Shown: positions 1 through 58,928 of the stretch, in pieces
Layout of the letters: the number at the start of each line of letters is the position of its first letter
How positions within the stretch are numbered: the stretch's first letter is position 1
Virus record (IMG/VR): IMGVR_UViG_3300025872_000063
Span: 1-58,928 of that record
Strand: one strand, 5' to 3'
DNA: 58,928 nt
Origin: a virus
The notes under the pieces: model-generated
Database searches by the model: none
Told to the model about the DNA's origin: nothing
Seen by the model: only the letters and a program-made list of their open reading frames with translations
Made by a program: the position numbers and the translations under genes

Positions 1-3046
<3,046 letters not shown>

Positions 3047-3092
3047 GTGCTACCTCTCGTTCAACGTGATAGATGACTTGTTCACGGACGCG

Positions 3093-4037
3093 TCACGCCC
3101 AGGTGGCGTAAAGATCGACTACGAGATGCGATGCTTGACTTGAAAACACGTTGATTGTTCCGTTTACGACGGGAACAATGACAGCGTTGCACACAGCATT
3201 TGAATTCTGGTAGTTTAATGCTGATGTGGTTGGGCGGACACTTCCGGGTGCCCACGCGGTCATGTATCCTGGACCTGCTGCCCCTACTGCGGTTATGTTG
3301 ATCATAGCAGCAGAGATGTTGCTGTTCGGTCCAAGTGCGACTATACGAGTAGTTCCGGCTTCAAGTTTTGAATTATTTGATCTAGTGTCAAGTATTCTGA
3401 CGGGTGGATTTAAGATTTCCATGTTGTCCTCGAGTAAAATTGAAGTTGATGGTTTTGTTGCTGAAAATACATCTTGTCTAAACTTATCCATGTCCCAGCT
3501 GCTCTTGTCTGGGCTCCATGGAGACGGTCCGGCAGGGTCAATTTTCCTTGTCGGCGCCCATTCAAAATGTCCTCTAACATTTTTTATTGGAATTTGATAT
3601 GCGGAGCATAGTGCGGCACACAGTGTTACATACGCCTTTGTTTGAACTTCTGGCCACGGCTCGCCTATTCCATTATTTGCTGCTTCAATGCTGATTGCAT
3701 AGTGATTCATCATGTTGTCCGGAACTTGTCCGTTCCATGAGATACTTGATCCTTTTCCATTTGTAGCTACACGTCCAGCCGCGATCACGTGACAGACCCC
3801 GTCGCGCGCAAGAAATATGTTGCATATCGGTGAAACTGGACCGTGCAAAATATAATTAATGTCGTTTTCAACTGCTGTTTTGCTTGCCGTGTGATGCACC
3901 ATGACATGCGTTGGTTTTACAACGTATCCCGGAGGAGTCCACGTTGCAAAGGTTCTTGTTTTCCATCCGTCAATCTCTACAACGGACAATCCAGCGTTCT
4001 TTAAAACTAATGCTAGGTTAGACAGCCAAAATGCCAT
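3093..4037 (-). CDS. N-acetylmuramoyl-L-alanine amidase endolysin
   Basis: A 314-residue amidase_2/PGRP-type endolysin that should cut the amide bond between muramic acid and L-alanine during lysis. Visible motifs are MVHHTAS near residue 46 (zinc histidine), the central NHYAISIEA, and GHFEWAPTRKIDPAG near 156-170 (second zinc ligand, then Lys and Asp). After about residue 205, a ~100-residue domain beginning VRILDTRSN resembles repeat domains of secreted actinobacterial proteins and may bind the wall. ATG at 4037 is chosen because GGAGG precedes it; an in-frame TTG lies 12 nt upstream. It sits between the two tail-fibre genes, so a virion-associated role is also possible. Confidence 0.85.
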   Translation of the reverse strand: MAFWLSNLALVLKNAGLSVVEIDGWKTRTFATWTPPGYVVKPTHVMVHHTASKTAVENDINYILHGPVSPICNIFLARDGVCHVIAAGRVATNGKGSSISWNGQVPDNMMNHYAISIEAANNGIGEPWPEVQTKAYVTLCAALCSAYQIPIKNVRGHFEWAPTRKIDPAGPSPWSPDKSSWDMDKFRQDVFSATKPSTSILLEDNMEILNPPVRILDTRSNNSKLEAGTTRIVALGPNSNISAAMINITAVGAAGPGYMTAWAPGSVRPTTSALNYQNSNAVCNAVIVPVVNGTINVFSSQASHLVVDLYATWA

Positions 4038-4086
4038 AAAATCCTCCAATATAGATATTATACTTCAGTAGCGTGAACACTTTGAT

Positions 4087-5598
4087 TTACGGTTGCACGA
4101 CGTAGGCTGCAACCGCGCCGGCGTCTGTGGCATCAAAGAACGTGATAGTTATAATTGCTGTTTTGTTCGCGGCGATGCTTGTCGGTGTTGCTGAACCGAC
4201 AAATGTCCATGCTGGAAACGCGAGTGCTCGTATGGCAGCGCCTGCAGAAAGTTTAATTGTTATGACTTTTCCAGCGGCCCTGTTTGTTGTTGTAAATGTG
4301 ACTCCACCGGTCAGTGAAATTGTTTGATATGTTCCATTAAGAGCTGTCGCGTCAAGGTTTACTGTGCCTGTTGTTGCGAGCGAGTTTCCGACTGTTCGTG
4401 TTAGCGGGGCATAGACAGAACTGAACGCTGAATCCGAGGCCAGAGTAGTTCTTGTGATATTTTCCCATAGCGCAGAACTTGTTCTAGTCAGTAAGTCACC
4501 AGTTGCTAGGTTCGTGTACGCAACATCGTGAAGTTCATCTACTTCATATCCATTTTGAACTTTTACGGCGATAATCCCGTTGTTAGCTTGTACAACGCAG
4601 ACACCAACCATTACTAGGTGATTTGGAGCTGTTGTCTTTGTTGTTGTCATTCCTCCAGCTACTGTTGGGGAAAGCCAAATTATCGCGCCTTCTGTCAGGG
4701 CAGAAGTGTTGATATTGCGGACAAATCCTTCTGTCATGACAAAGCCTGTTTGATTATCAGCGATGTCTTCCGCGGCAACACCGTATGTTTTGCTGGAATT
4801 TGCGTCTGTAGTAGCTTGAGCTAGGGCTACGCCTATACGTTGTCCTGATGAACCAAAAAGTCTGACTACTTGTCCTCGAGTTATTATTGTGCCGGTTCTG
4901 TTTACAACACGTTGGACTTGTTCTTGTCCGACTTGAATTGTGACGTTTCCACCTTTTAGTCCGAGATCGAGAGAACCGTCTGTGTCGTTCCATGTCATCC
5001 GTCCGACCGTTACTGGATCGGAGTTTACTAAATCAAAGTTTAGTGAATCAACTGTTGGAGAGTCTGTCCATCCGGTTGCGTAATCTCCGGAGCCGGTTTT
5101 TGCTAAAAGATCTCCAATAGCGCCGCCGGCCGGCATTCCACTTCCTGCTGGTCCAGTCGCTCCAGCTGGTCCTTGCGGTCCAGTTGGGCCCTGTATCCCA
5201 GCTATGCCTGCTACAGGTGTTTGCGTGCCGTAAAAACTGATTGGAGTTTCAGTCGTGCCAGCGCTTATGACATTGACGATATTTACGGGTGATCCGTCGT
5301 CATACGGAAGAAACATATAGAATTTTGTTTGTTTTGATCCGTATATGCGGACAACAACTTCATATGCCCAGCCTGCTGGTTTTAGAAGACTGTTGTCTGT
5401 TGTTGGAAGTTCAATGCTAAATGATCCGTTGACATCTAGTTCAATGATCATTCCGACGGTGTTTAGAAGAATGGTGTCGTTTTCATCAAGAATTCTTGCC
5501 GTTGGACGAAAAGATATTCTGCCGTTGGCTGGATTTCCATTGGCTGATAGATACGTACCAATTACTGTTCTTGTCAATACATCATTAGACCAGGGCAT
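4087..5598 (-). CDS. Tail fibre / baseplate protein with short collagen segment
   Basis: A 503-residue protein. Residues 1-120 (MPWSNDVLTRTVIGTY...) are paralogous to the N-terminus of the long collagen-like fibre to the left, sharing the DVLTRT start, an ILDxxD segment, [11 protein letters not shown] and a VxRIYG strand, so both probably attach to the same virion site. A mini collagen stretch (GIQGPTGPQGPAGATG) follows at about 143-160. The C-terminal half is a beta-rich fibre domain with AAGKVITIKLSAG near the end. GGAG precedes the ATG. A structural fibre role is inferred from architecture and neighbours. Confidence 0.75.
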   Translation of the reverse strand: MPWSNDVLTRTVIGTYLSANGNPANGRISFRPTARILDENDTILLNTVGMIIELDVNGSFSIELPTTDNSLLKPAGWAYEVVVRIYGSKQTKFYMFLPYDDGSPVNIVNVISAGTTETPISFYGTQTPVAGIAGIQGPTGPQGPAGATGPAGSGMPAGGAIGDLLAKTGSGDYATGWTDSPTVDSLNFDLVNSDPVTVGRMTWNDTDGSLDLGLKGGNVTIQVGQEQVQRVVNRTGTIITRGQVVRLFGSSGQRIGVALAQATTDANSSKTYGVAAEDIADNQTGFVMTEGFVRNINTSALTEGAIIWLSPTVAGGMTTTKTTAPNHLVMVGVCVVQANNGIIAVKVQNGYEVDELHDVAYTNLATGDLLTRTSSALWENITRTTLASDSAFSSVYAPLTRTVGNSLATTGTVNLDATALNGTYQTISLTGGVTFTTTNRAAGKVITIKLSAGAAIRALAFPAWTFVGSATPTSIAANKTAIITITFFDATDAGAVAAYVVQP

Positions 5599-5661
5599 GG
5601 CAGGCTCCAGAAAGTGTTCTAGTTAAATTTTACCATTTTCTATACTTTGTGATCGGGACTG

Positions 5662-6675
5662 TTAGTCAAGCCAGACGGTATATTCTGCTGTTACGCGACC
5701 TTTTTCTGGATCAATAAAATGAAGTCGCTGCGACGGCAGTCCTTTTGCTGCAACAAATTCTGCAGCATATACGCTTTCACTTTCTGGAGAACCTGACACA
5801 AAGATTCGTCCACCATTGGCCATGACAAGAGTCATAGGAGTATGGAAGTGACCCATGTACACATCTTTGAACTCTGGGACAACACCTGTTGCCCACGCGT
5901 TACACTTTCTCAGGATTCCAAATGCAGGTGTACCGCCTCCAAAGCTTTTTATTTCATCACCGTGTACGATGAGCGCTCGGTATGAGCCAATTTCAGCGAT
6001 CTGATACCAGTCTGCCGACAACTGCCATGTCACGTTCCTGAGATCTTTTGTTCTATCTTGTGTAATTCTGTATGAAATCGCGTCAATGTTATCATTTGCC
6101 GGAAGTTCTCCTTTTTTTCCGAGTCTTCCGTGATTTCCGTATTCGCAAATTACGTGAACTTTGTCAAAGTATTGAGCGATACTTCTTACCATGTATTCTT
6201 CTATTCGCACTGTTTCGAATAGTTGCTCGAACAGGTGCGCTTCAACTTCCCAGGCTTGCCCCGGAAATATCGTGATACCCTCGACCATGTCTCCACCAAA
6301 AACCAGCACCGCTTCTCGAACTGGATGATGGGTTCGCTGTATTGTTGTTAGTTCAAAAATTTTGTCAACAAACTGGCGAATTCTTTTGTCGCATGTCTCT
6401 ATCCCGTATCCGGCTGTCTTTTTTCCAAGTTGCCAGTCCGTTGCATGGATAAAAGCTATTTCACCTTTTTGCTTTCTCGTGTCCTTAGGCATCTTGGTAT
6501 TTGCGGGCAGTGAGCGTCCAGTAGAAACTGCGGCGTCACGTGCTGCTGTATAGACGGCTTCAACAATTATTTCATTTGCTCTTTTTGCTCGGTATTCCGC
6601 CTGCTGCGAGCGTTTAAGAGCCTTGCGAAGCTCTGTTATTTCATCTTCAGCTTTAATGTCATCAGATAGACTCAT
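5662..6675 (-). CDS. Calcineurin-like metallophosphoesterase
   Basis: A 337-residue member of the metallophosphoesterase superfamily (SbcD/Mre11-like fold). The metal-binding blocks appear in order: HATDWQLG (D-x-H-like block 1, here with Gln), VLVFGGDMVEG (GD block), YGNHGR (GNH block), IVHGDE and GHFHTP (GHxH block). An N-terminal ~50-residue helix rich in charged residues precedes the catalytic domain. Its start overlaps the end of the upstream small gene, so the two are probably co-translated. It could be a nuclease or a phosphodiesterase; its position beside tail genes does not settle which. Confidence 0.8.
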   Translation of the reverse strand: MSLSDDIKAEDEITELRKALKRSQQAEYRAKRANEIIVEAVYTAARDAAVSTGRSLPANTKMPKDTRKQKGEIAFIHATDWQLGKKTAGYGIETCDKRIRQFVDKIFELTTIQRTHHPVREAVLVFGGDMVEGITIFPGQAWEVEAHLFEQLFETVRIEEYMVRSIAQYFDKVHVICEYGNHGRLGKKGELPANDNIDAISYRITQDRTKDLRNVTWQLSADWYQIAEIGSYRALIVHGDEIKSFGGGTPAFGILRKCNAWATGVVPEFKDVYMGHFHTPMTLVMANGGRIFVSGSPESESVYAAEFVAAKGLPSQRLHFIDPEKGRVTAEYTVWLD

Positions 6676-6910
6676 GGATATCGGTTACCAGTTCTCCGCG
6701 ACGATAGCGGCCTATTACGTCTATATTTAGTTTATATCCGCGCTTTTTCATTGCTTCACGGATATTAGATGCAGGTATGCTGTGGTCATCCAGCGCTGTC
6801 AGGAGATCAGCTTGATCTTCTTCAGAAAGTTCTTCAAGAATTTCTAAAATTCTGGGCTTTTTTCCCATTCTTGATCCTTCATTTTTTATGTCATTGAGTA
6901 GGTTACCCAC
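6662..6910 (-). CDS. Small helical protein, unknown function
   Basis: An 82-residue protein starting with GTG at 6910 after a GGAGAG-like ribosome site, ending 14 nt inside the phosphoesterase gene. The central part (EELSEEDQADLLTALDDHSIPASNIREAMKKRG) and the following INxDVIGRYRRGEL look like a small helix-turn-helix-type unit. Small putative DNA-binding proteins of this kind occur in actinophages, but I do not recognise a named family. It begins the leftward tail-fibre/lysis transcript, so a regulatory role is possible but unproven. Confidence 0.65.
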   Translation of the reverse strand: MGNLLNDIKNEGSRMGKKPRILEILEELSEEDQADLLTALDDHSIPASNIREAMKKRGYKLNIDVIGRYRRGELVTDIHESI

Positions 6911-7181
6911 TTCTCTCCTCGATGTTTAGTACATGTACGGTACGTATTACTGCAGGATGTACTTGACTTTATCATAAATTGCAAGTACTAGAGCGTGTTA
7001 AAGTATGGTTCTTGATCCGCAAAAAACACTGGTCGATTCACTAATTTTTCGGTTCAGGATATATAGTCAACCTTGACGCTGAAGGCATCGTCTATAGTGT
7101 CGTCTTTCTATTCAACAAGGGCACGTTGATGATAAAATTTGTATCTTCGATGATGTTCTTCACCTTTTTACGGCGGTCTTC
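6911..7181. promoter_or_regulatory. Divergent intergenic region
   Basis: About 270 bases between divergent transcripts, with no convincing gene. On the plus strand TTGACG (7073-7078) is followed by TATAGT (7093-7098), but the 14-nt spacer is short for a normal sigma-A promoter. The left half is AT-rich, with inverted GTACATGTAC-like sequence near 6930. Promoters for both directions must lie here; which elements are used is not resolved. Confidence 0.4.
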
Positions 7182-9803
7182 GTGACTTCATGGGAATCAG
7201 CCAACGGACGTCTTGGTCCTGCCGCCACGTGGTACGCGGAGCGTGGCTGGCACATTATGCCGTGCTACGGAATTGTCAACGGAAAATGCACGTGCGGTGG
7301 CACACATCTCGAGCCGAAAGACGTTGGCAAGCATCCATCTATTCCTGAATGGAACATTAATGCCACGAATGATTTAGAAAAAGTACGGTCATGGTGGTCA
7401 AATGGATCAGAAGGAAACGTTAGTGTATTTTGTCGACCAAGTGGATTTTTTGTCATTGACATTGATCCACGTTCAGGCGGACCAGATTCATTTGATAAGT
7501 TTGAGGCTCTAGTTGATGGAGCGCTTCCTCAAACTGTCGAGGCGATAACGGGAGAGTATTCTGTAGGTGGTCAACGAATCCGTGGACGGCATCTTTTTTA
7601 CAGATGTGATGAATCAGAAGTTCTCGTTGGAAATCTAAAAAAGTCTGGTCTTAACGGAGTTGACATTAAGCACAACGGATACGTTCTGATTGCGCCGTCA
7701 AGACATTTTTCAGGAGTCTGCTACGACTGGGTGGACGGAAAAGCTCCATGGCAAATAGAAATTGCAAAAGCTCCAGAGCAACTTTTAGCAGCTCTACGAA
7801 AAAGATCAAGACGTCTTGAATCAGCTCTCGGTGAAGGCGAGTGGGGTTTTCTTGACGGACTGGAATTCGGTGGAGAACGCGTAGACGTCGACCGACTTCT
7901 TTCAGACGGAATAGATGAAGGATCGCGCGCGGTAGACATCTATTCAATGACTTGTGCAATTGCAAATAAGTTTCCCATCAATACCGAAGCTGGGAGACTT
8001 GCAGTCGAGACAATGATGATCAGGTTTAACGCTGAGAAAGTTAGACCACCTCTTGAACTTGAAGGTCCTGGAGGACTGTTGATGCATGTTCGTCGTGCAA
8101 TACAGTTTGTCATTGACAACCCGAAGACTGAACGTCTTTGGCCTGGACTTCAAGAATGGGCAATTAAGTCACAAGAAGAGACAAATTCAACTTCCACCGC
8201 CAAAAAGCAGAAGACTTCTAAAAATGCAACTACGGTTCAAAATTACAGTGATAGTCATCTTCCTGGCACTATTGGCGGTGCTGTTAAAGATTCTCTCGCC
8301 GACGGTGACTCGCTTGCAGTCGCTAGTAGACTCTCAAATATCGACGTTCCGCTTGACCCTGACGCGCTTGGTGAGGATGAAGGTGGCGAACCTGGAAAAA
8401 GAACGCTTACGGATACTGGAAACGGACGGCGACTCGTTGATTCTTTTGGCGCTGCTGTCAGATATACTCCGGGACTAGGTTGGTTTCATTGGGACGGTGG
8501 ATACTGGAAGCCAGACACCGAAAATCTGGAAATGAGAGAACTTTCAAAAAAGATCTCTCCGATCATTGCAAGCGAAGTAATTCACTATCTAGATGATGCG
8601 GATAAGCAGTCAGAAGTAGTGAAATGGGCACAGCAAGCAAAATCAAATGCACGAATTAACAGCGCGATTGAAAGTGCCACATCAGATCCGAGAGTGTTCA
8701 TAAACGTTGAGTCGTGGGACAGCGATGAGACACTACTTGGTGTTGCCAATGGCGTAATCGATCTAAGAACTGGTGATCTCTTGAAAGGTCGACCAGATCT
8801 GTTTATTACCCGAAGAGCTCCTGTCGCATACAATCCAGGAATTAGAAATATCCGCTGGGAACAGTTTTTAGATTTTGCAACAAACGGTGACAAAGAGCTT
8901 CAAGAATGGTTGCAAAAAGCGGCTGGATATTCAATGACTGGACTTCGTACATATGACGTGATGTTCATGGTGTACGGCCCGCCTGGATCTGGAAAAAACA
9001 CCCTTGTTGAAGCCCTTGTAAAAGCTCTAGGAACTTCGCAATACGCGTGGCCACTTGACTCAAGCATTCTTGCTCAGGGCGACGGTCAGGCGCACGGTTC
9101 AGATCTATATCACTGGGCTGAACTACGCGGTCGACGTTTTGTGTGGGTTGACGAACTCCCAGAATCAGAGCGTCTTAAAGAAAACTCGATCAAAAAATTG
9201 ACAGGTTCTAGCGAAATTTCCGCGAGATCTCCTGGAGAAAAACCATTCACGTTTCAGTCTAGAGCAAAGCTGTGGGTCACAACAAACCATAGACCGATCA
9301 TCAATGATGATGCCATGTGGAGACGAATTCGACCTGTACCACTGACAAACGTGCCAGAAAACCCTGATCCAGACCTCAAGCACTATATATTTGACCCAGA
9401 AGGTGCTCTTCCAGCGGTTCTTTCCTGGGCTGTTGAAGGTGCCATTAAACTTCTCGGGTCAAGCGCTAGAGATGCTCTAGGATGGTGTTCGGCCGTCAGC
9501 GAAGCGTCAGAGATTTACAGAAAAAATGAAGACAGAATCGGATTCTTTCTTCTCGAGGAAACAAAAGAATCTGAAGGAGCTACGACTCCGATTAAATCTC
9601 TATATGCTGTATATCGGGTATGGAGTGAGGAACGTGGCGAAAAGCCGATGACACAGATCGCGTTTCAACGAAAATTGAGCGAACGTGGTATAAAAATCGA
9701 GGGATTTGGCTCGAGGGCAGAAATTCATGGATACATGTTGATGCCAAGAGCTGTTTCAACGGGTGATGTTGACTGGGGAATGGCAACGAGGTTTGCGCGA
9801 TAA
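7182..9803 (+). CDS. Bifunctional DNA primase-polymerase / superfamily 3 helicase
   Basis: An 873-residue replication protein. The N-terminal ~280 residues carry a prim-pol domain (WYAERGWHIMPC start, FVIDIDPRSGGPDS metal site, GRHLFYR). The C-terminal half is a D5/poxvirus-type SF3 helicase: Walker A YGPPGSGKNT near 596-606, Walker B-like FVWVDELP, sensor WVTTNHRP and the arginine-rich WRRIRPVPL. Such fusions prime and unwind DNA at phage origins. Translation appears to start at GTG 7182, since no better ATG precedes the prim-pol motifs. The stop overlaps the next ATG by one base (TAATG), indicating coupling. Confidence 0.9.
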   Translation: MTSWESANGRLGPAATWYAERGWHIMPCYGIVNGKCTCGGTHLEPKDVGKHPSIPEWNINATNDLEKVRSWWSNGSEGNVSVFCRPSGFFVIDIDPRSGGPDSFDKFEALVDGALPQTVEAITGEYSVGGQRIRGRHLFYRCDESEVLVGNLKKSGLNGVDIKHNGYVLIAPSRHFSGVCYDWVDGKAPWQIEIAKAPEQLLAALRKRSRRLESALGEGEWGFLDGLEFGGERVDVDRLLSDGIDEGSRAVDIYSMTCAIANKFPINTEAGRLAVETMMIRFNAEKVRPPLELEGPGGLLMHVRRAIQFVIDNPKTERLWPGLQEWAIKSQEETNSTSTAKKQKTSKNATTVQNYSDSHLPGTIGGAVKDSLADGDSLAVASRLSNIDVPLDPDALGEDEGGEPGKRTLTDTGNGRRLVDSFGAAVRYTPGLGWFHWDGGYWKPDTENLEMRELSKKISPIIASEVIHYLDDADKQSEVVKWAQQAKSNARINSAIESATSDPRVFINVESWDSDETLLGVANGVIDLRTGDLLKGRPDLFITRRAPVAYNPGIRNIRWEQFLDFATNGDKELQEWLQKAAGYSMTGLRTYDVMFMVYGPPGSGKNTLVEALVKALGTSQYAWPLDSSILAQGDGQAHGSDLYHWAELRGRRFVWVDELPESERLKENSIKKLTGSSEISARSPGEKPFTFQSRAKLWVTTNHRPIINDDAMWRRIRPVPLTNVPENPDPDLKHYIFDPEGALPAVLSWAVEGAIKLLGSSARDALGWCSAVSEASEIYRKNEDRIGFFLLEETKESEGATTPIKSLYAVYRVWSEERGEKPMTQIAFQRKLSERGIKIEGFGSRAEIHGYMLMPRAVSTGDVDWGMATRFAR

Positions 9804-10051
9804 TGATTTCTAAATATGGAACTATCTGTATCGAGATGGCTGGAAATAATTTGACAGTCGCCGATGTACGTGAATGGCTACGACTTGTAGATGAACTTGA
9901 TCTAGACGACAGCACAGTTTTAAACATGTCAACTCTTAGAGTGATAGTTAAAACTACAAACATCGAGCCATTGTCGTGTGGAGATTGCGAACCGCAGATT
10001 GCCCACGCGGGGCATTCATTGTGGCTTAAGGAATGTTCTAAAAAGGACTAA
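9803..10051 (+). CDS. Small protein coupled to primase-helicase
   Basis: An 82-residue protein whose ATG overlaps the primase-helicase stop. It holds an acidic amphipathic helix (VADVREWLRLVDELDLDDS), a short beta segment, then a CGDC pair and a final Cys near the C-terminus. I do not recognise the family. Coupling suggests it works with, or is expressed in fixed ratio to, the replication protein. The convergent terminator just downstream closes the transcript. Confidence 0.7.
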   Translation: MISKYGTICIEMAGNNLTVADVREWLRLVDELDLDDSTVLNMSTLRVIVKTTNIEPLSCGDCEPQIAHAGHSLWLKECSKKD

Positions 10052-10099
10052 AGTTTGATCTTAGTGTCTTTCCAAGGCACTAGACACCAAATTAGTAGA

Positions 10100-10131
10100 G
10101 GTCGGAATGCTGCAAACATGCCGTTCCGACC
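10100..10131. terminator. Bidirectional terminator
   Basis: An 8-bp inverted repeat (GGTCGGAA / TTCCGACC) with a 16-nt loop lies exactly between convergent genes and is followed by TTTA on the plus strand. It can end both the replication transcript and the leftward recombinase transcript. Confidence 0.7.
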
Positions 10132-10132
10132 T

Positions 10133-10804
10133 TTACTGTATGTCGTCATCTTTTAGTCTATTCACAAGGTTGTAGACAGTTGATGGAAACCATTTTCCAC
10201 CATGTGTTGTCTGTATTTCTTCTGAATTCAGGTAGTCGGCGATCTTAGAGTAGGACATTCCAGAATCACGTAAGGAAACAATTTTCTTGCGTGTATCAAC
10301 AGATATTTTTGTTTTTGGTCCAAGATCAACTCCCCATGTTTTACCAAGTGCCCTACGTTCCTTGTGAACGTCTTTTTGACGTTCTGCAATGATTGCACGT
10401 TCCATCTCGGCGAGCGCGCTCATGACTGTTAAAACAAATCTGCCTTGATAGCTCGATGTATCAAGATTAAGATCAAGAAGTACAATTCTCCACTCTTTTG
10501 TATTTGCTCTATCGATGATGCTTAGAAAGTCTTTTGTCGAGCGTGCAAGTCTGTCTAATCGAGTAACAAAAAGAGCAGCGGCTTCTCCAGTGTCAAGACG
10601 TTCGAGAGCGCTCCGTAGGACGGGTCGACCAGATATGCTTTTTCCAGATCGACCTTCCTCGCGGAGGAGTTCTACATTTGTAAAGCCGGCGAGTTCTGCT
10701 GCTCGGCGGAGTTCTCGTTCCTGCGCGTCAAGTGACATTCCATCATTTGCCTGCATCGCCGTCGAGACGCGCGCGTAGAGAAGTGCTAGATCACTGGTGG
10801 CCAC
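10133..10804 (-). CDS. Serine recombinase (resolvase/invertase type)
   Basis: A 223-residue small serine recombinase. The catalytic domain begins LALLYARVSTAMQ with nucleophile Ser about residue 14, then QERELRRAAELAG, RPVLRSALE, LFVTRLDRLARS and SALAEMERAIIAERQK. The C-terminal ~60 residues end in a resolvase-type helix-turn-helix (GMSYSKIADYLNSE...WFPSTVYNLVNR). GTG at 10804 is preferred: it has an AGGAAGAG ribosome site and overlaps the stop of the upstream gene by 14 nt; a longer frame exists but would run deep into that gene. It lacks the large C-terminal domain of phage integrases, so inversion or resolution is more likely than integration. No crossover site was identified. Confidence 0.85.
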   Translation of the reverse strand: MATSDLALLYARVSTAMQANDGMSLDAQERELRRAAELAGFTNVELLREEGRSGKSISGRPVLRSALERLDTGEAAALFVTRLDRLARSTKDFLSIIDRANTKEWRIVLLDLNLDTSSYQGRFVLTVMSALAEMERAIIAERQKDVHKERRALGKTWGVDLGPKTKISVDTRKKIVSLRDSGMSYSKIADYLNSEEIQTTHGGKWFPSTVYNLVNRLKDDDIQ

Positions 10805-11054
10805 GGTCAATCTCTTCCTGAATTTCTTTCTCGAGCGGATCTTCTGACATGTCGTAGAACAGGTCATCGTACTTGGAAAACAACCGTTCAACAGCCTTTG
10901 TCGCGTCGGCAAGTTCGTGAACTCCGTTGCTGCAGCACCAGGTGTCGTAGGTCAGCTCGACCGTTAGTTTTACTCCACCGGTCTCCTCGCTGAATCCCGT
11001 CGAGATGCTCTGCACGCGAAGGCGAGCGGGAGAACTTGGCCGTGGGTCTCTCAT
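10791..11054 (-). CDS. Small protein of unknown function upstream of recombinase
   Basis: An 87-residue acidic protein. Residues 10-50 look like beta strands (RVQSISTGFSEETGGVKLTVELTYDTWCCSNGVHE) and the rest is a charged helix (DATKAVERLFSKYDDLFYD...LEKEIQEEIDRG). It overlaps the recombinase start and is probably co-translated with it. No family is recognised; a partner or control role for the recombinase is only suggested by position. Confidence 0.6.
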   Translation of the reverse strand: MRDPRPSSPARLRVQSISTGFSEETGGVKLTVELTYDTWCCSNGVHELADATKAVERLFSKYDDLFYDMSEDPLEKEIQEEIDRGHQ

Positions 11055-11270
11055 GTCTTTATCCGATCTGGGCGGTGTGTTTGGTACAATTCAGATCATA
11101 CAACGTTTTGGTTAAGGTTGTATAGAAAATAGGGGCGTCTAGCAGGCTGTTTACCGCGAATTTTCAGCGGCAGGTATTGATTTATCGGTAGATCACGCCA
11201 AAAACGCAAAATATTGATAAATTGATCCAGTAGTCCTAAAACCATCATTTTAGAAGGAAATGTGACTACA

Positions 11271-11328
11271 GACTGGTCTTTTTCGACTACTTCCGCGTGG
11301 AGTGTCAAAGAACAGAAAAAGACCAGTC
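11271..11328. repeat. 14-bp perfect inverted repeat upstream of tRNA-Gly
   Basis: GACTGGTCTTTTTC (11271-11284) and its exact complement (11315-11328) are separated by 30 nt and end two bases before the tRNA. On the minus strand the arm carries a T-run, so it could act as a terminator for leftward transcription, or as a processing stem for the tRNA precursor. The whole 11055-11330 gap holds no other convincing gene. Confidence 0.6.
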
Positions 11329-11330
11329 GC

Positions 11331-11401
11331 GCGAGTAAGGTGTTACGGCAGCACTCCACTCTTCCAAAGTGGAAGCACGGGTTCGACTCCCGTTACTCGC
11401 T
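11331..11401 (+). tRNA. tRNA-Gly (anticodon TCC)
   Basis: A cloverleaf can be drawn by eye: acceptor GCGAGTA / TACTCGC, anticodon stem CCACT / AGTGG with loop CTTCCAA (anticodon TCC, reading GGA), and T-arm ACGGG-TTCGACT-CCCGT. The D-arm is short (GTG / CAC). CCA is not encoded (TCA follows). It lies just upstream of the glycosyltransferase gene and should not be read as coding. Confidence 0.85.
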
Positions 11402-11469
11402 CAGAGTTAAAGTCACTTTTTCAGCCGCAGTTATTGAAAGAACGCCGACGACTACAACGAGGAAGATCA

Positions 11470-12276
11470 ATGGACAAAAAAGCAATTGTCTTTGTCGTCG
11501 ATGACAATTACATTTCTCAGGCAAGATTGGCGATTCATGATGTATGGATTTCGTCTGGGCGGCAGTATCCTGTGTACGTCATTCACGCCGGTAGATTCTG
11601 TCAAGAATCGCAGGACCTACTTTTAAAAGACGCTGATCGACTGGGGATCGATCTTATTCTGTTTAATGCTATGTCGTATTCTGGAATGTTTTCTAAACTT
11701 GTCCAGAAAAATCACATTAGTCTTATCGCGTACGCGAAGTTGCTGATCGGCGAGCTGCTTTGGACCAAGGAAAAGATCACTACAGCGTACTATTTTGACG
11801 TTGATATTCTTGTTCTTAGAAAATTGGACGATCTTTTTAAGATCAAGCCAAAGAAAGCAATTGCAGCTGTTGATCACAACCTGAACAGCGAGCACAGACG
11901 ACTCTTCGGGACCGACGGTCGGTACATAAATACGGGAGTATTTGTTGCGAATCTTCCGAGATGGAACGCCATAAACGTAATGGAAAAATTTAAGAACGTC
12001 ATAGATGCAGATCCAAATAAATTGATCTATGCAGATCAAGATGTGATCATGCTCGCTCTAGAAGATGAAATTGAAGATCTCCCTGTCGAGTACAATTTTT
12101 TATTATATAAACAATGGAACCCGTACATCGAAACAACGATGTCTCCTCCGTGGAATTCGTCAGTGATCTCTCCAGCAATAGTTCACTTTGCTGGAGTAAA
12201 GAAACCATGGCATCCTGAGAGTAGAGACGAACTGTCAACGCAGTGGAGAAAGCGAAGAATGCTTCTTCCAAGCTGA
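11470..12276 (+). CDS. Glycosyltransferase family 8-like protein
   Basis: A 268-residue GT-A-fold glycosyltransferase. Visible motifs are KKAIVFVVDDNYI (nucleotide-binding start), AYYFDVDILVLRKLDDLF (DxD metal site), RYINTGVFVANL, YADQDVIMLAL and IVHFAGVKKPWH, the C-terminal histidine signature typical of GT8 (glycogenin/LgtC-like) enzymes. ATG 11470 has GAGGAAGA upstream; a longer frame to the left would run through the tRNA and is rejected. The sugar acceptor is unknown. With the later glycosyltransferase and GH130-like gene, it may belong to a glycan- or DNA-modification set. Confidence 0.8.
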   Translation: MDKKAIVFVVDDNYISQARLAIHDVWISSGRQYPVYVIHAGRFCQESQDLLLKDADRLGIDLILFNAMSYSGMFSKLVQKNHISLIAYAKLLIGELLWTKEKITTAYYFDVDILVLRKLDDLFKIKPKKAIAAVDHNLNSEHRRLFGTDGRYINTGVFVANLPRWNAINVMEKFKNVIDADPNKLIYADQDVIMLALEDEIEDLPVEYNFLLYKQWNPYIETTMSPPWNSSVISPAIVHFAGVKKPWHPESRDELSTQWRKRRMLLPS

Positions 12277-12313
12277 TTTTTGATGTTGGTGTAATCAAAC
12301 CGAAATACTCATG

Positions 12314-12430
12314 GTATAGTAGCGATTTACAATCCTCCAAACCGAGGCAGGTTACTGTCTTGAGGATTGACTCCATGTGAAATAAGACGTAGACCGCCGG
12401 GTTCTGCAATCAGAAGACGGTTCTTGTTTT
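12314..12430 (+). promoter_or_regulatory. Promoter and structured leader of the lipoprotein gene
   Basis: A TATAGT -10 (about 12314-12319) is followed by an RNA able to form CAATCCTC / GAGGATTG with an inner AACC / GGTT hairpin, then a second hairpin (ACCG...TTCTG-caat-CAGAA...CGGT) before the gene at 12488. The long structured leader suggests control of translation or premature termination. No known riboswitch is recognised. Confidence 0.45.
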
Positions 12431-12487
12431 GCAACCTACGAATACACTTGCCAGAAATGGTAAGCCACTATCCGAAAGGAGCGAACC

Positions 12488-13042
12488 ATGGGAGTACGGT
12501 TCAACTTAAAGAAAATTGCGATTGTCTGTATTCCGACACTCGTATTCGCGGCTTCGGCGTGTACGCCAGAACAGCTTGATACGTTTGAGAAGATCACAGG
12601 ACAAACGCTTCCTCAGAACATTCGTCAAGATTTGATTTCTCTGCCTGATGAGTCGATTCAGCTTCCAGACGGTAGAGAGATCAGAGCTGACGGGTCAATT
12701 ACACGAGAATTGCGAGCTCCGGCCGGTTCTAAGTGCCCGCAATTCTATGATGAAGCGATCGCGGCTGGATGGCCGGCGTCTAGCTGGAAAAGAATTGACT
12801 ACATCATCTTCAGAGAGTCTCGGTGTACGCCTGGCGCGTACAATGGGAAGGGACGAGATAACTCGTACGGACTGATGCAGCTTAACATGAAAGCGCTCAA
12901 GTCTTGGGTTGGCCCCATGGTTGACTGGGACTTTACAAGATTGTATGATCCCTACACCAATCTTGTGGTTGCAAGAGAGCTTTACAATAAGGCAGTTAGC
13001 ATGTGGGGATGCGGCTGGCGTCCGTGGGCGTTTAGGTGCTGA
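12488..13042 (+). CDS. Lysozyme/transglycosylase-like lipoprotein
   Basis: A 184-residue exported protein: basic start (MGVRFNLKKIA), hydrophobic stretch and a Cys about residue 25 (FAASAC) suggesting a lipoprotein. The C-terminal ~100 residues match the lysozyme-like SLT fold as seen in actinobacterial resuscitation/transglycosylase proteins: YIIFRESRCTPGAYNGKG (probable catalytic Glu), NSYGLMQLN, YDPYTNLVVAREL and a terminal WGCGWRPWAF. It probably cleaves glycan strands outside the membrane. An AAAGGAG ribosome site precedes the ATG and a strong terminator follows. A secreted lipoprotein hydrolase is unusual for a phage; superinfection exclusion or late wall loosening are possible roles. 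Confidence 0.75.
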   Translation: MGVRFNLKKIAIVCIPTLVFAASACTPEQLDTFEKITGQTLPQNIRQDLISLPDESIQLPDGREIRADGSITRELRAPAGSKCPQFYDEAIAAGWPASSWKRIDYIIFRESRCTPGAYNGKGRDNSYGLMQLNMKALKSWVGPMVDWDFTRLYDPYTNLVVARELYNKAVSMWGCGWRPWAFRC

Positions 13043-13061
13043 AATTACGAGCATAAATAAA

Positions 13062-13093
13062 GAAGCCGTGGCAATTAGCCACGGCTTTTTTAT
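13062..13093. terminator. Strong bidirectional terminator
   Basis: AAGCCGTGGC and GCCACGGCTT flank a 5-nt loop, followed by TTTTTT on the plus strand and preceded by AAATAAAG, which serves the minus strand. It separates the lipoprotein gene from the convergent block to the right. Confidence 0.9.
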
Positions 13094-13107
13094 TTGGTCA
13101 ATTTGAC

Positions 13108-13296
13108 TCAGTCTTTGTTTTTCTTACCTTTTGTCTTTTCAACATGAAGATCGTGAGTGCGTAGTGGGTGATCCGCTGGCAGTCGCGTGCGCTTTTTTCC
13201 AGCTTTTGTCCCTGAAATTGTCTCTATTTGACCTGTTAACGGGTTAAGTCTTGTCCGGCTTCCCTTTGACGGTTTTGCCTTACTCTGCTTCCCCAT
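13108..13296 (-). CDS. Small highly basic protein
   Basis: A 62-residue Lys/Arg-rich protein (starts MGKQSKAKPSKGSRTRLNP, ends KTKGKKNKD), likely nucleic-acid binding or ribosomal-protein-like in charge. It is the last gene of a leftward three-gene block with a membrane protein and a papain-like protease, starting 3 nt after the preceding stop. No family is recognised. Confidence 0.6.
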   Translation of the reverse strand: MGKQSKAKPSKGSRTRLNPLTGQIETISGTKAGKKRTRLPADHPLRTHDLHVEKTKGKKNKD

Positions 13297-13299
13297 ACG

Positions 13300-13665
13300 T
13301 CAATCTGCCTTTCGCTTTCTTGATTGTCTAGTTGCACGACTAGTCGAAGATTCATTCGACAATTCAGACTTTATCACAGGTATACTTCCAGTGGGCCTTG
13401 TTATGTGCTCTTCTATGCGGTCTAGTCGAGCACTTGACTCTGTGATGTGGTGTTCAAGCTTTTCACTGATTGACTCGACAATTTTGCGGAGAGTCGGATG
13501 TCCTTGTTCAACATTATTTACAGAATTGTTGACTTGCTCAGCAACGAGATGAACGCTTCCGACTTTTGCCTCGAGCCGTCGAAAACCTCTAACTGCTGCA
13601 GTCAACAGTGCAAGAGCACCGATAAGTGTCGCAATTGACGTAAGTAGTCCGGGTATATCTTGCAC
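13300..13665 (-). CDS. Membrane protein with coiled coil (DUF2746/holin-like)
   Basis: A 121-residue protein with one N-terminal membrane segment (LLTSIATLIGALALLTAAV), then a predicted coiled coil (LEAKVGSVHLVAEQVNNSVNNVEQGHPTLRK) and a basic Ser-rich tail. The layout and the QVNNS motif resemble DUF2746-type proteins found next to actinophage lysis genes. A holin or membrane-anchored partner of the neighbouring protease is possible; the second, clearer holin is at 27029. Confidence 0.6.
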   Translation of the reverse strand: MQDIPGLLTSIATLIGALALLTAAVRGFRRLEAKVGSVHLVAEQVNNSVNNVEQGHPTLRKIVESISEKLEHHITESSARLDRIEEHITRPTGSIPVIKSELSNESSTSRATRQSRKRKAD

Positions 13666-13677
13666 TTTGCTAATCCT

Positions 13678-14403
13678 TTACTGTTTTGGTGACATTCTTC
13701 CGACCGGAACGCAAGCTTCTCCGCCCTCAGAAAGCAATCTACTTAGATCTTCTACGCGAATAAACCCGTCTCCGTTTACTCCGTAATCCGATCCCCATGA
13801 ATTACGAAGTCTAATAATTTCAAACTTCTGTCCAAATCCTTCTGAAATAAACCGTGCCTTTGGGTTATATCCAGTTGCAAGAATACAATGACCTCCCACT
13901 AACGAGCCGGAAACATCAATAAGTCCGCTCTTTCGTGTTCCGTACATCGAGTCATACCACGGAATTCCAAGAACAACTGGTCCAGATGTCACGATTGTGT
14001 CAATTACGTCGTCAATTCCAAATGCCCAGCGATACATCGAGATAAATCCCATTGATTGAGCAACCTTTGCTCCAGCGAGAACCGATGTACCTTCGTAGTC
14101 TTCGCCGGCCCATTCGTCCATAAGTTTTGCTTGTCGATAGATTCCAAGCGCCGTCGCCGTTGGATCTGGAAACTTAATTGAAACTGGCAACGCGCGAAGC
14201 TCGTTTGTCCATCCAAAACCTACGCAGGCGCCTTCTCGTCCCTGGTCAATGACTGGTTTCGGGACATACCACGATTTCCTCTTGCGGACTACGCTAGACG
14301 GCAACGCCGCACGTACAGGATAGTCACGCGAACGTTCGTCATGGCGAGACACCCAGTCGAACTTCTTGGAATTGGATGTGGGGGTGGAGGAGAAGGGACT
14401 CAT
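13678..14403 (-). CDS. Papain-like (C1) cysteine protease
   Basis: A 241-residue peptidase of the papain fold. Gln-Cys region: VIDQGREGACVGFGWTNEL near residues 60-80 (oxyanion Gln then nucleophile Cys); His in VGGHCILATGYN; Asn in LRNSWGSDYGVNGDGFIRVED, as in C1A enzymes. There is no signal peptide, so it acts in the cell or enters with the virion. C1 proteases are uncommon in phages; cleavage of a host or virion protein is an inference. The opposite-strand promoter region to the right contains a TATAAT on this strand near 14432. Confidence 0.8.
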   Translation of the reverse strand: MSPFSSTPTSNSKKFDWVSRHDERSRDYPVRAALPSSVVRKRKSWYVPKPVIDQGREGACVGFGWTNELRALPVSIKFPDPTATALGIYRQAKLMDEWAGEDYEGTSVLAGAKVAQSMGFISMYRWAFGIDDVIDTIVTSGPVVLGIPWYDSMYGTRKSGLIDVSGSLVGGHCILATGYNPKARFISEGFGQKFEIIRLRNSWGSDYGVNGDGFIRVEDLSRLLSEGGEACVPVGRMSPKQ

Positions 14404-14453
14404 TTACCGCGCTTTCTAGACAAAAGAATTATAACTAGTTGTCTGAAGTGTCA

Positions 14454-14494
14454 TTTTTCCGCGGCAGTTATTGTAGACATAGTAGAATACGACG
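14454..14494 (+). promoter_or_regulatory. Leaderless promoter with conserved upstream motif
   Basis: TAGAAT (14483-14488) lies exactly 6 nt before the GTG start at 14495, placing the transcript start at or beside the start codon. The region from 14454 to 14473 carries TTCCGCGGCAGTTATT, a motif also found near 11161, 11417 and 23890. Confidence 0.5.
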
Positions 14495-15283
14495 GTGAAG
14501 AGTCAACCGTATCTCGGAATACCGGAGCCAATCGCAAGTGTGTCAAAAGCTCTGATTGACGGATCCGATGCGTACCACCGTGTTCACGCAGCACGGTTGG
14601 CGCGGACGGCTATGCTTTTGCTTGAAAACATTGAAAAGTCAACAAAAATGCTTGAAATTGGCACGAGTGGATTTTTTCCGCTTCTGTGTAAAGAGCTAGC
14701 GCCTCAACTTGAAGTCGATGTTACTCACTTTGATAAAAATAATCCAAGTTGCTCAAACATCAACATGTCACTTGGCAAAAAGAATATAGAAGTTAAAGCA
14801 TTTGCAGTTGACTTAGAATTCGACAAAATTCCAATTAACGATAAGACATACGACATTGTTCTCTGTTGCGAGGTTCTCGAGCACATGGAAGTTGATCCCA
14901 TGTTTATGCTTGACGAGGTAAACAGAGTCCTGAAGAACAACGGACTACTTATACTAACAACTCCAAACATCACGAGCTCGAGAGCACTACAGAAAATCCT
15001 TAACGGAGTTGAGCCATACTTTTATATGCAATATCACAGAGATAAGTCCTACAATCGTCATAACTATGAATATTCCGCACCAGGACTTGCAAAACTTCTC
15101 AACGCTGCAGGATTTAAAGGAAAAATTTGGAGTGAAGACTTGTTTGAAGACGGGTTACCGGAGATTGTTAGAAACCTTAGAAATTTTGGATTTAAAGCCG
15201 AGCACGTTGGCGACAACTTGATCTCTGTATCGCAAAAATACTGTAGACCGACAGAAAGATATCCAAGTGGGATCTATTCCTAA
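14495..15283 (+). CDS. Class I SAM-dependent methyltransferase
   Basis: A 262-residue methyltransferase. Motif I is KMLEIGTSGFFPLL near residues 50-63; the acidic loop is VTHFDKNNP; YDIVLCCEVLEHMEVDPMFMLDEVNRVLKNNGLLILTTPN gives motifs IV-VI of Methyltransf_11/23-type small-molecule or sugar methylases. The start is GTG with no clear ribosome site, fitting a leaderless message. It overlaps the following GH130-like gene by 17 nt. Target unknown; a glycan O-methylation role is suggested by its neighbours. Confidence 0.8.
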   Translation: MKSQPYLGIPEPIASVSKALIDGSDAYHRVHAARLARTAMLLLENIEKSTKMLEIGTSGFFPLLCKELAPQLEVDVTHFDKNNPSCSNINMSLGKKNIEVKAFAVDLEFDKIPINDKTYDIVLCCEVLEHMEVDPMFMLDEVNRVLKNNGLLILTTPNITSSRALQKILNGVEPYFYMQYHRDKSYNRHNYEYSAPGLAKLLNAAGFKGKIWSEDLFEDGLPEIVRNLRNFGFKAEHVGDNLISVSQKYCRPTERYPSGIYS

Positions 15284-16208
15284 CATCGCAAATCTTGGTG
15301 GAGAAATCAAATATCTACGAAGACTAGTCAAAAAAGAAGATAAACTTTGGTCGGCTTTTAATCCGTCAATCGCGTATTCTCCCAAGAAAGGATACGCCGT
15401 CACGATTCGATCAAGCAACTACGTCATACTTCCTCACGGTGAGCTAGACGTGACAGTCGGCAATCACATACAGAACAAGGTATGGTTTTCTGAACTTGAT
15501 GAAAACCTTTCTCTTGTCGACTTGCGTCAAATCGATTTTTCAAACAGTGGATATCAATTTGACCGAGGAGTTGAAGATCCAAAGCTCCTGTGGAGAAAAG
15601 GAAAATGGATGTTTACCGCCGTCGCGATGGAAAGAGACATAAGAATAGCTAGGCACTGTGAATGCTATCTTGACGCAAAAGCAACATCAGTCAACAAGGT
15701 AACTATCTACCCTGGTGTCGATCAAAAGCGCCCAGAGAAGAACTGGATGACGGCCGGAGATAAACCTAATAAATTTGATTATATCTATGATGGCAACGGG
15801 GTCATCAAAGACGGATACATGACGAAAAAATTAGTTGACTTTCCTCGGCTATCGGGAATTCGCGGAAACACCCATCTATTGCCGCAAGAAGATGGAACGT
15901 ATCTTGCGATAGTTCATAGGCTGTGGATAACACGAGAACGCATGTTTATACAAACTGAATTTTCGTCACGCGACGCTGTGACAAAAGACTATGATCATTT
16001 TCTTGCGAGATTTGACGAAAATGGATGGATAATTGAAATTAGTGATCCATTCAAGTTTATATCTAAAGGGATAGAGTTCGCTGCTGGTCTAGTCCAGATC
16101 AATGATGATCTTGTCATATCATTTGGCAAAGATGACGTATCATCGCACATTGCGATCATCAATAAAAATACATTAATGAAAACCATGACAAGAGTTGAAA
16201 AAGTTTGA
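15267..16208 (+). CDS. GH130-like beta-propeller glycosidase/phosphorylase
   Basis: A 313-residue protein with five-bladed beta-propeller features: KLWSAFNPSIAY, FDRGVEDPKLLWRKGKWMFTAVA (the E-D-P block seen in GH130 and GH43/68-like proteins), GIRGNTHLLPQEDGTYLAIVHR and a late GIEFAAGLVQINDDLVISFGKDD. GH130 enzymes act on mannosides by hydrolysis or phosphorolysis. Family membership is by motif memory, not search. Starts with GTG inside the end of the methyltransferase gene, so the two are co-translated. It could process or make surface or DNA-linked sugars. Confidence 0.6.
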   Translation: MGSIPNIANLGGEIKYLRRLVKKEDKLWSAFNPSIAYSPKKGYAVTIRSSNYVILPHGELDVTVGNHIQNKVWFSELDENLSLVDLRQIDFSNSGYQFDRGVEDPKLLWRKGKWMFTAVAMERDIRIARHCECYLDAKATSVNKVTIYPGVDQKRPEKNWMTAGDKPNKFDYIYDGNGVIKDGYMTKKLVDFPRLSGIRGNTHLLPQEDGTYLAIVHRLWITRERMFIQTEFSSRDAVTKDYDHFLARFDENGWIIEISDPFKFISKGIEFAAGLVQINDDLVISFGKDDVSSHIAIINKNTLMKTMTRVEKV

Positions 16209-16251
16209 TGTCCGTCTGTGTTTGATTTATGTTGCGATGTAATATCAAACT

Positions 16252-17040
16252 ATGCCGGAGGGACATTCAATCCATCATTTTAAAAGAATTCACTCGGACT
16301 ATTTTGTTAATCGGACTGTAGCTGTTTCAAGCCCTCAGGGGAGATTTTCTGACGAAGCTAGCAAAATAGATGGAACGACTTTAGAAAAAATAACTGCCTA
16401 CGGAAAGCACTTATTTTTTCATTTTGAAAACGACAAAATTGTTCACGTTCATCTTGGGCTCTACGGATGGTTCAATTTTTGTGACGTAGACGACGATGAC
16501 GCTATGGAACATCGACAAGAGTCTATTCGGATGCAACTTCAAACCGATTGGATAGTTTCAAGGCTACGTGGTCCAATAACGTGTGAACTTATCGATCACT
16601 GTGAAGTTGAAAAAATCATAGACAAACTTGGCCCGGATCCGATACTAGAAGATTCAGATCAAGAAAGAGCCTGGAATAAAATTTCCACTCGTAAGAAGCC
16701 CATTGCGTCGCTACTTATGGACCAGTCAATCATCGCTGGAATAGGTAATGTGTACAGGGCTGAACTGTTGTTTATGGCTCGAATCTATCCGTATACGTAC
16801 GGAACAAATATGTTGAAAGATGACTTTGATCATCTTTGGAGACTGTCGAAGAGATACATGAAACTCGGTTCTTTTGACGGATACATTCAAACTCTTGATC
16901 AAAGACTTGTAGAAGATTCGAATCAATCAACTTGGGTCTACGGCAGGCAGCGACTTCAATGCTTTGTATGCAAGTATCCAGTCACCGCGACTATGGTTGA
17001 CGGAAGAAAACTATACTGGTGCCCAGAATGTCAAATATAG
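16252..17040 (+). CDS. Fpg/Nei-family DNA glycosylase (endonuclease VIII-like)
   Basis: A 262-residue base-excision enzyme. It begins MPEGHS, with the Pro2 nucleophile and Glu3 typical of the family and the GH of actinobacterial Nei types; KHLFFHF and HVHLGLYGW follow. IASLLMDQSIIAGIGNVYRAELLF is the helix-two-turn-helix, and the C-terminus is a four-Cys zinc finger (CFVCKYP...YWCPEC). It should excise oxidised bases and nick the strand. It starts 43 nt after the GH130-like gene and overlaps the next small gene. A full-length Nei in a phage is unusual. Confidence 0.88.
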   Translation: MPEGHSIHHFKRIHSDYFVNRTVAVSSPQGRFSDEASKIDGTTLEKITAYGKHLFFHFENDKIVHVHLGLYGWFNFCDVDDDDAMEHRQESIRMQLQTDWIVSRLRGPITCELIDHCEVEKIIDKLGPDPILEDSDQERAWNKISTRKKPIASLLMDQSIIAGIGNVYRAELLFMARIYPYTYGTNMLKDDFDHLWRLSKRYMKLGSFDGYIQTLDQRLVEDSNQSTWVYGRQRLQCFVCKYPVTATMVDGRKLYWCPECQI

Positions 17041-17249
17041 AAACCGTTGAAATCAAAGTATCCGACATAGATGGCGATCATGATAGATTTGCTCACTATG
17101 TTGAAAAAGACCAAATCACAGAAGCAATTGTTCTAGGTCTTCCGGTTATTGCGTTATGCGGAAAAATATGGATTCCTTCACGAGATCCGGATAAGTATCC
17201 TATTTGTCCTTCATGCAAAGAAATATTTGATTCTTTTTCAATTCAATGA
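17028..17249 (+). CDS. DUF3039-like zinc protein
   Basis: A 73-residue protein; a GTG at 17019 would add three residues. The segments GDHDRFAHYVEKDQI, VIALCGKIWIPSRDPDKYPICPSCKEIF closely resemble the DUF3039 family widespread in Actinobacteria, with a CxxC zinc knuckle. It overlaps the glycosylase gene end in another frame, indicating coupling. Function of the family is unknown; the relation supports an actinobacterial host. Confidence 0.75.
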   Translation: MSNIETVEIKVSDIDGDHDRFAHYVEKDQITEAIVLGLPVIALCGKIWIPSRDPDKYPICPSCKEIFDSFSIQ

Positions 17250-17254
17250 CATAT

Positions 17255-17282
17255 TTGACATAGTTAGACGCTTAAGTATAAT
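17255..17282 (+). promoter_or_regulatory. Sigma-A-type promoter for nrdJ
   Basis: TTGACA (17255-17260), a 16-nt spacer and TATAAT (17277-17282) form a near-consensus housekeeping promoter about 30 nt before the reductase start. It contrasts with the noncanonical promoter family that dominates the 30-47 kb island. Confidence 0.8.
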
Positions 17283-17314
17283 CTTAGTACAGTCATTTAA
17301 CCATGGAGTGCGTC

Positions 17315-19366
17315 GTGTCTTCACTTTTCTCGTTTCGTTTGAGCGATGATTTTGTAGCTAACTATTCTGGAAGAAAGGCGCCGTTTGGATACGCTGATGC
17401 TGTCGGAAACTCAGTTGGCGAAATAACATTTCTTCGCACATACTCGAGACTAAAGACCGACGGTACAAAAGAAACATGGTCTGATGTATGCGAACGCGTC
17501 ATCAATGGCATGTACTCGTTGCAGAAAGACCACTGCAAAACAAATCGTCTTCCATGGAATGACGCTCGAGCGCAAGCCAGCGCCAAAGAAGCATTTGATC
17601 GTCTCTTTAATCTAAAGTGGACACCGCCTGGCCGCGGACTGTGGGTCATGGGCACTGAACTTGTGAACCTCCACAGAAACTCGGCAGCCTTGCAAAACTG
17701 CGCGTTTGTATCCACCAGTGAAATGACAAAGCACAATCCAGCAAAACCATTTGCGTTTTTGATGGAAGCGTCGATGCTAGGAGTTGGCGTTGGTTTTGAT
17801 GATCTAGGCGCGGACAAAGAATTTACGATCTATAAGCCAAACAGTGATTCAGCAACAACCTACAAAGTACCGGATACACGTGAAGGCTGGGTTGAATCAA
17901 TGGCACTATTGCTCAACTCATATCTTCGCGCGGAGCAGCCAGTCTTTACGTTTGATTACTCTGATGTACGCCCTGCTGGAGCGCCGATTACTACGTTTGG
18001 CGGAACAGCCGCGGGACCTGGACCACTAATAAAGCTTCACGAGCACATTCGCCGCTTGTTTGAAAACCGTTCTGGCGAAAAATTGACTAGAACAGACATT
18101 GCCGACATCGGAAATCTCATCGGGGTTTGCGTAGTATCAGGAAATGTTCGCAGAAGTGCAGAACTTCTACTTGGGCGTCTTGACGATGATACATTTCTCA
18201 ATCTGAAAAATTCAGAAGTATTTCCAGAAAGAAATTCATACAACTCCGAAGCCCCCGGTTGGGGATGGATGAGTAACAACTCGGTCGCGACGATGGTCGG
18301 ACAGGACCTGTCGCGTATCGTCGACGGTATCGCGCGAAACGGTGAACCAGGCGTGATCTGGATGGATGTATCGCGCCTCTATGGTCGCCTTGCTGATCAA
18401 CCAAACAATAAGGACTGGCGCGTAGCCGGATACAACCCGTGCGCTGAGCAATCTCTAGAATCATACGAATGCTGTACGCTTGTTGAAACGTACCTCGGAC
18501 GGCACGAATCAATAGAAGACTACAAGAGAACGCTAAAATTTGCGTATCTCTACGCCAAAACAGTGACGCTTCTTCCGACACATTGGGAGGAAACAAATGC
18601 GATCATGCAAAGAAATCGCCGTATCGGAACCTCAATGTCTGGTGTAGCAAATTTTGCTGACAGAAAAGGTCTGCCAGCACTACGCCACTGGATGGATGAA
18701 GGCTATAACATCATCAAATACTATGACAATGTCTATAGCGAATGGCTTGGAATCCGTGAATCAATCAAGATGACAACTGTAAAACCATCTGGTACGGTTT
18801 CAATCCTTGCTGGAGAATCACCTGGAGTGCACTGGACTCCAGGAGGAGAATATTTCATGCGTGCAATTCGTTTTTCAAACGAAGACGCCATGGTGCCACT
18901 GTTTAAGATGGCAAACTATAAGGTTGAACCAGCAAGTGAATCTCCAGAAACAACGTCAGTTGTGTTCTTTCCGATAAAGTCGGGTGCGAGTCGGTCAGAA
19001 AAAGACGTTTCAATCTTTGAAAAAATGGCATTGGCAGCGACCGCGCAGCGGTATTGGAGCGATAACTCGGTGTCAGTGACAATATCATTTGATGCTGAAA
19101 GTGAAAAAGACCATGTTGGAACTGTCCTTCACATGTATGACGGGCAACTTAAAACTGTGTCATTTTTGCCGCAGGGCAATTTCACCTATCCTCAAATGCC
19201 GTACACTCAAATCAGCCAGAGCGAGTACGAGGAAGCGGCAATGAACCTTCTGCCGATTGACTTTAGTGGAATCTACGCTGGACTCGCTGCTGACGCGATT
19301 GGCGAAGCTTACTGCACGACAGATGCGTGCGAAATAAAGTTTGTCATTAACAACCAAAACAGTTAA
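17315..19366 (+). CDS. nrdJ: Adenosylcobalamin-dependent (class II) ribonucleotide reductase
   Basis: A ~683-residue monomeric B12-dependent reductase of the Lactobacillus RTPR type, reducing ribonucleotides to deoxyribonucleotides for phage DNA synthesis. Diagnostic pieces: PPGRGLWVMGTELV, LQNCAFVST (active-site Cys), GNVRRSAEL, the finger-loop YNPCAEQSLESYECCTLVET with radical Cys and Glu, KPSGTVSILAGESPGVH and a C-terminal CTTDAC redox pair. GTG 17315 follows TGGAG; an ATG 12 nt upstream is an alternative. It needs coenzyme B12 from the host. A sigma-A-like promoter precedes it, and ThyX at 50 kb completes dTTP supply. Confidence 0.92.
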   Translation: MSSLFSFRLSDDFVANYSGRKAPFGYADAVGNSVGEITFLRTYSRLKTDGTKETWSDVCERVINGMYSLQKDHCKTNRLPWNDARAQASAKEAFDRLFNLKWTPPGRGLWVMGTELVNLHRNSAALQNCAFVSTSEMTKHNPAKPFAFLMEASMLGVGVGFDDLGADKEFTIYKPNSDSATTYKVPDTREGWVESMALLLNSYLRAEQPVFTFDYSDVRPAGAPITTFGGTAAGPGPLIKLHEHIRRLFENRSGEKLTRTDIADIGNLIGVCVVSGNVRRSAELLLGRLDDDTFLNLKNSEVFPERNSYNSEAPGWGWMSNNSVATMVGQDLSRIVDGIARNGEPGVIWMDVSRLYGRLADQPNNKDWRVAGYNPCAEQSLESYECCTLVETYLGRHESIEDYKRTLKFAYLYAKTVTLLPTHWEETNAIMQRNRRIGTSMSGVANFADRKGLPALRHWMDEGYNIIKYYDNVYSEWLGIRESIKMTTVKPSGTVSILAGESPGVHWTPGGEYFMRAIRFSNEDAMVPLFKMANYKVEPASESPETTSVVFFPIKSGASRSEKDVSIFEKMALAATAQRYWSDNSVSVTISFDAESEKDHVGTVLHMYDGQLKTVSFLPQGNFTYPQMPYTQISQSEYEEAAMNLLPIDFSGIYAGLAADAIGEAYCTTDACEIKFVINNQNS

Positions 19367-19384
19367 CTAGAGACAGGAAATGAC

Positions 19385-19738
19385 GTGATTGAAATTCCAG
19401 TATGGTTTTCAGACGCAAAATGTTCTGGCATGACAGAGCTCTTTTATACTCCGTCGTACTCTGAAAACACAAAAACAAAACGGCGACGCGAGGAAGCCGC
19501 GATCACCGTTTGTAAGTCATGCCCTTCGATGATTCCCTGCAGAGACTATGCTAGAAAAAATAGCGAGCTAGGTATCTGGGGCGGAGAAACTGAAGATATG
19601 CGCTGGAGGGCCGGTGTTGTTCCACCGAATTCCGCGCTTAAGAGAAGACGTTCCCCAGATTATTACGCGAATTACAAGAATAAGATCATGGCAAAAAAGC
19701 TGTCTTTAATTCTTGAAAACTTGCCAGAGAATGCTTGA
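19385..19738 (+). CDS. WhiB-family iron-sulphur regulator
   Basis: A 117-residue WhiB-like protein: Cys at 13 (DAKCSG), then CKSCPSMIPC with the CxxC...C arrangement and the GIWGGET turn, which together bind a 4Fe-4S cluster. The basic C-terminus (ALKRRRSPDYYANYKNK) likely contacts DNA or sigma factor. GTG start with AGGA upstream, 18 nt after nrdJ, so probably co-transcribed with it. WhiB proteins are restricted to Actinobacteria and their phages, where they can redirect host RNA polymerase. A second copy lies at 51653. Confidence 0.9.
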   Translation: MIEIPVWFSDAKCSGMTELFYTPSYSENTKTKRRREEAAITVCKSCPSMIPCRDYARKNSELGIWGGETEDMRWRAGVVPPNSALKRRRSPDYYANYKNKIMAKKLSLILENLPENA

Positions 19739-19874
19739 TTTTTGCGGAAAGAACATCCGGCTCGATCACTGCTTTTCCGTCAAAAAGAATTGTCAATAAC
19801 TCTGAAAGATCACTTGCAACATTGAAAGCTTGCATTGCTTTTGTTTCAAGATCTTTTACTAGATTTTCAATCAT
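19686..19874 (-). CDS. Small helical protein at end of leftward operon
   Basis: A 62-residue, wholly helical-looking protein (MIENLVKDLETKAMQAFNVASDLSELL...). Its ATG abuts the TAG of the preceding gene. Its last 53 nt are antisense to the WhiB gene end, so the two transcripts converge and overlap. Family unknown. Confidence 0.6.
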   Translation of the reverse strand: MIENLVKDLETKAMQAFNVASDLSELLTILFDGKAVIEPDVLSAKIKHSLASFQELKTAFLP

Positions 19875-20045
19875 CTAAATTTGCTTTCTTTTATTTAGAA
19901 AGTCTGCATAGGACCGTTTCGCGTCATTGCATCCGCACGAACAGTCCTCACCTTCCTGGATCCATGCGCAGTTGTACGCATGTCGAACCTGTTGAACGAG
20001 GATATTCAACATCTCGATGAGTTCTTGATCACTGTTTATCGACAT
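19875..20045 (-). CDS. Small Cys-rich protein
   Basis: A 56-residue protein (starts MSINSDQELIEML) with one helix followed by a compact CAWIQEGEDCSCGCND cluster of four Cys that could bind a metal. The start lies within the end of the nuclease gene and the stop directly touches the next start (TAGATGA). It is too short for many gene finders. Family unknown. Confidence 0.65.
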   Translation of the reverse strand: MSINSDQELIEMLNILVQQVRHAYNCAWIQEGEDCSCGCNDAKRSYADFLNKRKQI

Positions 20046-20451
20046 CTAGATCAATTATCTCCGGACGTGTTACACCACTTGGATTGTATTCTGTCGCGTT
20101 TCCAGACGAGATCATTAAATCATTGACGCAGACTTTGTCATCAAGATAGATCCATGCAAGATAACGTCCGTATTTTTCTGTCCGATCTTTTACAGTGTAT
20201 ACGATGCACTGTGAGCCAACCGGGAGGACTGATGATAAAAACTGTTTTGCGTTTTTTCCTTCCTGCGTTGACATTTCTGGGGCGTTTATTCCACCAAGAC
20301 GAAGTTTTATATCGTGCGTAAGTCTAGTAACCGCGTTAAACCCGAGATCGGTATCAATCAGGATTAGCCGCACGTTTACCGTATCGCCGTCAACTATCCT
20401 AAGAATTTCTCCTGGATAAATGTATTGTTTTATCTCTGCGCGCTGTAACAT
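20029..20451 (-). CDS. Staphylococcal-nuclease-like (SNc) nuclease
   Basis: A 140-residue thermonuclease-fold protein. Motifs fit the family: GEILRIVDGDTVNVRL, DIKLRLGGINAPEM (catalytic Arg and metal Asp/Glu) and VKDRTEKYGRYLAWIYLDD (second catalytic Arg), ending with NDLMISSGNATEYNPSG. No signal peptide is visible, so it acts inside the cell or in lysates; degradation of host nucleic acid or trimming of phage DNA are plausible. It overlaps the small Cys-rich gene downstream. Confidence 0.85.
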   Translation of the reverse strand: MLQRAEIKQYIYPGEILRIVDGDTVNVRLILIDTDLGFNAVTRLTHDIKLRLGGINAPEMSTQEGKNAKQFLSSVLPVGSQCIVYTVKDRTEKYGRYLAWIYLDDKVCVNDLMISSGNATEYNPSGVTRPEIIDLDVDKQ

Positions 20452-20542
20452 TATCTATAGCTTTCTGCCGTTTCTCGTCCTGCAGAAAAACTATAATTCG
20501 AACAATTGATGTGATGGCGCTCAATGAAAGCAGCAGAATCAT
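20396..20542 (-). CDS. Possible small membrane protein
   Basis: A 48-residue frame (MILLLSLSAITSIVRIIVFLQDEKRQK...) with one membrane segment followed by a basic tail. It fills the otherwise empty gap between the nuclease and the next gene and overlaps the nuclease start by 56 nt. The ribosome site is weak, so this is tentative. Confidence 0.3.
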
Positions 20543-20565
20543 TTTTACTTGCTTCTATAGTCTTT

Positions 20566-20784
20566 TCAGCGATGTTCTTCGTCAATAGATCTAGCTAGAG
20601 CGGCTAGATCCCGTCGAGTCTGATCAAGTGAAGCCTGCAGACCGACGATGACGCCGGCCGCTTCAATGAGCATATCTCTATCAAATTTTTCAGTTTCTGG
20701 ATAAAAAGTGCTTGCCATGTCAAGCAGTTGTTCAACAATGCTGCTATTGTTCACCAAAAAATCCACCATATAACTAGGGTCCAA
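20566..20784 (-). CDS. Small helical protein
   Basis: A 72-residue protein (MDPSYMVDFLVNNSSIVEQLL...) made of two amphipathic helices ending LDQTRRDLAALARSIDEEHR, with a coiled-coil look. Its start overlaps the end of the 34-residue membrane protein upstream, continuing the coupled chain. Family unknown. Confidence 0.6.
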   Translation of the reverse strand: MDPSYMVDFLVNNSSIVEQLLDMASTFYPETEKFDRDMLIEAAGVIVGLQASLDQTRRDLAALARSIDEEHR

Positions 20785-20855
20785 AATAAAAACCCAAACG
20801 GAATAGCGATACGCAGGGCGCTAAACACGTTGCCGTCATCGTTGTCATTAGCCAC
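20751..20855 (-). CDS. 34-residue membrane protein in coupled chain
   Basis: GTG at 20855 lies in the C-terminal codons of the preceding gene, whose GGAGGCC supplies the ribosome site. The product has an acidic start (VANDNDDGN) and one hydrophobic Trp/Phe-rich segment (FGFLFWTLVIWWIFW) ending at the stop. The small size and coupling argue for a real gene. Function unknown. Confidence 0.55.
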   Translation of the reverse strand: MANDNDDGNVFSALRIAIPFGFLFWTLVIWWIFW

Positions 20856-21114
20856 GGTCGGCCTCCGTTGCGTTGTATAGACCTTCGTACAGATCGTAAA
20901 GGCGACGGTTAGTCCACCTCAACTGCTCTATTTCATAGTTCAGCCGTTCGATATGGTCTGCGGCTTCAATGAGCGTGAGTGACAGACTGCTGTCTGATGG
21001 GCTTGTCAGCATCTCGCCGTCGTTGTAGAGCCTCCATTGATGGAGTCGGGTTACGATGTTGTCAGTCAGGGCTGAACTATACCTATTTTGGTATAGTTGT
21101 GCATCGTCAGCCAC
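20848..21114 (-). CDS. AADEIERLR-family protein (divergent member)
   Basis: An 88-residue member of the tandem family. GTG 21114 overlaps the stop of the upstream gene, giving VADDAQLYQ..., then TDNIVTRLHQW and IEAADHIERLNYEIEQLRW, and a C-terminus EADRG whose codons carry the GGAGGCC ribosome site of the next gene. A long charged coiled coil follows the core. Function unknown. Confidence 0.65.
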   Translation of the reverse strand: MADDAQLYQNRYSSALTDNIVTRLHQWRLYNDGEMLTSPSDSSLSLTLIEAADHIERLNYEIEQLRWTNRRLYDLYEGLYNATEADRG

Positions 21115-21355
21115 GGCGAGCCTCCTTGTAACGGTCAATCGCTGCATCAACCATGTTGTGGTACTTCGCGTCTGCCTCCGTTGTGTGGTGTTGCCCCCAC
21201 CAGTTACTCGTAACAAGAAGGGCCTGCTTCAACCATTCACTAGCGTCACGGAGCCGTTCGATCTCGTCGGCGGCTTCGTCCATGAGTTTCTGTTGCCAGA
21301 ACTCGGTGTACACGCCGTCTTTGACTCGCAGTCGGGTCACGATGTCGTCAGCCAC
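21107..21355 (-). CDS. AADEIERLR-family protein
   Basis: An 82-residue protein beginning VADDIVTRLR (GTG 21355) with core DEAADEIERLRDASEWLKQ and C-terminus YKEARRG. Its start sits in the last codons of the upstream gene. Both the N-terminal DDIVTRLR and the AADEIERLR helix are shared with neighbours, so these are tandem paralogues. It may form a coiled coil; function unknown. Confidence 0.7.
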   Translation of the reverse strand: MADDIVTRLRVKDGVYTEFWQQKLMDEAADEIERLRDASEWLKQALLVTSNWWGQHHTTEADAKYHNMVDAAIDRYKEARRG

Positions 21356-21551
21356 GACGGGCCTCCTCCCACGCACGCAGATGCGCTTCTGTCAGATCGT
21401 GATTGCGAACAGCCGCATGAAGCGCATCGCCAGCGACACGCAGCCGTTCGATCTCGTCGGCGCCAGCGGCGAGATCGTCATCTAGTTGATTGAGCCACGG
21501 ACTGTCATTGTCAATCCACCTACGCAGTCGGGTCACGATGTCGTCAGTCAC
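21348..21551 (-). CDS. AADEIERLR-family protein
   Basis: A 67-residue paralogue starting VTDDIVTRLRRW (GTG 21551) with GADEIERLRVAGDALHAAVRNHDLTEAHLRAWEEARRG. The last 30 residues are identical at the protein level to the gene at 22475, showing recent duplication. Translation is coupled at both ends. Function unknown. Confidence 0.7.
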   Translation of the reverse strand: MTDDIVTRLRRWIDNDSPWLNQLDDDLAAGADEIERLRVAGDALHAAVRNHDLTEAHLRAWEEARRG

Positions 21552-22482
21552 GGTCGGCCTCCTCGTCATCGGGATAGACGGGGCCGATGACGGTGCGCCA
21601 CGGTGTCGTCAGCAGGTCGTAGTGCTGTTGGGTGAACCCGTGACCGATCAGGTCACGAATGACAAGCCCTTGAGCGGCGGCCCAAGCGGCGGCCGGAGCG
21701 GCGTCCCAAGCGGCGTCCCAAGCGGCGGCCCGAGCGGCGGCCCAAGCGGCGTCCCAAGCGGCGTCCCGAGCGGCGGCCCAAGCGGCGGCCCGAGCGGCGG
21801 CCCAAGCGGCGTCCCGAGCGGCGTCCCAAGCGGCGGCCAACCGATTGATTTCGTCGGTTGTCAGCACTGCGGCACGGCGCACCAATGCAACGACCTGTTC
21901 CCACTGTGGGCCGAAGGTGTCCGCAAGATCGGCATCGGTCACCTCGATGCCTGCCACGATCAGGTCACGCACCTGCGCCCAACCGGTGTTGCTGTCGTCG
22001 TTCCAGTCGGTTCCCCAACCACGCAGTTGGGCAACCTGCTCAATCAAGTGGGCGTCGCCTGGTTGTGGCTGGCAACGACGAATCGCACCGTGCAAGCACA
22101 TGGCGGTGTCGTCACCCCACTTGCCTTGCACCCAGTGTTCACCGTCGGTGCCGAGCAGGCTGAGCAGTTCGTTTGTGTCGATTTTGATGCTCATTGTGTT
22201 TCCTTCGTTTAGATCGTCAGCCACGGTGGTCGTCGCGGCTGCCGCGTTCGCAGGTGTTGCTGCGACGCGCAGCCGGGCGGCCCGTTGAGCGCGGCGCACA
22301 CCGGCCGCTGCGGCTTCACCACCGGTCTTTCGAGCCTGATGCAATGCCTCGCGATACGCGGCATCATCGAGCACCGGGCCTGCCATCTCAGCAGCCTCCG
22401 CCAGTCGGTCGGCACTCGCTCGGCCGTCGGCGGCATCGGGGTGGTTGAGCGCCAGCAGTCGGGTCACGATGTCGTCAGCCAC
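21544..22482 (-). CDS. AADEIERLR-chain protein with Ala-Trp four-residue repeat
   Basis: A 312-residue frame starting VADDIVTRL (GTG 22482). An internal ATG at 22194 (MSIKIDTNELLSLLG) has a much better ribosome site (GAAGGA), so a separate 216-residue product is likely. The middle (EHWVQGKWGDDTAMCLHGAIR, then TDWNDDSNTGWAQV) resembles small phage proteins of unknown role. From about 21840 to 21662 it has a low-complexity helix of four-residue units, [W/R][D/A]AA, placing Trp/Arg on one face. The C-terminus (LVIRDLIGHGFTQQHYDLLTTPWR) is globular and ends EADRD over the next gene start. Confidence 0.65.
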   Translation of the reverse strand: MADDIVTRLLALNHPDAADGRASADRLAEAAEMAGPVLDDAAYREALHQARKTGGEAAAAGVRRAQRAARLRVAATPANAAAATTTVADDLNEGNTMSIKIDTNELLSLLGTDGEHWVQGKWGDDTAMCLHGAIRRCQPQPGDAHLIEQVAQLRGWGTDWNDDSNTGWAQVRDLIVAGIEVTDADLADTFGPQWEQVVALVRRAAVLTTDEINRLAAAWDAARDAAWAAARAAAWAAARDAAWDAAWAAARAAAWDAAWDAAPAAAWAAAQGLVIRDLIGHGFTQQHYDLLTTPWRTVIGPVYPDDEEADRD

Positions 22483-22666
22483 GACGGGCCTCCTCCCACG
22501 CACGCAGATGCGCTTCTGTCAGATCGTGATTGCGAACAGCCGCATGAAGCGCATCGCCAGCGACACGCAGCCGTTCGATCTCGTCGGCGGCTTCCCGCAG
22601 TTTCGGGCCAGCCGCGCCAACAAACTGAGAGATTGCTTGCAAATCGTTTACGATGTCATCAGCCAC
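22475..22666 (-). CDS. AADEIERLR-family protein
   Basis: A 63-residue paralogue (VADDIVNDLQAI..., GTG 22666) with LREAADEIERLRVAGDALHAAVRNHD and C-terminus WEEARRG. The DNA for the last third matches the 21348 gene almost exactly. Start and stop both overlap neighbours by 8 nt. Function unknown. Confidence 0.7.
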   Translation of the reverse strand: MADDIVNDLQAISQFVGAAGPKLREAADEIERLRVAGDALHAAVRNHDLTEAHLRAWEEARRG

Positions 22667-22874
22667 GGCGGGCCTCCTCGCTCGTGCCAGTTTCGCCGTT
22701 TAGGTACTTGCTGGATTGCGCAAGAAGATCAGAGATATGTTTACCAAACACTTCTTCTTCGTGTCGTGCACGTGCCGTGGCTAGCGCTTCTAGCGCCTGA
22801 AGAAGCAGGTTCTGCAGTTCTTCAATTCGCAGAAGAAGTCGACCTGTCGTTTCGTTGTCCGAGTACGCCATCAT
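22659..22874 (-). CDS. Coiled-coil protein in coupled chain
   Basis: A 71-residue protein (MMAYSDNETTGRLLLRIEELQ...) dominated by a helix LLLQALEALATARARHEEEVF and ending TSEEARRG, the same tail as the AADEIERLR proteins. The tail codons supply the ribosome site and start of the next gene. It is probably a more distant chain member. Function unknown. Confidence 0.6.
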   Translation of the reverse strand: MMAYSDNETTGRLLLRIEELQNLLLQALEALATARARHEEEVFGKHISDLLAQSSKYLNGETGTSEEARRG

Positions 22875-23047
22875 TTTTCCGTTTCGTCAAAAAGTTTTCT
22901 AAGTTCGTCCATGAATTCATCGATGCCGTCAGGGTCAAACTGCGCCTGCTCTGGCGGGTTGTCCATCGCGAGCTTCAAGAGCAGAACCGCCGCAAGAACG
23001 CCAAACGCGATAAATGACATGACCATAGCGATAACGGCCGGTCTCAT
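22871..23047 (-). CDS. Small single-pass membrane protein
   Basis: A 58-residue protein (starts MRPAVIAMVMSFIAFGVLA) with one N-terminal membrane segment and an acidic tail (FDPDGIDEFMDELRKLFDE). ATG 23047 overlaps the end of the upstream gene, and its TGA overlaps the next ATG. Function unknown. Confidence 0.6.
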   Translation of the reverse strand: MRPAVIAMVMSFIAFGVLAAVLLLKLAMDNPPEQAQFDPDGIDEFMDELRKLFDETEK

Positions 23048-23292
23048 CGCGGCGTACCAGTCTTGCGTCGGCTCGGGCGCTTTGTGCGTTCTGCGGCGAG
23101 CAGAGCGTCAGCGTACTCGAGCGCGGCGCGTAGTTCCCTGATCTCAGACGAGATGTCGCGAAGAAACTGCGGGTAAAACTGGATCTCTATCGCCTTTTTC
23201 TCTAGTATCTCGGCAAAAAGGTCGAGGGTGTCTTCTATAGACACCTCTTCTTCGTTATCGGTGAACGGTGTTACTTCTGGGGGAAGGTTCAC
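23044..23292 (-). CDS. Small helical protein
   Basis: An 82-residue protein with an acidic N-terminus (EEVSIEDTLDLFAEILE), a central helix DISSEIRELRAALEYADALLAAE related in style to the AADEIERLR segment, and a very basic end. Its ATG overlaps the TGA of the helix-turn-helix gene upstream (ATGA). Function unknown. Confidence 0.6.
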   Translation of the reverse strand: MNLPPEVTPFTDNEEEVSIEDTLDLFAEILEKKAIEIQFYPQFLRDISSEIRELRAALEYADALLAAERTKRPSRRKTGTPR

Positions 23293-23777
23293 AGCTGTGC
23301 TCCTGTCGTGCGCTTTTCGTGGCTCTGGACACCGTAGTACAGCGGTGCCGCGTTGGAAATGCCAAGCTGGCGGGCAAGCATGTTCATCGGGATGCCCTGA
23401 GTGAACTCGGCGTGCAACTGTCGGTGATATTCGCCGGTGCTGATGTCGCGTGCGATCTTGACACGGGCGGCGGCGGCCTCAACGTCTGCAACGCTGATCG
23501 TGCCCTTCGGCAGACGGACACGTCGAACAGACGGAATGTCGGACGTGAACAGCCGGCGTCGAAGGCCAGAATACGCAACACCGAGCCTGTTTGCGAGGTC
23601 GGTCAGGCTGCCTCCTCGAGCGTGGAACTCGACGAGCAGACGGGTGTACTCGCGGCTGGCAACATGGTTTGGCGTGTCCTGGTCCTTAGGACCGAACGCG
23701 CGGCGGGCGAGCGGAAGCAGCTCGATCATCTTTTCGCTGTATTCTTCAAGCAGTTCCGTATTATTGGTGTCGTTCAT
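23289..23777 (-). CDS. Helix-turn-helix DNA-binding protein
   Basis: A 162-residue protein starting at ATG 23777 with CAGGAGAAAC upstream. Two HTH-like units are visible: GGSLTDLANRLGVAYSGLRRRL and FTQGIPMNMLARQLGISNAAPLYYGV, separated by a VRLPKGTISVADVEAAAARV linker. It is the first gene of the leftward coupled chain, behind a CTGAG-N5-TATATT promoter, so it may control that chain or the promoter family. Confidence 0.7.
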   Translation of the reverse strand: MNDTNNTELLEEYSEKMIELLPLARRAFGPKDQDTPNHVASREYTRLLVEFHARGGSLTDLANRLGVAYSGLRRRLFTSDIPSVRRVRLPKGTISVADVEAAAARVKIARDISTGEYHRQLHAEFTQGIPMNMLARQLGISNAAPLYYGVQSHEKRTTGAQL

Positions 23778-23819
23778 GTTTCTCCTGTGTTGTGACGCGT
23801 GTACCGCATCAGTGGTTAT

Positions 23820-23835
23820 AATATATCCCACTCAG
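23820..23835 (-). promoter_or_regulatory. CTGAG-N5-TATATT promoter of the leftward chain
   Basis: Read on the minus strand, CTGAG (23835-23831) is followed by exactly 5 nt and TATATT (23825-23820). This is the same arrangement as the promoter family of the 30-47 kb island, ahead of the gene starting at 23777. Confidence 0.6.
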
Positions 23836-23887
23836 AAAAAAGATGACACGGACGAATAATTTTTCCGCCGAAGACGGTCCGGGTGTG

Positions 23888-23909
23888 AAAATTCAGCGGC
23901 AGTTATTAA
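23888..23909. repeat. Copy of the TTCAGCGGCAGTTATT motif
   Basis: One of four dispersed copies (others at 11161-11180, 11417-11437 and 14454-14473), all in intergenic DNA near gene starts. A shared protein-binding site is inferred. Confidence 0.45.
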
Positions 23910-23940
23910 AGACGAGGCGGAGGCGGAAGAAGAGGGGGGA

Positions 23941-24183
23941 CTAATCCAGGTCCTGATCTTGAGGAAGAGGTGTGTGTAGCCAGGCGATGTCCCTGCAACG
24001 GACCGTCACGTATGAGGCCACGTCGATGATATCTTCAACCAGGCACAGAAGCTCCCAGCGGAACTCTACGTCTGTCTCGTTTTCTAGGTCGTCAAGCGTG
24101 TGAGCTACCGTACCGAGAGTGTGCATGACAGAGCTCAGACGGCGAAGAGTGTGGTCCTTTGACGAAGCGTTGATGATCGACAT
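23941..24183 (-). CDS. Small helical protein with leaderless start
   Basis: An 80-residue protein (MSIINASSKDHTLRRLSSVMHTLG...), mostly helical with acidic centre and ELLCLVEDIIDVASYVTVRCRDIAWLH. On the minus strand TAGAAT stands exactly 6 nt before the ATG, as in leaderless transcripts. Family unknown. Confidence 0.65.
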   Translation of the reverse strand: MSIINASSKDHTLRRLSSVMHTLGTVAHTLDDLENETDVEFRWELLCLVEDIIDVASYVTVRCRDIAWLHTPLPQDQDLD

Positions 24184-24664
24184 ATAGACATTCTACACAC
24201 GATTCTTGAGGTAAGTATTAGCAGAAATAAGGTACAATTTCTGGGGCGAATCACGAGAAGGTTGGAGGGGCCGCCGCTGAAATTGTACAGTAGAGCACTG
24301 CCGGCAGGTGAGCTAAACCGCGATTTCTGCCTCAAAAGAGGATTGATGCCGCGAGAAGAGACAAAAATGCAGAAACTGTCACGAAAAAATACTAAGAGAC
24401 TTTTCATCACCTCATCACGTGAATTGTCTAAGTGCGCCTCAGAATGTAATACACAAAATATAAATATCAACTAATAAGAGTATACGCGTATACGCGTACG
24501 CATACGGCTTATACCAGAAATAGTTTGCATTTAAATTACGTGTATAGTTGAAGGTTTTTAATTGAAGAAAAAAGTCTACATTTGAGTGACTATTGTGTAT
24601 AGTCTCCAGAAAACCTGGTACAATTCGTTTCACCTGCCAAAGACCGTAGAAAAACTGGTACAGT
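24184..24664. other. Intergenic region with palindrome
   Basis: About 480 bases with no convincing gene. It holds a 14-bp perfect palindrome GTATACGCGTATAC (24480-24493) and two near-repeats of a CTGGTACA[A/G]T element (24615 and 24653) just before the next gene. A weak 42-codon frame (ATG 24346, AGAGGA upstream) is present but unsupported. Probable operator and promoter region. Confidence 0.35.
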
Positions 24665-25159
24665 ATGTCAGATCAAGAAGACGTGAACACGTCAGCTCTC
24701 GAGGCGCTCGCAGCGATAGGTATCACGCAAAGAGAGATTGAAGAAACGCTCGAGGCGTTGCAAGAATCGAGGTCCGTTCGAGACGACTACGACCCAAGAA
24801 TCTGTCTCTGCGGACACGCCGTCAAGCGGCACACCTCTGCAAACGGCTACGTGTACTGCAAGCCGAGCAAGATGTCGTGCCCGTGCAAAACCGTTAGACC
24901 AGTTCTCGAAGTTCAAGACATCAGAAAGTTTCTGAGAAAGACAACCGGCGCAGGACCTCTTCACGCACTCTCGCTCGGGATCGCCTCTCATGTACTCGAA
25001 AACAAATCAGTCAAGTGGATCGTTGATCTTGTCTGCGACAGATGCGGTGACACACAATCTCCAGTGACTCCCGTCCCTGTAACCCAGAGAGGCCACGCGG
25101 CTCCTCGAGCCACCGGCTACGACGCGCTGCTCTGCACCAAGTGTAGAACGGAAATTTAA
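24665..25159 (+). CDS. Cys-rich zinc-binding protein
   Basis: A 164-residue protein. An N-terminal helix (ALEALAAIGITQREIEETLEAL) precedes a first Cys/His cluster (ICLCGHAVKRH...VYCKPSKMSCPCKT), a central helix, then a second zinc ribbon (LVCDRCGDTQ...ALLCTKCRTEI). CxC/CxxC spacing suggests two zinc sites. ATG is almost on top of a GGTACAGT -10-like element, so little or no leader is expected. I do not recognise a named family. Confidence 0.7.
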   Translation: MSDQEDVNTSALEALAAIGITQREIEETLEALQESRSVRDDYDPRICLCGHAVKRHTSANGYVYCKPSKMSCPCKTVRPVLEVQDIRKFLRKTTGAGPLHALSLGIASHVLENKSVKWIVDLVCDRCGDTQSPVTPVPVTQRGHAAPRATGYDALLCTKCRTEI

Positions 25160-25229
25160 ATGCTTGTCGGTCTGATTTTTAGCGTCACCATGATTTATAT
25201 TGTCGTATCCGTACTATCTAGGAAGCGCG

Positions 25230-25886
25230 ATGACTGAGCACTATAATGTAGCAATAGCGACGCCCGGAAGATCGTTTCACGCAGAATATGTCAAGAGCCT
25301 TGTCAATACCTGCAGAGAACTTTCAAGACTCGGAATCACGTATACGTTTCTCAACCGGTACAGTTCGTTCGTGGCTAGCGCACGGGAGATGACCGCGACT
25401 GACAGCGGTACGCACAGTTTTCACACAAATAAGATCGCCGAGGGACGGTTCACCTGCGACAAGATCTTTTGGATCGATTCTGACATCGACTGGCAGCCAA
25501 AGGATTTCTTGGAATTGTATTATTCGAACGAGGACATAATCTCGGGGCTCTATGCTTTGGACGCCGCTGGACTTGTCGCAGCAAATATAATAGATGAGAA
25601 CGGGCTGATGAAAAGTGTTGACTATAGATACTTCATCCTTGACGCTGACCCGGTCTCCGTTGGAGGAGTTGGATTTGGATTTGTCTGCGTCAAAGCCTCT
25701 GTTTGGGAAAGTATTCCGCAACCTTGGTTCTTGATTGTTCGTGCTCCTTTTGGCGAGAACAAGACCATGGTCAACGTTAGTGAAGACTACTCCTGGTGCG
25801 CTCGAGCACGGCACGCTGGATTTGATGTCAAGGTTCACCCACTCGTAAAAGTCAATCATCACAAAGAAGTAGTGTATAGAGTATGA
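25230..25886 (+). CDS. Glycosyltransferase (GT-A fold)
   Basis: A 218-residue enzyme; ATG 25230 follows AGGAAG, while a longer TTG frame lacks support. Motifs: YNVAIATPGRSFHAEYVKSL (nucleotide-binding strand), KIFWIDSDIDWQPKDFLELY (DxD metal site), IISGLYALDAAG, GGVGFGFVCVKASVWE and VSEDYSWCARARHAGFDVKVHP (catalytic E-D). This layout is common in phage glycosyltransferases that decorate DNA or virion proteins. Overlaps the next small gene (ATGA). Confidence 0.8.
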   Translation: MTEHYNVAIATPGRSFHAEYVKSLVNTCRELSRLGITYTFLNRYSSFVASAREMTATDSGTHSFHTNKIAEGRFTCDKIFWIDSDIDWQPKDFLELYYSNEDIISGLYALDAAGLVAANIIDENGLMKSVDYRYFILDADPVSVGGVGFGFVCVKASVWESIPQPWFLIVRAPFGENKTMVNVSEDYSWCARARHAGFDVKVHPLVKVNHHKEVVYRV

Positions 25887-26092
25887 CTGAAATGAACATT
25901 CCATTTGGAGCTACTGATGAAACAAATGTTCCACTTGAAGTATGGAAACGAGTCGTAGAGCAACGATTGGTAGACATGATCAAGGACTGGGAAAGACGTG
26001 TTCCACAAGATGAAGATGACACGCTGTACACACTCGCTCTCAGACGGGCAGTTGACGTTGTTCGCGGAATACCAGTCGATCTAGGACTTTGA
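25883..26092 (+). CDS. Small acidic protein coupled to glycosyltransferase
   Basis: A 69-residue protein starting in the glycosyltransferase stop (ATGA). It has a central helix (PLEVWKRVVEQRLVDMIKDWERRVP) and a second helix (TLYTLALRRAVDVVRGI). Function unknown; coupling suggests a partner role. Three tRNA genes follow within 10 nt. Confidence 0.65.
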   Translation: MTEMNIPFGATDETNVPLEVWKRVVEQRLVDMIKDWERRVPQDEDDTLYTLALRRAVDVVRGIPVDLGL

Positions 26093-26099
26093 TCTCAAC

Positions 26100-26171
26100 G
26101 CCCTCGTCGTCTACTGGTTAGGACGCGATTCTTATAAAGTCGCTAAGGTGGTTCAATTCCACCCGAGGGCA
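26100..26171 (+). tRNA. tRNA-Ile (anticodon TAT)
   Basis: Acceptor GCCCTCG / CGAGGGC, anticodon stem CGATT / AGTCG with loop CTTATAA (anticodon TAT, reading AUA) and T-arm GGTGG-TTCAATT-CCACC. CCA is not encoded. AUA is rare in high-GC hosts, so it may compensate for codon bias. Confidence 0.85.
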
Positions 26172-26178
26172 CTAACAC

Positions 26179-26251
26179 GCCTCGGTAGCTCAATGGATAG
26201 AGCGTCGGGTTTCTACCCCGCCGGTTGGGAGTTCGAGTCTCTCCCGAGGCA
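26179..26251 (+). tRNA. tRNA-Arg (anticodon TCT)
   Basis: Acceptor GCCTCGG / CCGAGGC, D-arm GCTC-AATGGATA-GAGC, anticodon loop TTTCTAC (anticodon TCT, reading AGA) and T-arm GGGAG-TTCGAGT-CTCTC. CCA is not encoded. AGA is another codon rare in high-GC Actinobacteria. Confidence 0.88.
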
Positions 26252-26255
26252 CTTT

Positions 26256-26330
26256 GCCGGATTAGCTCAGTGGCAGAGCAACCGCCTTGTAAGCGGTTGG
26301 TCACAGGTTCGAATCCTGTATCCGGCTCCA
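26256..26330 (+). tRNA. tRNA-Thr (anticodon TGT)
   Basis: Acceptor GCCGGAT / ATCCGGC, D-arm GCTC / GAGC, anticodon stem ACCGC / GCGGT with loop CTTGTAA (anticodon TGT, reading ACA), T-arm ACAGG-TTCGAAT-CCTGT. Unlike the other two it encodes CCA at its 3' end. Confidence 0.9.
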
Positions 26331-26354
26331 CTAAGAACAAGGTTAGGAGAGTAC

Positions 26355-26804
26355 ATGCGTATAGCAAAGAACAAGAAACGGATCGTCAGTAGGGCACTTT
26401 TCGCGCTCGCTGCTGTTTCCGCAGTTTCTTCCTGCGGGACGGAAAAGATCGTTGTTGTTGCTCCAACAGCTCCGCCAACTGTTGCTACAACAGTTCGTGC
26501 GACAACAACAACTGAAGCGGCGCCTCCCACAACTGTCTACGTTTCAATTGAGGAAGAATTTCTTCAATCTGTTAAGCGAGAGACGAGCCTAGAGTATCGT
26601 CTCTCAGACGAACAAATGATTGAAATTGCGCGTCTAATGTGTGATTCTTTTTCATCTGGATCGTCGCTTTCTGACGTCGTAACCATGATTACGAACGCCG
26701 CTAATGCGACCGGTCTTACTCAGAATCAACTATTAGATCTTGGGACTCTTATCGGTTCTGGTGTCGCGTACTTCTGCCCAGAAAACGGGTACCTTCTCCA
26801 GTGA
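26355..26804 (+). CDS. DUF732-like lipoprotein
   Basis: A 149-residue exported protein; ATG 26355 follows TTAGGAGA. It has a basic start, a hydrophobic signal and a lipobox-like VSSC (Cys about 27), then a Thr/Pro linker (TTVRATTTTEAAPPTT) and a helical domain with two Cys (ARLMCDSF ... GVAYFCPENG), typical of the DUF732 family of mycobacteria and their phages. A surface role such as superinfection exclusion is possible but unproven. Confidence 0.75.
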   Translation: MRIAKNKKRIVSRALFALAAVSAVSSCGTEKIVVVAPTAPPTVATTVRATTTTEAAPPTTVYVSIEEEFLQSVKRETSLEYRLSDEQMIEIARLMCDSFSSGSSLSDVVTMITNAANATGLTQNQLLDLGTLIGSGVAYFCPENGYLLQ

Positions 26805-26806
26805 TT

Positions 26807-26831
26807 AGTACTGCTGTTAGAGCAGTGCTTA
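26807..26831 (+). terminator. Hairpin after DUF732-like gene
   Basis: AGTACTGCT and AGCAGTGCT flank a 5-nt loop directly after the stop. There is little T-run, so it may be a processing or weak termination site. The rest of the gap to 27028 holds an extended -10 element (TGTGATATTG near 26988) and no gene. Confidence 0.5.
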
Positions 26832-27028
26832 CGTAAGTTCGAGGTCAGAAGCACTTTTAAGACGAGGCTGCGGCTTTTTCTTGTGATTGTTTCTGAAAGG
26901 AATACCTCGCAAACCTACGTATTTCACCCTTTTTTCCAGTTTTTTCGCCCGAAGTTGCCGTCGATGACGGCTGTTTAACGCTGTCGCGTGTGATATTGTC
27001 GGTTAGGACTGAACAGAAAGGTACTTCA

Positions 27029-27259
27029 ATGTTTTCATCTTCTTTTTGGAAGGCCGCCGCTGAAAGAGCTCTCAAGACTTTCGCACAGACTCTCGCGGCT
27101 CTTGCTGGAACAAACGCTGTCAATATTCTCTCGATGAATATCGGTGATTCGCTGAAGGCGGCTCTTGCCGCGGCGGCGTTGTCTGTTCTGACTTCGATCG
27201 CTTCCGCGAAGATCGGTTACAACGGTCCCAGTCTTGCGAACGAAACTCTAGCTGATTGA
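27029..27259 (+). CDS. r1t-type holin
   Basis: A 76-residue membrane protein very like r1t-type holins of actinophages: FWKAAAERALKTFAQTLAALAG (first helix), then DSLKAALAAAALSVLTSIASAKIG and a GPSL tail. It should form inner-membrane holes at lysis. AGAAAGG precedes ATG 27029. It starts a cluster with the terminase-small-like gene and the CHAP-like hydrolase. Confidence 0.88.
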   Translation: MFSSSFWKAAAERALKTFAQTLAALAGTNAVNILSMNIGDSLKAALAAAALSVLTSIASAKIGYNGPSLANETLAD

Positions 27260-27264
27260 TTTAA

Positions 27265-28179
27265 ATGTCACTTATCAGTTACGAAAGCGACGAGCCGAAG
27301 GCTGAACGTCAGCTGGTCGAAGTTGATGATCCTGTCAATATTCGACCGAATCTTGCTGAACTCGGGATCATCGAGGTAGAACGCGGAGTCTGTCAGGACA
27401 CGTTCGAAAACAGGGCTGTCCTCCGTCGAAATAAGCTCGGCTGGGATACTGTTTACGCGTCGAACGGTGTGCCTACCGGGTTGATTCAGGCGCGTTCCGC
27501 TGATATGGAGAAGCAGCGCCGGCTTCTTTCTCTTTCAGAGAAGAAACCGATTTTGGTCGAGCCGTCGTTTGTGAATTCAGATTTCATAACTGGCTATGAT
27601 CTTCTTGCCGAGTCAGCGGCTGATATGCTTGTCCCTCCGTGGGTGATCGGCGCGACGCGCGCCTATCTCAAGGAGCAGGAGGCCGGTGGCCCGACGAATC
27701 CAAGAAAGCAACCTCTTGCTCTTCCGCAGCGTTGTCGCGCGGTGAAGGATGACGGAATTCGTTGCATGATGTGGTCCTCGGGACGCGTGAAGGATGACGG
27801 GCTTTGTCGTGTGCATCTTGGTTCGATTCAGCGTAAACCGGGTGAGGATGTTGAACGGGCTCGTGCGAGGTTGACGCAGGCTGCACCGTACGCTGTTGAT
27901 GTTCTCGAGGATCTGATGGAGAACGCGACGAGTGAACCTGTTCGTTTGAAGGCGAGCACCGAGATTCTCGATCGCGCCGGCGTTCGTGGCGGTGTTGAGT
28001 TTGACGCGCGTCTCGAGGTGACGGACGGGCGTTCTCCAGCACAGGTTGTTGCCGAGCGTCTTCAGCGTCTTGCTGCCGGCGCCGCGTCGGTGAACGCAGC
28101 TCTTGCCGCTGCTGGTTCGATTCCGATCGAGACAACAGGCTCGGACGGTGTTTCCGTGCAGACGGGTGATGAAGAATGA
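27265..28179 (+). CDS. Terminase small subunit-like protein
   Basis: A 304-residue protein. The middle has a Cys/His unit (QRCRAVKDDGIRCMMWSS...GLCRVHLG) often seen in actinophage proteins next to terminase, followed by a helical segment (RARLTQAAPYAVDVLEDLMENATSEPVRLKASTEILDRAGVRGG) typical of small terminase-like DNA-binding proteins. The tail is Ala-rich. TerL itself is 27 kb away, so the assignment rests only on motif style. Overlaps the next gene (ATGA). Confidence 0.55.
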   Translation: MSLISYESDEPKAERQLVEVDDPVNIRPNLAELGIIEVERGVCQDTFENRAVLRRNKLGWDTVYASNGVPTGLIQARSADMEKQRRLLSLSEKKPILVEPSFVNSDFITGYDLLAESAADMLVPPWVIGATRAYLKEQEAGGPTNPRKQPLALPQRCRAVKDDGIRCMMWSSGRVKDDGLCRVHLGSIQRKPGEDVERARARLTQAAPYAVDVLEDLMENATSEPVRLKASTEILDRAGVRGGVEFDARLEVTDGRSPAQVVAERLQRLAAGAASVNAALAAAGSIPIETTGSDGVSVQTGDEE

Positions 28180-28394
28180 GTCCAATGGATCTTGTTGATA
28201 AGACACGTGAACTTGCGGAGCGACTACGTCAGGACATTGAATGCAGCAAGACAAGGGAAGAGCACATCAGGGTGTCGGCGAGGGCGAACGAGGCGTCGCT
28301 TCTTTTGATAGAACTTCTCGCGTTTCTAAACGAGAGATCTTCCTCGACAGAGCGCTCGAGTCTGTTGGATATCGATGCAGGCCCGGTGGTCTGA
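28176..28394 (+). CDS. Small helical protein overlapping the hydrolase gene
   Basis: A 72-residue protein (MSPMDLVDKTRELAERLRQDIE...) of two charged helices. Its ATG overlaps the previous stop, a good sign of translation. Its last 154 nt also encode the start of the CHAP-like gene in another frame, an unusually long overlap. Function unknown. Confidence 0.6.
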   Translation: MSPMDLVDKTRELAERLRQDIECSKTREEHIRVSARANEASLLLIELLAFLNERSSSTERSSLLDIDAGPVV

Positions 28395-29059
28395 ACGATT
28401 TTGGCAGACGGGCAGGTTATTCGAGTCATGATGTCCCGTGGTCCGGCGCGTTCATTGACTGCGTCGCCCGGGACAGCGGAGTATTGATACCTTCGTGCGT
28501 GTATTCGCCTAGCGGTCTTGCAGAGTTTATTTTTTCTGGTCGCTGGAGAAATTCACCTCTTCCGGGTGATATTGTCTTTTATTCGTTTTCGTCAAGGTTG
28601 ACGGATCGGTTTTCGATGCCGCACGTCGGTGTCGTTGTTAATACTGACGCCTGGAGAAAGGCAAAGTGCTTTGTCGCCGTTGAGGGCGATGTTGACGGCG
28701 CTGTTGTCATGGTTGAACGCTGGAAGTTTGAGACTGTCGGGTTCGGAAGACCTGATTTCAAGTTCAGGCCTGGTAGGGCGCAAAATGGGCAGACGGGCAC
28801 TGTTTTCGTTGATCCCGAACGTGTGCGCGCAGATCTGCGTACGGTTGACGTCTTGAACGTTCAGCTTGCTCTTTCTCGAGCGGTTGGTCTGTCTGGCTAT
28901 CAGCCGATGGTGTTTGATTCGGTTACACGTCGTGCGATGGCTCGCTGGCAGCGTATGATCGGCTATGTCGGTGTTGACGCGAACGGTTCTCCGGATGCAG
29001 GCTCGTTACGGGTTCTTGGAGAGCGAACGGGCACGTTTGAGGTTCGACCTAGAAACTGA
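28241..29059 (+). CDS. CHAP/NlpC-like peptidoglycan hydrolase (endolysin-like)
   Basis: A 272-residue lysin-like protein. REIFLDRALESVGYRCRPGGLNDFG leads into VPWSGAFIDCVARDSGV, then PLPGDIVFYSF, MPHVGVVVN (His about 128) and VAVEGD (Glu about 148), as in CHAP/NlpC hydrolases. The Cys that usually precedes GAF is Ser here, with a Cys six residues on. The C-terminal part (NVQLALSRAVGLSGYQPMVFDSVTRRAMARWQRMIG) is peptidoglycan-binding-like. ATG 28241 is the only start before the conserved domain and has AGGA upstream, despite overlap with the 28176 gene. Confidence 0.7.
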   Translation: MQQDKGRAHQGVGEGERGVASFDRTSRVSKREIFLDRALESVGYRCRPGGLNDFGRRAGYSSHDVPWSGAFIDCVARDSGVLIPSCVYSPSGLAEFIFSGRWRNSPLPGDIVFYSFSSRLTDRFSMPHVGVVVNTDAWRKAKCFVAVEGDVDGAVVMVERWKFETVGFGRPDFKFRPGRAQNGQTGTVFVDPERVRADLRTVDVLNVQLALSRAVGLSGYQPMVFDSVTRRAMARWQRMIGYVGVDANGSPDAGSLRVLGERTGTFEVRPRN

Positions 29060-29207
29060 GTTGTATATATTGATCGTCATCACTGGTCTGGCGAAAGCCG
29101 AGCTGAATGGATTGCTGGTCACAGCAAAAATTTTTCAGTTCGTCACGCAAAACGAAAGACCAACACGTATAATGACATTGTCACTCAACAACGAAGGACA
29201 CGACACA

Positions 29208-29783
29208 ATGACCTCTGACACACCCGCGCATTCCACACTTGCACCCACGCTGCGCACGAACCGCGTCTCCGGTTTGACGAAGTTGACGATCTGGGAGATG
29301 GTGAGCAACGCCGCTCAACCGATCACGATCGACGAGATCACCGCTGCGACGCGTCAGCTGCCTGGCAAGAAGAACTACGCATGGTACACGTGCTATCGCG
29401 CAGTGCAGGAACTGATCCGCGACGGTCTCTTGTTCGCCCGTGACGTAACGCACGCTGAGCGTGCGTTGTCCGGTCGCAAGCACTCAGGCCGTCCACGACT
29501 CTTGATCTGGGACGCTGCGGTCGTCCCTCATCGAACGATCGACGAGGTGATCCCTGGAATCCAGTGGTCCAAGCTCGAGACCCAGAACCCGAGCACGATC
29601 AAGAAGAACAAGCGACGCAGGCTCGCTAAGGATGCGTCTGTGCAGACGGGCATCAAGCAGTTCAAGGCTGTCAGGCCTGCTATGGAGGCGGTCAGGCAGA
29701 CGGGCAACAGGTTCGAACGACTTGAGGCACGCATCGTCGAGCTCGAGAAGGCACTCGAGGACCTCAGGAACATGCTCACCTGA
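29208..29783 (+). CDS. Winged-helix regulator with coiled-coil tail
   Basis: A 191-residue protein; ATG 29208 has GAAGGACACG upstream and a TATAAT at about 29170. Residues 20-100 form a winged-helix (SGLTKLTIWEMVSNAAQPITIDEITAATRQL...AWYTCYRAVQELIRDGLLFARD). The C-terminus is basic, then a coiled coil (FERLEARIVELEKALEDLRNM). It lies just before the island of repeated promoters, so it is a candidate regulator of them; that link is inference. Confidence 0.7.
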   Translation: MTSDTPAHSTLAPTLRTNRVSGLTKLTIWEMVSNAAQPITIDEITAATRQLPGKKNYAWYTCYRAVQELIRDGLLFARDVTHAERALSGRKHSGRPRLLIWDAAVVPHRTIDEVIPGIQWSKLETQNPSTIKKNKRRRLAKDASVQTGIKQFKAVRPAMEAVRQTGNRFERLEARIVELEKALEDLRNMLT

Positions 29784-29823
29784 CACAGAGTGTGATACTG
29801 TCTGGATCGTGCAGATCTTCGAC

Positions 29824-30048
29824 ATGTTCATCGTTGAAACCCCGGCGGACGCGCAGACATGCGCGCTCGCTGGGGTTTTTGACTTTACTCTATTCGATAT
29901 GGAGTGCGAGAACTGCAGCATGGCGATCGGTCCCGTCTATGACACGTTTATTCCTGCGGCGATCATCTCTGACGCGGCAGGGATGTCGTGGCCGGTGTGC
30001 ATCGACTGTGCGTCTTCATTGATCTTTCCAAGGGCATGGTTTGTCTAG
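29824..30048 (+). CDS. Small zinc-knuckle protein
   Basis: A 74-residue protein with CxxC pairs (FDMECENCSMAIGPVYD and WPVCIDCASSL) likely binding one zinc. A GTG at 29809 is an alternative start. An extended -10 (TGTGATACTG) lies near 29786. Family unknown. Confidence 0.6.
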   Translation: MFIVETPADAQTCALAGVFDFTLFDMECENCSMAIGPVYDTFIPAAIISDAAGMSWPVCIDCASSLIFPRAWFV

Positions 30049-30078
30049 ACCTGAAACTGAGAATAATATAATAAACAC

Positions 30079-30357
30079 ATGGACACCGACACAAAGAACA
30101 TCTACGTCAACGTTTACGAGATCACCCGATGCTATGGCGGCCCCGAAGAGGGCGGCTGGTGGTACGACACCGGCGTCACTCTCATCTCAGAGGAGGTTTC
30201 GAACATGGAAGAAGCGTACAATCGTCGCCTCGAACTGCTCGAGGACTATCCTCGCACAGATCGTCGATACTCGGTTCTCGGCGGAGATGACTACGACATT
30301 CTGATCGAAGACACTCCCGGCGAAGACTTTCCCGCCTACAGGCCTCGCTACGAGTAA
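30079..30357 (+). CDS. Small acidic protein, leaderless
   Basis: A 92-residue protein (MDTDTKNIYVNVYEITRCYGGPEEGGWWYDTG...), beta-rich at first, then an acidic end. TATAAT (30067-30072) is exactly 6 nt before ATG, implying a leaderless mRNA. It is the first gene of the promoter island. Similar small proteins occur in actinophages; function unknown. Confidence 0.75.
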   Translation: MDTDTKNIYVNVYEITRCYGGPEEGGWWYDTGVTLISEEVSNMEEAYNRRLELLEDYPRTDRRYSVLGGDDYDILIEDTPGEDFPAYRPRYE

Positions 30358-30381
30358 TTCTGAGAAGAATATAATTACAGC

Positions 30382-30537
30382 ATTGGCGCTGCCTCCCGCA
30401 CCGAAAGGTGTCAGAGAGCCACAACGACTGTCATGGCAGCCAGCAGTCGGACGTACCATGCAATAGGTAGTGCATGGACCCTCTACGTGGGGTAGGGGCA
30501 CGTAGGCCGGCGCCGCAGCGGTAAACCTGCGGCACTT
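30382..30537 (+). ncRNA. Structured noncoding RNA A (~155 nt)
   Basis: Driven by CTGAG-N5-TATAAT (30360-30375) and ending before the next such promoter. Five hairpins can be drawn: CACC-GAAA-GGTG (30399-30410, GNRA loop), CGACTG / CAGTCG (30425-30449, inner TGG-CAG-CCA), CCATGCA / TGCATGG (30456-30477), CTACGTG / CACGTAG (30483-30505) and GCCGCAG / CTGCGGC (30512-30533). No convincing ORF is present. No known RNA family is recognised. Confidence 0.65.
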
Positions 30538-30581
30538 TCTGAGCAGAGTATAATGTGCTCATCAACGACGAAAGGAACACC

Positions 30582-30905
30582 ATGACCACCACGACTACGA
30601 CGACGACCGTCGTCATCAGTTCGAACGCGACCGTTCTCGACCAGTCGGTCGAAGCGATCATCACCAAGTTCAACGAGACCAAGGCCGCGATCAAGGCGCT
30701 GCAGGCTCAGAAGGACGAGCTGGACACGCAGCTTCGCGAGATGCTTCTCGGTAATGACGTCGGCACCATCAACGGTGTCGAGCGCATCCGCGTCGTCCAG
30801 CGCAACAACAGCAAGATCGACCGCGATCTGCTCAAGACTGCGTGGCCCGAGGCGTACGAGGCGACTCTCGTCGAGACGCCCTACACCGTTCTCCAGGCCA
30901 AGTGA
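30582..30905 (+). CDS. Thr-rich, coiled-coil small protein
   Basis: A 107-residue protein with a run of Thr after the start (MTTTTTTTTVV), a coiled coil (IITKFNETKAAIKALQAQKDELDTQLREML) and a globular end (NSKIDRDLLKTAWPEAYEATLVETPY). GAAAGGAACACC precedes ATG 30582, and a strong terminator follows. Function unknown. Confidence 0.7.
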   Translation: MTTTTTTTTVVISSNATVLDQSVEAIITKFNETKAAIKALQAQKDELDTQLREMLLGNDVGTINGVERIRVVQRNNSKIDRDLLKTAWPEAYEATLVETPYTVLQAK

Positions 30906-30909
30906 TCTC

Positions 30910-30949
30910 TTCCGGGAGGGTGCGCTGCCTCCTTCGCGCCCTCCCGGAA
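30910..30949 (+). terminator. GC-rich terminator hairpin
   Basis: TTCCGGGAGGG and CCCTCCCGGAA form an 11-bp stem with an 18-nt loop after the stop codon. The next promoter begins 5 nt later, so the hairpin insulates the cassettes. Confidence 0.75.
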
Positions 30950-30996
30950 GAATCTGAGTCGAGTATAATACAATTACACACAACGAAAGGAACACC

Positions 30997-31449
30997 ATGA
31001 CCACCACGACCGCCATTGGACAAGCTCTCTACATCGAGGCCTACAAAGAGGTCGGCGCCAACAAGAACGTGCTGCAGATGCTGCTCGCTCCCGAGACGAC
31101 TGACTCGCTCGGCAACAAGGTCAAGATGACGATGTACCGTCGACGCATCTCGACTCTCGCTCCTCGTAAGACCTGGAAGTCCTGGCGCTCGCCGTTCGAC
31201 GTCTCCTCGGTCATTTCCGCAGGTCTCGCGCTGCCGGACGCCGTCGATCGCATTCTCTCGTTCACTGACTCGACGTTCAGTGCACTTGTCAATCCGACGG
31301 CCGACTACAAGCTCGCCGGCCCTCCGATTCTTGTTGACATCACTCAGGACGATGTCAAGGAGCTCGCCGCCGGCAAGACTCCCTACAAGATCTTCGGCCG
31401 CGTCTGGCGCTGCCGTAAGAAGCTCGGCTACCCGGACGAGTTCCTGTGA
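30997..31449 (+). CDS. Hypothetical protein, 150 aa
   Basis: A protein beginning MTTTTAIGQALYIEAYKEVG, with a basic central segment (MTMYRRRISTLAPRKTWKSWRSPF) and a C-terminus ending YKIFGRVWRCRKKLGYPDEFL. GAAAGGAACACC precedes the ATG, and its promoter is at 30954-30969. It sits just before the AAA+/VWA pair. Function unknown. Confidence 0.7.
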   Translation: MTTTTAIGQALYIEAYKEVGANKNVLQMLLAPETTDSLGNKVKMTMYRRRISTLAPRKTWKSWRSPFDVSSVISAGLALPDAVDRILSFTDSTFSALVNPTADYKLAGPPILVDITQDDVKELAAGKTPYKIFGRVWRCRKKLGYPDEFL

Positions 31450-31509
31450 TCTGAGCTCTGTATAATACTTATTACATAATTAACAACGACAACGACGACA
31501 AGGACAACC

Positions 31510-32511
31510 ATGACCACCACGCACTCCTCAACCGGCAGGCTGCACCCCGAACTTCCGGCAATTCTCTTCGAGTTTGCAACTCAGTCGTGCGACGCTACTT
31601 CCGCAGATAAGATCTCCGCAAGGGTCATCCCTGCAGGCAAGGCGGTGACTCGCACTATCAAGGAGAAGCCCACCGTGCCCTCAACAACCACTCCCGTAGC
31701 TGCTCTCAAGGGCGCCACTTTGTACCTCCGCCCGAACGGCGAGGCGTACTACACCCGCTCGTGGGGTGAGCACGACGACGTCAACGTCCTCCGTGAAGGC
31801 CGTGCCGGCGGCCTCTACTCGCTCATCTACGGCGAGCCCGGCTGCGGCAAGACGGCACTCGTCGAGGCTGCGTTCGCCGAGGAGAGCGGTGGCTTGTTCA
31901 CCGTTCTCGGTTCCGGTGACACCGAGGTCGCCGACCTGGTCGGCGGCTACGTGCAGACGCCCAGCGGAAACTTCGTCTGGGAAGATGGCCCGCTCGTGAA
32001 GGCCGCAGAGGCCGGCGGAACGCTTCTCGTCGACGAGATCGGTCTCATCGACACGAAGGTGCTGGCTGTCATGTACGGCCTCATGGACGGTCGCCGTGAG
32101 TACACCGTCACCGCGAACCCCGAGCGAGGCACTGTCAAGGCTCAGTCCGGGTTCTATGTTGTCGCCGCGACAAACCCGAACGCGCCAGGTGTTCGGCTTT
32201 CCGAGGCTCTTCTGAGCCGGTTCCTGCTCCAGGTCGAGATGACCACCGACTGGTCGCTCGCCAGGAAGCTCGGCGTTCCGACCCAGATGGTCACTGTCGG
32301 CCAGAATCTCTCCAAGAAGCGGACCTCGAACGAAGTTTCGTGGTGCCCGCAGATGCGAGAGCTTCTCGGGTTCCGCGACATCGAAACTCGGTTCGGCACC
32401 AAGTTCGCGATCAGCAACCTGCTTGCAGCAGCCCCCGAGATCGACCGGCCCACGGTCGCCGACGTGTTCAGTCGAGTGTACGGCGAGCCCTGCTTGCCTG
32501 CCAAGATCTGA
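31510..32511 (+). CDS. MoxR/CobS-type AAA+ ATPase
   Basis: A 333-residue AAA+ ATPase. Walker A YGEPGCGKTALVEAAF near 106-120, GSGDTEVADLVGGYVQ, Walker B GTLLVDEIGLIDTKVLAVMYGLMDGRREY, sensor FYVVAATNPNAPGVRLSEALLSRFLLQVEM. This is typical of MoxR/NorQ/CobS ATPases, which act with VWA-domain partners to remodel proteins or insert metals. The partner is the next gene. The first ~80 residues are low-conservation and basic. Own promoter at 31451-31466 and terminator at 32521. Confidence 0.85.
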   Translation: MTTTHSSTGRLHPELPAILFEFATQSCDATSADKISARVIPAGKAVTRTIKEKPTVPSTTTPVAALKGATLYLRPNGEAYYTRSWGEHDDVNVLREGRAGGLYSLIYGEPGCGKTALVEAAFAEESGGLFTVLGSGDTEVADLVGGYVQTPSGNFVWEDGPLVKAAEAGGTLLVDEIGLIDTKVLAVMYGLMDGRREYTVTANPERGTVKAQSGFYVVAATNPNAPGVRLSEALLSRFLLQVEMTTDWSLARKLGVPTQMVTVGQNLSKKRTSNEVSWCPQMRELLGFRDIETRFGTKFAISNLLAAAPEIDRPTVADVFSRVYGEPCLPAKI

Positions 32512-32520
32512 GCGCAGGCT

Positions 32521-32558
32521 TGCGGCGGGTTGCCTCGTGGTGGTCGCAGCCCGCCGCA
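32521..32558 (+). terminator. Terminator after the AAA+ gene
   Basis: TGCGGCGGG and CCCGCCGCA pair around a 20-nt loop just after the stop; the promoter of the VWA gene begins 4 nt downstream. Confidence 0.7.
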
Positions 32559-32607
32559 GAATCTGAGTAAGTTATAATGACTAAGTACCCACAACGAAAG
32601 GACGAAC

Positions 32608-34404
32608 ATGGGACACTACAACTTTAGGAGCACGAAGACTGCTCACTCCACATCGCATCCCGAGTGGCTCGCTGTCAGTGCAGCTATCGGACGCATGGTC
32701 AACTTCTGGTCTGGACGCTACGATGTCGCAGCGTTCGCTGGCCCCGGAGCTGGCGAGGGTCATCCAGCCTTCTTCAATCCGAACACCAGCGAGGTCGAGG
32801 TCAACATTGAGAAGTGCTTTGGGCCGGCAACGACTCCCGCAGAGGTTGCGAACATCGATCAGCGATCGGTGCAGTTTGAATGGCCTCGGGCGACCGGCGC
32901 GATTCTTCACGAGTCGTTGCACGCGCGCTATTCGTTCTGGAGCCTCATCGAGGCGCACGACACCCTGACTCCCGCCGAGTTCAACGCTCTCGTTCTTCTC
33001 GAGGAGGGACGAATTGAAGCTCTCGGCATCAAGGCGCTCCCCGGCAACGAACTCTTTCTTCGGACGATGGCGCTCGAGATCGTCCTTGACTCGTTCAAGG
33101 ACATCAACTCGCCATCGGACACGGTGCTCGCAGGCAACATTGCAGCTCTCTCGCTTGCCCGAGTCGACGCCGGCGTACTGACTGACGACGACGTTGCGTC
33201 CATCCGTGATCTCATCTCGGAGAAGCTCGGCGAATCGACGCTCGAGGCTCTCCGTGAGCTCTGGCTGCAGGCTCAGTCGCACAACGACGCGTCGTCCGCC
33301 GAGCCGCTCTACGAGATCGCCCGTGAGTGGGTGCGTGTCATCAACAGCGCGGCTGTCGAGAATGGCGAGCCCGACCCGGGCGCCGGCCAGGACGACGCCG
33401 ACGAGCTCATGTTCAGTCGATTCGGTGAACTGCTCGGTGACATGCTCGACACGGCAGCGGCTGACGTAAGCATCGCAGTGTTCGATGATCTTGCCGACCA
33501 GCAGATGTCCGAGGAATGGAAGAAGGTTGCCAGCGACAAGGCGTCGCAAGCCAAGGACCGCAAGGACGCCGAGAAGATCGCCAGCGACGTCTTCAGCAAG
33601 GGCACGCAAGAGATGCAGACTTCGAAGTCTGGCAGCTCCGTGATCTCATCTCGTGCGCCTAGTGGCGACGAGCGTGCCGCTGCTGTCATCATTGCAAGGC
33701 AGCTCGACAAGGCGAAGTATCGCGATCGCGACGCGACCGAGATCTCGTCGGTCGTTCCTCCCGGTCGACTGCGCACTCGAGCTGCGATGCAGGCCGAGGC
33801 CCTCAAGTCGAAAGGCGCGATGGCCACGGCCGAGCCATGGCGGCGCACCGTCCGCAAGCACACTGACGACCCGACACTTTCCATCGGCGTGATGGTCGAC
33901 ATCAGCGGTTCGATGGGTGATGCGATGCAGCCGATGGCTGTCGCCGCCTGGGCGCTCAGCGAGGCTGTCCGTCGAGTACAGGGCCGCGCCGCGATGGTGT
34001 ACTACGGTAGCGATGCGTTCCCCACTCTCAAGCCGGGACAGCACCTCAGCAAGGTGACCGTGTGGTCTGCGCCTGACGGAACCGAGAAGTTCGATCTCGC
34101 GTTCAAGGCAGTCAACGGTTCTCTCAATCTTCTGTGGGGCACCGGCGCCCGGCTTCTTGTCGTGGTCAGCGACGGATGCTACACGTCGGCAGAGCAGGGT
34201 GCTGCTCGCCAGGCGATGCAGCAGTGCCAGTCGGCTGGTGTCGGAGTTCTCTGGCTCAACTTCAGCGCCTACGGCAATGACGTCAGTCGAATTGTCAAAG
34301 GTACGAACACCGAGGTTGTCTACGTCAAAGGCAGCATCTCGGATGCAGCGACCGCGATTGGCTCGGCTGCAGCGAAGGCATTGACCTCCGCTGCCGCCAG
34401 CTGA
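32608..34404 (+). CDS. VWA-domain protein with HExxH metallopeptidase-like region
   Basis: A 598-residue partner of the AAA+ ATPase. Near residues 97-125 it has GAILHESLHARYSFW followed by LLEEGRIEALG, matching a zincin HExxH plus downstream Glu. The middle is an Asp/Glu/Lys-rich helical linker. The C-terminal ~190 residues are a von Willebrand A domain with MIDAS motif GVMVDISGSMGD near 430 and LLVVVSDG. MoxR-VWA pairs include the cobaltochelatase CobS/CobT. Here the added zincin-like part suggests a chaperone or protease complex; substrate unknown. Confidence 0.8.
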   Translation: MGHYNFRSTKTAHSTSHPEWLAVSAAIGRMVNFWSGRYDVAAFAGPGAGEGHPAFFNPNTSEVEVNIEKCFGPATTPAEVANIDQRSVQFEWPRATGAILHESLHARYSFWSLIEAHDTLTPAEFNALVLLEEGRIEALGIKALPGNELFLRTMALEIVLDSFKDINSPSDTVLAGNIAALSLARVDAGVLTDDDVASIRDLISEKLGESTLEALRELWLQAQSHNDASSAEPLYEIAREWVRVINSAAVENGEPDPGAGQDDADELMFSRFGELLGDMLDTAAADVSIAVFDDLADQQMSEEWKKVASDKASQAKDRKDAEKIASDVFSKGTQEMQTSKSGSSVISSRAPSGDERAAAVIIARQLDKAKYRDRDATEISSVVPPGRLRTRAAMQAEALKSKGAMATAEPWRRTVRKHTDDPTLSIGVMVDISGSMGDAMQPMAVAAWALSEAVRRVQGRAAMVYYGSDAFPTLKPGQHLSKVTVWSAPDGTEKFDLAFKAVNGSLNLLWGTGARLLVVVSDGCYTSAEQGAARQAMQQCQSAGVGVLWLNFSAYGNDVSRIVKGTNTEVVYVKGSISDAATAIGSAAAKALTSAAAS

Positions 34405-34414
34405 TTGAAGTTCT

Positions 34415-34460
34415 GGGCCGCTTGAGAGGCGTACGTCCTTTCCGTCTCTCAAGCAGGCCC
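34415..34460 (+). terminator. Long terminator stem after VWA gene
   Basis: GGGCC-GCTTGAGAG and CTCTCAAGC-A-GGCCC form a 14-bp stem with a single bulge. A second small hairpin (CCGTC-GATGCA-GACGG, 34469-34484) follows and carries the recurrent GCAGACGGG sequence. Confidence 0.75.
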
Positions 34461-34514
34461 GCCTATCGCCGTCGATGCAGACGGGCTTGATTCTGAGTCA
34501 GATATAATGACTGC

Positions 34515-34559
34515 ATGATGATTGCCCGCTGCGCGACACCTACCTTGACTGATATCTGA
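34515..34559 (+). CDS. Possible leaderless 14-residue peptide
   Basis: ATG 34515 is exactly 6 nt after TATAAT (34503-34508), the same geometry as the leaderless genes nearby. The frame encodes MMIARCATPTLTDI then TGA. It could be a leader peptide or a decayed cassette; the promoter is convincing, the gene is not proven. Confidence 0.3.
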   Translation: MMIARCATPTLTDI

Positions 34560-34560
34560 A

Positions 34561-34594
34561 TTCAGGCCTGGTAAGCGCCGCCGGTGCAGACGGG
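34561..34594 (+). repeat. Copy of the TTCAGGCCTGG...GCAGACGGG element
   Basis: About 34 nt with a conserved left part (TTCAGGCCTGG) and right part (GCAGACGGG). The closest copies are at 40212-40250 (intergenic) and 28760-28800 (inside the CHAP-like gene). Shorter relatives end in the same right part just upstream of promoters at 38404, 42074 and 42489. Confidence 0.5.
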
Positions 34595-34628
34595 TCCGCT
34601 TCTACAATAGCTACAGCTGAAAGATCAA

Positions 34629-34787
34629 ATGGGACTCTTCACCACGTACATCGGATATAGACTCGGAAGAAAGAAAGCCGCCGCTGAGATCGAAGACATG
34701 CTCGACGATCGTTGCGAGAATTGCGGACACACGCTCAGTCAGCATTCGCGCGATGGACGCCAGCTCTGCCCGACCTATCCAAACTGA
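34629..34787 (+). CDS. Small zinc-knuckle protein
   Basis: A 52-residue protein (MGLFTTYIGYRLGRKKAAAE...) with DDRCENCGHTLSQHSRDGRQLCPTYPN, a probable CxxCxH...H...C zinc site. GAAAGATCAA precedes the ATG; a TACAAT lies at about 34606. The stop TGA lies inside the next CTGAG promoter. Function unknown. Confidence 0.7.
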   Translation: MGLFTTYIGYRLGRKKAAAEIEDMLDDRCENCGHTLSQHSRDGRQLCPTYPN

Positions 34788-34818
34788 GACACGTATAGTG
34801 TAATCGAAAGGACACGCC

Positions 34819-34983
34819 ATGAAATACATTGTTCGACGCGCCGTGATCAGTCTGCCCGTCTTCATCTTCTTCGTCCGTCGATTCGACGAGCGAGAACTCG
34901 CACCGTACGCTTCCTGGCTGTGGGCCAGTCTGCTGATCTGGGCGATCTGGACTGCTCTGTCCGCCATCGCTGACCCAAACTGA
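34819..34983 (+). CDS. Small two-segment membrane protein
   Basis: A 54-residue protein with a first hydrophobic segment (AVISLPVFIFFV) and a second (ASWLWASLLIWAIWTALSAI). GAAAGGACACGCC precedes the ATG, and its stop lies in the next CTGAG element. Function unknown. Confidence 0.7.
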   Translation: MKYIVRRAVISLPVFIFFVRRFDERELAPYASWLWASLLIWAIWTALSAIADPN

Positions 34984-35004
34984 GATCACTATAGTAGGCG
35001 ACAT

Positions 35005-35118
35005 ATGATTATCGAAACTGATGACTGGCTCGAGCAAGCATACGAAGACAGATTCTCCGTCGACGACAACGATGACGCCTATTTCGACGAACTCGACGAC
35101 GATGATGAATCTGAGTAG
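35005..35118 (+). CDS. Tiny acidic protein
   Basis: A 37-residue protein (MIIETDDWLEQAYEDRFSV...) with an Asp/Glu-rich end. TATAGT is 9 nt before the ATG, so the leader is almost absent. The TAG stop is formed by the next promoter (CTGAGTAG). Function unknown; a nucleic-acid mimic is conceivable from charge only. Confidence 0.6.
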   Translation: MIIETDDWLEQAYEDRFSVDDNDDAYFDELDDDDESE

Positions 35119-35158
35119 AGTATAATGTACTCATCAACCAACGACGAAAGGACACAAG

Positions 35159-35527
35159 ATGGACACCACACAGATGGTCAAGGTTGGCAACTTCGGTGTC
35201 GACAGCGGACAGATCGTGGTCATCGACCCCTGCTATGTGTGGGACGACGACTTCATGCCGAACGGCGACCCGACCGGCGGCCCGTATGACGCCGCCTGCC
35301 GCATCACCCTATCCAAGAAGAACTACGGCGAGATCGAGGGCGGCTTTGTCACCAGTACTCTCTACGGTGACGGAACCTACCCCATCTACGCTGAACTGAA
35401 CGAACTCGGTCAGATCGTCCGCATGATCATCGACTTCGATCCCGACTTGAACTGGGACGATGACGATGAAGATGAAGATGAAGACGAAGACGAAGATGTC
35501 GACGATGATAACAACGAGGATGAGTGA
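35159..35527 (+). CDS. Beta-rich protein with acidic tail
   Basis: A 122-residue protein: VKVGNFGVDSGQIVVIDPCYVWDDDF and GGFVTSTLYGDGTYPIYAELNELGQIVRMIIDFDP look like a small beta-fold seen in many phages, followed by ~28 Asp/Glu residues. GAAAGGACACAAG precedes the ATG. The next gene starts 4 nt after its stop. Function unknown. Confidence 0.75.
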   Translation: MDTTQMVKVGNFGVDSGQIVVIDPCYVWDDDFMPNGDPTGGPYDAACRITLSKKNYGEIEGGFVTSTLYGDGTYPIYAELNELGQIVRMIIDFDPDLNWDDDDEDEDEDEDEDVDDDNNEDE

Positions 35528-35530
35528 CAT

Positions 35531-35743
35531 ATGGCGAAGCCATCGATTCAAGACGCAATTGACATACTCAACAACTACGCCGGCGACGTGATGCTGATTG
35601 GTATCGACAAGGTGGCAGAACATGCAGGGCTCAAGCCGAGGGTCGTTCGCAAGTTTACGATCAACGTGCTCGAGGGCAAGAACGCTGACATTCGAAAGAT
35701 CCTCTTGTCAGTCAAAGCTCTAAAGGAGTCCAATGAAGCTTGA
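35531..35743 (+). CDS. Small helix-turn-helix-like protein
   Basis: A 70-residue protein, paralogous to the gene at 48798: VMLIGIDKVAEHAGLKPRVVRKFTINVLEGKNADIRKILLSVKAL matches the same spacing there (VAxxAGxKPxxVxKF...K..DxRKI). The pattern suggests a compact DNA-binding unit. It overlaps the next gene by 11 nt. Function unknown. Confidence 0.7.
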   Translation: MAKPSIQDAIDILNNYAGDVMLIGIDKVAEHAGLKPRVVRKFTINVLEGKNADIRKILLSVKALKESNEA

Positions 35744-35903
35744 TCTCTTCGAGCTCAATGGACTTCCGGAAGCCGCTGTGCGCGAACGCATCGCAAGCCT
35801 TGACACAACAATCAAGCATGGCAACTTTGAACCCGTAGTTCTTCGCGAATACGCGAAGGAACTGAAAGCGCTCGTATGGGCGCTTTCAAAGTATTCTGAG
35901 TAA
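35733..35903 (+). CDS. Small helical protein
   Basis: A 56-residue protein (MKLDLFELNGLPEAAVRER...) with AAAGGAG upstream inside the previous gene. Its TAA stop is formed by the next promoter (CTGAGTAA). Function unknown. Confidence 0.65.
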   Translation: MKLDLFELNGLPEAAVRERIASLDTTIKHGNFEPVVLREYAKELKALVWALSKYSE

Positions 35904-35938
35904 GTTATAATGTACATACACCGAAGAAAGGACACAAC

Positions 35939-36136
35939 ATGGACCACTCACCTCAGATGACGTACTTTGCCACTGATGGCAACTACGGCGACGCAGAGGG
36001 CATCGTCATCATTGACACGCAAAGCTGGACCGAAGACGAATGGACCATCATCGATGAAACACCAGATCGCCAGCGAGCCAGTGTCGCCCTAAGTCTTTCC
36101 AAGTCAAATGATGACCAGCTGGAGCTGTTCAAGTGA
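35939..36136 (+). CDS. Small acidic protein
   Basis: A 65-residue protein (MDHSPQMTYFATDGNYGDAEGIVIIDTQSWTEDEW...), beta-rich and acidic, preceded by GAAAGGACACAAC. The next gene's GTG overlaps its stop (GTGA). Function unknown. Confidence 0.65.
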   Translation: MDHSPQMTYFATDGNYGDAEGIVIIDTQSWTEDEWTIIDETPDRQRASVALSLSKSNDDQLELFK

Positions 36137-36399
36137 CTCAACCTGCAGAAGTATCATTCGAGATGCACAAAGATGGTCGATTCACAGACGACCAGCTTTG
36201 GTATTTCGCCGAAGGTGTCAATGACAAGACCAACGAAGAACTTACAGACATTCAGCGCGCCGAGATCTTTGATCTCCTCAAGGACGAAGCAGTCTGGCTT
36301 GTAAATGATCTCGAGCCGTACTTCAAATTTGAAGTCATGCTCGGTCTAGTTCTCTGGTTACGCGGACACAAAGTGTCGACCATTTCTCCAACCTTCTAA
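36133..36399 (+). CDS. Small protein coupled to 35939
   Basis: An 88-residue protein starting GTG within the previous stop. Acidic helices (RFTDDQLWYFAEGVNDKTNEELTDIQRAEIFDLLKDE) are followed by a hydrophobic end (FEVMLGLVLWLRGHKVSTI). Function unknown. Confidence 0.65.
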   Translation: MTQPAEVSFEMHKDGRFTDDQLWYFAEGVNDKTNEELTDIQRAEIFDLLKDEAVWLVNDLEPYFKFEVMLGLVLWLRGHKVSTISPTF

Positions 36400-36430
36400 C
36401 CTAGAAACTGTGAAGAGTATAATGGTAGAC

Positions 36431-36583
36431 ATGGCAAACAACCACACAGTTCACGTTCAGTGCAGTACGGAAACCTGTTTCAGCCTCTGGCTCGAACACG
36501 AGAAGTTGGCAAGAACCACTGACATGTACCCGCTCATGTCGCAAGTTCATTCAAATACAGACAACCGAATCGAGAACGTATGA
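36431..36583 (+). CDS. Small protein, near-leaderless
   Basis: A 50-residue protein (MANNHTVHVQCSTETCFSLWLEHEKLA...). TATAAT is 7 nt before ATG. Two Cys near the start (QCSTETC) could bind metal. Its TGA overlaps the following ATG. Function unknown. Confidence 0.6.
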   Translation: MANNHTVHVQCSTETCFSLWLEHEKLARTTDMYPLMSQVHSNTDNRIENV

Positions 36584-36765
36584 CAGCAAAAGCAATTGTG
36601 CGCATTTCTATTCACCAAACAACTGAGAGCAAGCTCACTGTCACGCACACTGACAACGCAGGCGCGTGTTGGAGCGACATCTCCGATGGTGCTGGCCAAG
36701 TCGTGACTATCTTCTTTCGCTCTGCAGAAGAGCGCGATGAGTTCTGGTTCAATGCCTCAGCTTGA
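36580..36765 (+). CDS. Small beta-rich protein
   Basis: A 61-residue protein (MTAKAIVRISIHQTTESKLTVTHTDNAGACWSD...) translated from an ATG overlapping the prior stop. The alternating pattern suggests a small beta-sheet. Function unknown. Confidence 0.6.
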   Translation: MTAKAIVRISIHQTTESKLTVTHTDNAGACWSDISDGAGQVVTIFFRSAEERDEFWFNASA

Positions 36766-36816
36766 AACTAAGCTAGGTATAATACACCTGCACGACCAAC
36801 TACGAAAGGACACACA

Positions 36817-37503
36817 ATGCCGAACTGGTGCAACAACAACATCTCAATCAGCGGTCCCAAGGCCGACACCGATGCGTTCTTTGCACGTATCGACCACAAG
36901 GACAACGACATGTCCATCCTGCAAACCTTCCTCCCCATGCCCGAAGTGCTGAATGGCACTGTCTCTCCCACCCCAACCTCTCCTGACCCCCACCCAAACT
37001 GGGCGAACATGGTCGCAGAGGGCACAATGACTCAGGAGCGGTACGATGCACTGTGCGCCGACCAGCGCGAGCGGTACGAGAGAGGGCAGAAGTCCTTCAC
37101 TCAGACTGGCTATTACGACTGGTGGCACTGGCAGAACACCAACTGGGGTGTCAAGTGGGGTGACTCGGACACGTCCATCACTCTGTATGAAGATGGCTCC
37201 ATCTCAGGAACTTTCACCACCCCTTGGGGTCCGCCTATCGAGGGTATCCTTCGCATCTCACTGCAGTTTCCGAACTGCACTTTCTGCATCTCTTGGTATG
37301 AACCTGGAATGTGCATGATTGGCGCAGCACGAATCGTCAACGGCGATATTGTCGATGAAACTGAGATCGGACAGGATGAGTGGCCTTCATGGGACGAACA
37401 GGACGATGGCGCCGCGTATGAGGAAGCCATCGACACGCTGGTAACTCGGTGTTCCGCTGAGATCATGTGGGGCGTCGACAGTAGCTCAGGCAACACAAAC
37501 TGA
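36817..37503 (+). CDS. YubB/DUF1281-like ferredoxin-fold protein
   Basis: A 228-residue protein. It begins MPNWCNNNISISG, the classic start of the Api92/YubB-like (DUF1281) family, and has YYDWWHWQNTNWGVKWGDSD and FTTPWGPPIEGILRISLQFPNCTF in the expected order. The family is frequent on plasmids and phages with no proven function. GAAAGGACACACA precedes the ATG; its stop lies in the next promoter. Good confidence in family, none in role. Confidence 0.8.
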   Translation: MPNWCNNNISISGPKADTDAFFARIDHKDNDMSILQTFLPMPEVLNGTVSPTPTSPDPHPNWANMVAEGTMTQERYDALCADQRERYERGQKSFTQTGYYDWWHWQNTNWGVKWGDSDTSITLYEDGSISGTFTTPWGPPIEGILRISLQFPNCTFCISWYEPGMCMIGAARIVNGDIVDETEIGQDEWPSWDEQDDGAAYEEAIDTLVTRCSAEIMWGVDSSSGNTN

Positions 37504-37544
37504 GCTTTGTATAATGTAGTTACACGAACGACGAAAGGACAGCA

Positions 37545-37808
37545 ATGAGCACAGCTCCCACGAAGCAACTCGCGAATGACGTACTGGAACTCGTGAGAAA
37601 CAAGTACAACTGCCGTTCCGAGGACAACGGTCCGCGTCTAATCATGGACTTTGATTGGTACAACGATCAGGGATGGCCTACGATCGTCTGGGAAGGTGGC
37701 CCCTACGAGTGGGCTGTCGAGTGCAGCTTCGAACTTCTCGATAGCGTTCCCAGGCCCGTCTGGTTCGAGGCGGCTACGGCCTGGGCTCTCAGCATCTACC
37801 TCAACTGA
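37545..37808 (+). CDS. Small protein, 87 aa
   Basis: The protein has an N-terminal helix (TKQLANDVLELVRNKYN) and a Trp-rich second half (FDWYNDQGWPTIVWEGGPYEWAVECSFELL). It follows a CTGAG promoter and GAAAGGACAGCA. Function unknown. Confidence 0.7.
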   Translation: MSTAPTKQLANDVLELVRNKYNCRSEDNGPRLIMDFDWYNDQGWPTIVWEGGPYEWAVECSFELLDSVPRPVWFEAATAWALSIYLN

Positions 37809-37866
37809 GCAAACAACTTTCTAAGAAAGTTATAATACAACTACCAACAACGACAAAGGACACAAC

Positions 37867-38235
37867 ATGAACTCATCTTTCGAAACGTCGCACGGAACAA
37901 TCGTGCTCGTCAACCGTAATCAAGCAACTCACGACGGACGAGGCTATCGTTCGAAGCCGCGAATGTACGTCGGAGGCTGCGACGGCTGGAGCAGGGCAGT
38001 GAAGAACACAGTCAGGAGCATCATCGACGAGAGCGGCGTTCCGCTCGACTTGACTGGCGCTCGCTGGTCGCAGTTCGCCGGGTGCAGCTGTCCGTGCTCT
38101 CCCGGCCTCATCCTGAAGTATCAGGGACTCACCATCGGAGAGGTCATCTACACTCACTACGACGTGTACGTGACCATCAAGGACGCTCCTACGATCGAGC
38201 CGGCACTGCCGTCTCGAGTTCTCGTAGGAGTATGA
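37867..38235 (+). CDS. Cys-cluster protein, 122 aa
   Basis: The protein has a beta-rich start (SHGTIVLVNRNQ), a basic segment (SKPRMYVGGCDGWSRAVKN) and FAGCSCPCSPGLILKYQG, a tight C-x-C-x-C cluster that may bind a metal or cluster. AAAGGACACAAC precedes the ATG, and a long terminator stem begins at its stop. Related small proteins occur in actinophages; function unknown. Confidence 0.7.
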   Translation: MNSSFETSHGTIVLVNRNQATHDGRGYRSKPRMYVGGCDGWSRAVKNTVRSIIDESGVPLDLTGARWSQFAGCSCPCSPGLILKYQGLTIGEVIYTHYDVYVTIKDAPTIEPALPSRVLVGV

Positions 38236-38295
38236 AATCGCGCTTGAGCGCGCTCGGCAGTTACTGTCCTTTCGGCCGGGCGCGCTCGCGCGTTT
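38235..38295 (+). terminator. Long composite terminator stem
   Basis: AAATCGCGC pairs with GCGCGTTT, and inside it GAGCGCGC (38246-38253) pairs with GCGCGCTC (38280-38287). The loop is 26 nt. It is followed by a TACAAT-type promoter (38297-38312) reading into 100 nt that holds only a 17-codon frame. Confidence 0.7.
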
Positions 38296-38436
38296 ACTGA
38301 GATCTCTACAATGAAAGGAGTCTCGCCGTACACCAGCGACATGGAAGAAACGCAGGCTCGCTAAGGGAGCCGCGGAATGCAGACGGGTCACTTCTGAGCA
38401 AGTTATAATGTATTCGCAACTACGAAAGGACACCAA

Positions 38437-38691
38437 ATGAACGAGCTCAATATCTCGCTAAACGACTGCTACATTCGAGTCATTCCCCAGTCTGACTGCA
38501 CGACACTCTTTTGGACTGATGGCATCAACGACTGGGAAGAGAACTACCAGACGTCATCCGCAGCTTTCTCGCGCCTGGCATGTCTTCTCGCCTGTGCAGA
38601 TTCCAAGTGGCTTCGCGGATTCAACTACGACGAAGAAAAGCATCAGCTCGCTTGGGCCGAGTTTCTTGACGGCGCTCTCGACAGGGACTGA
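38437..38691 (+). CDS. Small protein, 84 aa
   Basis: The protein (MNELNISLNDCYIRVIPQSDC...) has Cys residues scattered through WTDGINDWEENYQ and LACLLACADSKWLRGFNYDEEKHQLAW. GAAAGGACACCAA precedes the ATG. Function unknown. Confidence 0.7.
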   Translation: MNELNISLNDCYIRVIPQSDCTTLFWTDGINDWEENYQTSSAAFSRLACLLACADSKWLRGFNYDEEKHQLAWAEFLDGALDRD

Positions 38692-38742
38692 CACTTCTGA
38701 GCAAGTTATAATGTACCCATCAACGACGAAAGGACAAGGCAA

Positions 38743-38889
38743 GTGGGTATTCAAGATTACGCGCACTGGAACGAAGAAGCTTCGCTGATTTGGTGGCTCG
38801 AGGAAGGTCGTCATCCATATGAACCTGAGTTCTCGGATTTCGACGACGATCCCCGGGATGACTGGGATGACTGGGAAGACGTCGACTAA
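38743..38889 (+). CDS. Tiny acidic Trp-rich protein
   Basis: A 48-residue protein from GTG 38743 (VGIQDYAHWNEEASLIWWLEE...) with a C-terminal Asp/Trp repeat (DDDPRDDWDDWEDVD). GAAAGGACAAGGCAA supplies the ribosome site. Function unknown. Confidence 0.6.
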   Translation: MGIQDYAHWNEEASLIWWLEEGRHPYEPEFSDFDDDPRDDWDDWEDVD

Positions 38890-38951
38890 TCATCTGCTCC
38901 AGCAGAAACTAAGATTGTTATAATGATCTCACAACAACGAAAGGACACACC

Positions 38952-39254
38952 ATGACAGTCAAGTATCCGCACCTCTCCATCGAGCTCGTTGGCCAGGATG
39001 GCAACGCGTTCTCCATCCTCGGACGCCTGCAAGGCGTGCTTCGCCGTGGCGGCGTACCGAAGGACGAGATCGCTGCTGTGATGGCGGAGGCCCAGTCCGG
39101 CGACTACAGCCACCTGCTGGTCACCGTCATGAACACCGTCTCGGTCGACTCGAGCGACGACGAGGACGACGACCACGACCCGTGGGGCGACGACGAGGCC
39201 GACGACGTGTGGGGCGACTTCTACGACGAAGAATTTGAAGAGGTGCTCGACTGA
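38952..39254 (+). CDS. Conserved actinophage small protein
   Basis: A 100-residue protein. KYPHLSIELVGQDGNAFSILGRLQGVLRRGGVPKDEIAAVMAEAQSGDYSHLLVTVMNTVSV is a pattern I recognise as widespread in actinobacterial phages; the last 35 residues are an Asp/Glu tail. GAAAGGACACACC precedes the ATG. Function unknown despite wide occurrence. Confidence 0.8.
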   Translation: MTVKYPHLSIELVGQDGNAFSILGRLQGVLRRGGVPKDEIAAVMAEAQSGDYSHLLVTVMNTVSVDSSDDEDDDHDPWGDDEADDVWGDFYDEEFEEVLD

Positions 39255-39323
39255 CAACGTCGCGTGACAATGTCAAGATCTGAGTAAGATATAATAATCT
39301 CAACAACAACGAAAGGACACGAC

Positions 39324-39569
39324 ATGAACGATGATTATCCGGAAGATGATTACGACAATGAAGGTGAGATCATCGCCGAGTTCATTATGAGCTGGGTCGC
39401 CGGCGGCGGTCGCGCGAGCGATGCGATGGTGGCCTATCACCAACACAAGGCGATGGCTGCCGGCACCTGGCCGCCCAATGAAGAAGAGGATAGCTCCCCG
39501 CGGTACGGGGACCCCGACTTCGACTATGAAGGTCTTTATCTCTGGGAGATGAATCAAGAAATGTACTGA
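39324..39569 (+). CDS. Small acidic protein, 81 aa
   Basis: Acidic ends (MNDDYPEDDYDNEGE ... FDYEGLYLWEMNQEMY) surround a helix (IIAEFIMSWVAGGGRASDAMVAYHQHKAMA). GAAAGGACACGAC precedes the ATG; a CAGCC / GGCTG hairpin follows the stop. Function unknown. Confidence 0.7.
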   Translation: MNDDYPEDDYDNEGEIIAEFIMSWVAGGGRASDAMVAYHQHKAMAAGTWPPNEEEDSSPRYGDPDFDYEGLYLWEMNQEMY

Positions 39570-39625
39570 CAGCCAGCAAGGCTGACACCTCCTGAGTATG
39601 AGGCTAAACTGCTCGGGACGAACCT

Positions 39626-39805
39626 ATGGCTGTAATGGCAATCGTTCCTTATGAATACAGCCCTCACGACTTTCGCCAGCGGGAGTCGCGCGAATATAAA
39701 GCTGGCAGGGGCATCGATACCCCCAATGTAAACCTGTGGCCCGCAGGCGAGAGTATCGAAGGGTTTATTAGAATCTGCATAGCCCGTCTCAACTATGTAG
39801 AGTGA
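39626..39805 (+). CDS. Possible 59-residue protein behind a repeated start segment
   Basis: The frame MAVMAIVPYEYSPHDFRQRE...RICIARLNYVE lacks a normal ribosome site. A ~24-nt segment (AACTGCTCGGGAC then RAACCTATGG) covers its start at 39605 and recurs at 39868, where the same ATG opens a 9-codon frame. Promoter copies are absent upstream, so the gene would read through from 39324. The 39570-39910 gap also holds GC-rich hairpins, so a structured RNA is the alternative. Confidence 0.35.
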   Translation: MAVMAIVPYEYSPHDFRQRESREYKAGRGIDTPNVNLWPAGESIEGFIRICIARLNYVE

Positions 39806-39956
39806 CGCACGCTTTATGAGCATATTGAAAGAGCGTTGGTGTTGCCGACCTGAGCATGTCGACCATAAACTGCTCGGGACAAACCTATGGCAGACGGACA
39901 AGGAAATAAGTTCTGAGTTTGATATAATAATCTCAGGAACAACGAAAGGACACACG

Positions 39957-40199
39957 ATGAACATCATGGATTTGAAGAATGCTGTCGATCTCGCACTCGA
40001 GCGGGGAATCGACCCTAACTGCACTGTTGTGCTGGGTCTTGGAGACGTTTCTCAGACCCTCGAGTGGGCCATCTTGGACATGATCGAAGATCCGTCAAAC
40101 CCCGACAACACGTATGAGGGTGTGATTTGGTTCACTCTGTTTCCCGGAGAGGAAGCAGATGGCCGCTTCACTCCATGCCATTGGCCCGCGGATGCGTAA
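39957..40199 (+). CDS. Small acidic protein, 80 aa
   Basis: ATG 39957 follows GAAAGGACACACG and promoter 39913-39928. MNIMDLKNAVDLALERGIDPNCTVVLGLGDVSQTLEWAILD resembles a widespread phage family of small alpha/beta proteins (helix, then VxL strand, then acidic loop). Ends FTPCHWPADA. Function unknown. Confidence 0.7.
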   Translation: MNIMDLKNAVDLALERGIDPNCTVVLGLGDVSQTLEWAILDMIEDPSNPDNTYEGVIWFTLFPGEEADGRFTPCHWPADA

Positions 40200-40211
40200 G
40201 TGTCCCGTAGA

Positions 40212-40250
40212 AAGTTCAGGCCTGGAAGGGCGCCAGAATGCAGACGGGCC
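40212..40250 (+). repeat. Copy of the TTCAGGCCTGG...GCAGACGGG element
   Basis: Intergenic; nearly matches the sequence inside the CHAP-like gene at 28760-28800 over about 38 nt and stands 15 nt upstream of a CTGAG promoter. Confidence 0.5.
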
Positions 40251-40307
40251 ATCTTCGTCAAGTTCTGAGTAAGTTATAATGCACTAGTACGCAAGAAAGG
40301 ACAGCAG

Positions 40308-40475
40308 ATGAAGTGCAAATGCGCGATGTGCGGACGAGACAACTCCGCCAAACTGGGCAGGGCGTCGTACGCCCGTTCAGGGATCTACACCTCCGAGCAA
40401 AAGTCCAAGGGCGACATCAAGCGCATCGAACGTCGCCTCCGTCGTCGTCGTGAGAACTTCGACCTCTCTTTCTGA
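40308..40475 (+). CDS. Small zinc-type basic protein
   Basis: A 55-residue protein (MKCKCAMCGRDNSAKLGRA...) with a CxCxxC start and a very basic helix (KRIERRLRRRRENFDLSF). GAAAGGACAGCAG precedes the ATG; its TGA lies in the next CTGAG. A nucleic-acid-binding role is plausible from composition. Confidence 0.7.
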   Translation: MKCKCAMCGRDNSAKLGRASYARSGIYTSEQKSKGDIKRIERRLRRRRENFDLSF

Positions 40476-40493
40476 GAAAGGTATAATGACACC

Positions 40494-40655
40494 ATGATCA
40501 GCTACGAACACAAGGGGGGCGCATGGCTGCTTCCTCTCACTGGAACACGCGACGTCCCGACGTGCCAAGACTGCGAAGAGACCAATGGTCTCGAGTTCGT
40601 GTCCTGGATCGACGCCTACCTCTGCCCTGAATGCCTAGCTAACGAACTTGGCTGA
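40494..40655 (+). CDS. Leaderless zinc-ribbon protein
   Basis: A 53-residue protein (MISYEHKGGAWLLPLTGTRD...) with PTCQDCEET and YLCPECLANE, a two-knuckle zinc ribbon. TATAAT is exactly 6 nt before ATG. Function unknown. Confidence 0.7.
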   Translation: MISYEHKGGAWLLPLTGTRDVPTCQDCEETNGLEFVSWIDAYLCPECLANELG

Positions 40656-40711
40656 CCTCATTTGCTTTCTGAGCAAGTTATAATGATCTCACAACGACGA
40701 AGGGACAAGCA

Positions 40712-40867
40712 ATGAACACCATCACCGAGGGTCTGATCTTCAAGGCCCGCTGCACGATCGCAGAGATCGAAGACTGCTTCGATATGAACTCGGCGCTCGA
40801 GCTGATCGACAAGCTCTCCCGTCGCATCAATGAACTGATCGACGAGCTGGAGTCGATCAAGAACTGA
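40712..40867 (+). CDS. Small helical protein
   Basis: A 51-residue all-helical protein (MNTITEGLIFKARCTIAEIEDC...) ending in a coiled-coil-like LSRRINELIDELESIKN. AGGGACAAGCA precedes the ATG, and its TGA is inside the next promoter. Function unknown. Confidence 0.65.
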   Translation: MNTITEGLIFKARCTIAEIEDCFDMNSALELIDKLSRRINELIDELESIKN

Positions 40868-40885
40868 GTAAGTTATAATGTACTC

Positions 40886-41166
40886 ACAACATCAACCGCA
40901 CGAAGAGCGCTTCGGCACCGACGTACGGTAGCAAGTCACAAGACGTTAGACGCAAGCCTCTGGCACGATAAGGCTCTCAGCATCCAAAGCGATACTGCTC
41001 TACGACGACCATGGCGTCGCACCAGTCCCTCCTCACGGATCAGATCCGTCCTCCTCTGTACGCATCCGCCACTCTAATCGTCTTACTCTGCTACCCGACT
41101 GCTCCCCGGCCAAGGAGCAGAACGCCGGGCGTTTCCGGAGACCAGCCGGAGCGTTCTTCATGTGGT
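40886..41166 (+). ncRNA. Structured noncoding RNA B, copy 1 (~280 nt)
   Basis: Transcribed from CTGAG-N5-TATAAT (40864-40879) and ending at the next promoter; no good ORF. A long-range helix pairs GGTAGCA (40927-40933) with TGCTACC (41089-41095) and GACGTTAGA (40942-40950) with TCTAATCGTC (41073-41082, one bulge). Between them, a core identical to copy 2 holds CGACG / CGTCG and ACGGAT-CAG-ATCCGT hairpins flanked by TCCTCC-like single strands. A 3' hairpin CTGCTCC / GGAGCAG (41099-41120) follows, then a conserved TCCGG / CCGGA stem. Confidence 0.75.
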
Positions 41167-41216
41167 TGATTCTGAGCAAGTTATAATGTACTTACCAACG
41201 AGGAAAGGACAAAGCA

Positions 41217-41384
41217 ATGCCGAGCAACTACCCCGACGGAATGCGCGAGTCGGACATCCCGGGCTGGTGGGACGTGGAGTGCCCGACCTGTGAGGAGGAG
41301 GGGTACACCGACGACTGCCCCACCTGCGAGGGAACTGGCAACATCGACAGTCGCAGCCGGTGGGAGCCGGAATACGACGACTGA
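41217..41384 (+). CDS. DnaJ-type zinc-finger small protein
   Basis: A 55-residue protein with VECPTCEEEGYTDDCPTCEGTGNID, two CxxC knuckles including a CxxCxGxG repeat as in the DnaJ zinc domain. GAGGAAAGGACAAAGCA precedes the ATG. Probably a redox or protein-binding zinc finger; target unknown. Confidence 0.7.
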   Translation: MPSNYPDGMRESDIPGWWDVECPTCEEEGYTDDCPTCEGTGNIDSRSRWEPEYDD

Positions 41385-41387
41385 ACT

Positions 41388-41440
41388 CGGCGCCTCGAGC
41401 GCTGGCCGGCGCCTCGAGCGCTGGCCGGCGCCTCGAGCGC
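41388..41440 (+). repeat. Tandem GC-rich palindromic repeat
   Basis: A 19-nt unit (CGGCGCCTCGAGCGCTGGC) occurs twice and a third time truncated, directly after a stop and before a promoter. GGCGCC and CTCGAG are self-complementary, so hairpins can form. Related to the GCCGGC/CTCGAG arrays further right. Confidence 0.75.
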
Positions 41441-41467
41441 AAGAACTAAGAAAGGTATAATGAGACC

Positions 41468-41737
41468 ATGCTCAAGATCAACGTAACAACTTCCCGTCGA
41501 GATGGCGATTATTCCGATGTCTTCATCCAATATGCGGACGACGACAAGATTCACGCCGGCGCAATACGCAAGACGCTGACTGGCAAGTGGAATACCATCG
41601 TCGACGGAGAACTCTACACCGCTCGGACAAAGTCGGACGCCGTTCTCACGGTTTGCTATCTGACTGGACCGAAGTTCTTTTCTGGCGCAGTCTATAAGTA
41701 CGGTGCTTACACACTTGCACTTCCAAGTTCTGAGTAA
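41468..41737 (+). CDS. Leaderless small beta-rich protein
   Basis: An 89-residue protein (MLKINVTTSRRDGDYSDVFIQYADDDKIHAGAIRK...) with alternating hydrophobic strands. TATAAT is exactly 6 nt before ATG, and TAA is provided by the next promoter (CTGAGTAA). Function unknown. Confidence 0.7.
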   Translation: MLKINVTTSRRDGDYSDVFIQYADDDKIHAGAIRKTLTGKWNTIVDGELYTARTKSDAVLTVCYLTGPKFFSGAVYKYGAYTLALPSSE

Positions 41738-41773
41738 GTTATAATGTACTCACCAACGAGGAAAGGACAAAGC

Positions 41774-41998
41774 ATGGACGAGATGATCGTGATCGACACG
41801 CCGGAGGGCATCGAACACTTCCGCCTCGCGGCGCTCATTGCGGCGCTTCGCATCGAAGTCAAGACTGGAATGGTCGGCCGTATGCCGACCCTGCCAGTCG
41901 CCAGGAGCTACGGCGTGCAGGCCAGGACCAAGAAGAAGGCACTCGAGGAGCTCGAGGGCATCTACATGGTCACCTACGGCAGGCCGTACGGATCGTGA
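41774..41998 (+). CDS. Small protein, 74 aa
   Basis: ATG 41774 follows GAGGAAAGGACAAAGC. MDEMIVIDTPEGIEHFRLAALIAALRIEVKTGM followed by LPVARSYGVQARTKKKALEELEGIY is a pattern seen in many actinophages; a small helical fold is likely. Function unknown. Confidence 0.72.
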   Translation: MDEMIVIDTPEGIEHFRLAALIAALRIEVKTGMVGRMPTLPVARSYGVQARTKKKALEELEGIYMVTYGRPYGS

Positions 41999-42106
41999 CC
42001 GCCACGGCGGGCCGGCGCAATGAATGCCGGCCCGCCAGGCGGCGCAATGCAGACGGGCCACTTCTGAGCAAGTTATAATGTACTTACAACGAGGAAAGGA
42101 CACACA

Positions 42107-42271
42107 ATGAAGACGAGCAACGAACTTCTCAAGTTGGTCAGGGAGAGCGTGGAGCTCGCGGACGAGCGCAAGAACGTCGGAACGCTTGGCCCGTGGGAGG
42201 CGATCGGTATTCTCAAGAGCACGGTCAACTTTCTCATCACGCACATCGAGCGTGATCAGACTTCTGAGTAA
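42107..42271 (+). CDS. Small helical protein
   Basis: A 54-residue protein (MKTSNELLKLVRESVELADE...), ending HIERDQTSE with its TAA given by the next promoter. GAGGAAAGGACACACA precedes the ATG. Function unknown. Confidence 0.65.
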   Translation: MKTSNELLKLVRESVELADERKNVGTLGPWEAIGILKSTVNFLITHIERDQTSE

Positions 42272-42285
42272 GGTATAATGTATTC

Positions 42286-42441
42286 ATGGGAACGACAAAG
42301 AACAACTCGAGGACCAAGTGGGCATGGACAGACGCTGAGCGTCAGGCATTCGCGGATGGCGTCCGCGTCCGTGCACAGCGGATTCCAAACAAGAAGCGCA
42401 TCGCGTCACGGAACGCGTGCCGGCGTGGAGGCGGCGAATGA
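42286..42441 (+). CDS. Leaderless basic small protein
   Basis: A 51-residue protein (MGTTKNNSRTKWAWTDAER...) ending in a basic stretch (IPNKKRIASRNACRRGGGE). TATAAT is 6 nt before ATG. Possibly nucleic-acid binding. Function unknown. Confidence 0.65.
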   Translation: MGTTKNNSRTKWAWTDAERQAFADGVRVRAQRIPNKKRIASRNACRRGGGE

Positions 42442-42500
42442 CCGGCCCGCTAAGCGCCGGCGCGCAGACGGGTCACTTCTAAGAAAGGTATAATGACGAC

Positions 42501-42662
42501 ATGAGCGAATACACCATCCAGGGAAACTACGGCTTCGGCTGGGAAGATCTGACGACCGAAGAAACTATGCCAGAGGCAAAGCAGCGACTCAGCGAGTACA
42601 ACGAGAACGAATCGAGCGTTCCCCATCGAATCAAAGTCAGCGTCAAACTGAGCAAGTTATAA
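42501..42662 (+). CDS. Leaderless small protein ending in a promoter
   Basis: A 53-residue protein (MSEYTIQGNYGFGWEDLTTEET...) of a type common in phages (YGxGWEDxTxEET followed by a helix and HRIKV strand). TATAAT is 6 nt before ATG. The stop TAA is the middle of the next promoter's TATAAT, so the last residues (LSKL) are encoded by the promoter. Confidence 0.72.
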   Translation: MSEYTIQGNYGFGWEDLTTEETMPEAKQRLSEYNENESSVPHRIKVSVKLSKL

Positions 42663-42669
42663 TGACGAC

Positions 42670-42840
42670 ATGAACGACAACGACATCAAGATTCGCGCCC
42701 AAGAGATCGTCCAGACCTGCGAGATGGAGTACCCAGAAGCTGGTGACGAAGCCATCTACCAGATGGCCGTCGACATGAAGTTTCACTCTGGGTGGAGCGA
42801 AGACGACGTGAACGAGTTGCTCAGTGTCCTCGGATTCTGA
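42670..42840 (+). CDS. Leaderless small acidic protein
   Basis: A 56-residue protein (MNDNDIKIRAQEIVQTCEME...) of three helices. TATAAT is 6 nt before ATG, and its TGA lies inside the next CTGAG. Function unknown. Confidence 0.68.
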   Translation: MNDNDIKIRAQEIVQTCEMEYPEAGDEAIYQMAVDMKFHSGWSEDDVNELLSVLGF

Positions 42841-42879
42841 GCAAGTTATAATGATCTCACAACGAGGAAGGGACAAGCA

Positions 42880-43065
42880 ATGACGTTTGATAACTGGATG
42901 GACAAGGTCGACGAGTTCATGGAGATCCTCTGCGGCCTGAACTCTGAGTGCATCGAAGACTACTGCTACCGCGATGAGTACGACGCCGGCGCCTCGCCGA
43001 AAGAGGTCGCACTGCGCGCTCTCAAGAACGCGAACTACGACACCACTGTCAACTACATTCGGTGA
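42880..43065 (+). CDS. Small acidic protein, 61 aa
   Basis: The protein (MTFDNWMDKVDEFMEILCGLN...) has an acidic helix followed by IEDYCYRDEYDAGASPKEVALRALKNA. GAGGAAGGGACAAGCA precedes the ATG. Function unknown. Confidence 0.65.
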   Translation: MTFDNWMDKVDEFMEILCGLNSECIEDYCYRDEYDAGASPKEVALRALKNANYDTTVNYIR

Positions 43066-43112
43066 AACTGAGTAAGTTATAATACAATTACACCACGGCG
43101 AAAGGACACCCG

Positions 43113-43259
43113 ATGAACGAGAACAACGAGCCCGACTTCCTTGATCACGGCTGGCAGAACTGCCCCGGCGGGGCGGAGGCCCACCAAGCGCACATGGAGA
43201 TGAACGGCGACTGCCCGTGGTGCGCGTCCTACGACAAGTCCAAGTGGCTCGATTTCTGA
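43113..43259 (+). CDS. Small Cys/His protein
   Basis: A 48-residue protein (MNENNEPDFLDHGWQNCPGG...) with CPGG, several His and GDCPWCASYD; a zinc-binding knuckle is likely. GAAAGGACACCCG precedes the ATG; its TGA lies inside the next CTGAG. Function unknown. Confidence 0.68.
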   Translation: MNENNEPDFLDHGWQNCPGGAEAHQAHMEMNGDCPWCASYDKSKWLDF

Positions 43260-43277
43260 GCTTGGTATAATACACTC

Positions 43278-43556
43278 ATCAACCGCACGAAGAGCGCTTC
43301 GGCGCCAACGCGGACGAACCCAAGATAAGGCTCTCTAGCAAGCCTCTGGCACGATAAGGCTCTCAGCATCCAAAGCGATACTGCTCTACGACGACCATGG
43401 CGTCGCACCAGTCCCTCCTCACGGATCAGATCCGTCCTCCTCTGTACGCATCCGCTACTTGAATCCGTCCTCTTGTACCGTCCACCAGTCCCCGGCCAGG
43501 GACTGAAGCGTCGGGGTTTCCGGAGACCAGCCGGAGCGTTCTTCATGTGGTTGATT
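43278..43556 (+). ncRNA. Structured noncoding RNA B, copy 2 (~280 nt)
   Basis: Second copy, from promoter 43256-43271. The ~120-nt core (about 43339-43457) is identical to copy 1, as is the last ~60 nt. The two variable windows differ in sequence yet keep the pairing: GGACG (43312-43316) with CGTCC (43479-43483), CAAGA (43321-43325) with TCTTG (43471-43475), and the 3' hairpin CAGTCCC / GGGACTG (43486-43505) in place of CTGCTCC / GGAGCAG, around the same CGGCCA loop. Confidence 0.78.
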
Positions 43557-43601
43557 CTGAGCAAGTTATAATGTACTTACCAACGAGGAAAGGACAAAGC
43601 G

Positions 43602-43727
43602 ATGGATGACGCGATCGAGGCCTGCTGGTTCTGCGGAGACGCCAACGTGCTCATGGTGATCGACGACTGGGAATACGGCGAGTTCGGGGTGTGCACCGAC
43701 TGCGCGGACGATCCCGGCCTGAGCTGA
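43602..43727 (+). CDS. 41-residue zinc-knuckle protein, copy 1
   Basis: MDDAIEACWFCGDANVLMV...GVCTDCADDPGLS has CxxC...CxxC, a minimal zinc ribbon. GAGGAAAGGACAAAGCG precedes the ATG. An identical copy with the same promoter and downstream repeats is at 44565. Function unknown. Confidence 0.72.
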   Translation: MDDAIEACWFCGDANVLMVIDDWEYGEFGVCTDCADDPGLS

Positions 43728-43785
43728 GGCCGGCGCTCGAGCCGGCTGGCCGGCGCTCGAGCCGGCTGGCCGGCTGGCCGGCGCA
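43728..43785 (+). repeat. GCCGGC / CTCGAG palindromic array
   Basis: Units of CGCTCGAGCCGGCTGGCCGG repeat between stop and promoter. GCCGGC pairs with itself across a GCTCGA loop, giving terminator-like hairpins. Related arrays are at 43979-44003, 44272-44327, 44691-44777 and 45073-45139. Confidence 0.75.
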
Positions 43786-43834
43786 AGTTCTGAGCAAGTT
43801 ATAATGTACTTACCAACGATGAAAGGACACAGCG

Positions 43835-43978
43835 ATGGCAAAGTACTCGACCCGGATGCACGAGGTGTACGACACGCGGTACTGCCTGGTGATCTACTGC
43901 GGTTCGCAGAGCGCCTGCAAGCGGTTCGTGATGAACTCGCCCCGCAAGTGGCTGGCGGTGCGCCCTGCGGGGCGCTGA
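43835..43978 (+). CDS. Small basic protein, 47 aa
   Basis: The protein MAKYSTRMHEVYDTRYCLVI... has YCGSQSACKRFVMNSPRKW and three Cys. GAAAGGACACAGCG precedes the ATG, and a GCCGGC array follows. Function unknown. Confidence 0.65.
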   Translation: MAKYSTRMHEVYDTRYCLVIYCGSQSACKRFVMNSPRKWLAVRPAGR

Positions 43979-44052
43979 GCCGGCTGGCCGGCTGGCCGGC
44001 GCAAGTTCTGAGCAAGTTATAATGTACTTACCAACGAGGAAAGGACAAAGCG

Positions 44053-44271
44053 ATGGTCACGATCGAGCTCGATGTCGCGCACGATGAAATGCCGCTGGAG
44101 CAGGTGCTCCAGACGATTATGGACGAGGTGCCGTCCACCCAAGCCGTGCTGGTCGACGTCAATGGCCCCACGGGCTGGCCTGTGGTCAAGTTCACGATGG
44201 ACGAGAGCGCCCTCGAGCGCTTTGCTGAGGTGTATGGCGCCGACGTGGACGAGCTGCGCGACCTGCTCTGA
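44053..44271 (+). CDS. Small acidic protein, 72 aa
   Basis: The protein (MVTIELDVAHDEMPLEQVLQ...) looks like a strand-helix-strand-helix unit (VLVDVNGPTGWPVVKFTMDESALERFAEVYG). GAGGAAAGGACAAAGCG precedes the ATG. Function unknown. Confidence 0.68.
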   Translation: MVTIELDVAHDEMPLEQVLQTIMDEVPSTQAVLVDVNGPTGWPVVKFTMDESALERFAEVYGADVDELRDLL

Positions 44272-44327
44272 GCCGGCGCTCGAGCCGGCTGGCCGGCTGA
44301 GCCGGCTGGCCGGCTGGCCGGCGCAAG
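44272..44327 (+). repeat. GCCGGC palindromic array
   Basis: Copies of GCCGGC(TG)GCCGGC and GCTCGA lie between the stop at 44271 and the next promoter. Same family as the array at 43728. Confidence 0.7.
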
Positions 44328-44351
44328 TTCTGAGCAAGTTATAATGTACTC

Positions 44352-44534
44352 ATGAACAGCCGCTGCACGATCAATCAACTCCACTGCGAGAACTGTGGGA
44401 GCACCGACCCGTACGATGTCGAAGATCTTGCCGACACCGATGGGTACACCCGCTGCTGCAATGAGTGCCGCTCGTACGGTCCGAACGACTGCCGGGGGTT
44501 CCACTGCGACTGGGAGATTCTGAGCAAGTTATAA
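44352..44534 (+). CDS. Leaderless zinc-ribbon protein ending in a promoter
   Basis: A 60-residue protein (MNSRCTINQLHCENCGSTDP...) with HCENCG and RCCNECRSYG, a four-Cys ribbon. TATAAT is 6 nt before ATG. Translation runs through the following promoter (EILSKL) and stops at the TAA within TATAAT. Function unknown. Confidence 0.72.
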   Translation: MNSRCTINQLHCENCGSTDPYDVEDLADTDGYTRCCNECRSYGPNDCRGFHCDWEILSKL

Positions 44535-44564
44535 TGTACTTACCAACGAGGAAAGGACAAAGCG

Positions 44565-44690
44565 ATGGATGACGCGATCGAGGCCTGCTGGTTCTGCGGA
44601 GACGCCAACGTGCTCATGGTGATCGACGACTGGGAATACGGCGAGTTCGGGGTGTGCACCGACTGCGCGGACGATCCCGGCCTGAGCTGA
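44565..44690 (+). CDS. 41-residue zinc-knuckle protein, copy 2
   Basis: Identical at DNA level to the gene at 43602, including promoter, ribosome site and the first ~50 nt of the downstream GCCGGC array. This shows recent duplication of a whole cassette. Function unknown. Confidence 0.72.
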   Translation: MDDAIEACWFCGDANVLMVIDDWEYGEFGVCTDCADDPGLS

Positions 44691-44777
44691 GGCCGGCGCT
44701 CGAGCCGGCTGGCCGGCGCTCGAGCCGGCTGGCCGGCGCTCGAGCCGGCTGGCCGGCGCTCGAGCCGGCGAGCAGGC
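44691..44777 (+). repeat. GCCGGC / CTCGAG palindromic array (longest)
   Basis: Four GCTCGAGCCGGC units in tandem after the duplicated zinc-protein gene and before a promoter. Unit number differs from the copy at 43728, as expected for slippage or recombination. Confidence 0.75.
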
Positions 44778-44826
44778 AAGTTCTGAGTAAGTTATAATGT
44801 ACTTACCAACGAGGAAAGGACACAGG

Positions 44827-45072
44827 ATGAACATCCGAGAACTGATCACGGAGCTCGAGGAGATCGCTGACAGCGCCGCCGAGGGCGACGACCTCAAGGT
44901 CATGATCGCGACGCAGCCGAACTGGCCTCTGCAGGCTGAGATCGCCTGCGTGTCGTACGTCGATGGCCGACTCTACATCGCGGAGGGGTATGCGCCTTAC
45001 GACTCGCCGTACGCGCCTCGAGCAGCCTGGGAGGCTCGCAATGCGGACCAGGACGAGGACTGGGGGGACTGA
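44827..45072 (+). CDS. Conserved phage small protein
   Basis: An 81-residue protein; ATG 44827 follows GAGGAAAGGACACAGG. MNIRELITELEEIADSAAEGDDLKVMIATQPNWPLQAEIACV is a pattern I recognise from many phages (xLIxxLExxxxDxxVxIAxQPxWP). A small alpha/beta fold; function unknown. Confidence 0.75.
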   Translation: MNIRELITELEEIADSAAEGDDLKVMIATQPNWPLQAEIACVSYVDGRLYIAEGYAPYDSPYAPRAAWEARNADQDEDWGD

Positions 45073-45139
45073 GGCCGGCGCTCGAGCCGGCGAGCCGGCG
45101 CTCGAGCCGGCTGGCCGGCGCTCGAGCCGGCGAGCAGGC
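45073..45139 (+). repeat. GCCGGC / CTCGAG palindromic array
   Basis: Three GCTCGAGCCGGC units between the stop and the promoter of RNA C. Same family as the arrays to the left. Confidence 0.7.
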
Positions 45140-45166
45140 AAGTTCTGAGTAAGTTATAATGTACTC

Positions 45167-45333
45167 ACGATCAGTACTAGTTGGGCGAATCCGCTGTAAC
45201 GGGATTCGTTAAATGAAGCGAGTATCTACATCTTGGGAAGTGCTGAGGCGCGGTAGTGGAAGCCTGCGGGCCATGGAGCTACACGTCTATGACGTACGGA
45301 ATGGGTGTAGTGAAAGAATAGCGGAACCCAACA
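45167..45333 (+). ncRNA. Structured noncoding RNA C (~165 nt)
   Basis: It follows promoter 45145-45160 and ends before promoter 45337-45352. Closing helix GTTGGG (45180-45185) / CCCAAC (45327-45332); inside, CGAATCC / GGATTCG (45186-45208) and CTACAC / GTGTAG (45279-45310, with inner ACGT / ACGT). A reading frame crosses it but lacks a ribosome site. No known family is recognised. Confidence 0.6.
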
Positions 45334-45379
45334 AATCTAAGCAAGTTATAATGATCTCACAACGACGAAAGGACGCACT

Positions 45380-45589
45380 GTGCAGTACATTACAGATCGC
45401 ACCGTAGAACTCACCGAGTGTGAGGCGCTGATCGCAGAGATTCACGCGCTGCTGATGGACCAAGGAATGCACCAGCATGACGCGGTCGACAAGATTCTCG
45501 GATCGACTGTTCCGATCTACCTCAAGTCCGCTACTCCCATTCTGGACAAGGTGATCTCCGCCGAGTTCATCGCTTGGTTGCGTGAGTGA
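45380..45589 (+). CDS. Small acidic protein, 69 aa
   Basis: GTG 45380 follows GAAAGGACGCACT. MQYITDRTVELTECEALIAEIHALLMDQGMHQHDAVDKIL then a hydrophobic end; two or three helices. Function unknown. Confidence 0.68.
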   Translation: MQYITDRTVELTECEALIAEIHALLMDQGMHQHDAVDKILGSTVPIYLKSATPILDKVISAEFIAWLRE

Positions 45590-45624
45590 TTCCGATGCAA
45601 ACTAAGAAATGTACAATTTCAAAC

Positions 45625-45897
45625 ATGAACACGATTCCCAACACTCCCATCACCATCGACGTCTACGCCACGGCCCTCGCCGCCCAGCTCACCGCGCTCG
45701 TCGCCACCGACCCGTCCCGCTACACCGGGGTGTCGTCGTGGGACGACCTCTGCGATCTCTACGACGGACTTCTGAAGGACACCGACGCCTCGCTCGGCTA
45801 CGACGTGGACCTCGCGGATCTCGCGGACTTCGATGGATATGCGGCTATTGTTGTTCCCGCTGTCGATTCAGTCGTCGCTGCGCGCTTCCCGATCTAG
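45625..45897 (+). CDS. Small acidic protein, 90 aa
   Basis: ATG 45625 lies 8 nt after TACAAT (45612-45617) of a CTAAG-type promoter, so there is almost no leader. ITIDVYATALAAQLTALVATDPSRYTGVSSWDDLCDLYDG suggests a mostly helical protein. Function unknown. Confidence 0.68.
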   Translation: MNTIPNTPITIDVYATALAAQLTALVATDPSRYTGVSSWDDLCDLYDGLLKDTDASLGYDVDLADLADFDGYAAIVVPAVDSVVAARFPI

Positions 45898-45930
45898 CCG
45901 GCTCGGTTCTGAGCAAGTTATAATACTATC

Positions 45931-46197
45931 ATGACGCTGAACATCGCAAAGATCACCCACACCCACACCGACACCGACACCAACACGATCTACTTCACCG
46001 CCGCCTTCATCGAACCCGACGACAACGAAACCTACACGCTCAACATCGCCTACCGTCCGTTCGACGAATCGATCGACATCGACATCGAAGGAAACGCATA
46101 CTCCGCCGACTCCGACACGATCACCGACTCGCAATACTTCGACGACTCCGCGATCGCATTCATCACTCAAACTGCTCGCGATCACAACCTGCTCTAA
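45931..46197 (+). CDS. Leaderless Asp/Thr-rich protein
   Basis: An 88-residue protein (MTLNIAKITHTHTDTDTNTI...), very rich in Asp, Thr and Ile with beta-like strands. TATAAT is exactly 6 nt before ATG. Function unknown. Confidence 0.7.
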   Translation: MTLNIAKITHTHTDTDTNTIYFTAAFIEPDDNETYTLNIAYRPFDESIDIDIEGNAYSADSDTITDSQYFDDSAIAFITQTARDHNLL

Positions 46198-46238
46198 CCG
46201 ACCCTCCGGCTCGGTTCTGAGCAAGTTATAATGTACTC

Positions 46239-46804
46239 ACGGAAAGAAACAACTACAAAGTCAACACGGAAGTTATTCAGGCGACGATGCGACAATATCC
46301 CCTAGGATTGTCAAAGAACAGCATCGCAAGGGTTCGATTCCCTAAACTTTCACTGAGTACCGCAGGTAAGGCAAAGGCACATTGTGCTGGATTATATAGG
46401 GCTCCTATATAGGGGATACCGTGAAATCGGGAACCGCCGAGCGATAATATAGTCTGCAAACTATATTGTCTACTGTTGCAGCAGTAGCCTGTGGGAAAAT
46501 CTAGTGAGGTTCCCTTGGTGGGACGCAAGTGCGATTAGAAAGCCAGAATCGCGGCCTCAACAATTTATGAGGACAGCATCAATATTCCCCCGGCCGGTGA
46601 GATGTTGCCCCAGAGAGAATGCCCGATAGTCCCGGTGGCATTGCCATCAGCGCGAGTAGTAATCGCGCCGAAGCAGGGGGATACCGATAGGCATTGCAAG
46701 GCTTACTCATAAAATCGTATTGCGGGTAGCGGTTGGTCCCGTTACTTAAATGAACTAGCGTATGTCGCCGCAATACGAACCATCTCCGCGAAGCATCTGC
46801 GGAT
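46239..46804 (+). ncRNA. Large structured noncoding RNA D (~565 nt) with 5' tRNA/tmRNA-like domain
   Basis: Promoter 46217-46232. The 5' part folds like a tRNA-like domain: acceptor GGAAGTT (46268-46274) / AACTTTC (46345-46351), an 11-nt unpaired D-region, a long helix GATGC-GACAAT / ATTGTC...GCATC (46286-46325) and a T-arm with loop TTCGATT (46328-46344). No CCA, no D-stem. Then follow ATATAGG / CCTATAT, GGGAACC / GGTTCCC enclosing AATATAGT / ACTATATT and CTACTG / CAGTAG, GCGATT / AATCGC, TGGC / GCCA, GCGCGA / TCGCGC, and an 11-bp helix TCGTATTGCGG (46715) / CCGCAATACGA (46768). No ORF fits. Confidence 0.7.
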
Positions 46805-46849
46805 CTGAGAACATTATAGTTATACTCGCAACAACGAAAGGACGCAGCG

Positions 46850-46987
46850 ATGGAAGACATGCTCGGGAAGCTCACGACAACGAGCGGAAGAGTCTTGTTC
46901 GGCGAGATCGTTCTCGTCAACGAGGAAACCGGTGTAACATGTATCGTCCGCGACGGAAAGATCGTGCGGGACGACGAGGAAGAGTAG
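46850..46987 (+). CDS. Tiny acidic protein
   Basis: A 45-residue protein (MEDMLGKLTTTSGRVLFGEI...) with a small beta pattern and acidic end (RDDEEE). GAAAGGACGCAGCG precedes the ATG, and its promoter is CTGAG-N5-TATAGT at 46805-46820. Function unknown. Confidence 0.65.
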   Translation: MEDMLGKLTTTSGRVLFGEIVLVNEETGVTCIVRDGKIVRDDEEE

Positions 46988-47052
46988 CAACTAGTGAAAC
47001 CTAAAACTAAGAATGCTACAATGTCAATATCACCCGCCGAGAAAGATCAACT

Positions 47053-47397
47053 GTGAACCACGAAATAATCGCCAACATTGCAGCCTGCGATCCTCGCTAT
47101 CAAGGACACACTCCAGACGGAAAAATTGTTCTTCTTGAAGACGATGAGAGGCACGTTCTGACTCCGCATGAGTTCATGGAACTAGCTGATCCAAGTACGG
47201 ATGAAATCTTTTTCGCGACGATCACGGCGTTCCTGGCGGACATTTCAGCAACGAGCATCACGTCGACATCTTCCGTCGTAGATGTTCTTTTAGATCTCCG
47301 CGGTCTGTTCATCAAGCGTGAAGAACAGCACAAGTCTCTAATAAAATTTCTAATGCACGGAATGACATCAGACGGCTCGGATGAAGAAGATTCATGA
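47053..47397 (+). CDS. Hypothetical protein, 114 aa
   Basis: GTG 47053. The protein starts MNHEIIANIAACDPRYQGHTPDG with a central mixed region (FATITAFLADISATSITSTSSVVDVLLDLRGLFIKREEQHKSLIKFLMHG). CTAAG-N5-TACAAT promoter at 47007-47022. Its TGA overlaps the next ATG. This starts the second coupled chain. Function unknown. Confidence 0.65.
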   Translation: MNHEIIANIAACDPRYQGHTPDGKIVLLEDDERHVLTPHEFMELADPSTDEIFFATITAFLADISATSITSTSSVVDVLLDLRGLFIKREEQHKSLIKFLMHGMTSDGSDEEDS

Positions 47398-47660
47398 AAA
47401 ACCTATTCAGCGAGATAGATATCAAAACTCTCTATGATTCAAAAGATCGCATTGACAATCTTTGCGATGTTGCGGACAGGTTTGACGTTATTCATGATCT
47501 AATCGTCGAAAGACTGTCAAACAGCGGTGGAACACGCGAGGAATGGACCTCTGCCGAACTATTTGAACGCGCCGGAGCCTGCGTCCGCGGTATAGCGCAC
47601 CAGCTCGCGGACAATGAAGAGTCCCATAAATCGTCGATTGAAGGCCGCATCCATGCGTAG
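47394..47660 (+). CDS. Helical protein, 88 aa
   Basis: Its ATG overlaps the previous stop (ATGA). MKNLFSEIDIKTLYDSKDRIDNLCDVADRFDVIHDLIVERLSNSG followed by AELFERAGACVRGIAHQLADNEE is fully helical and acidic. Function unknown. Confidence 0.65.
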   Translation: MKNLFSEIDIKTLYDSKDRIDNLCDVADRFDVIHDLIVERLSNSGGTREEWTSAELFERAGACVRGIAHQLADNEESHKSSIEGRIHA

Positions 47661-47808
47661 CGTCCCCGCTGATTGGGATGGTGAATCGCACTGTGTTCAT
47701 TGCGGTAAGCCGGCGACGCACACATCTCCAACAGGAATGGTCGACGACTTACCGTGCGTCGAACTAGTATGCTGTTCCTGCGCACAACTCGAGACAAACC
47801 ATGACTAA
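47653..47808 (+). CDS. Small zinc-knuckle protein
   Basis: A 51-residue protein; ATG 47653 overlaps the previous stop. HCVHCGKPATHTSPTG and VELVCCSCAQLE provide two CxxC pairs, like small FYVE/ribbon knuckles in phage proteins. Function unknown. Confidence 0.68.
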   Translation: MRSVPADWDGESHCVHCGKPATHTSPTGMVDDLPCVELVCCSCAQLETNHD

Positions 47809-48004
47809 CAAGACTAGTGACATCGCACACCAGGCGCGGCAGATAGCTTTCGCTGTGTCAGTCAACGAGCAACACCGTATCGGCAATGAAGCGGCTGACG
47901 AGATCGAACGTCTACGCTCCGCGGGTGACGCGCTGGCTGATGGTATCCGCAGAGGGCACTGGGACGACGTACTTAACAAATGGGATGAATTGCGCCATGG
48001 CTGA
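47801..48004 (+). CDS. AADEIERLR-family protein (plus-strand chain)
   Basis: A 67-residue protein with GNEAADEIERLRSAGDALADGIRRG, the same core as the minus-strand cluster at 20.8-22.7 kb. The C-terminus DELRHG overlaps the next start (ATGGCTGATAATATC). Function unknown; homology across the two clusters is clear by eye. Confidence 0.7.
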   Translation: MTNKTSDIAHQARQIAFAVSVNEQHRIGNEAADEIERLRSAGDALADGIRRGHWDDVLNKWDELRHG

Positions 48005-48119
48005 TAATATCGTGACACTCATGCGGACGCACTGCGTCATGCTGGCAGAGAAGTGGGGTGTCTCATCAGACTACATCACCCGCCCTTGCTCATTCTGCGG
48101 CGAGGCCTGTCGTGACTGA
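47997..48119 (+). CDS. Small DDIV-type protein with zinc knuckle
   Basis: A 40-residue protein starting MADNIVTLMRTHC (compare VADDIVTRLR in the other cluster), ending PCSFCGEACRD with three Cys. Start and stop both overlap neighbours. Probably a truncated chain member. Function unknown. Confidence 0.55.
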   Translation: MADNIVTLMRTHCVMLAEKWGVSSDYITRPCSFCGEACRD

Positions 48120-48294
48120 TAACATGAAATATCGCGTGGTCGCTGCTTTGGAATTTTTGTGCAGCAAGACGCACTGGCTGGTCCATCGTCGTCCGTTCAT
48201 TTACGTGATTCCGCCGTGCGGACTTACCCTGCTTTCCATCCGTCTGGACGATCGCTGGAATACTGGCTATTGGAAGGATCGTCGCCGTGGATGA
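48112..48294 (+). CDS. Small chain protein, 60 aa
   Basis: GTG 48112 (VTDNMKYRVVAALEFLCS...) overlaps the previous stop, and its end (YWKDRRRG) contains the next start. The VTDN start resembles VTDD of the family, but the AADEIERLR helix is absent. Function unknown. Confidence 0.55.
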   Translation: MTDNMKYRVVAALEFLCSKTHWLVHRRPFIYVIPPCGLTLLSIRLDDRWNTGYWKDRRRG

Positions 48295-48490
48295 TTACAT
48301 CTTGACTGATCTGTTGCACGGTATTCCAGCTGAAGATATCTGTAAACGAGCCGCCGATGAGATCACTCGTCTGCGCACCGCTCTCGCGATTGCGGCAGGA
48401 ATGCTCTCCACTACTCTAGAGTTCACGCATCGTCATCCTCAAACAGTAATGGAAGAACTCCTCGCGGAGGCTAGTCATGACTATGCATGA
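48287..48490 (+). CDS. AADEIERLR-family protein
   Basis: A 67-residue protein from GTG 48287 (VDDYILTDLLHGIP...) with CKRAADEITRLRTALAIAAGML, a family core, and a helical end (TVMEELLAEASHDYA). Coupled to both neighbours. Function unknown. Confidence 0.65.
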   Translation: MDDYILTDLLHGIPAEDICKRAADEITRLRTALAIAAGMLSTTLEFTHRHPQTVMEELLAEASHDYA

Positions 48491-48761
48491 ATCAGCACCG
48501 GATCCAAACGCGCCTCGAGTCGCCGGCCGACTTGTAGATTCCGGTGAATACTTTGCGGTAAGTCAAGAATGGCCGACGCCTTCATATTCAGTCAAAGACT
48601 GGAAATGGGACGAACAGAACGGCTGGTACAATGTTGATGACGATCCTGCCACACCGAACGAAGCAATTTTGCTAAACGAGATCAAACGACTAGTGGCAAT
48701 CAATTCTTCTCTTCGACAACAGATTCTTGATTACGCGGTAAAACGCAGCGCTCACCAGTAG
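48477..48761 (+). CDS. Chain protein, 94 aa
   Basis: ATG 48477 lies in the previous gene's end. A Trp/Asp-rich first half (WKWDEQNGWYNVDDDP) precedes a helix (NEAILLNEIKRLVAINSSLRQQILDYAV) that may be the family coiled coil. Function unknown. Confidence 0.6.
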   Translation: MTMHESAPDPNAPRVAGRLVDSGEYFAVSQEWPTPSYSVKDWKWDEQNGWYNVDDDPATPNEAILLNEIKRLVAINSSLRQQILDYAVKRSAHQ

Positions 48762-48797
48762 TACACAAAGATAGCAACTATTAGAAAAGAGAAAAAC

Positions 48798-49073
48798 GTG
48801 GCAAGAGAACGTCTCGGAGTAGACGCAAGAGATCTAGTTGATGCGCTCAACGACGTTGCGGCGCAAATCAGAAAACTCGGCGTCGAGAAGGTTGCGGCAA
48901 AGGCTGGCGTCAAACCTTCAATTGTCAAAAAGTTTATCGCTGACGCGATGAAATCAAAGACATCAGATGTGCGAAAGATTCGAAATGCGGTCAAAGAGAT
49001 GCTATCACCCTCGCCAGAAATTCCAGACTCCGGCAAAGCAAACATCCAAGACACCGACAGCGATACGAAGTAG
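48798..49073 (+). CDS. Helix-turn-helix-like small protein (paralogue of 35531)
   Basis: A 91-residue protein from GTG 48798. LVDALNDVAAQIRKLGVEKVAAKAGVKPSIVKKFIADAMKSKTSDVRKIRNAVKEML is paralogous in pattern to the 35531 protein. Probably a small DNA-binding unit. A short acidic tail follows. Function unknown. Confidence 0.7.
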   Translation: MARERLGVDARDLVDALNDVAAQIRKLGVEKVAAKAGVKPSIVKKFIADAMKSKTSDVRKIRNAVKEMLSPSPEIPDSGKANIQDTDSDTK

Positions 49074-49086
49074 ACGGCACATAAAC

Positions 49087-49605
49087 ATGGGAATGGATGT
49101 AGTTGGAATAGATCCCAGTTCGGAAGTCGGCAAATACTTCTATCGAAATGTCTGGAATTGGAACTGTCTCTGGACGTATTGCGAAGAAAGTCACCCAGAT
49201 GTTTGCTCAGACGTTCAATACGCATACAGCAACGTCGGCGACGGTCTGGACGCAAGTGATGCGGAGCAACTTGCTCGAGGACTGCTTTCTGACGTAAATT
49301 CGGGTGCAGCATACGAATACGTGACTAGCAGAAATCTTATCCTGTCTGCGGCGAAAAACAAAATATGCGGTCTATGCGACGGTACGGGAGTTCGGACAGA
49401 CGAAGTCGGAATTGATCTAGGGATGCCGCAGATGGAGTTAAACAGCGATCAAGTCGCCAAACTTGGCAGGAACTACGGCTGGTGCAACGGCTGTCGCGGT
49501 GAAGGCATGACGAACCTGTGGGAAAAGAACGGAAAGTTGGAAGTTGATGACATCGTTGAATTCGCTAGGTTTCTTGAATCAAGCGGTGGATTTAGCATTC
49601 AATGA
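49087..49605 (+). CDS. Protein with DnaJ-type zinc finger, 172 aa
   Basis: Starts MGMDVVGIDPSSEVGKYFYRNVWNW, a beginning common in phage proteins of this length; the middle is acidic, then CGLCDGTGVRTDE...GWCNGCRGEGMTN, two CxxCxGxG units as in DnaJ. The tail VDDIVEFARFLESSGGF is helical. Its stop overlaps the next ATG. A recognisable but unassigned phage family. Confidence 0.75.
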   Translation: MGMDVVGIDPSSEVGKYFYRNVWNWNCLWTYCEESHPDVCSDVQYAYSNVGDGLDASDAEQLARGLLSDVNSGAAYEYVTSRNLILSAAKNKICGLCDGTGVRTDEVGIDLGMPQMELNSDQVAKLGRNYGWCNGCRGEGMTNLWEKNGKLEVDDIVEFARFLESSGGFSIQ

Positions 49606-49781
49606 ATCCAGAAGACGAAAACACCGACTATAATTATGCAATTCACAGAAGTACTTGCAGTTCATTCGATGAAACATGCTACGGACAAGTTGAATTCCAT
49701 CTAATCGGAAAAAGTCCAGTAGCTCGAGCGCTCTGTGAACTTCATGCCGAACGCAGACGTGCTCTATTCAACACCGAATAG
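49602..49781 (+). CDS. Small protein, 59 aa
   Basis: ATG 49602 overlaps the previous stop. MNPEDENTDYNYAIHRSTC...TCYGQVEFHLIGKSPVARALCELHAERRRA has an acidic start, three Cys and a basic helix. Function unknown. Confidence 0.62.
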   Translation: MNPEDENTDYNYAIHRSTCSSFDETCYGQVEFHLIGKSPVARALCELHAERRRALFNTE

Positions 49782-49846
49782 ATTACCAAACTTAAAACTA
49801 AGAAGTGTACAATGTCCATACAACAACGACGACGATCGGAGAGACA

Positions 49847-50050
49847 GTGAAGGTTCATAATCATAGTTGGGCTGCGGTTTCAATGCTTGGGCAGTTCGTC
49901 AGCGCACTTCTCTGCGCGTTCGAGACCGCGAATGATCGCCCCATTCTTCTTGTTCCCACGGTCATTCTTGTCGCAACAGCGATTCTGACGTTTGCCGGCT
50001 GGGAGAAGCTCGAGCTGCGTTCTGAACTCGAGATCGAGAACGCGAAGTGA
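49847..50050 (+). CDS. Small membrane protein, two segments
   Basis: A 67-residue protein from GTG 49847 with CGGAGAGACA upstream. Hydrophobic segments WAAVSMLGQFVSALLCAF and ILLVPTVILVATAILTFAGW flank a short loop. CTAAG-N5-TACAAT promoter at 49798-49813. The stop overlaps the next GTG. Function unknown. Confidence 0.68.
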   Translation: MKVHNHSWAAVSMLGQFVSALLCAFETANDRPILLVPTVILVATAILTFAGWEKLELRSELEIENAK

Positions 50051-50271
50051 CCGCTTCAAAAATTGAGATCAGTGCGGCAAAAACAGCCTCAAACCGCACA
50101 AAAAATCGTCTTCATGAGAATGGGGCAGTCTTTGAATTTGTAAGTCAAAGCACTCCTCCTGCGATGCAGAGTCCTAGCATCCTTGTTCGTTCTACAGAGA
50201 CCGGATGGTTCGGATGGTTTCCGTTGAACGAAATAACGTTTAAGCACGTTGAAGATGGAGCAGACGCGTGA
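50047..50271 (+). CDS. Small protein upstream of thyX
   Basis: A 74-residue protein from GTG in the previous stop; basic start (TASKIEISAAKTASNRTKNR) and ILVRSTETGWFGWFPLNEITF, a small beta pattern. Its TGA overlaps the thyX start. Function unknown. Confidence 0.62.
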   Translation: MTASKIEISAAKTASNRTKNRLHENGAVFEFVSQSTPPAMQSPSILVRSTETGWFGWFPLNEITFKHVEDGADA

Positions 50272-50951
50272 GTGACCCAGTTTCAAGTAGCTACGGATTC
50301 GTTCGACTGGACGCACACATGGCAGATGATCTATCTGTCGTTAACTCGGCTCGCGTTTCATTCGCGAAACATACGGATACACTTGATATTGCGGACAAGG
50401 CACTCATCAATTTTCTTATGCGCGAACGCCACGGTACGCCATTCGAGCACAACGCGTTTCGCTTTCATGTCAAGTGTCCAATTTTTGTCGCTCGAGAATG
50501 GTTTCGCCACCGCATCGGCTCGTTTAACGAATTTAGCGCAAGATACTCCGTGATGCCGCCTGAGTTCTACATTCCAGAGGAGTCCGCGGTCAGACATCAA
50601 GTCGGCAAGCCCGGATCATACACTTTTGAAATGATCGAGGACTCAGCCACACGTGAAAACGCGCGGAGAGCAATGTCATCAGTGATTAAACAGTCAATTA
50701 GAATGTACAATTCTCTTTTGGCTGGCGGCATCGCAAAAGAGTTAGCTAGAAACGTTCTCCCAGTGTCGATGTACACTCAATTTTATTGGACTGTAAATTC
50801 ACGGTCACTGATGAATTTTCTTCAACTACGGTCTTCTGACGCGGCTCAATACGAAATTCGTCAGTATGCTGTTGATATTGAAAAGCATTTTGCGGAAATC
50901 ATGCCGATAACCTACTCCTCATGGATCGACAACGGCAGAGTCACACCATAA
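50268..50951 (+). CDS. thyX: Flavin-dependent thymidylate synthase
   Basis: A 227-residue ThyX, converting dUMP to dTMP with FAD, NADPH and methylene-tetrahydrofolate. The signature WFRHRIGSFNEFSARYSVMPPEFY matches RHRxxSxNExSxRY; HGTPFEHNAFRFHVKCPIFVAREW precedes it and ARNVLPVSMYTQFYWTVNSRSLMNFLQLRSSDAAQYEIR follows. GTG start within the previous stop. Together with NrdJ it gives the phage its own dTTP route. Confidence 0.93.
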   Translation: MSDPVSSSYGFVRLDAHMADDLSVVNSARVSFAKHTDTLDIADKALINFLMRERHGTPFEHNAFRFHVKCPIFVAREWFRHRIGSFNEFSARYSVMPPEFYIPEESAVRHQVGKPGSYTFEMIEDSATRENARRAMSSVIKQSIRMYNSLLAGGIAKELARNVLPVSMYTQFYWTVNSRSLMNFLQLRSSDAAQYEIRQYAVDIEKHFAEIMPITYSSWIDNGRVTP

Positions 50952-50994
50952 TTAATTCATGCAAAAAGTAGTACACACGCCGAAAGGAGGTATG

Positions 50995-51099
50995 ATGCGG
51001 TTCAATATTGAAATTGTAAACAGCGTTGCGGCCATCGCAACGGCTTTGACTGTGTTCCTTCTCGGAGGACTTGCAATCGCAAATAAGCGATTAAAGTAA
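50995..51099 (+). CDS. 34-residue membrane protein
   Basis: ATG 50995 follows AAAGGAGG at ideal spacing. MRFNIEIVNSVAAIATALTVFLLGGLAIANKRLK is a single hydrophobic segment with a basic end. Too short for many gene finders, but the ribosome site is the strongest in the window. Function unknown. Confidence 0.65.
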   Translation: MRFNIEIVNSVAAIATALTVFLLGGLAIANKRLK

Positions 51100-51134
51100 G
51101 TAAACTAAAATAGGAATAATGATTGTTTAGTTTG

Positions 51135-51203
51135 GCATCTGTTAGGCACTTAGTAGAAAGCCTGCGGCACTTAGTAGAAAGCTGCGCTCATCAGATGCTT
51201 TTA
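51135..51203 (+). ncRNA. Structured element with twin hairpins
   Basis: An outer stem GCATCTG (51135-51141) / CAGATGC (51192-51198), followed by TTTTAT, encloses two hairpins with the same loop: GGC-ACTTAGTAGAAA-GCC and GCGGC-ACTTAGTAGAAA-GCTGC. It may be a terminator, a small RNA or a protein-binding site. No known riboswitch is recognised. Confidence 0.55.
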
Positions 51204-51290
51204 TGTTAGTAATTGAAGAGTTGCCGCTTCATATAATCGGTCTGGCCCGGACCGTACGGTAACAGGGCATCTACACTACAAAGGATGAGA

Positions 51291-51653
51291 ATGACAACGA
51301 CGCCATACGACCCGCTGACTGTCATCGAGTCTGCCTTCCTTGAATTTGTTGAACGCGGACTGCTTGACAAGCACCTTGAGACCTATAAAAAGACAATTGA
51401 TTCTCGTCTACTCTTGCTTCGAAAGTCAAGAGATGTTGACGATTTTGAAATCGGAGATACGGTACGTTTCAACGATTTTTGCGGTACAGCGTATCTGCGC
51501 GGTCTAACTGCCAGTGTTGTCGGAATTGATAAGTCAAAGCTCATCGTGAAACTTTTGGTCCCAGTCGGAAGATTTATCAGGGTCGTAAACGGTATAACTG
51601 AATCAGCAGAGATCCGCGTCCCTCCGTCCATTGTCGATCGCTTGGCGGTTTAA
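51291..51653 (+). CDS. Small beta-barrel-like protein, 120 aa
   Basis: ATG 51291 follows AAAGGATGAGA. A helical start (DPLTVIESAFLEFVERGLLDKHLETYKK) is followed by an SH3-like pattern (DFEIGDTVRFNDFCGTAYLRGLTASVVGIDKSKLIVKL...), as in KOW/Tudor-type domains. Its TAA overlaps the following WhiB ATG. Function unknown; a nucleic-acid or protein contact is plausible. Confidence 0.7.
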   Translation: MTTTPYDPLTVIESAFLEFVERGLLDKHLETYKKTIDSRLLLLRKSRDVDDFEIGDTVRFNDFCGTAYLRGLTASVVGIDKSKLIVKLLVPVGRFIRVVNGITESAEIRVPPSIVDRLAV

Positions 51654-51913
51654 TGATTCACTCACACTCTAAACCGACCTGGATGCGGATCGCTGCCTGT
51701 GTTGACGCCGAAAACGTTGACATATTCTTCGACGAAACGCACCGAAAGAAAGTAAACGCTGCAAAGAAAATTTGCAGAGCCTGCCCGTCAATGCAGCAGT
51801 GCCTGGAGTACGCGATCAGACATCAGGAGCACGGCGTTTGGGGAGCAACGACTACGAATGAACGCGCAAAATTTATGCGCGCTACTCGCCGTATAGCACA
51901 ATCTACTGATTAA
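51653..51913 (+). CDS. WhiB-family iron-sulphur regulator (second copy)
   Basis: An 86-residue WhiB-like protein: RIAACVDAENVDIFF, then ICRACPSMQQCLEYAI with CxxC...C and the GVWGATT turn for a 4Fe-4S cluster. The basic tail (RAKFMRATRRIAQS) is short. Start overlaps the previous stop. Like the copy at 19385, it may redirect host transcription or block superinfection. Confidence 0.88.
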   Translation: MIHSHSKPTWMRIAACVDAENVDIFFDETHRKKVNAAKKICRACPSMQQCLEYAIRHQEHGVWGATTTNERAKFMRATRRIAQSTD

Positions 51914-51935
51914 ACGTGTAGTATTGTGACCTCTT

Positions 51936-52097
51936 GTGAAAACGCGTAAAGAAATCGAACCTCCTTCATCGTGGAAGTGTCCACTGTGCGATAACGCGAC
52001 TACGGTATACGTTGTTTTGGACTATCCACCAGCGTGTCAATCAAAACGTCATCGCGGCAAAATCGTGGATATGGAAAGGCGCACGAGTAAAAAATGA
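51936..52097 (+). CDS. Small zinc-type protein
   Basis: A 53-residue protein from GTG 51936 with WKCPLCDNATTVYVVLDYPPACQSKRHRGK, a CxxC then C...H knuckle, and a basic end. Its TGA overlaps the next ATG. Function unknown. Confidence 0.65.
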   Translation: MKTRKEIEPPSSWKCPLCDNATTVYVVLDYPPACQSKRHRGKIVDMERRTSKK

Positions 52098-52258
52098 GAT
52101 TTATGCGGTATGCAATTTTTCCGATCGCTATTGCGGTAACAGTTGTCGCTGTTCTCGAAGCAATGTGGAAAACAGTCAGAGACGAGATCACAAATGACGA
52201 CACGGGTATTTCAACTCTCTTAGGAGTCGTTCATCCGCACGCCGAAAAGAAAATCTGA
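52094..52258 (+). CDS. Small membrane protein
   Basis: A 54-residue protein (MRFMRYAIFPIAIAVTVVAVLEA...) with one N-terminal membrane segment and a charged tail. Start overlaps the previous stop; its own stop lies in the following CTGAG-N5-TACAAT promoter. Function unknown. Confidence 0.65.
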   Translation: MRFMRYAIFPIAIAVTVVAVLEAMWKTVRDEITNDDTGISTLLGVVHPHAEKKI

Positions 52259-52317
52259 GAAGTATACAATGATGTTTACTTATTGATTTTCAATGGGTAT
52301 ATTGAGATTGAAAAGAA

Positions 52318-52740
52318 ATGACAGCACTAATCAACGAAACAGTCATGCTTTTCGCAGCTGCACGGCAGCAATTAGACAGCGACCAATTAACATATGAGAA
52401 AGCACAACAAATGAACAACGAAAATACAAATGTCCTCGAGCACGCAGTGGCTGAAGATCTTGCGAATTCGACTTTCGTAAACACGATTGCTCATGAAATC
52501 GCGGATCAGCAGTCTGTCCAGCCTGTTCAGCCTGCTGCGGTGATGGCGTCTATCGCAACACCGGAAGCAGCTGGCACACTGTACGCCGCAGGCAAGACCG
52601 TCATCGAGGTTTCTCGTGAACTCGGAGTCACGTACGCGAAGGCGACAAAGCTCATCAAGACGAGCGGTACCACTATCAGGAATGCGTCTGACCGGCTAAA
52701 GGGACGTACTCGCGGCTCCAAGAAGTCGATCAGTGCCTGA
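52318..52740 (+). CDS. Helix-turn-helix protein, 140 aa
   Basis: The C-terminal third is an HTH with basic tail: LYAAGKTVIEVSRELGVTYAKATKLIKTSGTTIRNASDRLKGRTRGSKKS, resembling AsnC/sigma-region-4-like or Hin-type DNA-binding units. The first ~90 residues are acidic and helical. Promoter 52255-52270 leads to a long leader. May regulate late or island genes; unproven. Confidence 0.7.
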   Translation: MTALINETVMLFAAARQQLDSDQLTYEKAQQMNNENTNVLEHAVAEDLANSTFVNTIAHEIADQQSVQPVQPAAVMASIATPEAAGTLYAAGKTVIEVSRELGVTYAKATKLIKTSGTTIRNASDRLKGRTRGSKKSISA

Positions 52741-52903
52741 TTGGTTTAGCAGACTTCGTCAGATAGTCTGGCCAGCTGTTTTCGCGGTAGTCATCGGATG
52801 TTTTTCGGTGGCTACCGCGTTCAGCGGATCATCAGCAGAGATCGCTATTTCGACATCAGGACTAGCGGTAGTCTTTGCACTTCTGGCGCCAAAAGAAACC
52901 TGA
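52733..52903 (+). CDS. Small membrane protein, 56 aa
   Basis: GTG 52733 lies inside the previous gene's end. VPDWFSRLRQIVWPAVFAVVIGCFSVATAF and EIAISTSGLAVVFALLAP form two membrane segments. Function unknown; holin-like by size only. Confidence 0.6.
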   Translation: MPDWFSRLRQIVWPAVFAVVIGCFSVATAFSGSSAEIAISTSGLAVVFALLAPKET

Positions 52904-52937
52904 TATTGTCAGTATGCAACAGTGAAAGGTAGCTGAC

Positions 52938-53135
52938 ATGGAGCCAGAGATCTACAAGATCACGACCATCAATGATGATGGCGTCGAGATCGTTGACTAT
53001 GTTCTTCCGCAATTTAAGCGCATGTTTAAAAAGATGATGGCAGAAGAATACGGTAACGCCGAAGAAGAAGGAATGATGCTCGCGGACGCTCCGCAAGCAG
53101 TGCAAGAAGCTGTAAAGTTACGTCTAAACACGTAA
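52938..53135 (+). CDS. Small acidic protein, 65 aa
   Basis: MEPEIYKITTINDDGVEIVDYVLPQFKRMFKKMMAEEYGNAEEEGMML is a beta-hairpin then a helix. GAAAGGTAGCTGAC precedes the ATG. Function unknown. Confidence 0.62.
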   Translation: MEPEIYKITTINDDGVEIVDYVLPQFKRMFKKMMAEEYGNAEEEGMMLADAPQAVQEAVKLRLNT

Positions 53136-53180
53136 CAGCAAGATTTTATATAAAACAACGACGTAAAACGGAGAGACACT

Positions 53181-53510
53181 ATGTGGGTATTTACTCAAGA
53201 CGGATTTATTAGCGCGGTTGATAACAACCAGATGCCTGGGAAGTTGACTGTCCGCGCTCGAGACCGTAAGTCACTTGAACTGTTGAGTGATGTAACCGGT
53301 TCTGCGATTATTGAACTTCCTAACCGCGACTACGAATATCGCGTGTATGTGACGCGGGATGACTTCGCGTCATTTTTGGTTTCGCACGTTGATCATCTCG
53401 ACTACAGTAATTTCAAGAATCGTATCTGGGACACGCGAGGCGAGGTCTATCATGACGCGTGCTCCGATGTTTGGGGCGCCATGCTTCAAGTCTCCGACAA
53501 GCGCCGCTGA
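53181..53510 (+). CDS. Conserved actinophage protein, 109 aa
   Basis: MWVFTQDGFISAVDNNQMPGKLTVRARDRKSLELL, a second beta unit (YEYRVYVTRDDFASFLVSHVDHLDYSNFKNRI) and a helical end match a family widespread in Actinobacteria and their phages; the arrangement MWxFTxDGFxSxV is characteristic. Function unknown. A GGAGAGAC ribosome site precedes the ATG. Confidence 0.75.
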   Translation: MWVFTQDGFISAVDNNQMPGKLTVRARDRKSLELLSDVTGSAIIELPNRDYEYRVYVTRDDFASFLVSHVDHLDYSNFKNRIWDTRGEVYHDACSDVWGAMLQVSDKRR

Positions 53511-53609
53511 GTTTAATAGCCAGGACTCTGCTTAAAGCGCCACTAACTAGACAGTACTAATGTCCTGCGGTTGACACATATAGGTGGATAAAAAGTATAT
53601 ATTTCATCT

Positions 53610-53924
53610 ATGGAAAACGAGCAACTGGAGTCCTCGCGAGAGCCATCAGCAAGCAGTGACATGCAGTCAATTGTCATTGCCTACGTTTGTTGGAAAGACG
53701 CTCACGCGGACTCCGGATGGATGCGCGTTGGTGATGTCGAAGACGTACCATACATCGTGCATACGGTTGGCCTTCTTGTCAAAAACATGAAAAGTGGTCA
53801 TATATCAGTAGCGCAGAGCTTTGGCGCTGAAGAAGGTCTCGTTGACTATGTCTTACACATTCCGTATGAAATGGTTGACTCAGTTCAATACATCGAGATC
53901 GGTGACGTTTTTTCAGTCAAATAG
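53610..53924 (+). CDS. Hypothetical protein, 104 aa
   Basis: A disordered start (MENEQLESSREPSASSD) precedes a small alpha/beta domain (SIVIAYVCWKDAHADSGWMRVGDVEDVPYIVHTVGLLVKNMKSGHISVAQSF). A TTGACA near 53571 may be its -35. Function unknown. Confidence 0.65.
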   Translation: MENEQLESSREPSASSDMQSIVIAYVCWKDAHADSGWMRVGDVEDVPYIVHTVGLLVKNMKSGHISVAQSFGAEEGLVDYVLHIPYEMVDSVQYIEIGDVFSVK

Positions 53925-53939
53925 TTATACAATTCGTTT

Positions 53940-54722
53940 GTGGACAGAGACTTTGACACGACAGCCTTACGTGAATCGCTATTCGAAGGTCGTCTCCATC
54001 GCGATTACCTAGCCCATGTCTTCAGATGGGGATGGGCAACGCGGTACATCAACGACAGCAAAGCCAAAAGAGTTCTCGAGCCAGGTTGTGGAGCGGACGC
54101 ACAGTTGGCTCGAACATTTGTTCGACTGCCTGGCCCAAACTTCAGACCAGAGTATTATCTCGGACTTGACCTCAACTCGATACCGTTCGCAAAAAAGATG
54201 CGACCTGACACGGTGTTTGCTAGAAAAATTCAACTACGTGAAAAGTTTAACTTCGTTGAGCGCTGGCGCGAACTTTCAGTTGAATTTGGCCAATCGTTTG
54301 ATCTTGCTGTATCATTCGAAGTTATTGAACATATGACTCTTGAGCATGGACATGAATATCTTGCGGGAATCAATGCGCTACTTCCAGTAGGTGGAACACT
54401 TATTCTATCAACGCCAGTTTTTAATGGTAGCGCAGCAAAAAATCATGTACACGAGTACACCGTAGGCGAGCTGGATCAATTGATGCTGTCCTGTGGATTT
54501 GAGCACGTTGACCGATTTGGAACATTTGCTTCATTCAACGACATCAAACGAGCAGTCAAAGAGTCAAGTGATCCAGTAAAACTCTCGATGTTCGAGGCGT
54601 ACGAGAGAGCAAGACAATTTTACGGTGATGAGGTTCTTGCCTGCTTTCTAGCTCCACTGTTTCCAGATCATTCGCGCAACAATGTCTGGATCAGAAAAAA
54701 GTCTACCGATATCTTTAGATAG
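53940..54722 (+). CDS. SAM-dependent methyltransferase
   Basis: A 260-residue class I methyltransferase: KRVLEPGCGADAQLART (motif I), YYLGLDLNSIPF (motif II), SFDLAVSFEVIEHMTLEHGHEYLAGINALLPVGGTLILSTPVFNG (motifs IV-VI). Resembles the methyltransferase at 14495 in class but not in sequence. GTG 53940 stands 6 nt after TACAAT, so it is probably leaderless. Substrate unknown; it ends 12 nt before the winged-helix gene. Confidence 0.8.
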   Translation: MDRDFDTTALRESLFEGRLHRDYLAHVFRWGWATRYINDSKAKRVLEPGCGADAQLARTFVRLPGPNFRPEYYLGLDLNSIPFAKKMRPDTVFARKIQLREKFNFVERWRELSVEFGQSFDLAVSFEVIEHMTLEHGHEYLAGINALLPVGGTLILSTPVFNGSAAKNHVHEYTVGELDQLMLSCGFEHVDRFGTFASFNDIKRAVKESSDPVKLSMFEAYERARQFYGDEVLACFLAPLFPDHSRNNVWIRKKSTDIFR

Positions 54723-54734
54723 TGAGGATCAACA

Positions 54735-55019
54735 GTGCCGTCAAAGAAGACAACAAGAGTCGCCCCGAATGGGACACCGCTAGTTCGCCGTAACGGCGGT
54801 GCGCATATCGCGCTGATGATTATGAAATCCGCAAGAACTCCCGTTACTCTCGATGATATGACTGAGATCAGTCCCCACAAATTGAGTTCAACCCACCGAA
54901 AGACGTATGTAAACAGACTCGTCGAGTGCGGATACGCAACTGTCATTGATGGTTCGCCAACGCGATACGCGCTCACTGACAGCGGTCTTGCTAAGATATA
55001 CGAACTCGCTATCCAATAG
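54735..55019 (+). CDS. Winged-helix DNA-binding protein
   Basis: A 94-residue protein from GTG 54735. Basic start (MPSKKTTRVAPNGTPLVRR), then AHIALMIMKSARTPVTLDDMTEISPHKLSSTHRKTYVNRLVECGYATVIDGSPTRYALTDSGLAKIYEL, a MarR/PadR-like winged helix. It lies directly upstream of the terminase and may control packaging genes or act as a packaging factor. Confidence 0.72.
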   Translation: MPSKKTTRVAPNGTPLVRRNGGAHIALMIMKSARTPVTLDDMTEISPHKLSSTHRKTYVNRLVECGYATVIDGSPTRYALTDSGLAKIYELAIQ

Positions 55020-55056
55020 AATCATACTCTCGAGCCCCGAGATAGAATAACTATCT

Positions 55057-56484
55057 ATGGGAAAGAGTATGATGGAGCAGATCGCGATGCTCCCTAAGGA
55101 AGAACAAGACGCGATACTCAGCGGACTAGACATGGAAGCCCTCGTTTGGGACTGGAATGTTTGGGCGCGACCGGAGCAATTACCTCCAAAAAACGACGAT
55201 TGGTCGATATGGCTATACCTCGCCGGACGTGGCGCAGGAAAGACAAGAGCCGCTGCGGAATGGATACGCGATAAGGCGAAGGACACGTCGCAAGGACAGT
55301 TGCGGTTTGCCTTAATTGCACGTACAGCCGCTGACGTACGTGACGTTATCGTTGAAGGTGAGAGCGGTATAATTAATGTTTCTGCGCCTAGCGAACGTCC
55401 GCACTACGAACCGTCTAAGAGACGGCTAACCTGGCCTAACGGAAACACAGCCACCTGCTTTACAGCTGACGAGCCAGATGGTCTACGTGGTCCACAGTTT
55501 CATTACGCCTGGTGCGACGAGGTTGCTGCATGGAGACAGAGTCCAGACGCCGCAGGCATGACCTCGTGGGACAACGCGCGCGTAGCTTGCCGTCTTGGTA
55601 GGTCTCCGCAGATCATCTGTACGACAACACCCAAGCGGGTACCAATGTTGTATGCTCTAATTTCTGAATCCGAAAAAACTGGTCGCGTCGTGATTTCACG
55701 CGGATCAACTTTGGATAATGCTGGAAACCTATCAAGCGTCTACCTAGACGCGATCACTGGAGTATACGCAGGTACACGGTTAGCTGCTCAAGAACTATAT
55801 GGCGAAATGCTTTCAGACGTCGAGGGAGCACTCTGGACTGATGAACTAATAGGACGCTTTCGTGAAACAGCATTTCCAATTGGCGCGCCTCTTAGAGTTG
55901 TCGGTGTAGATCCATCAGTTGCTGAAAATCCAAGAGACGAGTGCGGTATCGTCGTGTGCGCATCTACAGCAGAACGCGATCTCTATCGAAGAAACGCTTG
56001 GGTTCTAGAGGACGCAACAGTACACGGTTCGCCAGAGCAATGGGCAAACGCTGTCGTCGCGATGGCAAGAAAGTACAGTTGTCCTGTTGTTGCTGAAGTG
56101 AACCAAGGCGGCGCTCTAGTGACAAACGCTATTTTAGCGATAGACCCGAACATCAAGGTTCTTGAGGTCCACTCGAAACACGGTAAGGCACTACGTGCAG
56201 AACCAGTAACGCTTGCATACGAGCAAGGTCGTGTACATCATGTCAACTACCTAGCTGATCTCGAATCACAGATGATCTCATGGATACCTGGAGAAGGAAA
56301 GTCTCCTGACAGGGTTGATGCTCTCGTTCATGCACTGACAGCGCTTCTCATAAAGCCTCCACCTGGATTCGTCGGTGGACAGATCACAGCTAAGTCAGTG
56401 GCGGCTAGACGTCTTCCGTCATTTAGAGGATCAAATGGTGGCAATAACGGAAGAGGCGGAGCACGAATTTTCAACCCGAGATAG
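55057..56484 (+). CDS. terL: Terminase large subunit
   Basis: A 475-residue packaging motor. ATPase: WLYLAGRGAGKTRAAAEWI (Walker A near 57-66), FHYAWCDEVAAWRQ (Walker B near 150-157), ICTTTPKRVPML (coupling motif). Nuclease: RVVGVDPSVAENPRDECG (first metal Asp), VVAEVNQGG and a C-terminal DRVDALVHALTALL, as in RNase-H-fold terminases (Terminase_6). ATG 55057 follows a TAGAAT with short leader. The rest of the structural genes are outside the window. Confidence 0.92.
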   Translation: MGKSMMEQIAMLPKEEQDAILSGLDMEALVWDWNVWARPEQLPPKNDDWSIWLYLAGRGAGKTRAAAEWIRDKAKDTSQGQLRFALIARTAADVRDVIVEGESGIINVSAPSERPHYEPSKRRLTWPNGNTATCFTADEPDGLRGPQFHYAWCDEVAAWRQSPDAAGMTSWDNARVACRLGRSPQIICTTTPKRVPMLYALISESEKTGRVVISRGSTLDNAGNLSSVYLDAITGVYAGTRLAAQELYGEMLSDVEGALWTDELIGRFRETAFPIGAPLRVVGVDPSVAENPRDECGIVVCASTAERDLYRRNAWVLEDATVHGSPEQWANAVVAMARKYSCPVVAEVNQGGALVTNAILAIDPNIKVLEVHSKHGKALRAEPVTLAYEQGRVHHVNYLADLESQMISWIPGEGKSPDRVDALVHALTALLIKPPPGFVGGQITAKSVAARRLPSFRGSNGGNNGRGGARIFNPR

Positions 56485-56552
56485 GGAGATGTTTAGTGGG
56501 GTAGAGTCAGTAATGATTCGTAGTTTTGTTTGAAAACATGAACGGGAGAACA

Positions 56553-57929
56553 ATGCCACCAAACGATAGCGTTTCTTCAGTAGTTCTAGATCAGACAGAA
56601 ACTAAAACAAGGTCTCGAGTTGTAATTGATACATCTGTATTTATAGCTGATCCGTACTGCATATACGGTATAGACAGCGCTGAAATCGTTATACCACTTG
56701 TCGTAATCGAAGAACTTGACAGTCTAAAATCAAGAAATGACGACACTGGAAGATCGGCAAGATCAGCTCTACGACTGATAGAAGATATACGTACAGCAGC
56801 TGGAGGATCGTTATCACGATCAACAGCCATATCAGATGTACAGAATAGTTCAGTTCTAAGAATAGAAGTCAGTAAAATTGATAATTCAATATTGATAGAC
56901 CATGGACTTGATCAATATACTGCTGACAATAAGATCATCGCAACAGCAATTAATCAATCAAAATACGGATATACGTCGATTATTTCAAACGATGCTGCAT
57001 TACGGATAAAAGCTTCACATCTTGGAATACCTGCTAGGGAGCATCTTCCAGCTCGAGTAGACAGAGATAGAAAGAATCCAGGATGGACAACTATCGAGTT
57101 AGATAGTCTATCGATAGATAGACTACATTCAGACGGTATACTCAACGATTCAGAATTTTTAGACGATCTTCAACTGATAAATAATGAATTTGTTGTAGCA
57201 AAATCTGGAAATAAATCGGCTCTGGCGAGATATCAGTCAAACAATTTAATGCGTCTTTCTCATGTGGCACCGGACGCTTGGGGCCTCAGACCTCGTTCAA
57301 AAGAACAGCGATTTGCATTAGACCTATTGCTCGACCAATCTGTACAAGTTATCGCCCTCGACGGAAGAGCAGGCACCGGTAAAACAATTGTTGCGGTAGC
57401 AGCAGGACTCGAGCAGGTCGTCGAGAAAAAGCTATATGAACGTTTATCTATATATAGACCACTCGTTCCAATATCAAATTCTGATGTAGGCTTTCTTCCG
57501 GGAGATCTAAGCGAAAAACTAGATCCATGGATGTCTGCAATATATGACGCAATAGTAGCTCTAACAGACGGACAATCTAAAGTAGGGGCGCAGTCAATGA
57601 TTGATGAACTTCTTACCAGAGAAAAACTCACACTTGAAAGTGTAACATTTTTACGCGGTAGATCGCTTCATCGACAGTTTATTATTGTCGATGAAGCCCA
57701 GAACCTAGAACCAACTACTCTAAAAACTATACTTACACGAGTAGGTGAAGGTAGTAAAATAGTGTTTACTGGAGATACGACACAGATAGATGCTCCGTAT
57801 CTTGGAGAATCAAATAATGCATTAGCTGTTTTAATCAATGCTTTTGCAGATCAGGAATGTTTTGGCCATGTAATGTTGTCGACATGCGAACGCAGTGAAG
57901 TGGCGAAGCTTGCGGCAGAGCTACTCTAA
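56553..57929 (+). CDS. PIN-PhoH (PhoH2/YlaK-type) ATPase-nuclease
   Basis: A ~458-residue fusion. N-terminal PIN domain: SRVVIDTSVFIADPYCIYG...VIPLVVIEELDSLK, DNKIIATAI and SIISNDAALRIKA carry the acidic residues of PIN RNases. C-terminal PhoH ATPase: VIALDGRAGTGKTIVAVAAG (Walker A near 268-280), RQFIIVDEAQNLEPTTLKTILTRVGEGSKIVFTGDTTQID. PhoH2 proteins unwind and cut RNA in mycobacteria. ATG 56553 with CGGGAGAACA upstream is preferred; an in-frame ATG 15 nt earlier is possible. PhoH genes are common in large phages. Confidence 0.9.
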   Translation: MPPNDSVSSVVLDQTETKTRSRVVIDTSVFIADPYCIYGIDSAEIVIPLVVIEELDSLKSRNDDTGRSARSALRLIEDIRTAAGGSLSRSTAISDVQNSSVLRIEVSKIDNSILIDHGLDQYTADNKIIATAINQSKYGYTSIISNDAALRIKASHLGIPAREHLPARVDRDRKNPGWTTIELDSLSIDRLHSDGILNDSEFLDDLQLINNEFVVAKSGNKSALARYQSNNLMRLSHVAPDAWGLRPRSKEQRFALDLLLDQSVQVIALDGRAGTGKTIVAVAAGLEQVVEKKLYERLSIYRPLVPISNSDVGFLPGDLSEKLDPWMSAIYDAIVALTDGQSKVGAQSMIDELLTREKLTLESVTFLRGRSLHRQFIIVDEAQNLEPTTLKTILTRVGEGSKIVFTGDTTQIDAPYLGESNNALAVLINAFADQECFGHVMLSTCERSEVAKLAAELL

Positions 57930-57972
57930 AATCTAAATATAATAATAATTGTAGATTGACAGGAGAAATAGA

Positions 57973-58425
57973 ATGAAGGATGAAATCCAGAGCCAGACTG
58001 AAAACAAGAACATTGAAGCGGGTGATGGAGATCTAAACGCTGCGGCGTCAGATGCGAGTCAAATACACACTGACGCTGTAGACGAAAAGATTGCTGCAAA
58101 ACCCCAGTCAAATAAGAAGCGGCCAGCATCGCCTCTTGGTCAAGCTGTTAGCGGTAACTCTACAGATACGGTTAGATTATCTGCAATCGTATTTAAAAAC
58201 CTGTATGCAAAGAAGTCTCTCTCAGTCCATCATCTACAGCGCAGGCTGGGAGAACTTGGCTATTATGATGCCTGGTCAGACATTAACGGGTGGTACGGTG
58301 ATCTCACCAAAACGTCGATTAGCGCGTACCAGAAGGACTACGGAATTGCGGGTGATGGTGAGATAAATATGGAAACTCTAGAGTCTCTGTTTATTGACGA
58401 TGGAAACGTAGAAGTTGCGGAATAA
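57973..58425 (+). CDS. Peptidoglycan-binding-like protein
   Basis: A 150-residue protein: an acidic disordered start (~50 residues), a basic PASPLGQAVSG part, then VHHLQRRLGELGYYDAWSDINGWYGDLTKTSISAYQKDYGIAGDGEINMETLESLF, which fits the PG_binding_1 fold (three-helix repeat with LQxxLxxxGY). GACAGGAGAAATAGA precedes the ATG, and a strong terminator follows. Could be a virion or lysis component that contacts the wall. Confidence 0.75.
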   Translation: MKDEIQSQTENKNIEAGDGDLNAAASDASQIHTDAVDEKIAAKPQSNKKRPASPLGQAVSGNSTDTVRLSAIVFKNLYAKKSLSVHHLQRRLGELGYYDAWSDINGWYGDLTKTSISAYQKDYGIAGDGEINMETLESLFIDDGNVEVAE

Positions 58426-58451
58426 CTAAAAGTTATACTTTTTACAGCTAT

Positions 58452-58485
58452 ACAGAAAAGGCACCCTTGCGGGTGCCTTTTCTGT
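58452..58485 (+). terminator. Strong rho-independent terminator
   Basis: ACAGAAAAGGCACCC and GGGTGCCTTTTCTGT form a 15-bp stem with a 4-nt loop; the 3' arm supplies the T-run. It ends the rightward transcript. Confidence 0.92.
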
Positions 58486-58780
58486 ATTTGCGCTCCTGGC
58501 GTCGTCTGCGCGGACAGATGTCTAGTCTATGCGGTGAAAGGCTAGTTAACTAGTAGCGGGTTGTCAAGTGCGGCTGCGCAGACCAGCCGGCACATTCATC
58601 AATGCGGCCAAACTAATAAACCTTCGAGTACCTTTGTGACTACGTGCAGACGCTTGTTTGCGCATTGATCCATCTATGCGGCTAAGCGGCTAAGCGGCAG
58701 AAATTTGACATGGTTCAAACAGTGGGACAGCGGGTCAACAGGTCAAGCGGGACGGCAGGTCAGCTAGACGACTGGTGAGA
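58486..58780. other. Noncoding end region
   Basis: About 295 bases with no gene. It holds short direct repeats of GCGGCTAAGCGGC type near 58676-58698 and several CAGCGGGTCAA/CGGGACGGCAGGTCAG segments, leading into tetranucleotide arrays. May be close to a genome end or a packaging region; not determined. Confidence 0.4.
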
Positions 58781-58860
58781 CCAACCAACCAACCAACCAA
58801 CCAACCAACCAACCAACCAACCAACCAACCAACCAACCAACCAACCAACCAACCAACCAA
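58781..58860 (+). repeat. (CCAA)20 tetranucleotide array
   Basis: Exactly 80 nt of perfect CCAA units, followed by CTACTAG, then a CCAG array (58868-58883, four units). Confidence 0.95.
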
Positions 58861-58893
58861 CTACTAGCCAGCCAGCCAGCCAGCTAGCACTGG

Positions 58894-58928
58894 CCAACCA
58901 ACCAACCAACCAACCAACCAACTACTAG
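58894..58928 (+). repeat. (CCAA)7 array and CTACTAG
   Basis: Seven perfect CCAA units (58894-58921) followed by the same CTACTAG heptamer that ends the first array; the window stops here. Confidence 0.95.

Follow-up and report, generated by a model that had tools for sequence, protein, structure and literature searches.

Evidence for a noncanonical promoter class with invariant spacing and without a −35 box in front of the tiny genes of environmental actinophages

The 58,928-nt window analyzed in this study, which comprises an entire IMG/VR record yet only a fragment of an actinophage genome, contains an array of 49 copies of a 16-bp motif, CTRAG-N5-TA(T/C)A(A/G)T, on the plus strand between positions 30057 and 52270. 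Judged from sequence comparisons, these copies are almost certainly promoters, and the data support a genuine noncanonical promoter class that lacks a −35 box and keeps an invariant spacing. This class is real and widespread in one phage family. It is probably undescribed, as no paper describing a CTRAG motif was found within our incomplete coverage of the literature. The window encodes a primase-polymerase, a resolvase, Fpg, NrdJ, WhiB, a MoxR ATPase, a VWA protein, ThyX, a terminase, and PhoH, and is largely colinear with Actinomycetia phage DSL-LC01 (terminase identity 85.6%), a 129-kb genome assembled from a lake metagenome in a study that does not mention promoters (PMC10611076). Since the window record is devoid of structural and replication genes, the complete DSL-LC01 genome was used as a proxy for factors encoded there.

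A pattern scan of the window for CTRAG-N5-TAYADT detected 51 sites, 50 on the plus strand and one on the minus strand, compared with a chance expectation of 0.20 (sd 0.43, maximum 2) in 100 dinucleotide shuffles of the window. When gaps of 0–20 nt between CTRAG and the hexamer were scanned, all 51 sites had a gap of 5 nt, each other gap occurred 0–2 times, and all other gaps summed to five. The preliminary description of this DNA had reported about 50 CT[G/A]AG copies with an invariant 5-nt spacing in this region, and both the number and the spacing are borne out. The 49 array copies start at positions 30057, 30360, 30539, 30954, 31451, 32563, 34493, 34784, 34980, 35111, 35896, 36768, 37500, 37821, 38297, 38394, 38697, 38909, 39280, 39913, 40265, 40472, 40669, 40864, 41172, 41446, 41730, 42064, 42264, 42479, 42648, 42837, 43068, 43256, 43557, 43790, 44008, 44330, 44520, 44783, 45145, 45337, 45602, 45909, 46217, 46805, 47007, 49798, and 52255. 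The remaining two sites are TATATT matches. One of them (23820–23835, minus strand, CTGAGTGGGATATATT) precedes the minus-strand gene 23289–23777, whose called start lies 36 nt past +1, and has the A/T pair in front of CT; the copy that had been proposed to drive the minus-strand chain at 23.8 kb thus exists, and its role as a promoter is plausible but tentative. The other (29056–29071, plus strand) is located within a called gene and possibly reflects chance.

Within 30.0–47.1 kb, the sole plus-strand TATAAT without CTRAG at the 5-nt distance is that at 36418, which belongs to a copy with one mismatch (CTGTG; 36408–36423, plus strand, CTGTGAAGAGTATAAT) and has an ATG close behind. Hence, the conservation of CTRAG is not merely an effect of the search pattern. 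In columns free of that pattern, the window copies have A or T at both positions 5′ of CT (51/51), G at −14 (71%), G after the hexamer (71%), and A at 7 nt past the hexamer (78%). No column is conserved across the window copies at the −35 position, and TTGACA/TATAAT pairs show no clear excess in the array region (12 versus 8.0 in shuffles, sd 2.8). The array copies thus lack the TTGACA-like −35 box at 16–18 nt that characterizes canonical sigma-70 promoters, as had been noted before. The window's nrdJ gene provides an internal contrast: its promoter is, again in agreement with the preliminary description, a perfect TTGACA-N16-TATAAT (17255–17282, plus strand).

In nine window copies an ATG follows exactly 7 nt past the hexamer. 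These are the copy at 40472–40496 (plus strand, CTGAGAAAGGTATAATGACACCATG) and, with the same layout and strand, those at 30057, 34493, 41446, 42264, 42479, 42648, 44330, and 45909; all but 34493 precede genes called as leaderless by our simple custom caller, which gives a bonus to leaderless starts. As a leaderless gene cannot begin before +1, these ATGs place +1 at 7 nt past the hexamer and, in turn, WWCTRAG at −24 to −18. The same start would apply to the leadered copies, in which this position is also the one that favors A. Accordingly, the CTGAG block occupies −22 to −18, with the WW pair at −24/−23, and not −26 to −21 as originally estimated. Among 348 pooled sites from ten phage records, with the pattern-fixed CTRAR and TAYADT columns left out of the count, an ATG occurs at 7 nt in 66 sites, at 8 nt in 16, and practically never closer; +1 is A in 70%, −14 is G in 78%, and −24/−23 are A or T in nearly all. 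Position −15, mostly A or T, is T in 12% of the window copies and in 46% overall, and the stretch from −42 to −28 contains almost no information and no A/T bias. Most of the remaining copies have a leader of 21–24 nt with a GAAAGGA-type ribosome site. In a typical example (42064–42109, plus strand, CTGAGCAAGTTATAATgtacttAcaacgaggaaaggacacacaATG), the inferred start A is followed by the ribosome site GAGGAAAGGA and then by the ATG, giving a leader of 21 nt.

Nearly all plus-strand copies are located between tiny genes or abut them, and about 16 touch or overlap the preceding gene's stop codon. The called genes contain only three of the hexamers although ~77% of the region is coding. As anticipated in the preliminary description, both tiny genes and RNAs are served by the array; at least two of the RNAs are structured. 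Eight copies have no called ORF downstream, and two of these eight begin paralogous, strongly structured RNAs of ~280 nt: one extends over 40886–41171 (plus strand), starts at +1 of the 40864 promoter, and has an MFE of −107 kcal/mol (z −4.6), and its paralogue is found at 43278–43556. An Rfam scan of the array RNAs detected only tRNAs, and intrinsic terminators between the array units did not exceed those in shuffles.

A megablast search of the array region against phages gave no match. DSL-LC01 contains 32 sites of the type CTRAAG-N4-TATAAT, which share one strand and are confined to the tiny-gene region at 22.6–43.3 kb of the complete 129 kb, and nine further IMG/VR records contain 15–61 copies each of this sister form on a single strand, bar an occasional stray match; these records include two near-identical phages (G004 and G005) and one that resembles them (G009). 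The sister form reads WWCTAAAG-N4-TATAAT; its C, like that of the window form, falls at −22. On the array strand, WWCTAAAG is followed by TANNNT at 4 nt in 30/31 cases in DSL-LC01, 52/53 in G009, 56/59 in G005, 15/15 in G010, and 40/44 and 21/24 in two further records, with lower pairing in G002 (22/32) and G008 (16/24). On the strand opposite the array, WWCTAAAG is rare. With this nearly constant pairing with a −10 hexamer in one orientation, WWCTAAAG behaves like a polar core-promoter element and not like a free-standing operator. An IMG/VR search for the exact pattern CTGAGNAAGTTATAAT returned 33 contigs with a single match each, as expected by chance, and thus no CTGAG-form array elsewhere.

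The copy at 32563–32578 (plus strand) lies at the junction of the MoxR and VWA genes, an orthologous position that was compared across the family. Among 66 phages, this junction contains TTGAC-N15–19-TANNNT in at least 34, CCTGA-TATAAT in 10, and the CTRAR form in the window, DSL-LC01, and L042; 18 phages were unclassified, several of which visibly have TTGACA. Canonical promoters thus prevail at this junction in the more distant relatives, with CCTGA-TATAAT in another group. On a MoxR tree, on which each phage was labeled with the class read from its array, the three class labels need 3 changes compared with 14 in shuffles, where 3 is not a count of origins. Of all the sequence evidence, this comparison speaks most strongly for the motif being a promoter and for promoter class being a property of clades, and whole clades seem to have changed class.

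Sigma region 2 (PF04542) was absent from 13 records including the complete DSL-LC01, while the positive control genomes were detected, and isolated region-4-like helix-turn-helix matches above the cut-off were restricted to G001, G016, and Pumpernickel. A search for a T7-type polymerase found no match, but the control was also silent. The absence of sigma region 2 from these phages makes the host RNA polymerase the likely reader, and we consider it highly probable that the array promoters are used by the host polymerase with its primary sigma factor. The preliminary description had suggested a phage- or WhiB-modified polymerase. Two WhiB-family proteins (PF02467) are encoded on the plus strand of the window, at 19385–19738 (E 5.6e-11) and 51653–51913 (E 3.6e-17). 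WhiB genes occur in most CTRAR records and also in G016, G024, G025, G026, and Pumpernickel, which are relatives without an array; since WhiB is also present where other promoters are used, it does not explain the motif and is not supported as its determinant. Moreover, the one WhiB–sigma-A activator considered from the literature (WhiB7 type) reads an A/T-rich stretch directly 5′ of a −35 hexamer that is already present (PMC3905903), and the array has neither of these features. What holds of the suggestion is the noncanonical promoter class, and the polymerase may have a changed specificity or be the unmodified host enzyme.

A family of small helix-turn-helix proteins tracks the motif better than WhiB does. 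The window encodes two members on the plus strand, a 70-aa protein within the array region (35531–35743), which is a candidate reader of the element, and its 91-aa paralogue (48798–49073). The family was found in 9 of 11 CTRAR records. Neither G002 nor G010 yielded a member, and as the G002 array runs to the contig end, the gene may lie beyond that contig; because of these two records and a divergent member in three CCTGA-class phages, the co-occurrence with the motif is imperfect. The homologue in DSL-LC01 has a CTAAAG promoter (37313) directly 5′ of it. AlphaFold yielded a confident four-helix model (pLDDT 90.6), whose best PDB matches in Foldseek were of the HipB, SinR, and 434 Cro types (probability up to 0.99, E about 0.1–1). 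The sequence profile of the family gave a weak match to the LacI headpiece (E 0.04), and an IMG/VR search with the protein by a short-peptide method retrieved no relatives. We lean slightly toward a phage adaptor that reads the element, and the small helix-turn-helix protein is tentatively put forward as this adaptor.

The best overall explanation, which we give an even chance, would be a −35-replacing promoter class used by the host sigma-A polymerase, probably together with a phage adaptor. Each copy would be complete as a promoter by itself and serve a single tiny gene, small operon, or RNA. The host RNA polymerase, guided by the primary sigma factor, would open TATAAT at −12 to −7 and start 7 nt past the hexamer, and WWCTRAG (WWCTAAAG in the sister phages) at −24 to −18/−17, with the preferred G−14, would stand in for the −35 box, the element taking over the anchoring role of that box. 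The sequences themselves show the element with its unvarying spacing and polarity, the start as placed by the leaderless genes, the missing −35 box, the confinement to one class of genes, and the differing promoter classes at an orthologous junction. We infer that transcription is carried out by the host polymerase and that the element is read by a DNA-binding adaptor of the phage, for which the helix-turn-helix family at 35531–35743 and 48798–49073 is the best candidate. Such a promoter class would let the phage switch its whole tiny-gene set together. More speculatively, the adaptor might dock at −24 to −18 by sigma regions 2–3 or the beta′ zipper and replace the −35/sigma-4 contact in a manner akin to sigma appropriation but one helical turn further downstream than in T4, a mechanism that whole clades might have gained or exchanged across dozens of promoters at once. 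The preferred G−14 and the consensus −10 could also suffice for the polymerase alone, which speaks against an adaptor, and some copies may have remained alike through recent duplication.

Middle promoters of phage T4, which combine a MotA box with a −10 hexamer and depend on sigma appropriation by AsiA/MotA, likewise serve a phage-specific gene class and have a consensus −10 without a −35 box. There, a short box read together with the host sigma factor replaces the −35 box, often with an extended −10, as proposed for the array. However, the MotA box is centered at −30/−31 (PMC6755090), whereas the array element at −24 to −18 is centered near −20/−21, about one helical turn downstream, and the array has no signal at −42 to −28. 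No MotA or AsiA Pfam match was obtained among the 30 larger window proteins. Other actinophages possess short conserved intergenic motifs of unknown function, namely SAS/ESAS in clusters K and EF and an 18-bp asymmetric motif with 12 copies in Microbacterium cluster EC phages (PMC7302621). These resemble the array in being located 5′ of small genes; unlike them, the array has a clear −10, a start fixed by leaderless genes, and far more copies.

The main rival explanation, which we hold to be less likely, is that the host RNA polymerase by itself reads WWCTRAG, aided by G−14, so that the copies would be strong constitutive early promoters without any phage factor. The element lies exactly where the Z-element was placed (−24 to −18), which is contacted by the beta′ zipper (PMC4496709), and an extended −10 (TGn) is able to compensate for an absent −35 box (PMC10911233). 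Sister clades indeed use CCTGA-TATAAT, a true TG-type extended −10 without a −35 box, at the same junction, and this reading needs no factor. The array shares the missing −35 box and, in 71–78%, the G−14, but its T−15 is not conserved and its dominant element is further upstream. The Z-element was described by its effect on abortive transcription on a synthetic promoter, and the sequence specificity of the contact is unsettled according to a review (PMC4496709), while the element of the arrays is nearly invariant in 15–61 copies per phage. The presence of a canonical nrdJ promoter in the same genome also makes the array class look dedicated, which counts against the polymerase acting alone. 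Natural core promoter elements, moreover, are usually degenerate, whereas CTRAG is nearly invariant. A scan of 296 genomes from a single actinobacterial class found no CTAAAG-N4-TATAAT, yet it missed the canonical consensus as well. An excess of CTGAG-N5-TANNNT in regions of three of these genomes (17 sites versus ~6 at other spacings) was not counted as promoters, because these sites lacked TATAAT and A/T flanks and appeared on inspection to be mostly coding sequence.

Joint silencing of otherwise strong −10 promoters by a Cro-like phage repressor is unlikely. WWCTAAAGWW is partly dyad-symmetric with weakly complementary flanking A/T pairs, and the co-occurring small protein resembles HipB and 434 Cro folds, but a repressor site needs neither the unvarying spacing to the −10 nor the fixed polarity, most records have hardly any stand-alone sites, and the dyad is poor in the CTGAG form of the window. 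Dyad symmetry was rejected as proof of a dimer site, covariation within records being only weak. We regard recognition of the whole 25-bp motif by a polymerase or sigma factor encoded by the phage or carried in its virion as very improbable: the contiguous conservation from −24 to +1 and a 3289-aa unannotated protein between the portal and capsid genes of DSL-LC01 would fit, but primary sigma factors typically use TATAAT and such a start spacing, and the missing sigma region 2 in 13 records and, more weakly given its silent control, the T7-type search also argue against it. Least credible of all is that the copies are no promoters but a repeat linked to gene starts or to translation that was duplicated along with gene cassettes. 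Many copies also have a conserved 5′ leader and ribosome site, and a cassette duplication is seen in two identical 41-aa genes (43602 and 44565). Nevertheless, the leaderless copies have the ATG immediately behind them, which leaves no space for a ribosome site, ORF-less structured RNAs also lie downstream of copies, and relatives have canonical promoters at the same junction.

Ten phage records, the window among them, yield a natural set of ~350 aligned promoters whose −35 box is replaced by an element at the little-understood position −24 to −18. Because the orthologous junction has stayed canonical or TG-type in relatives, a change in the promoter code of RNA polymerase becomes testable, and comparison of the arrays opens the question of how a whole promoter set changes class in step. 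In environmental actinophages, the start points of numerous tiny genes and RNAs are now predictable, which aids their annotation.

Two copies of an identical 41-aa protein with CxxC pairs are encoded at 43602–43727 and 44565–44690 of the window, and each has its own array promoter (CTRAG-N5-TAYADT), which indicates a recent duplication of the cassette. Array promoters also mark the beginning of two paralogous, ORF-less RNAs of ~280 nt (40886–41171 and 43278–43556), which are both predicted to fold strongly (z −4.6 for the former) with pairing 5′ and 3′ ends. Neither RNA matched an Rfam family. GC-rich tandem repeats (GGCCGGCGCTCGAGCCGGCT) lie between the promoter cassettes at 41388–41440, 43728–43774, 44282–44322, 44691–44770, and 45074–45139, directly upstream of several array promoters. 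Outside this region, the 9-base repeat GTTACACCT occurs at positions 1–2605, where its minus-strand reading is collagen-like (G-x-y), and an ACCA repeat is located at the end of the record (58780–58922).

Among the related phage records, L043–L046, L048, L050–L053, L058, and L105 carry a sister array class of the form CCTGA-TATAAT-AGTACTAAC, in which the palindrome TAGTACTA spans the start site and some members possess overlapping tandem TATAAT boxes. Eight other relatives (L054, L056, L060, L064, L090, L095, L097, and L100) have no CTRAR arrays (CTRAG or WWCTAAAG-N4-TATAAT), and the same region holds other lineage-specific repeats (GGTAAAAA, GTATTTATTTTTTCT, GTATCCACTTTTT, AGTAAAAAGTAAAAA, TGCTATCAAGGGA, and TGCTACTAAGA). 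The colinear lake actinophage genome DSL-LC01 encodes an unannotated 3289-aa protein between the portal and capsid genes (52800–62669; 2800–12669 of its stretch L107), possibly a virion-delivered enzyme.

The canonical promoter pattern TTGACA-N15–18-TANNNT was absent from the stretches read of two low-GC actinobacterial genomes (L264–L273 and L276–L280), as compared to 24 and 3 occurrences in the reversed sequences. This difference suggests either a peculiarity of the database or a strong avoidance of canonical promoters in these two genomes.

Follow-up and report, generated by a model that had tools for sequence, protein, structure and literature searches.

A promoter-driven, hairpin-rich stretch in a freshwater actinophage island as a candidate small RNA gene

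Introduction

The small regulatory RNAs of phages that have been reviewed include VpdS, PreS, OOP, sar and the PAK_P4 RNAs, and several of these depend on Hfq or are antisense to a phage gene (PMC12197685). Among the larger phage RNAs, GOLLD and ROOL measure from ~650 nt to more than 800 nt and are often found near tRNA islands (PMC12286853). The host-takeover module of SPO1 consists of 24 protein genes located in the terminal redundancy (PMC10531801).

Here we describe R1, a stretch of ~157 nt in a 17-kb island of small units that starts at ~30 kb in a 58.9-kb virus record; the whole record (58,928 nt) was analysed and is called the window below. As far as can be read from the DNA, R1 resembles the reviewed small RNAs in being short and noncoding, in lying between protein genes and in being likely made during infection, but it has no shown sequence relation to them, and no recognisable phage gene lies antisense to it. 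With GOLLD and ROOL it shares the character of a structured noncoding phage RNA of unknown function; it differs from them in its size, and neither Rfam model matches it even at E 5. The surrounding island, in which nearly every unit has its own promoter, resembles the SPO1 module in that many small genes, most of them of unknown function, are clustered together; it differs in its CTGAG-N5-TATAAT promoter and in that several units are noncoding. We suggest that R1 is most likely an orphan phage-encoded small RNA, outside every described family tested (Rfam, tRNA/tmRNA, and the RNA-A of related phages described below).

Results and discussion

The phage and its island

With the MoxR-like ATPase gene of the window (31510-32511) as query, 64 related loci were found in IMG/VR. 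The closest named genome is that of the Actinomycetia phage DSL-LC01 (69% over 315 aa), which was assembled from a metagenome (PMC10611076), and one relative is located in an Aquiluna MAG. Together, the likeness to DSL-LC01 and the relative in Aquiluna suggest freshwater actinobacterial hosts; we take the window virus to be a tailed phage of these bacteria.

The units of the island lie almost all on the + strand, and their promoters span 30057-47022. Exact copies of CTGAG-N5-TATAAT number 35 on the + strand and 0 on the - strand, and in the relaxed form CT[GA]AG-N-TATAAT the spacer is 5 nt long in 41 of 42 cases; when the first part of the island was scanned for standard sigma-70 promoters, none was found. 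Throughout the island, the promoter carries an element at about -22 in place of a -35 box. Relatives share the single-gene promoter type, each with an upstream element of its own: CTAAAG in L008/G001 and DSL-LC01, and CCTGA immediately before TATAAT in G002, G003 and G005, as well as on a minority of the sites of G011. The -22 element and its replacement by other elements in the relatives suggest that a transcription factor or sigma partner specific to the phage evolves together with the promoter. Protein units of the island have their start codon 7-8 nt past TATAAT (leaderless) or 20-44 nt past it, mostly at 28-34 nt. We regard the island as host-takeover-like, and its expression would be early.

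Position and coding content of R1

The first-pass annotation had placed R1 between two CTGAG promoters at the start of the island. Both promoters are indeed present as exact copies (Table 1), but R1 is the second unit, the first being promoter 30057 with its 92-aa gene. On the 3' side follows a 107-aa gene (30582-30905) with a weak, RecE C-terminus-like PHROG match. The stretch between the two promoters (30376-30538, ~160 bases) had been described as free of ORFs, and this holds: there is no ORF of at least 28 aa with an RBS or a leaderless start, nor any RBS-linked ORF or leaderless ATG/GTG ORF at all, and the sole ORF of at least 25 aa that starts in R1 is a 27-aa TTG frame without an RBS. 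Unlike most island units, R1 has no start codon 7-8 or 20-44 nt past TATAAT; the next inferred start for its promoter is 207 nt away, behind a promoter of its own. As would be expected of a phage small RNA gene, R1 thus appears to have its own promoter and contains no protein gene recognisable in the ORF scan.

Table 1. Features of R1, of the other noncoding units of the island, and of RNA-A in related phages. Positions are those of the window unless a relative is named.
Feature	Positions	Strand	Evidence or description
Promoter driving R1	30360-30375	+	exact CTGAG-N5-TATAAT, CTGAGAAGAATATAAT; expected +1 ~30382
R1, proposed small RNA gene, ~157 nt	30382-30538	+	inter-promoter, no RBS-preceded ORF, stem density, fold
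Closing stem, 5' arm GGCGCTGCC	30385-30393	+	partner GGCCGGCGCC at ~30505-30514; MFE, pair probabilities
Hairpin A, CTC..CACC-GAAA-GGTG..GAG	30393-30416	+	GNRA tetraloop; fold
Hairpin B, CGACTG/CAGTCG	30425-30449	+	perfect stem, local z -2.8
Hairpin C, CCATGCA-ATAGGTAG-TGCATGG	30456-30477	+	perfect 7-bp stem
Hairpin D, CCTCTAC/GTAGGGG (or D')	30480-30505	+	fold
Hairpin D', CTACGTG/CACGTAG	30483-30505	+	mutually exclusive with D
Hairpin E, GCCGCAG-CGGTAAAC-CTGCGGC	30512-30533	+	perfect 7-bp stem, -15.9 kcal/mol
Promoter of 107-aa gene	30539-30554	+	exact CTGAG-N5-TATAAT, CTGAGCAGAGTATAAT
R3a, copy a of promoter-driven ~280-nt RNA	40880-41170	+	no RBS ORF; z -4.4
R3b, copy b of R3 RNA	43272-43556	+	z -3.6; alignment with copy a
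R4, promoter-driven noncoding unit, ~175 nt	45161-45336	+	no RBS ORF; z -1.5 only
R5, promoter-driven noncoding unit, ~570 nt	46233-46804	+	no RBS ORF; T-arm-like AAGGGTTCGATTCCCTA
RNA-A	L102 (G003) ~1500-1640; L105 ~990-1110; also L103/L107 (G005), L106		

Hairpins and predicted fold

In the predicted fold of R1, the closing stem encloses hairpins A-D and hairpin E stands separate; the fold is compact and mostly paired, with small exposed loops and few long single-stranded stretches. The five stems claimed at the outset, including a GNRA tetraloop and perfect 7-bp stems, were all recovered as hairpins A-E, and the statement that such a density is unlikely by chance was borne out. Counting non-overlapping perfect Watson-Crick hairpins per 157 nt against dinucleotide-preserving shuffles, we found four stems of at least 6 bp in 1 of 5000 shuffles, and three stems of at least 7 bp in none of 5000. 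Only two places elsewhere in the window equal the stem count of R1 and both are repeats, namely a repeat-coding stretch at ~1141 and palindromic spacers near 44621.

The stem count is the strongest statistic for R1, and folding energy alone would not single it out. Its MFE is moderately unusual (z -2.36; 17/1000), the z-score becoming -1.2 once hairpin E is excluded, and several protein-coding units of the island reach equally low values because of strong 3' hairpins. The minus strand of R1 folds equally well, so that the two strands are indistinguishable by fold and the strand is assigned by promoter direction instead. The original proposal of a promoter-driven structured RNA is upheld in part: it is the reading that suits the anatomy best, while the folding-energy signal is small and does not differ between the strands, and homologues were not found.

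Hairpin E lies immediately upstream of the next promoter and is likely the 3' end or terminator of R1. Its U-tract is weak (ACTTTCT) and was not picked up by a U-tract terminator scan; since a clear U-tract is missing, R1 transcripts may continue into the next gene. Many island units have no strong terminator.

Search for relatives and partners

Covariance models of Rfam gave no match to R1 at the gathering threshold and nothing credible at E<=5, so that the suggested family check did not yield an assignment; the only match near R1 at E<=5 is a sub-threshold sR4 on the minus strand that overlaps the R1 end. Neither ARAGORN nor Rfam matched R1 as a tRNA or tmRNA. A DNA search in 50,697 phages gave matches only in the 5' UTR of the next gene, no exact 19-21-mers of R1 were found in IMG/VR, and BLAST together with a single-sequence covariance model over 50 related records returned only the window itself besides chance matches of 14-15 nt. 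A protein search with the 107-aa gene in IMG/VR likewise found none. The first-pass annotation had named homologous regions lacking the stems as evidence against an RNA, and this was found in part: in L008, the nearest relative, the syntenic place of R1 is occupied by a protein gene instead of the stems, and no R1 homologue was found to compare. The L008 gene indicates that R1 is not conserved; it does not make R1 unreal.

Complementarity between R1 and the gene starts of the phage is not above that of shuffled RNA: 168 of 300 shuffles reached an equally low minimum dG, and 63 of 300 gave as many 7-mer matches. A role as an antisense regulator of phage genes was rejected on these grounds. R1 matches the gene at 38952 over 11 nt at its start, a length to be expected by chance. 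R1 contains one copy of CCTCC, a motif also present in R3; because this copy is single and partly paired, an anti-Shine-Dalgarno function is kept only as a lead.

Candidate RNA genes in the island and in related phages

The island units without an RBS-linked ORF are those of promoters 30360 (R1), 40864, 43256, 45145 and 46217, and the short unit of 38297. R3a and R3b (promoters 40864 and 43256) represent one RNA present twice. The copies have diverged but share a nearly 120-nt identical core, and their ends pair as a 25-bp terminal helix; between the copies, seven predicted pairs have changed on both sides with pairing kept. Both carry two CCUCC (anti-Shine-Dalgarno-like) motifs on either side of a small hairpin. 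R3 has no match in Rfam, and copy a has none in phages and the 50 related records either. Judged from these predicted pairs, R3a and R3b are much clearer candidate RNA genes than R1. R4 gives a weak signal on folding and has no clear relative. No ARAGORN or Rfam call was obtained for R5; its first 125 nt contain, besides the T-arm-like sequence, a possible acceptor-like pairing GAAAG/CTTTC.

In the relatives G003 and G005, noncoding RNAs with a promoter occupy the corresponding place, ahead of the same set of conserved genes (150-aa/MoxR/VWA). RNA-A, which comes first among them, has a conserved core, GTTCCGTGGGAGTCGGAAC, that forms an invariant hairpin and is also present in L066/L105 and, with a lower score, in L106. 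Most members have an anticodon-like hairpin with a 7-nt loop, and in L066/L105 RNA-A adjoins a tRNA gene. One compensatory pair was found between G003 and G005, and no Rfam match was obtained for RNA-A (L066, L010, L012). RNA-A resembles R1 in being promoter-driven and in having a closing stem plus hairpins; it differs in its core, which is absent from the window, and R1 was accordingly rejected as an RNA-A homologue. Together, R3a/R3b and the RNAs of the relatives indicate that RNA genes are normal in such islands, although none of these RNAs is homologous to R1. The second RNA of G003 has a hammerhead-like CTGATGAG.

R1 as a probable small RNA gene

We consider it moderately probable that R1 is a stand-alone actinophage gene for a structured small RNA that acts in trans. 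This accounts best for R1 because of the promoters, the missing gene start, the density of hairpins, the 3' hairpin and the neighbouring RNA genes; the promoters, the lack of a recognisable gene, the stem density and the lack of relatives are all direct observations. We infer its transcription, ends, timing, trans action and host target as follows. The CTGAG-N5-TATAAT promoter would start R1 near 30382 on the + strand, and the RNA would fold as a closed multi-hairpin in which GGCGCUGCC pairs with GGCCGGCGCC around hairpins A-D. The transcript would end at or shortly past hairpin E, ahead of the next promoter, and would be co-expressed with the other single-gene units of the host-takeover-like island. 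R1 would act in trans through the exposed loops GAAA, AUAGGUAG and GUGGG and the GCCACAAC linker. Pairing with gene starts of the phage is not in excess, which favours a target in the host; this would most likely be an RNA, or a host factor that binds RNA, and not the mRNAs of the phage itself.

The same gene model could also produce a decoy that sequesters a protein instead of pairing with RNA, the mechanism alone being different. The compact, mostly paired fold and the missing complementarity signal to phage gene starts fit this, but no known protein-binding RNA family matches R1 and no partner can be named, and we regard a decoy as somewhat unlikely. The poor U-tract of hairpin E and the many units without a strong terminator would agree with a long structured 5' leader, in which transcripts from 30360 run into the 107-aa gene and the hairpins tune its expression. 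That gene, however, has its own exact promoter, at the usual spacing, and an RBS, and its homologue in DSL-LC01 and L008 likewise has a promoter to itself and lacks a leader of this kind, so a leader seems decidedly unlikely.

The perfect Watson-Crick pairing of the stems and the equal folding of both strands would also fit hairpins that act as DNA, as palindromes for replication, recombination or protein binding, next to a promoter that gene order has placed there by chance. We find this improbable, as R1 contains no direct repeats or iterons, the skew shows no clear inflection apart from the switch of gene class, and R1, flanked by two + strand promoters, is placed as a transcription unit would be. 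As a replication origin in particular R1 was rejected, the iterons and a clear skew signal both being absent. Quite improbable, finally, is a decayed gene or a micropeptide, starting for instance at the ATG at 30433 (20 aa) or at a leaderless non-ATG codon: an ATT follows 6 nt after TATAAT, in the position of the ATG of the island's leaderless genes, and CACAACGAC, which precedes ATG 30433, is similar to 5' UTRs of the island, but there is no RBS, the TTG at +2 yields only 27 aa, and perfect stems in a row would not be expected in a decayed gene.

Beyond R1 itself, we tentatively propose that it is one of at least four different undescribed structured RNAs of freshwater actinophages, which are driven by single-gene promoters in a host-takeover island and whose slot is filled in relatives by lineage-specific RNAs. 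If true, there would be an RNA arm of host takeover alongside the usual small proteins. The wider pattern of several unrelated structured RNA genes in one island, together with lineage-specific RNAs in relatives, is of greater interest than R1 alone. Noncoding genes are easily overlooked in phage annotation. With a sharply defined promoter of fixed spacing, such units can be picked out from the DNA alone, and several came to light here in one phage of rarely cultured freshwater actinobacteria. If transcribed, these units would provide compact regulators of host takeover made of RNA, and more could be sought simply as stretches from one promoter to the next that have no start codon.

Other hairpins of the island

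A very strong hairpin with a CUGCCUCCUU loop (-36 kcal/mol, z -7) follows the 107-aa gene at 30907-30952, and the matching place in L008 has one like it, whose loop is CUCCUCC. The 11-mer GCGCTGCCTCC is common to R1 and the 30907-30952 hairpin. Arrays of GCTCGAGCCGGCTGGCCGGC-type palindromes are located at 41384-41440, 43727-43785, 44271-44325, 44690-44775 and 45072-45140, between stop codons and the next promoters, and form hairpins down to -38 kcal/mol; these are perhaps mobile or duplicated terminators.

Follow-up and report, generated by a model that had tools for sequence, protein, structure and literature searches.

Two closely similar segments of a complete 58,928-bp virus record (IMGVR_UViG_3300025872_000063, G000; the whole of it is referred to here as the window) almost certainly encode a genuine new family of structured RNA. 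The fold is a long rod, built from a closing helix of 20-26 bp, two side hairpins and a shaft with tandem internal-loop modules, and it recurs in about 20 IMG/VR virus records that comprise ~15 clearly distinct sequences from several phage lineages. The RNA is ~260 nt long in the window and ~210-340 nt across the family. The family combines strong covariation with a portable covariance model, and has no match in Rfam or in the cultured phages examined.

The window encodes a T4-type terminase, PhoH, ThyX, a B12-type ribonucleotide reductase, a primase-helicase and a pair of MoxR-like AAA and VWA proteins. The terminase shares 85.5% identity with its counterpart in Actinomycetia phage DSL-LC01, which comes from a lake metagenome (PMC10611076), and ~62% with those of Microbacterium phages. 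Upstream of the DSL-LC01 terminase, an AAA ATPase precedes a protein with a cobalamin biosynthesis annotation, and these two probably correspond to the AAA/VWA pair; from this correspondence and the terminase relatives we infer that the window belongs to a freshwater actinophage. Tiny genes form an array in the right-central part of the window, and nearly all of them stand behind the box CTRAGN5TATAATR. This box has 50 matches in the window with at most one mismatch (0.37 expected), all except one on the plus strand; a scan for the canonical TTGACA/TATAAT arrangement found no match. An Rfam 15 scan of the window returned four tRNAs only, which are located at 26.1 kb, ~15 kb from the RNA copies.

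A first-pass annotation had proposed a duplicated noncoding RNA at 40886-41166 and 43278-43556, and both segments are present there, with 86% identity overall. The core that they share, described in that annotation as identical, does exist and spans 128 nt (40952-41079 and 43338-43465), although at 98% identity the description was slightly overstated. The 3' end is indeed the same in both copies, and continues into the next promoter and Shine-Dalgarno sequence. As also proposed, each copy has its own promoter, a perfect match to the array box (0 mismatches at 40864 and 43256), and 10-15 nt separate the end of the phage promoter from the 5' arm of the RNA. The next gene starts within ~60 nt of the RNA, and no convincing terminator was found between the two. 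Neither of these two array units contains a convincing ORF, in agreement with the earlier reading. Two protein-coding readings were considered and rejected: an ATG frame beginning within the common core, near 41010 in copy 1 and 43396 in copy 2, lacks an evident Shine-Dalgarno sequence and has stops that differ between the copies, and the minus-strand ORF of 111 aa that covers copy 2 is not matched over copy 1 by any ORF of 60 aa or more. Coordinates of all features are collected in the table.

Table. Positions in the window of the two RNA copies, their promoters and their predicted structural elements.
Feature	Position	Strand	Sequence or remark
Promoter box, copy 1	40864..40880	+	CTGAGTAAGTTATAATG; -10 at 40874-40879; 0 mismatches
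RNA copy 1	40886..41167	+	one canonical and one variant D:T module; covariance-model match 40905-41156
Closing helix P1, 5' arm, copy 1	40894..40915	+	AACCGCACGAAGAGCGCTTCGG; P1/P2 covary in homologues
Shaft helix P4, 5' arm, copy 1	40927..40950	+	GGTAGCA 40927-40933 ... GACGTTAGA 40942-40950
Variant D element, copy 1	40953..40961	+	CAAGCCTCT; same variant in L231
Canonical D element, copy 1	40967..40977	+	GATAAGGCTCT
Canonical T element, copy 1	41044..41056	+	ATCCGTCCTCCTC
Variant T element, copy 1	41064..41072	+	ATCCGCCAC
Shaft helix P4, 3' arm, copy 1	41073..41095	+	TCTAATCGTC 41073-41082 ... TGCTACC 41089-41095
Side hairpin A, copy 1	41099..41120	+	CTGCTCC-CCGGCCAA-GGAGCAG
Side hairpin B, copy 1	41125..41138	+	CCGG-GCGTTT-CCGG
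Closing helix P1, 3' arm, copy 1	41146..41167	+	CCGGAGCGTTCTTCATGTGGTT
Promoter box, copy 2	43256..43272	+	CTGAGCTTGGTATAATA; -10 at 43266-43271; 0 mismatches
RNA copy 2	43278..43556	+	two canonical and one variant D:T module; covariance-model match 43291-43542
Closing helix P1, 5' arm, copy 2	43281..43302	+	
Shaft helix P4, 5' arm, copy 2	43312..43316	+	GGACG
Extra canonical D element, copy 2	43324..43334	+	GATAAGGCTCT; not in copy 1
Variant D element, copy 2	43339..43347	+	CAAGCCTCT
Canonical D element, copy 2	43353..43363	+	GATAAGGCTCT
Canonical T element, copy 2	43430..43442	+	ATCCGTCCTCCTC
Variant T element, copy 2	43450..43458	+	ATCCGCTAC
Extra canonical T element, copy 2	43463..43475	+	ATCCGTCCTCTTG; partner of extra D
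Shaft helix P4, 3' arm, copy 2	43479..43483	+	CGTCC
Side hairpin A, copy 2	43486..43505	+	CAGTCCC-CGGCCA-GGGACTG
Side hairpin B region, copy 2	43512..43523	+	
Closing helix P1, 3' arm, copy 2	43531..43552	+	

The base pairings on which the original proposal was built were all found (GGTAGCA/TGCTACC, GACGTTAGA/TCTAATCGTC, GGACG/CGTCC, and the hairpins CTGCTCC/GGAGCAG versus CAGTCCC/GGGACTG). One further helix of copy 2, CAAGA/TCTTG, is likewise present, but it belongs to the repeated module described below rather than forming an isolated helix. Paired with their own partners, the arms reach -22.8, -12.3 and -11.3 kcal/mol, compared with -11.8, -7.3 and -1.8/-2.7 kcal/mol when paired with those of the other copy. 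Against shuffled sequences, the folds of copies 1 and 2 have z-scores of -3.9 and -3.1, respectively, and none of 200 shuffles was as good. The strongest feature had been missed: a closing helix of at least 20 bp unites the ends of the RNA in both copies. From 5' to 3', the promoter is followed by P1/P2, P3, P4, D1, a linker, D2 and a variable apical part, and then by T1, a linker, T2, the P4 3' arm, hairpin A, the P3 3' arm, hairpin B and the P1/P2 3' arm, the last of which abuts or overlaps the next promoter.

No relevant match to the RNA or to other members was returned by BLASTN searches of cultured phages and plasmids, and nhmmer and BLASTN searches with the flanks of protein-related loci found no homologues. 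When the whole records of terminase and AAA relatives were searched, G003 (at two places) and G004 gave weak matches, and these loci carry a common signature directly behind a promoter: GATAAGGCTCT twice and then ATCCGTCCTCCTCT twice, inside long inverted repeat arms. The family was extended by IMG/VR motif scans and covariance models. All members come from metagenomic assemblies, many of them fragments, and near-identical copies in G003, G056, G100, G105, G137 and G138 were not treated as independent members. The genomes with two copies are the window, G003 and its near-identical relatives, G053 and G095. With E-values that are rough owing to short calibration, a model built from four non-window sequences (R1) matched the window copies from its first to its last position at E ~7e-4 and other lineages at 1e-10 to 1e-23, a model of 13 non-window sequences (R3) matched copy 1 at 8.3e-5 and copy 2 at 2.4e-3, and a remote, longer member in G099 (L175) was matched over part of the model at 2.8e-5. 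A model-free screen of the collected loci for long-range inverted repeats also placed family members among its top matches. Presence is patchy: many related records, including close terminase relatives, have no detectable copy, and none was detected in seven cultured actinophages and DSL-LC01. Several pattern matches were set aside as chance, namely the D-D matches L177, L179, L188, L195 and L201 (mostly repetitive coding sequence), the T match L204 and the D-D-T match L215. A motif scan of GTDB gave four matches only (L205-L208), judged from host and count to be likely chance.

The two copies alone provide thin evidence, and it is the homologues that, as far as sequence comparison goes, settle the reading as a structured RNA. 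For 16 members and a structure of 47 pairs, 91.0% of cells were paired, a percentage inflated by the fitting of the alignments (A6 and A7) to the structure, and 31 of the 47 pairs were altered on both sides. The covariation score was 0.573 versus 0.155 for shuffled pairings, which gave 66.5% paired cells and 23.0 double-sided pairs; none of 500 shuffles reached the observed value. Controls in which the 3' partners were slid by 1-3 columns stayed low despite the same fitting (40-49% paired, score 0.09-0.12). Leaving out the window and L231 members changed little, with 28 of 47 pairs double-sided, a score of 0.544 and 91.4% of cells paired, a figure subject to the same inflation. Double-sided changes were present in each of helices 1, 2, 3, 4 and 8, such that the closing helix, the P3/P4 shaft and hairpin A all covary. 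The proposed helices are thus kept in homologues, and the earlier suggestion of selection on RNA structure is strongly supported. Long inverted repeats could also mark an element acting at the DNA level, such as a cruciform or a replication or recombination site; however, the promoter lies exactly ahead of one strand, the branched interior covaries, and G-U pairs, which are expected in RNA helices, are tolerated and frequent in the pair tables, making a DNA element very unlikely.

Within the shaft, an invariant element D (GAUAAGGCUCU) lies opposite an invariant element T (AUCCGNCCUCNUC), in two tandem copies. The model in which D and T pair to form an internal-loop module, repeated along the shaft, is well supported, albeit indirectly. 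Unconstrained RNAalifold folding pairs D1 with T2 and D2 with T1, setting 5'-GA[UA]AGG-C-3' opposite 5'-G-N-CCU[CN]UC-3'. The numbers of D and T elements are equal and their arrangement is nested (D1-D2-apical loop-T1-T2), with counts of 2/2 in nearly all members and in window copy 2, and of 1/1 in window copy 1 and L231; the second T of L187 is degenerate. A variant module, with AAGCCUCU on the D side and CAUCCGNNA on the T side, is common to the window and L231 copies. The linker helix between modules is molecule-specific (permutation p 0.009, and 0.016 on a less redundant set). Relative to copy 1, copy 2 has one additional D and one additional T, placed where gain or loss of a whole paired module would put them. 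Covariation can neither establish nor refute the D:T pairing, since the core pairs of the module, in helix 7 and at the centre of helix 5, are invariant. Local D hairpins were tried as the main fold, and were not significant (p 0.05-0.11 and 0.82).

With respect to function, the reading we favour, and regard as just short of probable, is that the sequences specify a noncoding RNA of ~260 nt, transcribed independently and belonging to a new phage family, and that this RNA acts in trans as a multivalent decoy or scaffold. Each copy would be transcribed from its dedicated phage promoter and would act during host takeover, the tandem modules all binding the same target, with a protein of host or phage origin the likeliest candidate and an RNA-binding protein the simplest, and the rod holding the modules in register. 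The closing helix may supply stability or a processing site, as no terminator divides the RNA from the next gene. Action in trans is favoured because the downstream gene is a different small gene with its own promoter in each genome, and because no neighbouring gene common to all lineages was found. A protein-binding decoy or scaffold is, on the modelled fold, possible if somewhat less than probable, and would best fit the rigid rod with 2-3 near-identical sites, the consensus promoter and the surrounding small genes, which resemble genes for host takeover.

Two other modes of action were weighed against this one. A cis-acting leader of the directly downstream gene, either riboswitch-like or a processing element, would be in keeping with the lack of a convincing terminator and the short distance to the next gene, which make read-through transcripts likely. 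We nevertheless consider it decidedly improbable, since the downstream gene has its own promoter, abutting or overlapping the 3' arm of the RNA, the small gene in that position differs between genomes, and conservation covers the whole RNA rather than an expression platform. Alternatively, the pyrimidine-rich T strands might have an anti-Shine-Dalgarno role, pairing with phage or host mRNAs and being masked internally by D, in which case translation of a GAAAGGAC-led message would be altered when the RNA is co-expressed. When T elements were compared with 40 promoter-linked 5' UTRs the outcome was mixed: T element 2 of copy 2 did better than 99% of shuffles (-9.9 versus -7.0 kcal/mol), whereas T element 1 was not significant, 11.5% of shuffles being as good. 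Moreover, T is predicted to be paired, and the fourth base of CCGNCC, which should face the fixed A of GGAC, is free in other lineages, a variation that is explained by the bulged N of the D:T module. Such a base-pairing regulator therefore seems improbable.

A fuller proposal, of a new class of phage RNAs with stackable internal-loop modules, whose binding valency evolves through simultaneous gain or loss of a module on both strands (as between copies 2 and 1) and which serve as multivalent decoys for a host factor in freshwater Actinobacteria, is doubtful at present. Two copies with two valencies in one genome constitute a natural experiment, and the repeated invariant module is a concrete bait for finding the target. 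The terminase relatives of the phages that carry the RNA are lake and soil actinophages, whose takeover of their hosts has hardly been studied.

In agreement with the first-pass annotation, which recognised no known family, there was no Rfam 15 match to the RNA at gathering thresholds in the window or at permissive thresholds in eight family-bearing loci. Since, in addition, no paper describing the family was found in searches confined to open-licence papers (several with mostly unrelated returns), and GOLLD and ROOL differ from it, we call the family new within the known kind of structured phage noncoding RNA. The pRNA of phi29-type phages is phage-encoded and has a closing helix with junction hairpins, traits that the new RNA shares and that would suit a role in a packaging motor. 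Here, though, the terminase large subunit is of the T4 type, presence is patchy with many close terminase relatives lacking the RNA, two diverged paralogs coexist, and the Rfam pRNA models had no match in the scans of the window and eight loci, all of which makes a packaging RNA extremely unlikely. RNAs of the 6S and Ms1 type, which bind RNA polymerase, are rods in which a long helix joins the ends, and their partner would be a plausible target in host takeover. They differ from the new family, which has no large central open bubble and has small internal loops of invariant sequence; the 6S covariance models had no match in the Rfam 15 scans of the window and eight loci.

The nearest in kind are GOLLD and ROOL, which, like OLE, form homo-oligomers (PMC12286853). 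By analogy, copies of the new RNA might associate into a protein-independent oligomer, held together either by intermolecular D:T pairing or by the conserved loops of the side hairpins. The shared setting of a phage-encoded, structured RNA and the complementarity of D and T elements, present in equal number, are consistent with such RNA-only assembly, but the RNA is one third to half the length of GOLLD and ROOL and has no Rfam match, and a single molecule already accommodates all of its D:T pairing, with a linker helix specific to that molecule; we consider such assembly unlikely. GOLLD resembles the new family in being phage-encoded, in its extensive covarying structure and in its aquatic sources (PMC12286853). 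It differs in that many GOLLD RNAs are longer than 800 nt, are conserved in their 3' half and lie near tRNA islands, whereas the new RNAs are ~210-340 nt, are not adjacent to tRNAs and have no match to the GOLLD covariance model. ROOL is also a phage-encoded structured RNA with no known protein partner. However, while the 659-nt ROOL example has multiple pseudoknots and forms a nanocage (PMC12286853), the new family, which has no match to the ROOL covariance model, is a rod with tandem internal-loop modules.

The two copies of the structured RNA lie among more than 40 very small genes that form an array; almost every one of these genes is preceded by its own copy of the phage's promoter box, CTRAGN5TATAATR, and has a GAAAGGAC-type ribosome site. 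Fifty such boxes were found in the window, versus 0.37 expected, and no terminators were evident in the array. Its organisation is one of a promoter per gene. Several of the intergenic spacers contain tandem GCCGGCGCTCGAGCCGGCTG units.

Positions of the array, its repeats and the additional features
Feature	Record	Position
Small-gene array	window	30057-46233
Tandem GCCGGCGCTCGAGCCGGCTG units	window	43729-45141
227-bp duplication, upstream copy	window	43548-43774
227-bp duplication, downstream copy	window	44511-44737
Small basic protein gene	window	43835-43978
CCAA tetranucleotide repeats	window	58773-58928
Long hairpin	L119	521-797
Second long hairpin	L176	5156-5375

The 227-bp duplication (99% identity) adjoins the second RNA copy, whose 3' end forms the start of the upstream unit; each unit encloses a small CxxC-type gene with its promoter. 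A small basic protein of 48 aa, with counterparts in four other virus records (G003, G004, G053 and G054), is encoded no more than 6 kb from the RNA in each of the five records tested from the window's clade, and was not found near the RNA in other lineages when neighbouring genes were compared. The record's right end carries CCAA repeats and may be a repeat-induced assembly break.

Further long hairpins occur outside the window. The one in L119, from a related phage record, is strong, with a TTTTTGACGATAGTAC-type element repeated within its nested arms, and lacks the invariant D/T strand elements of the RNA family. The other, distinct from the family RNA and located ~200 nt upstream of it in L176, carries a promoter-like TATAATGG at its end.
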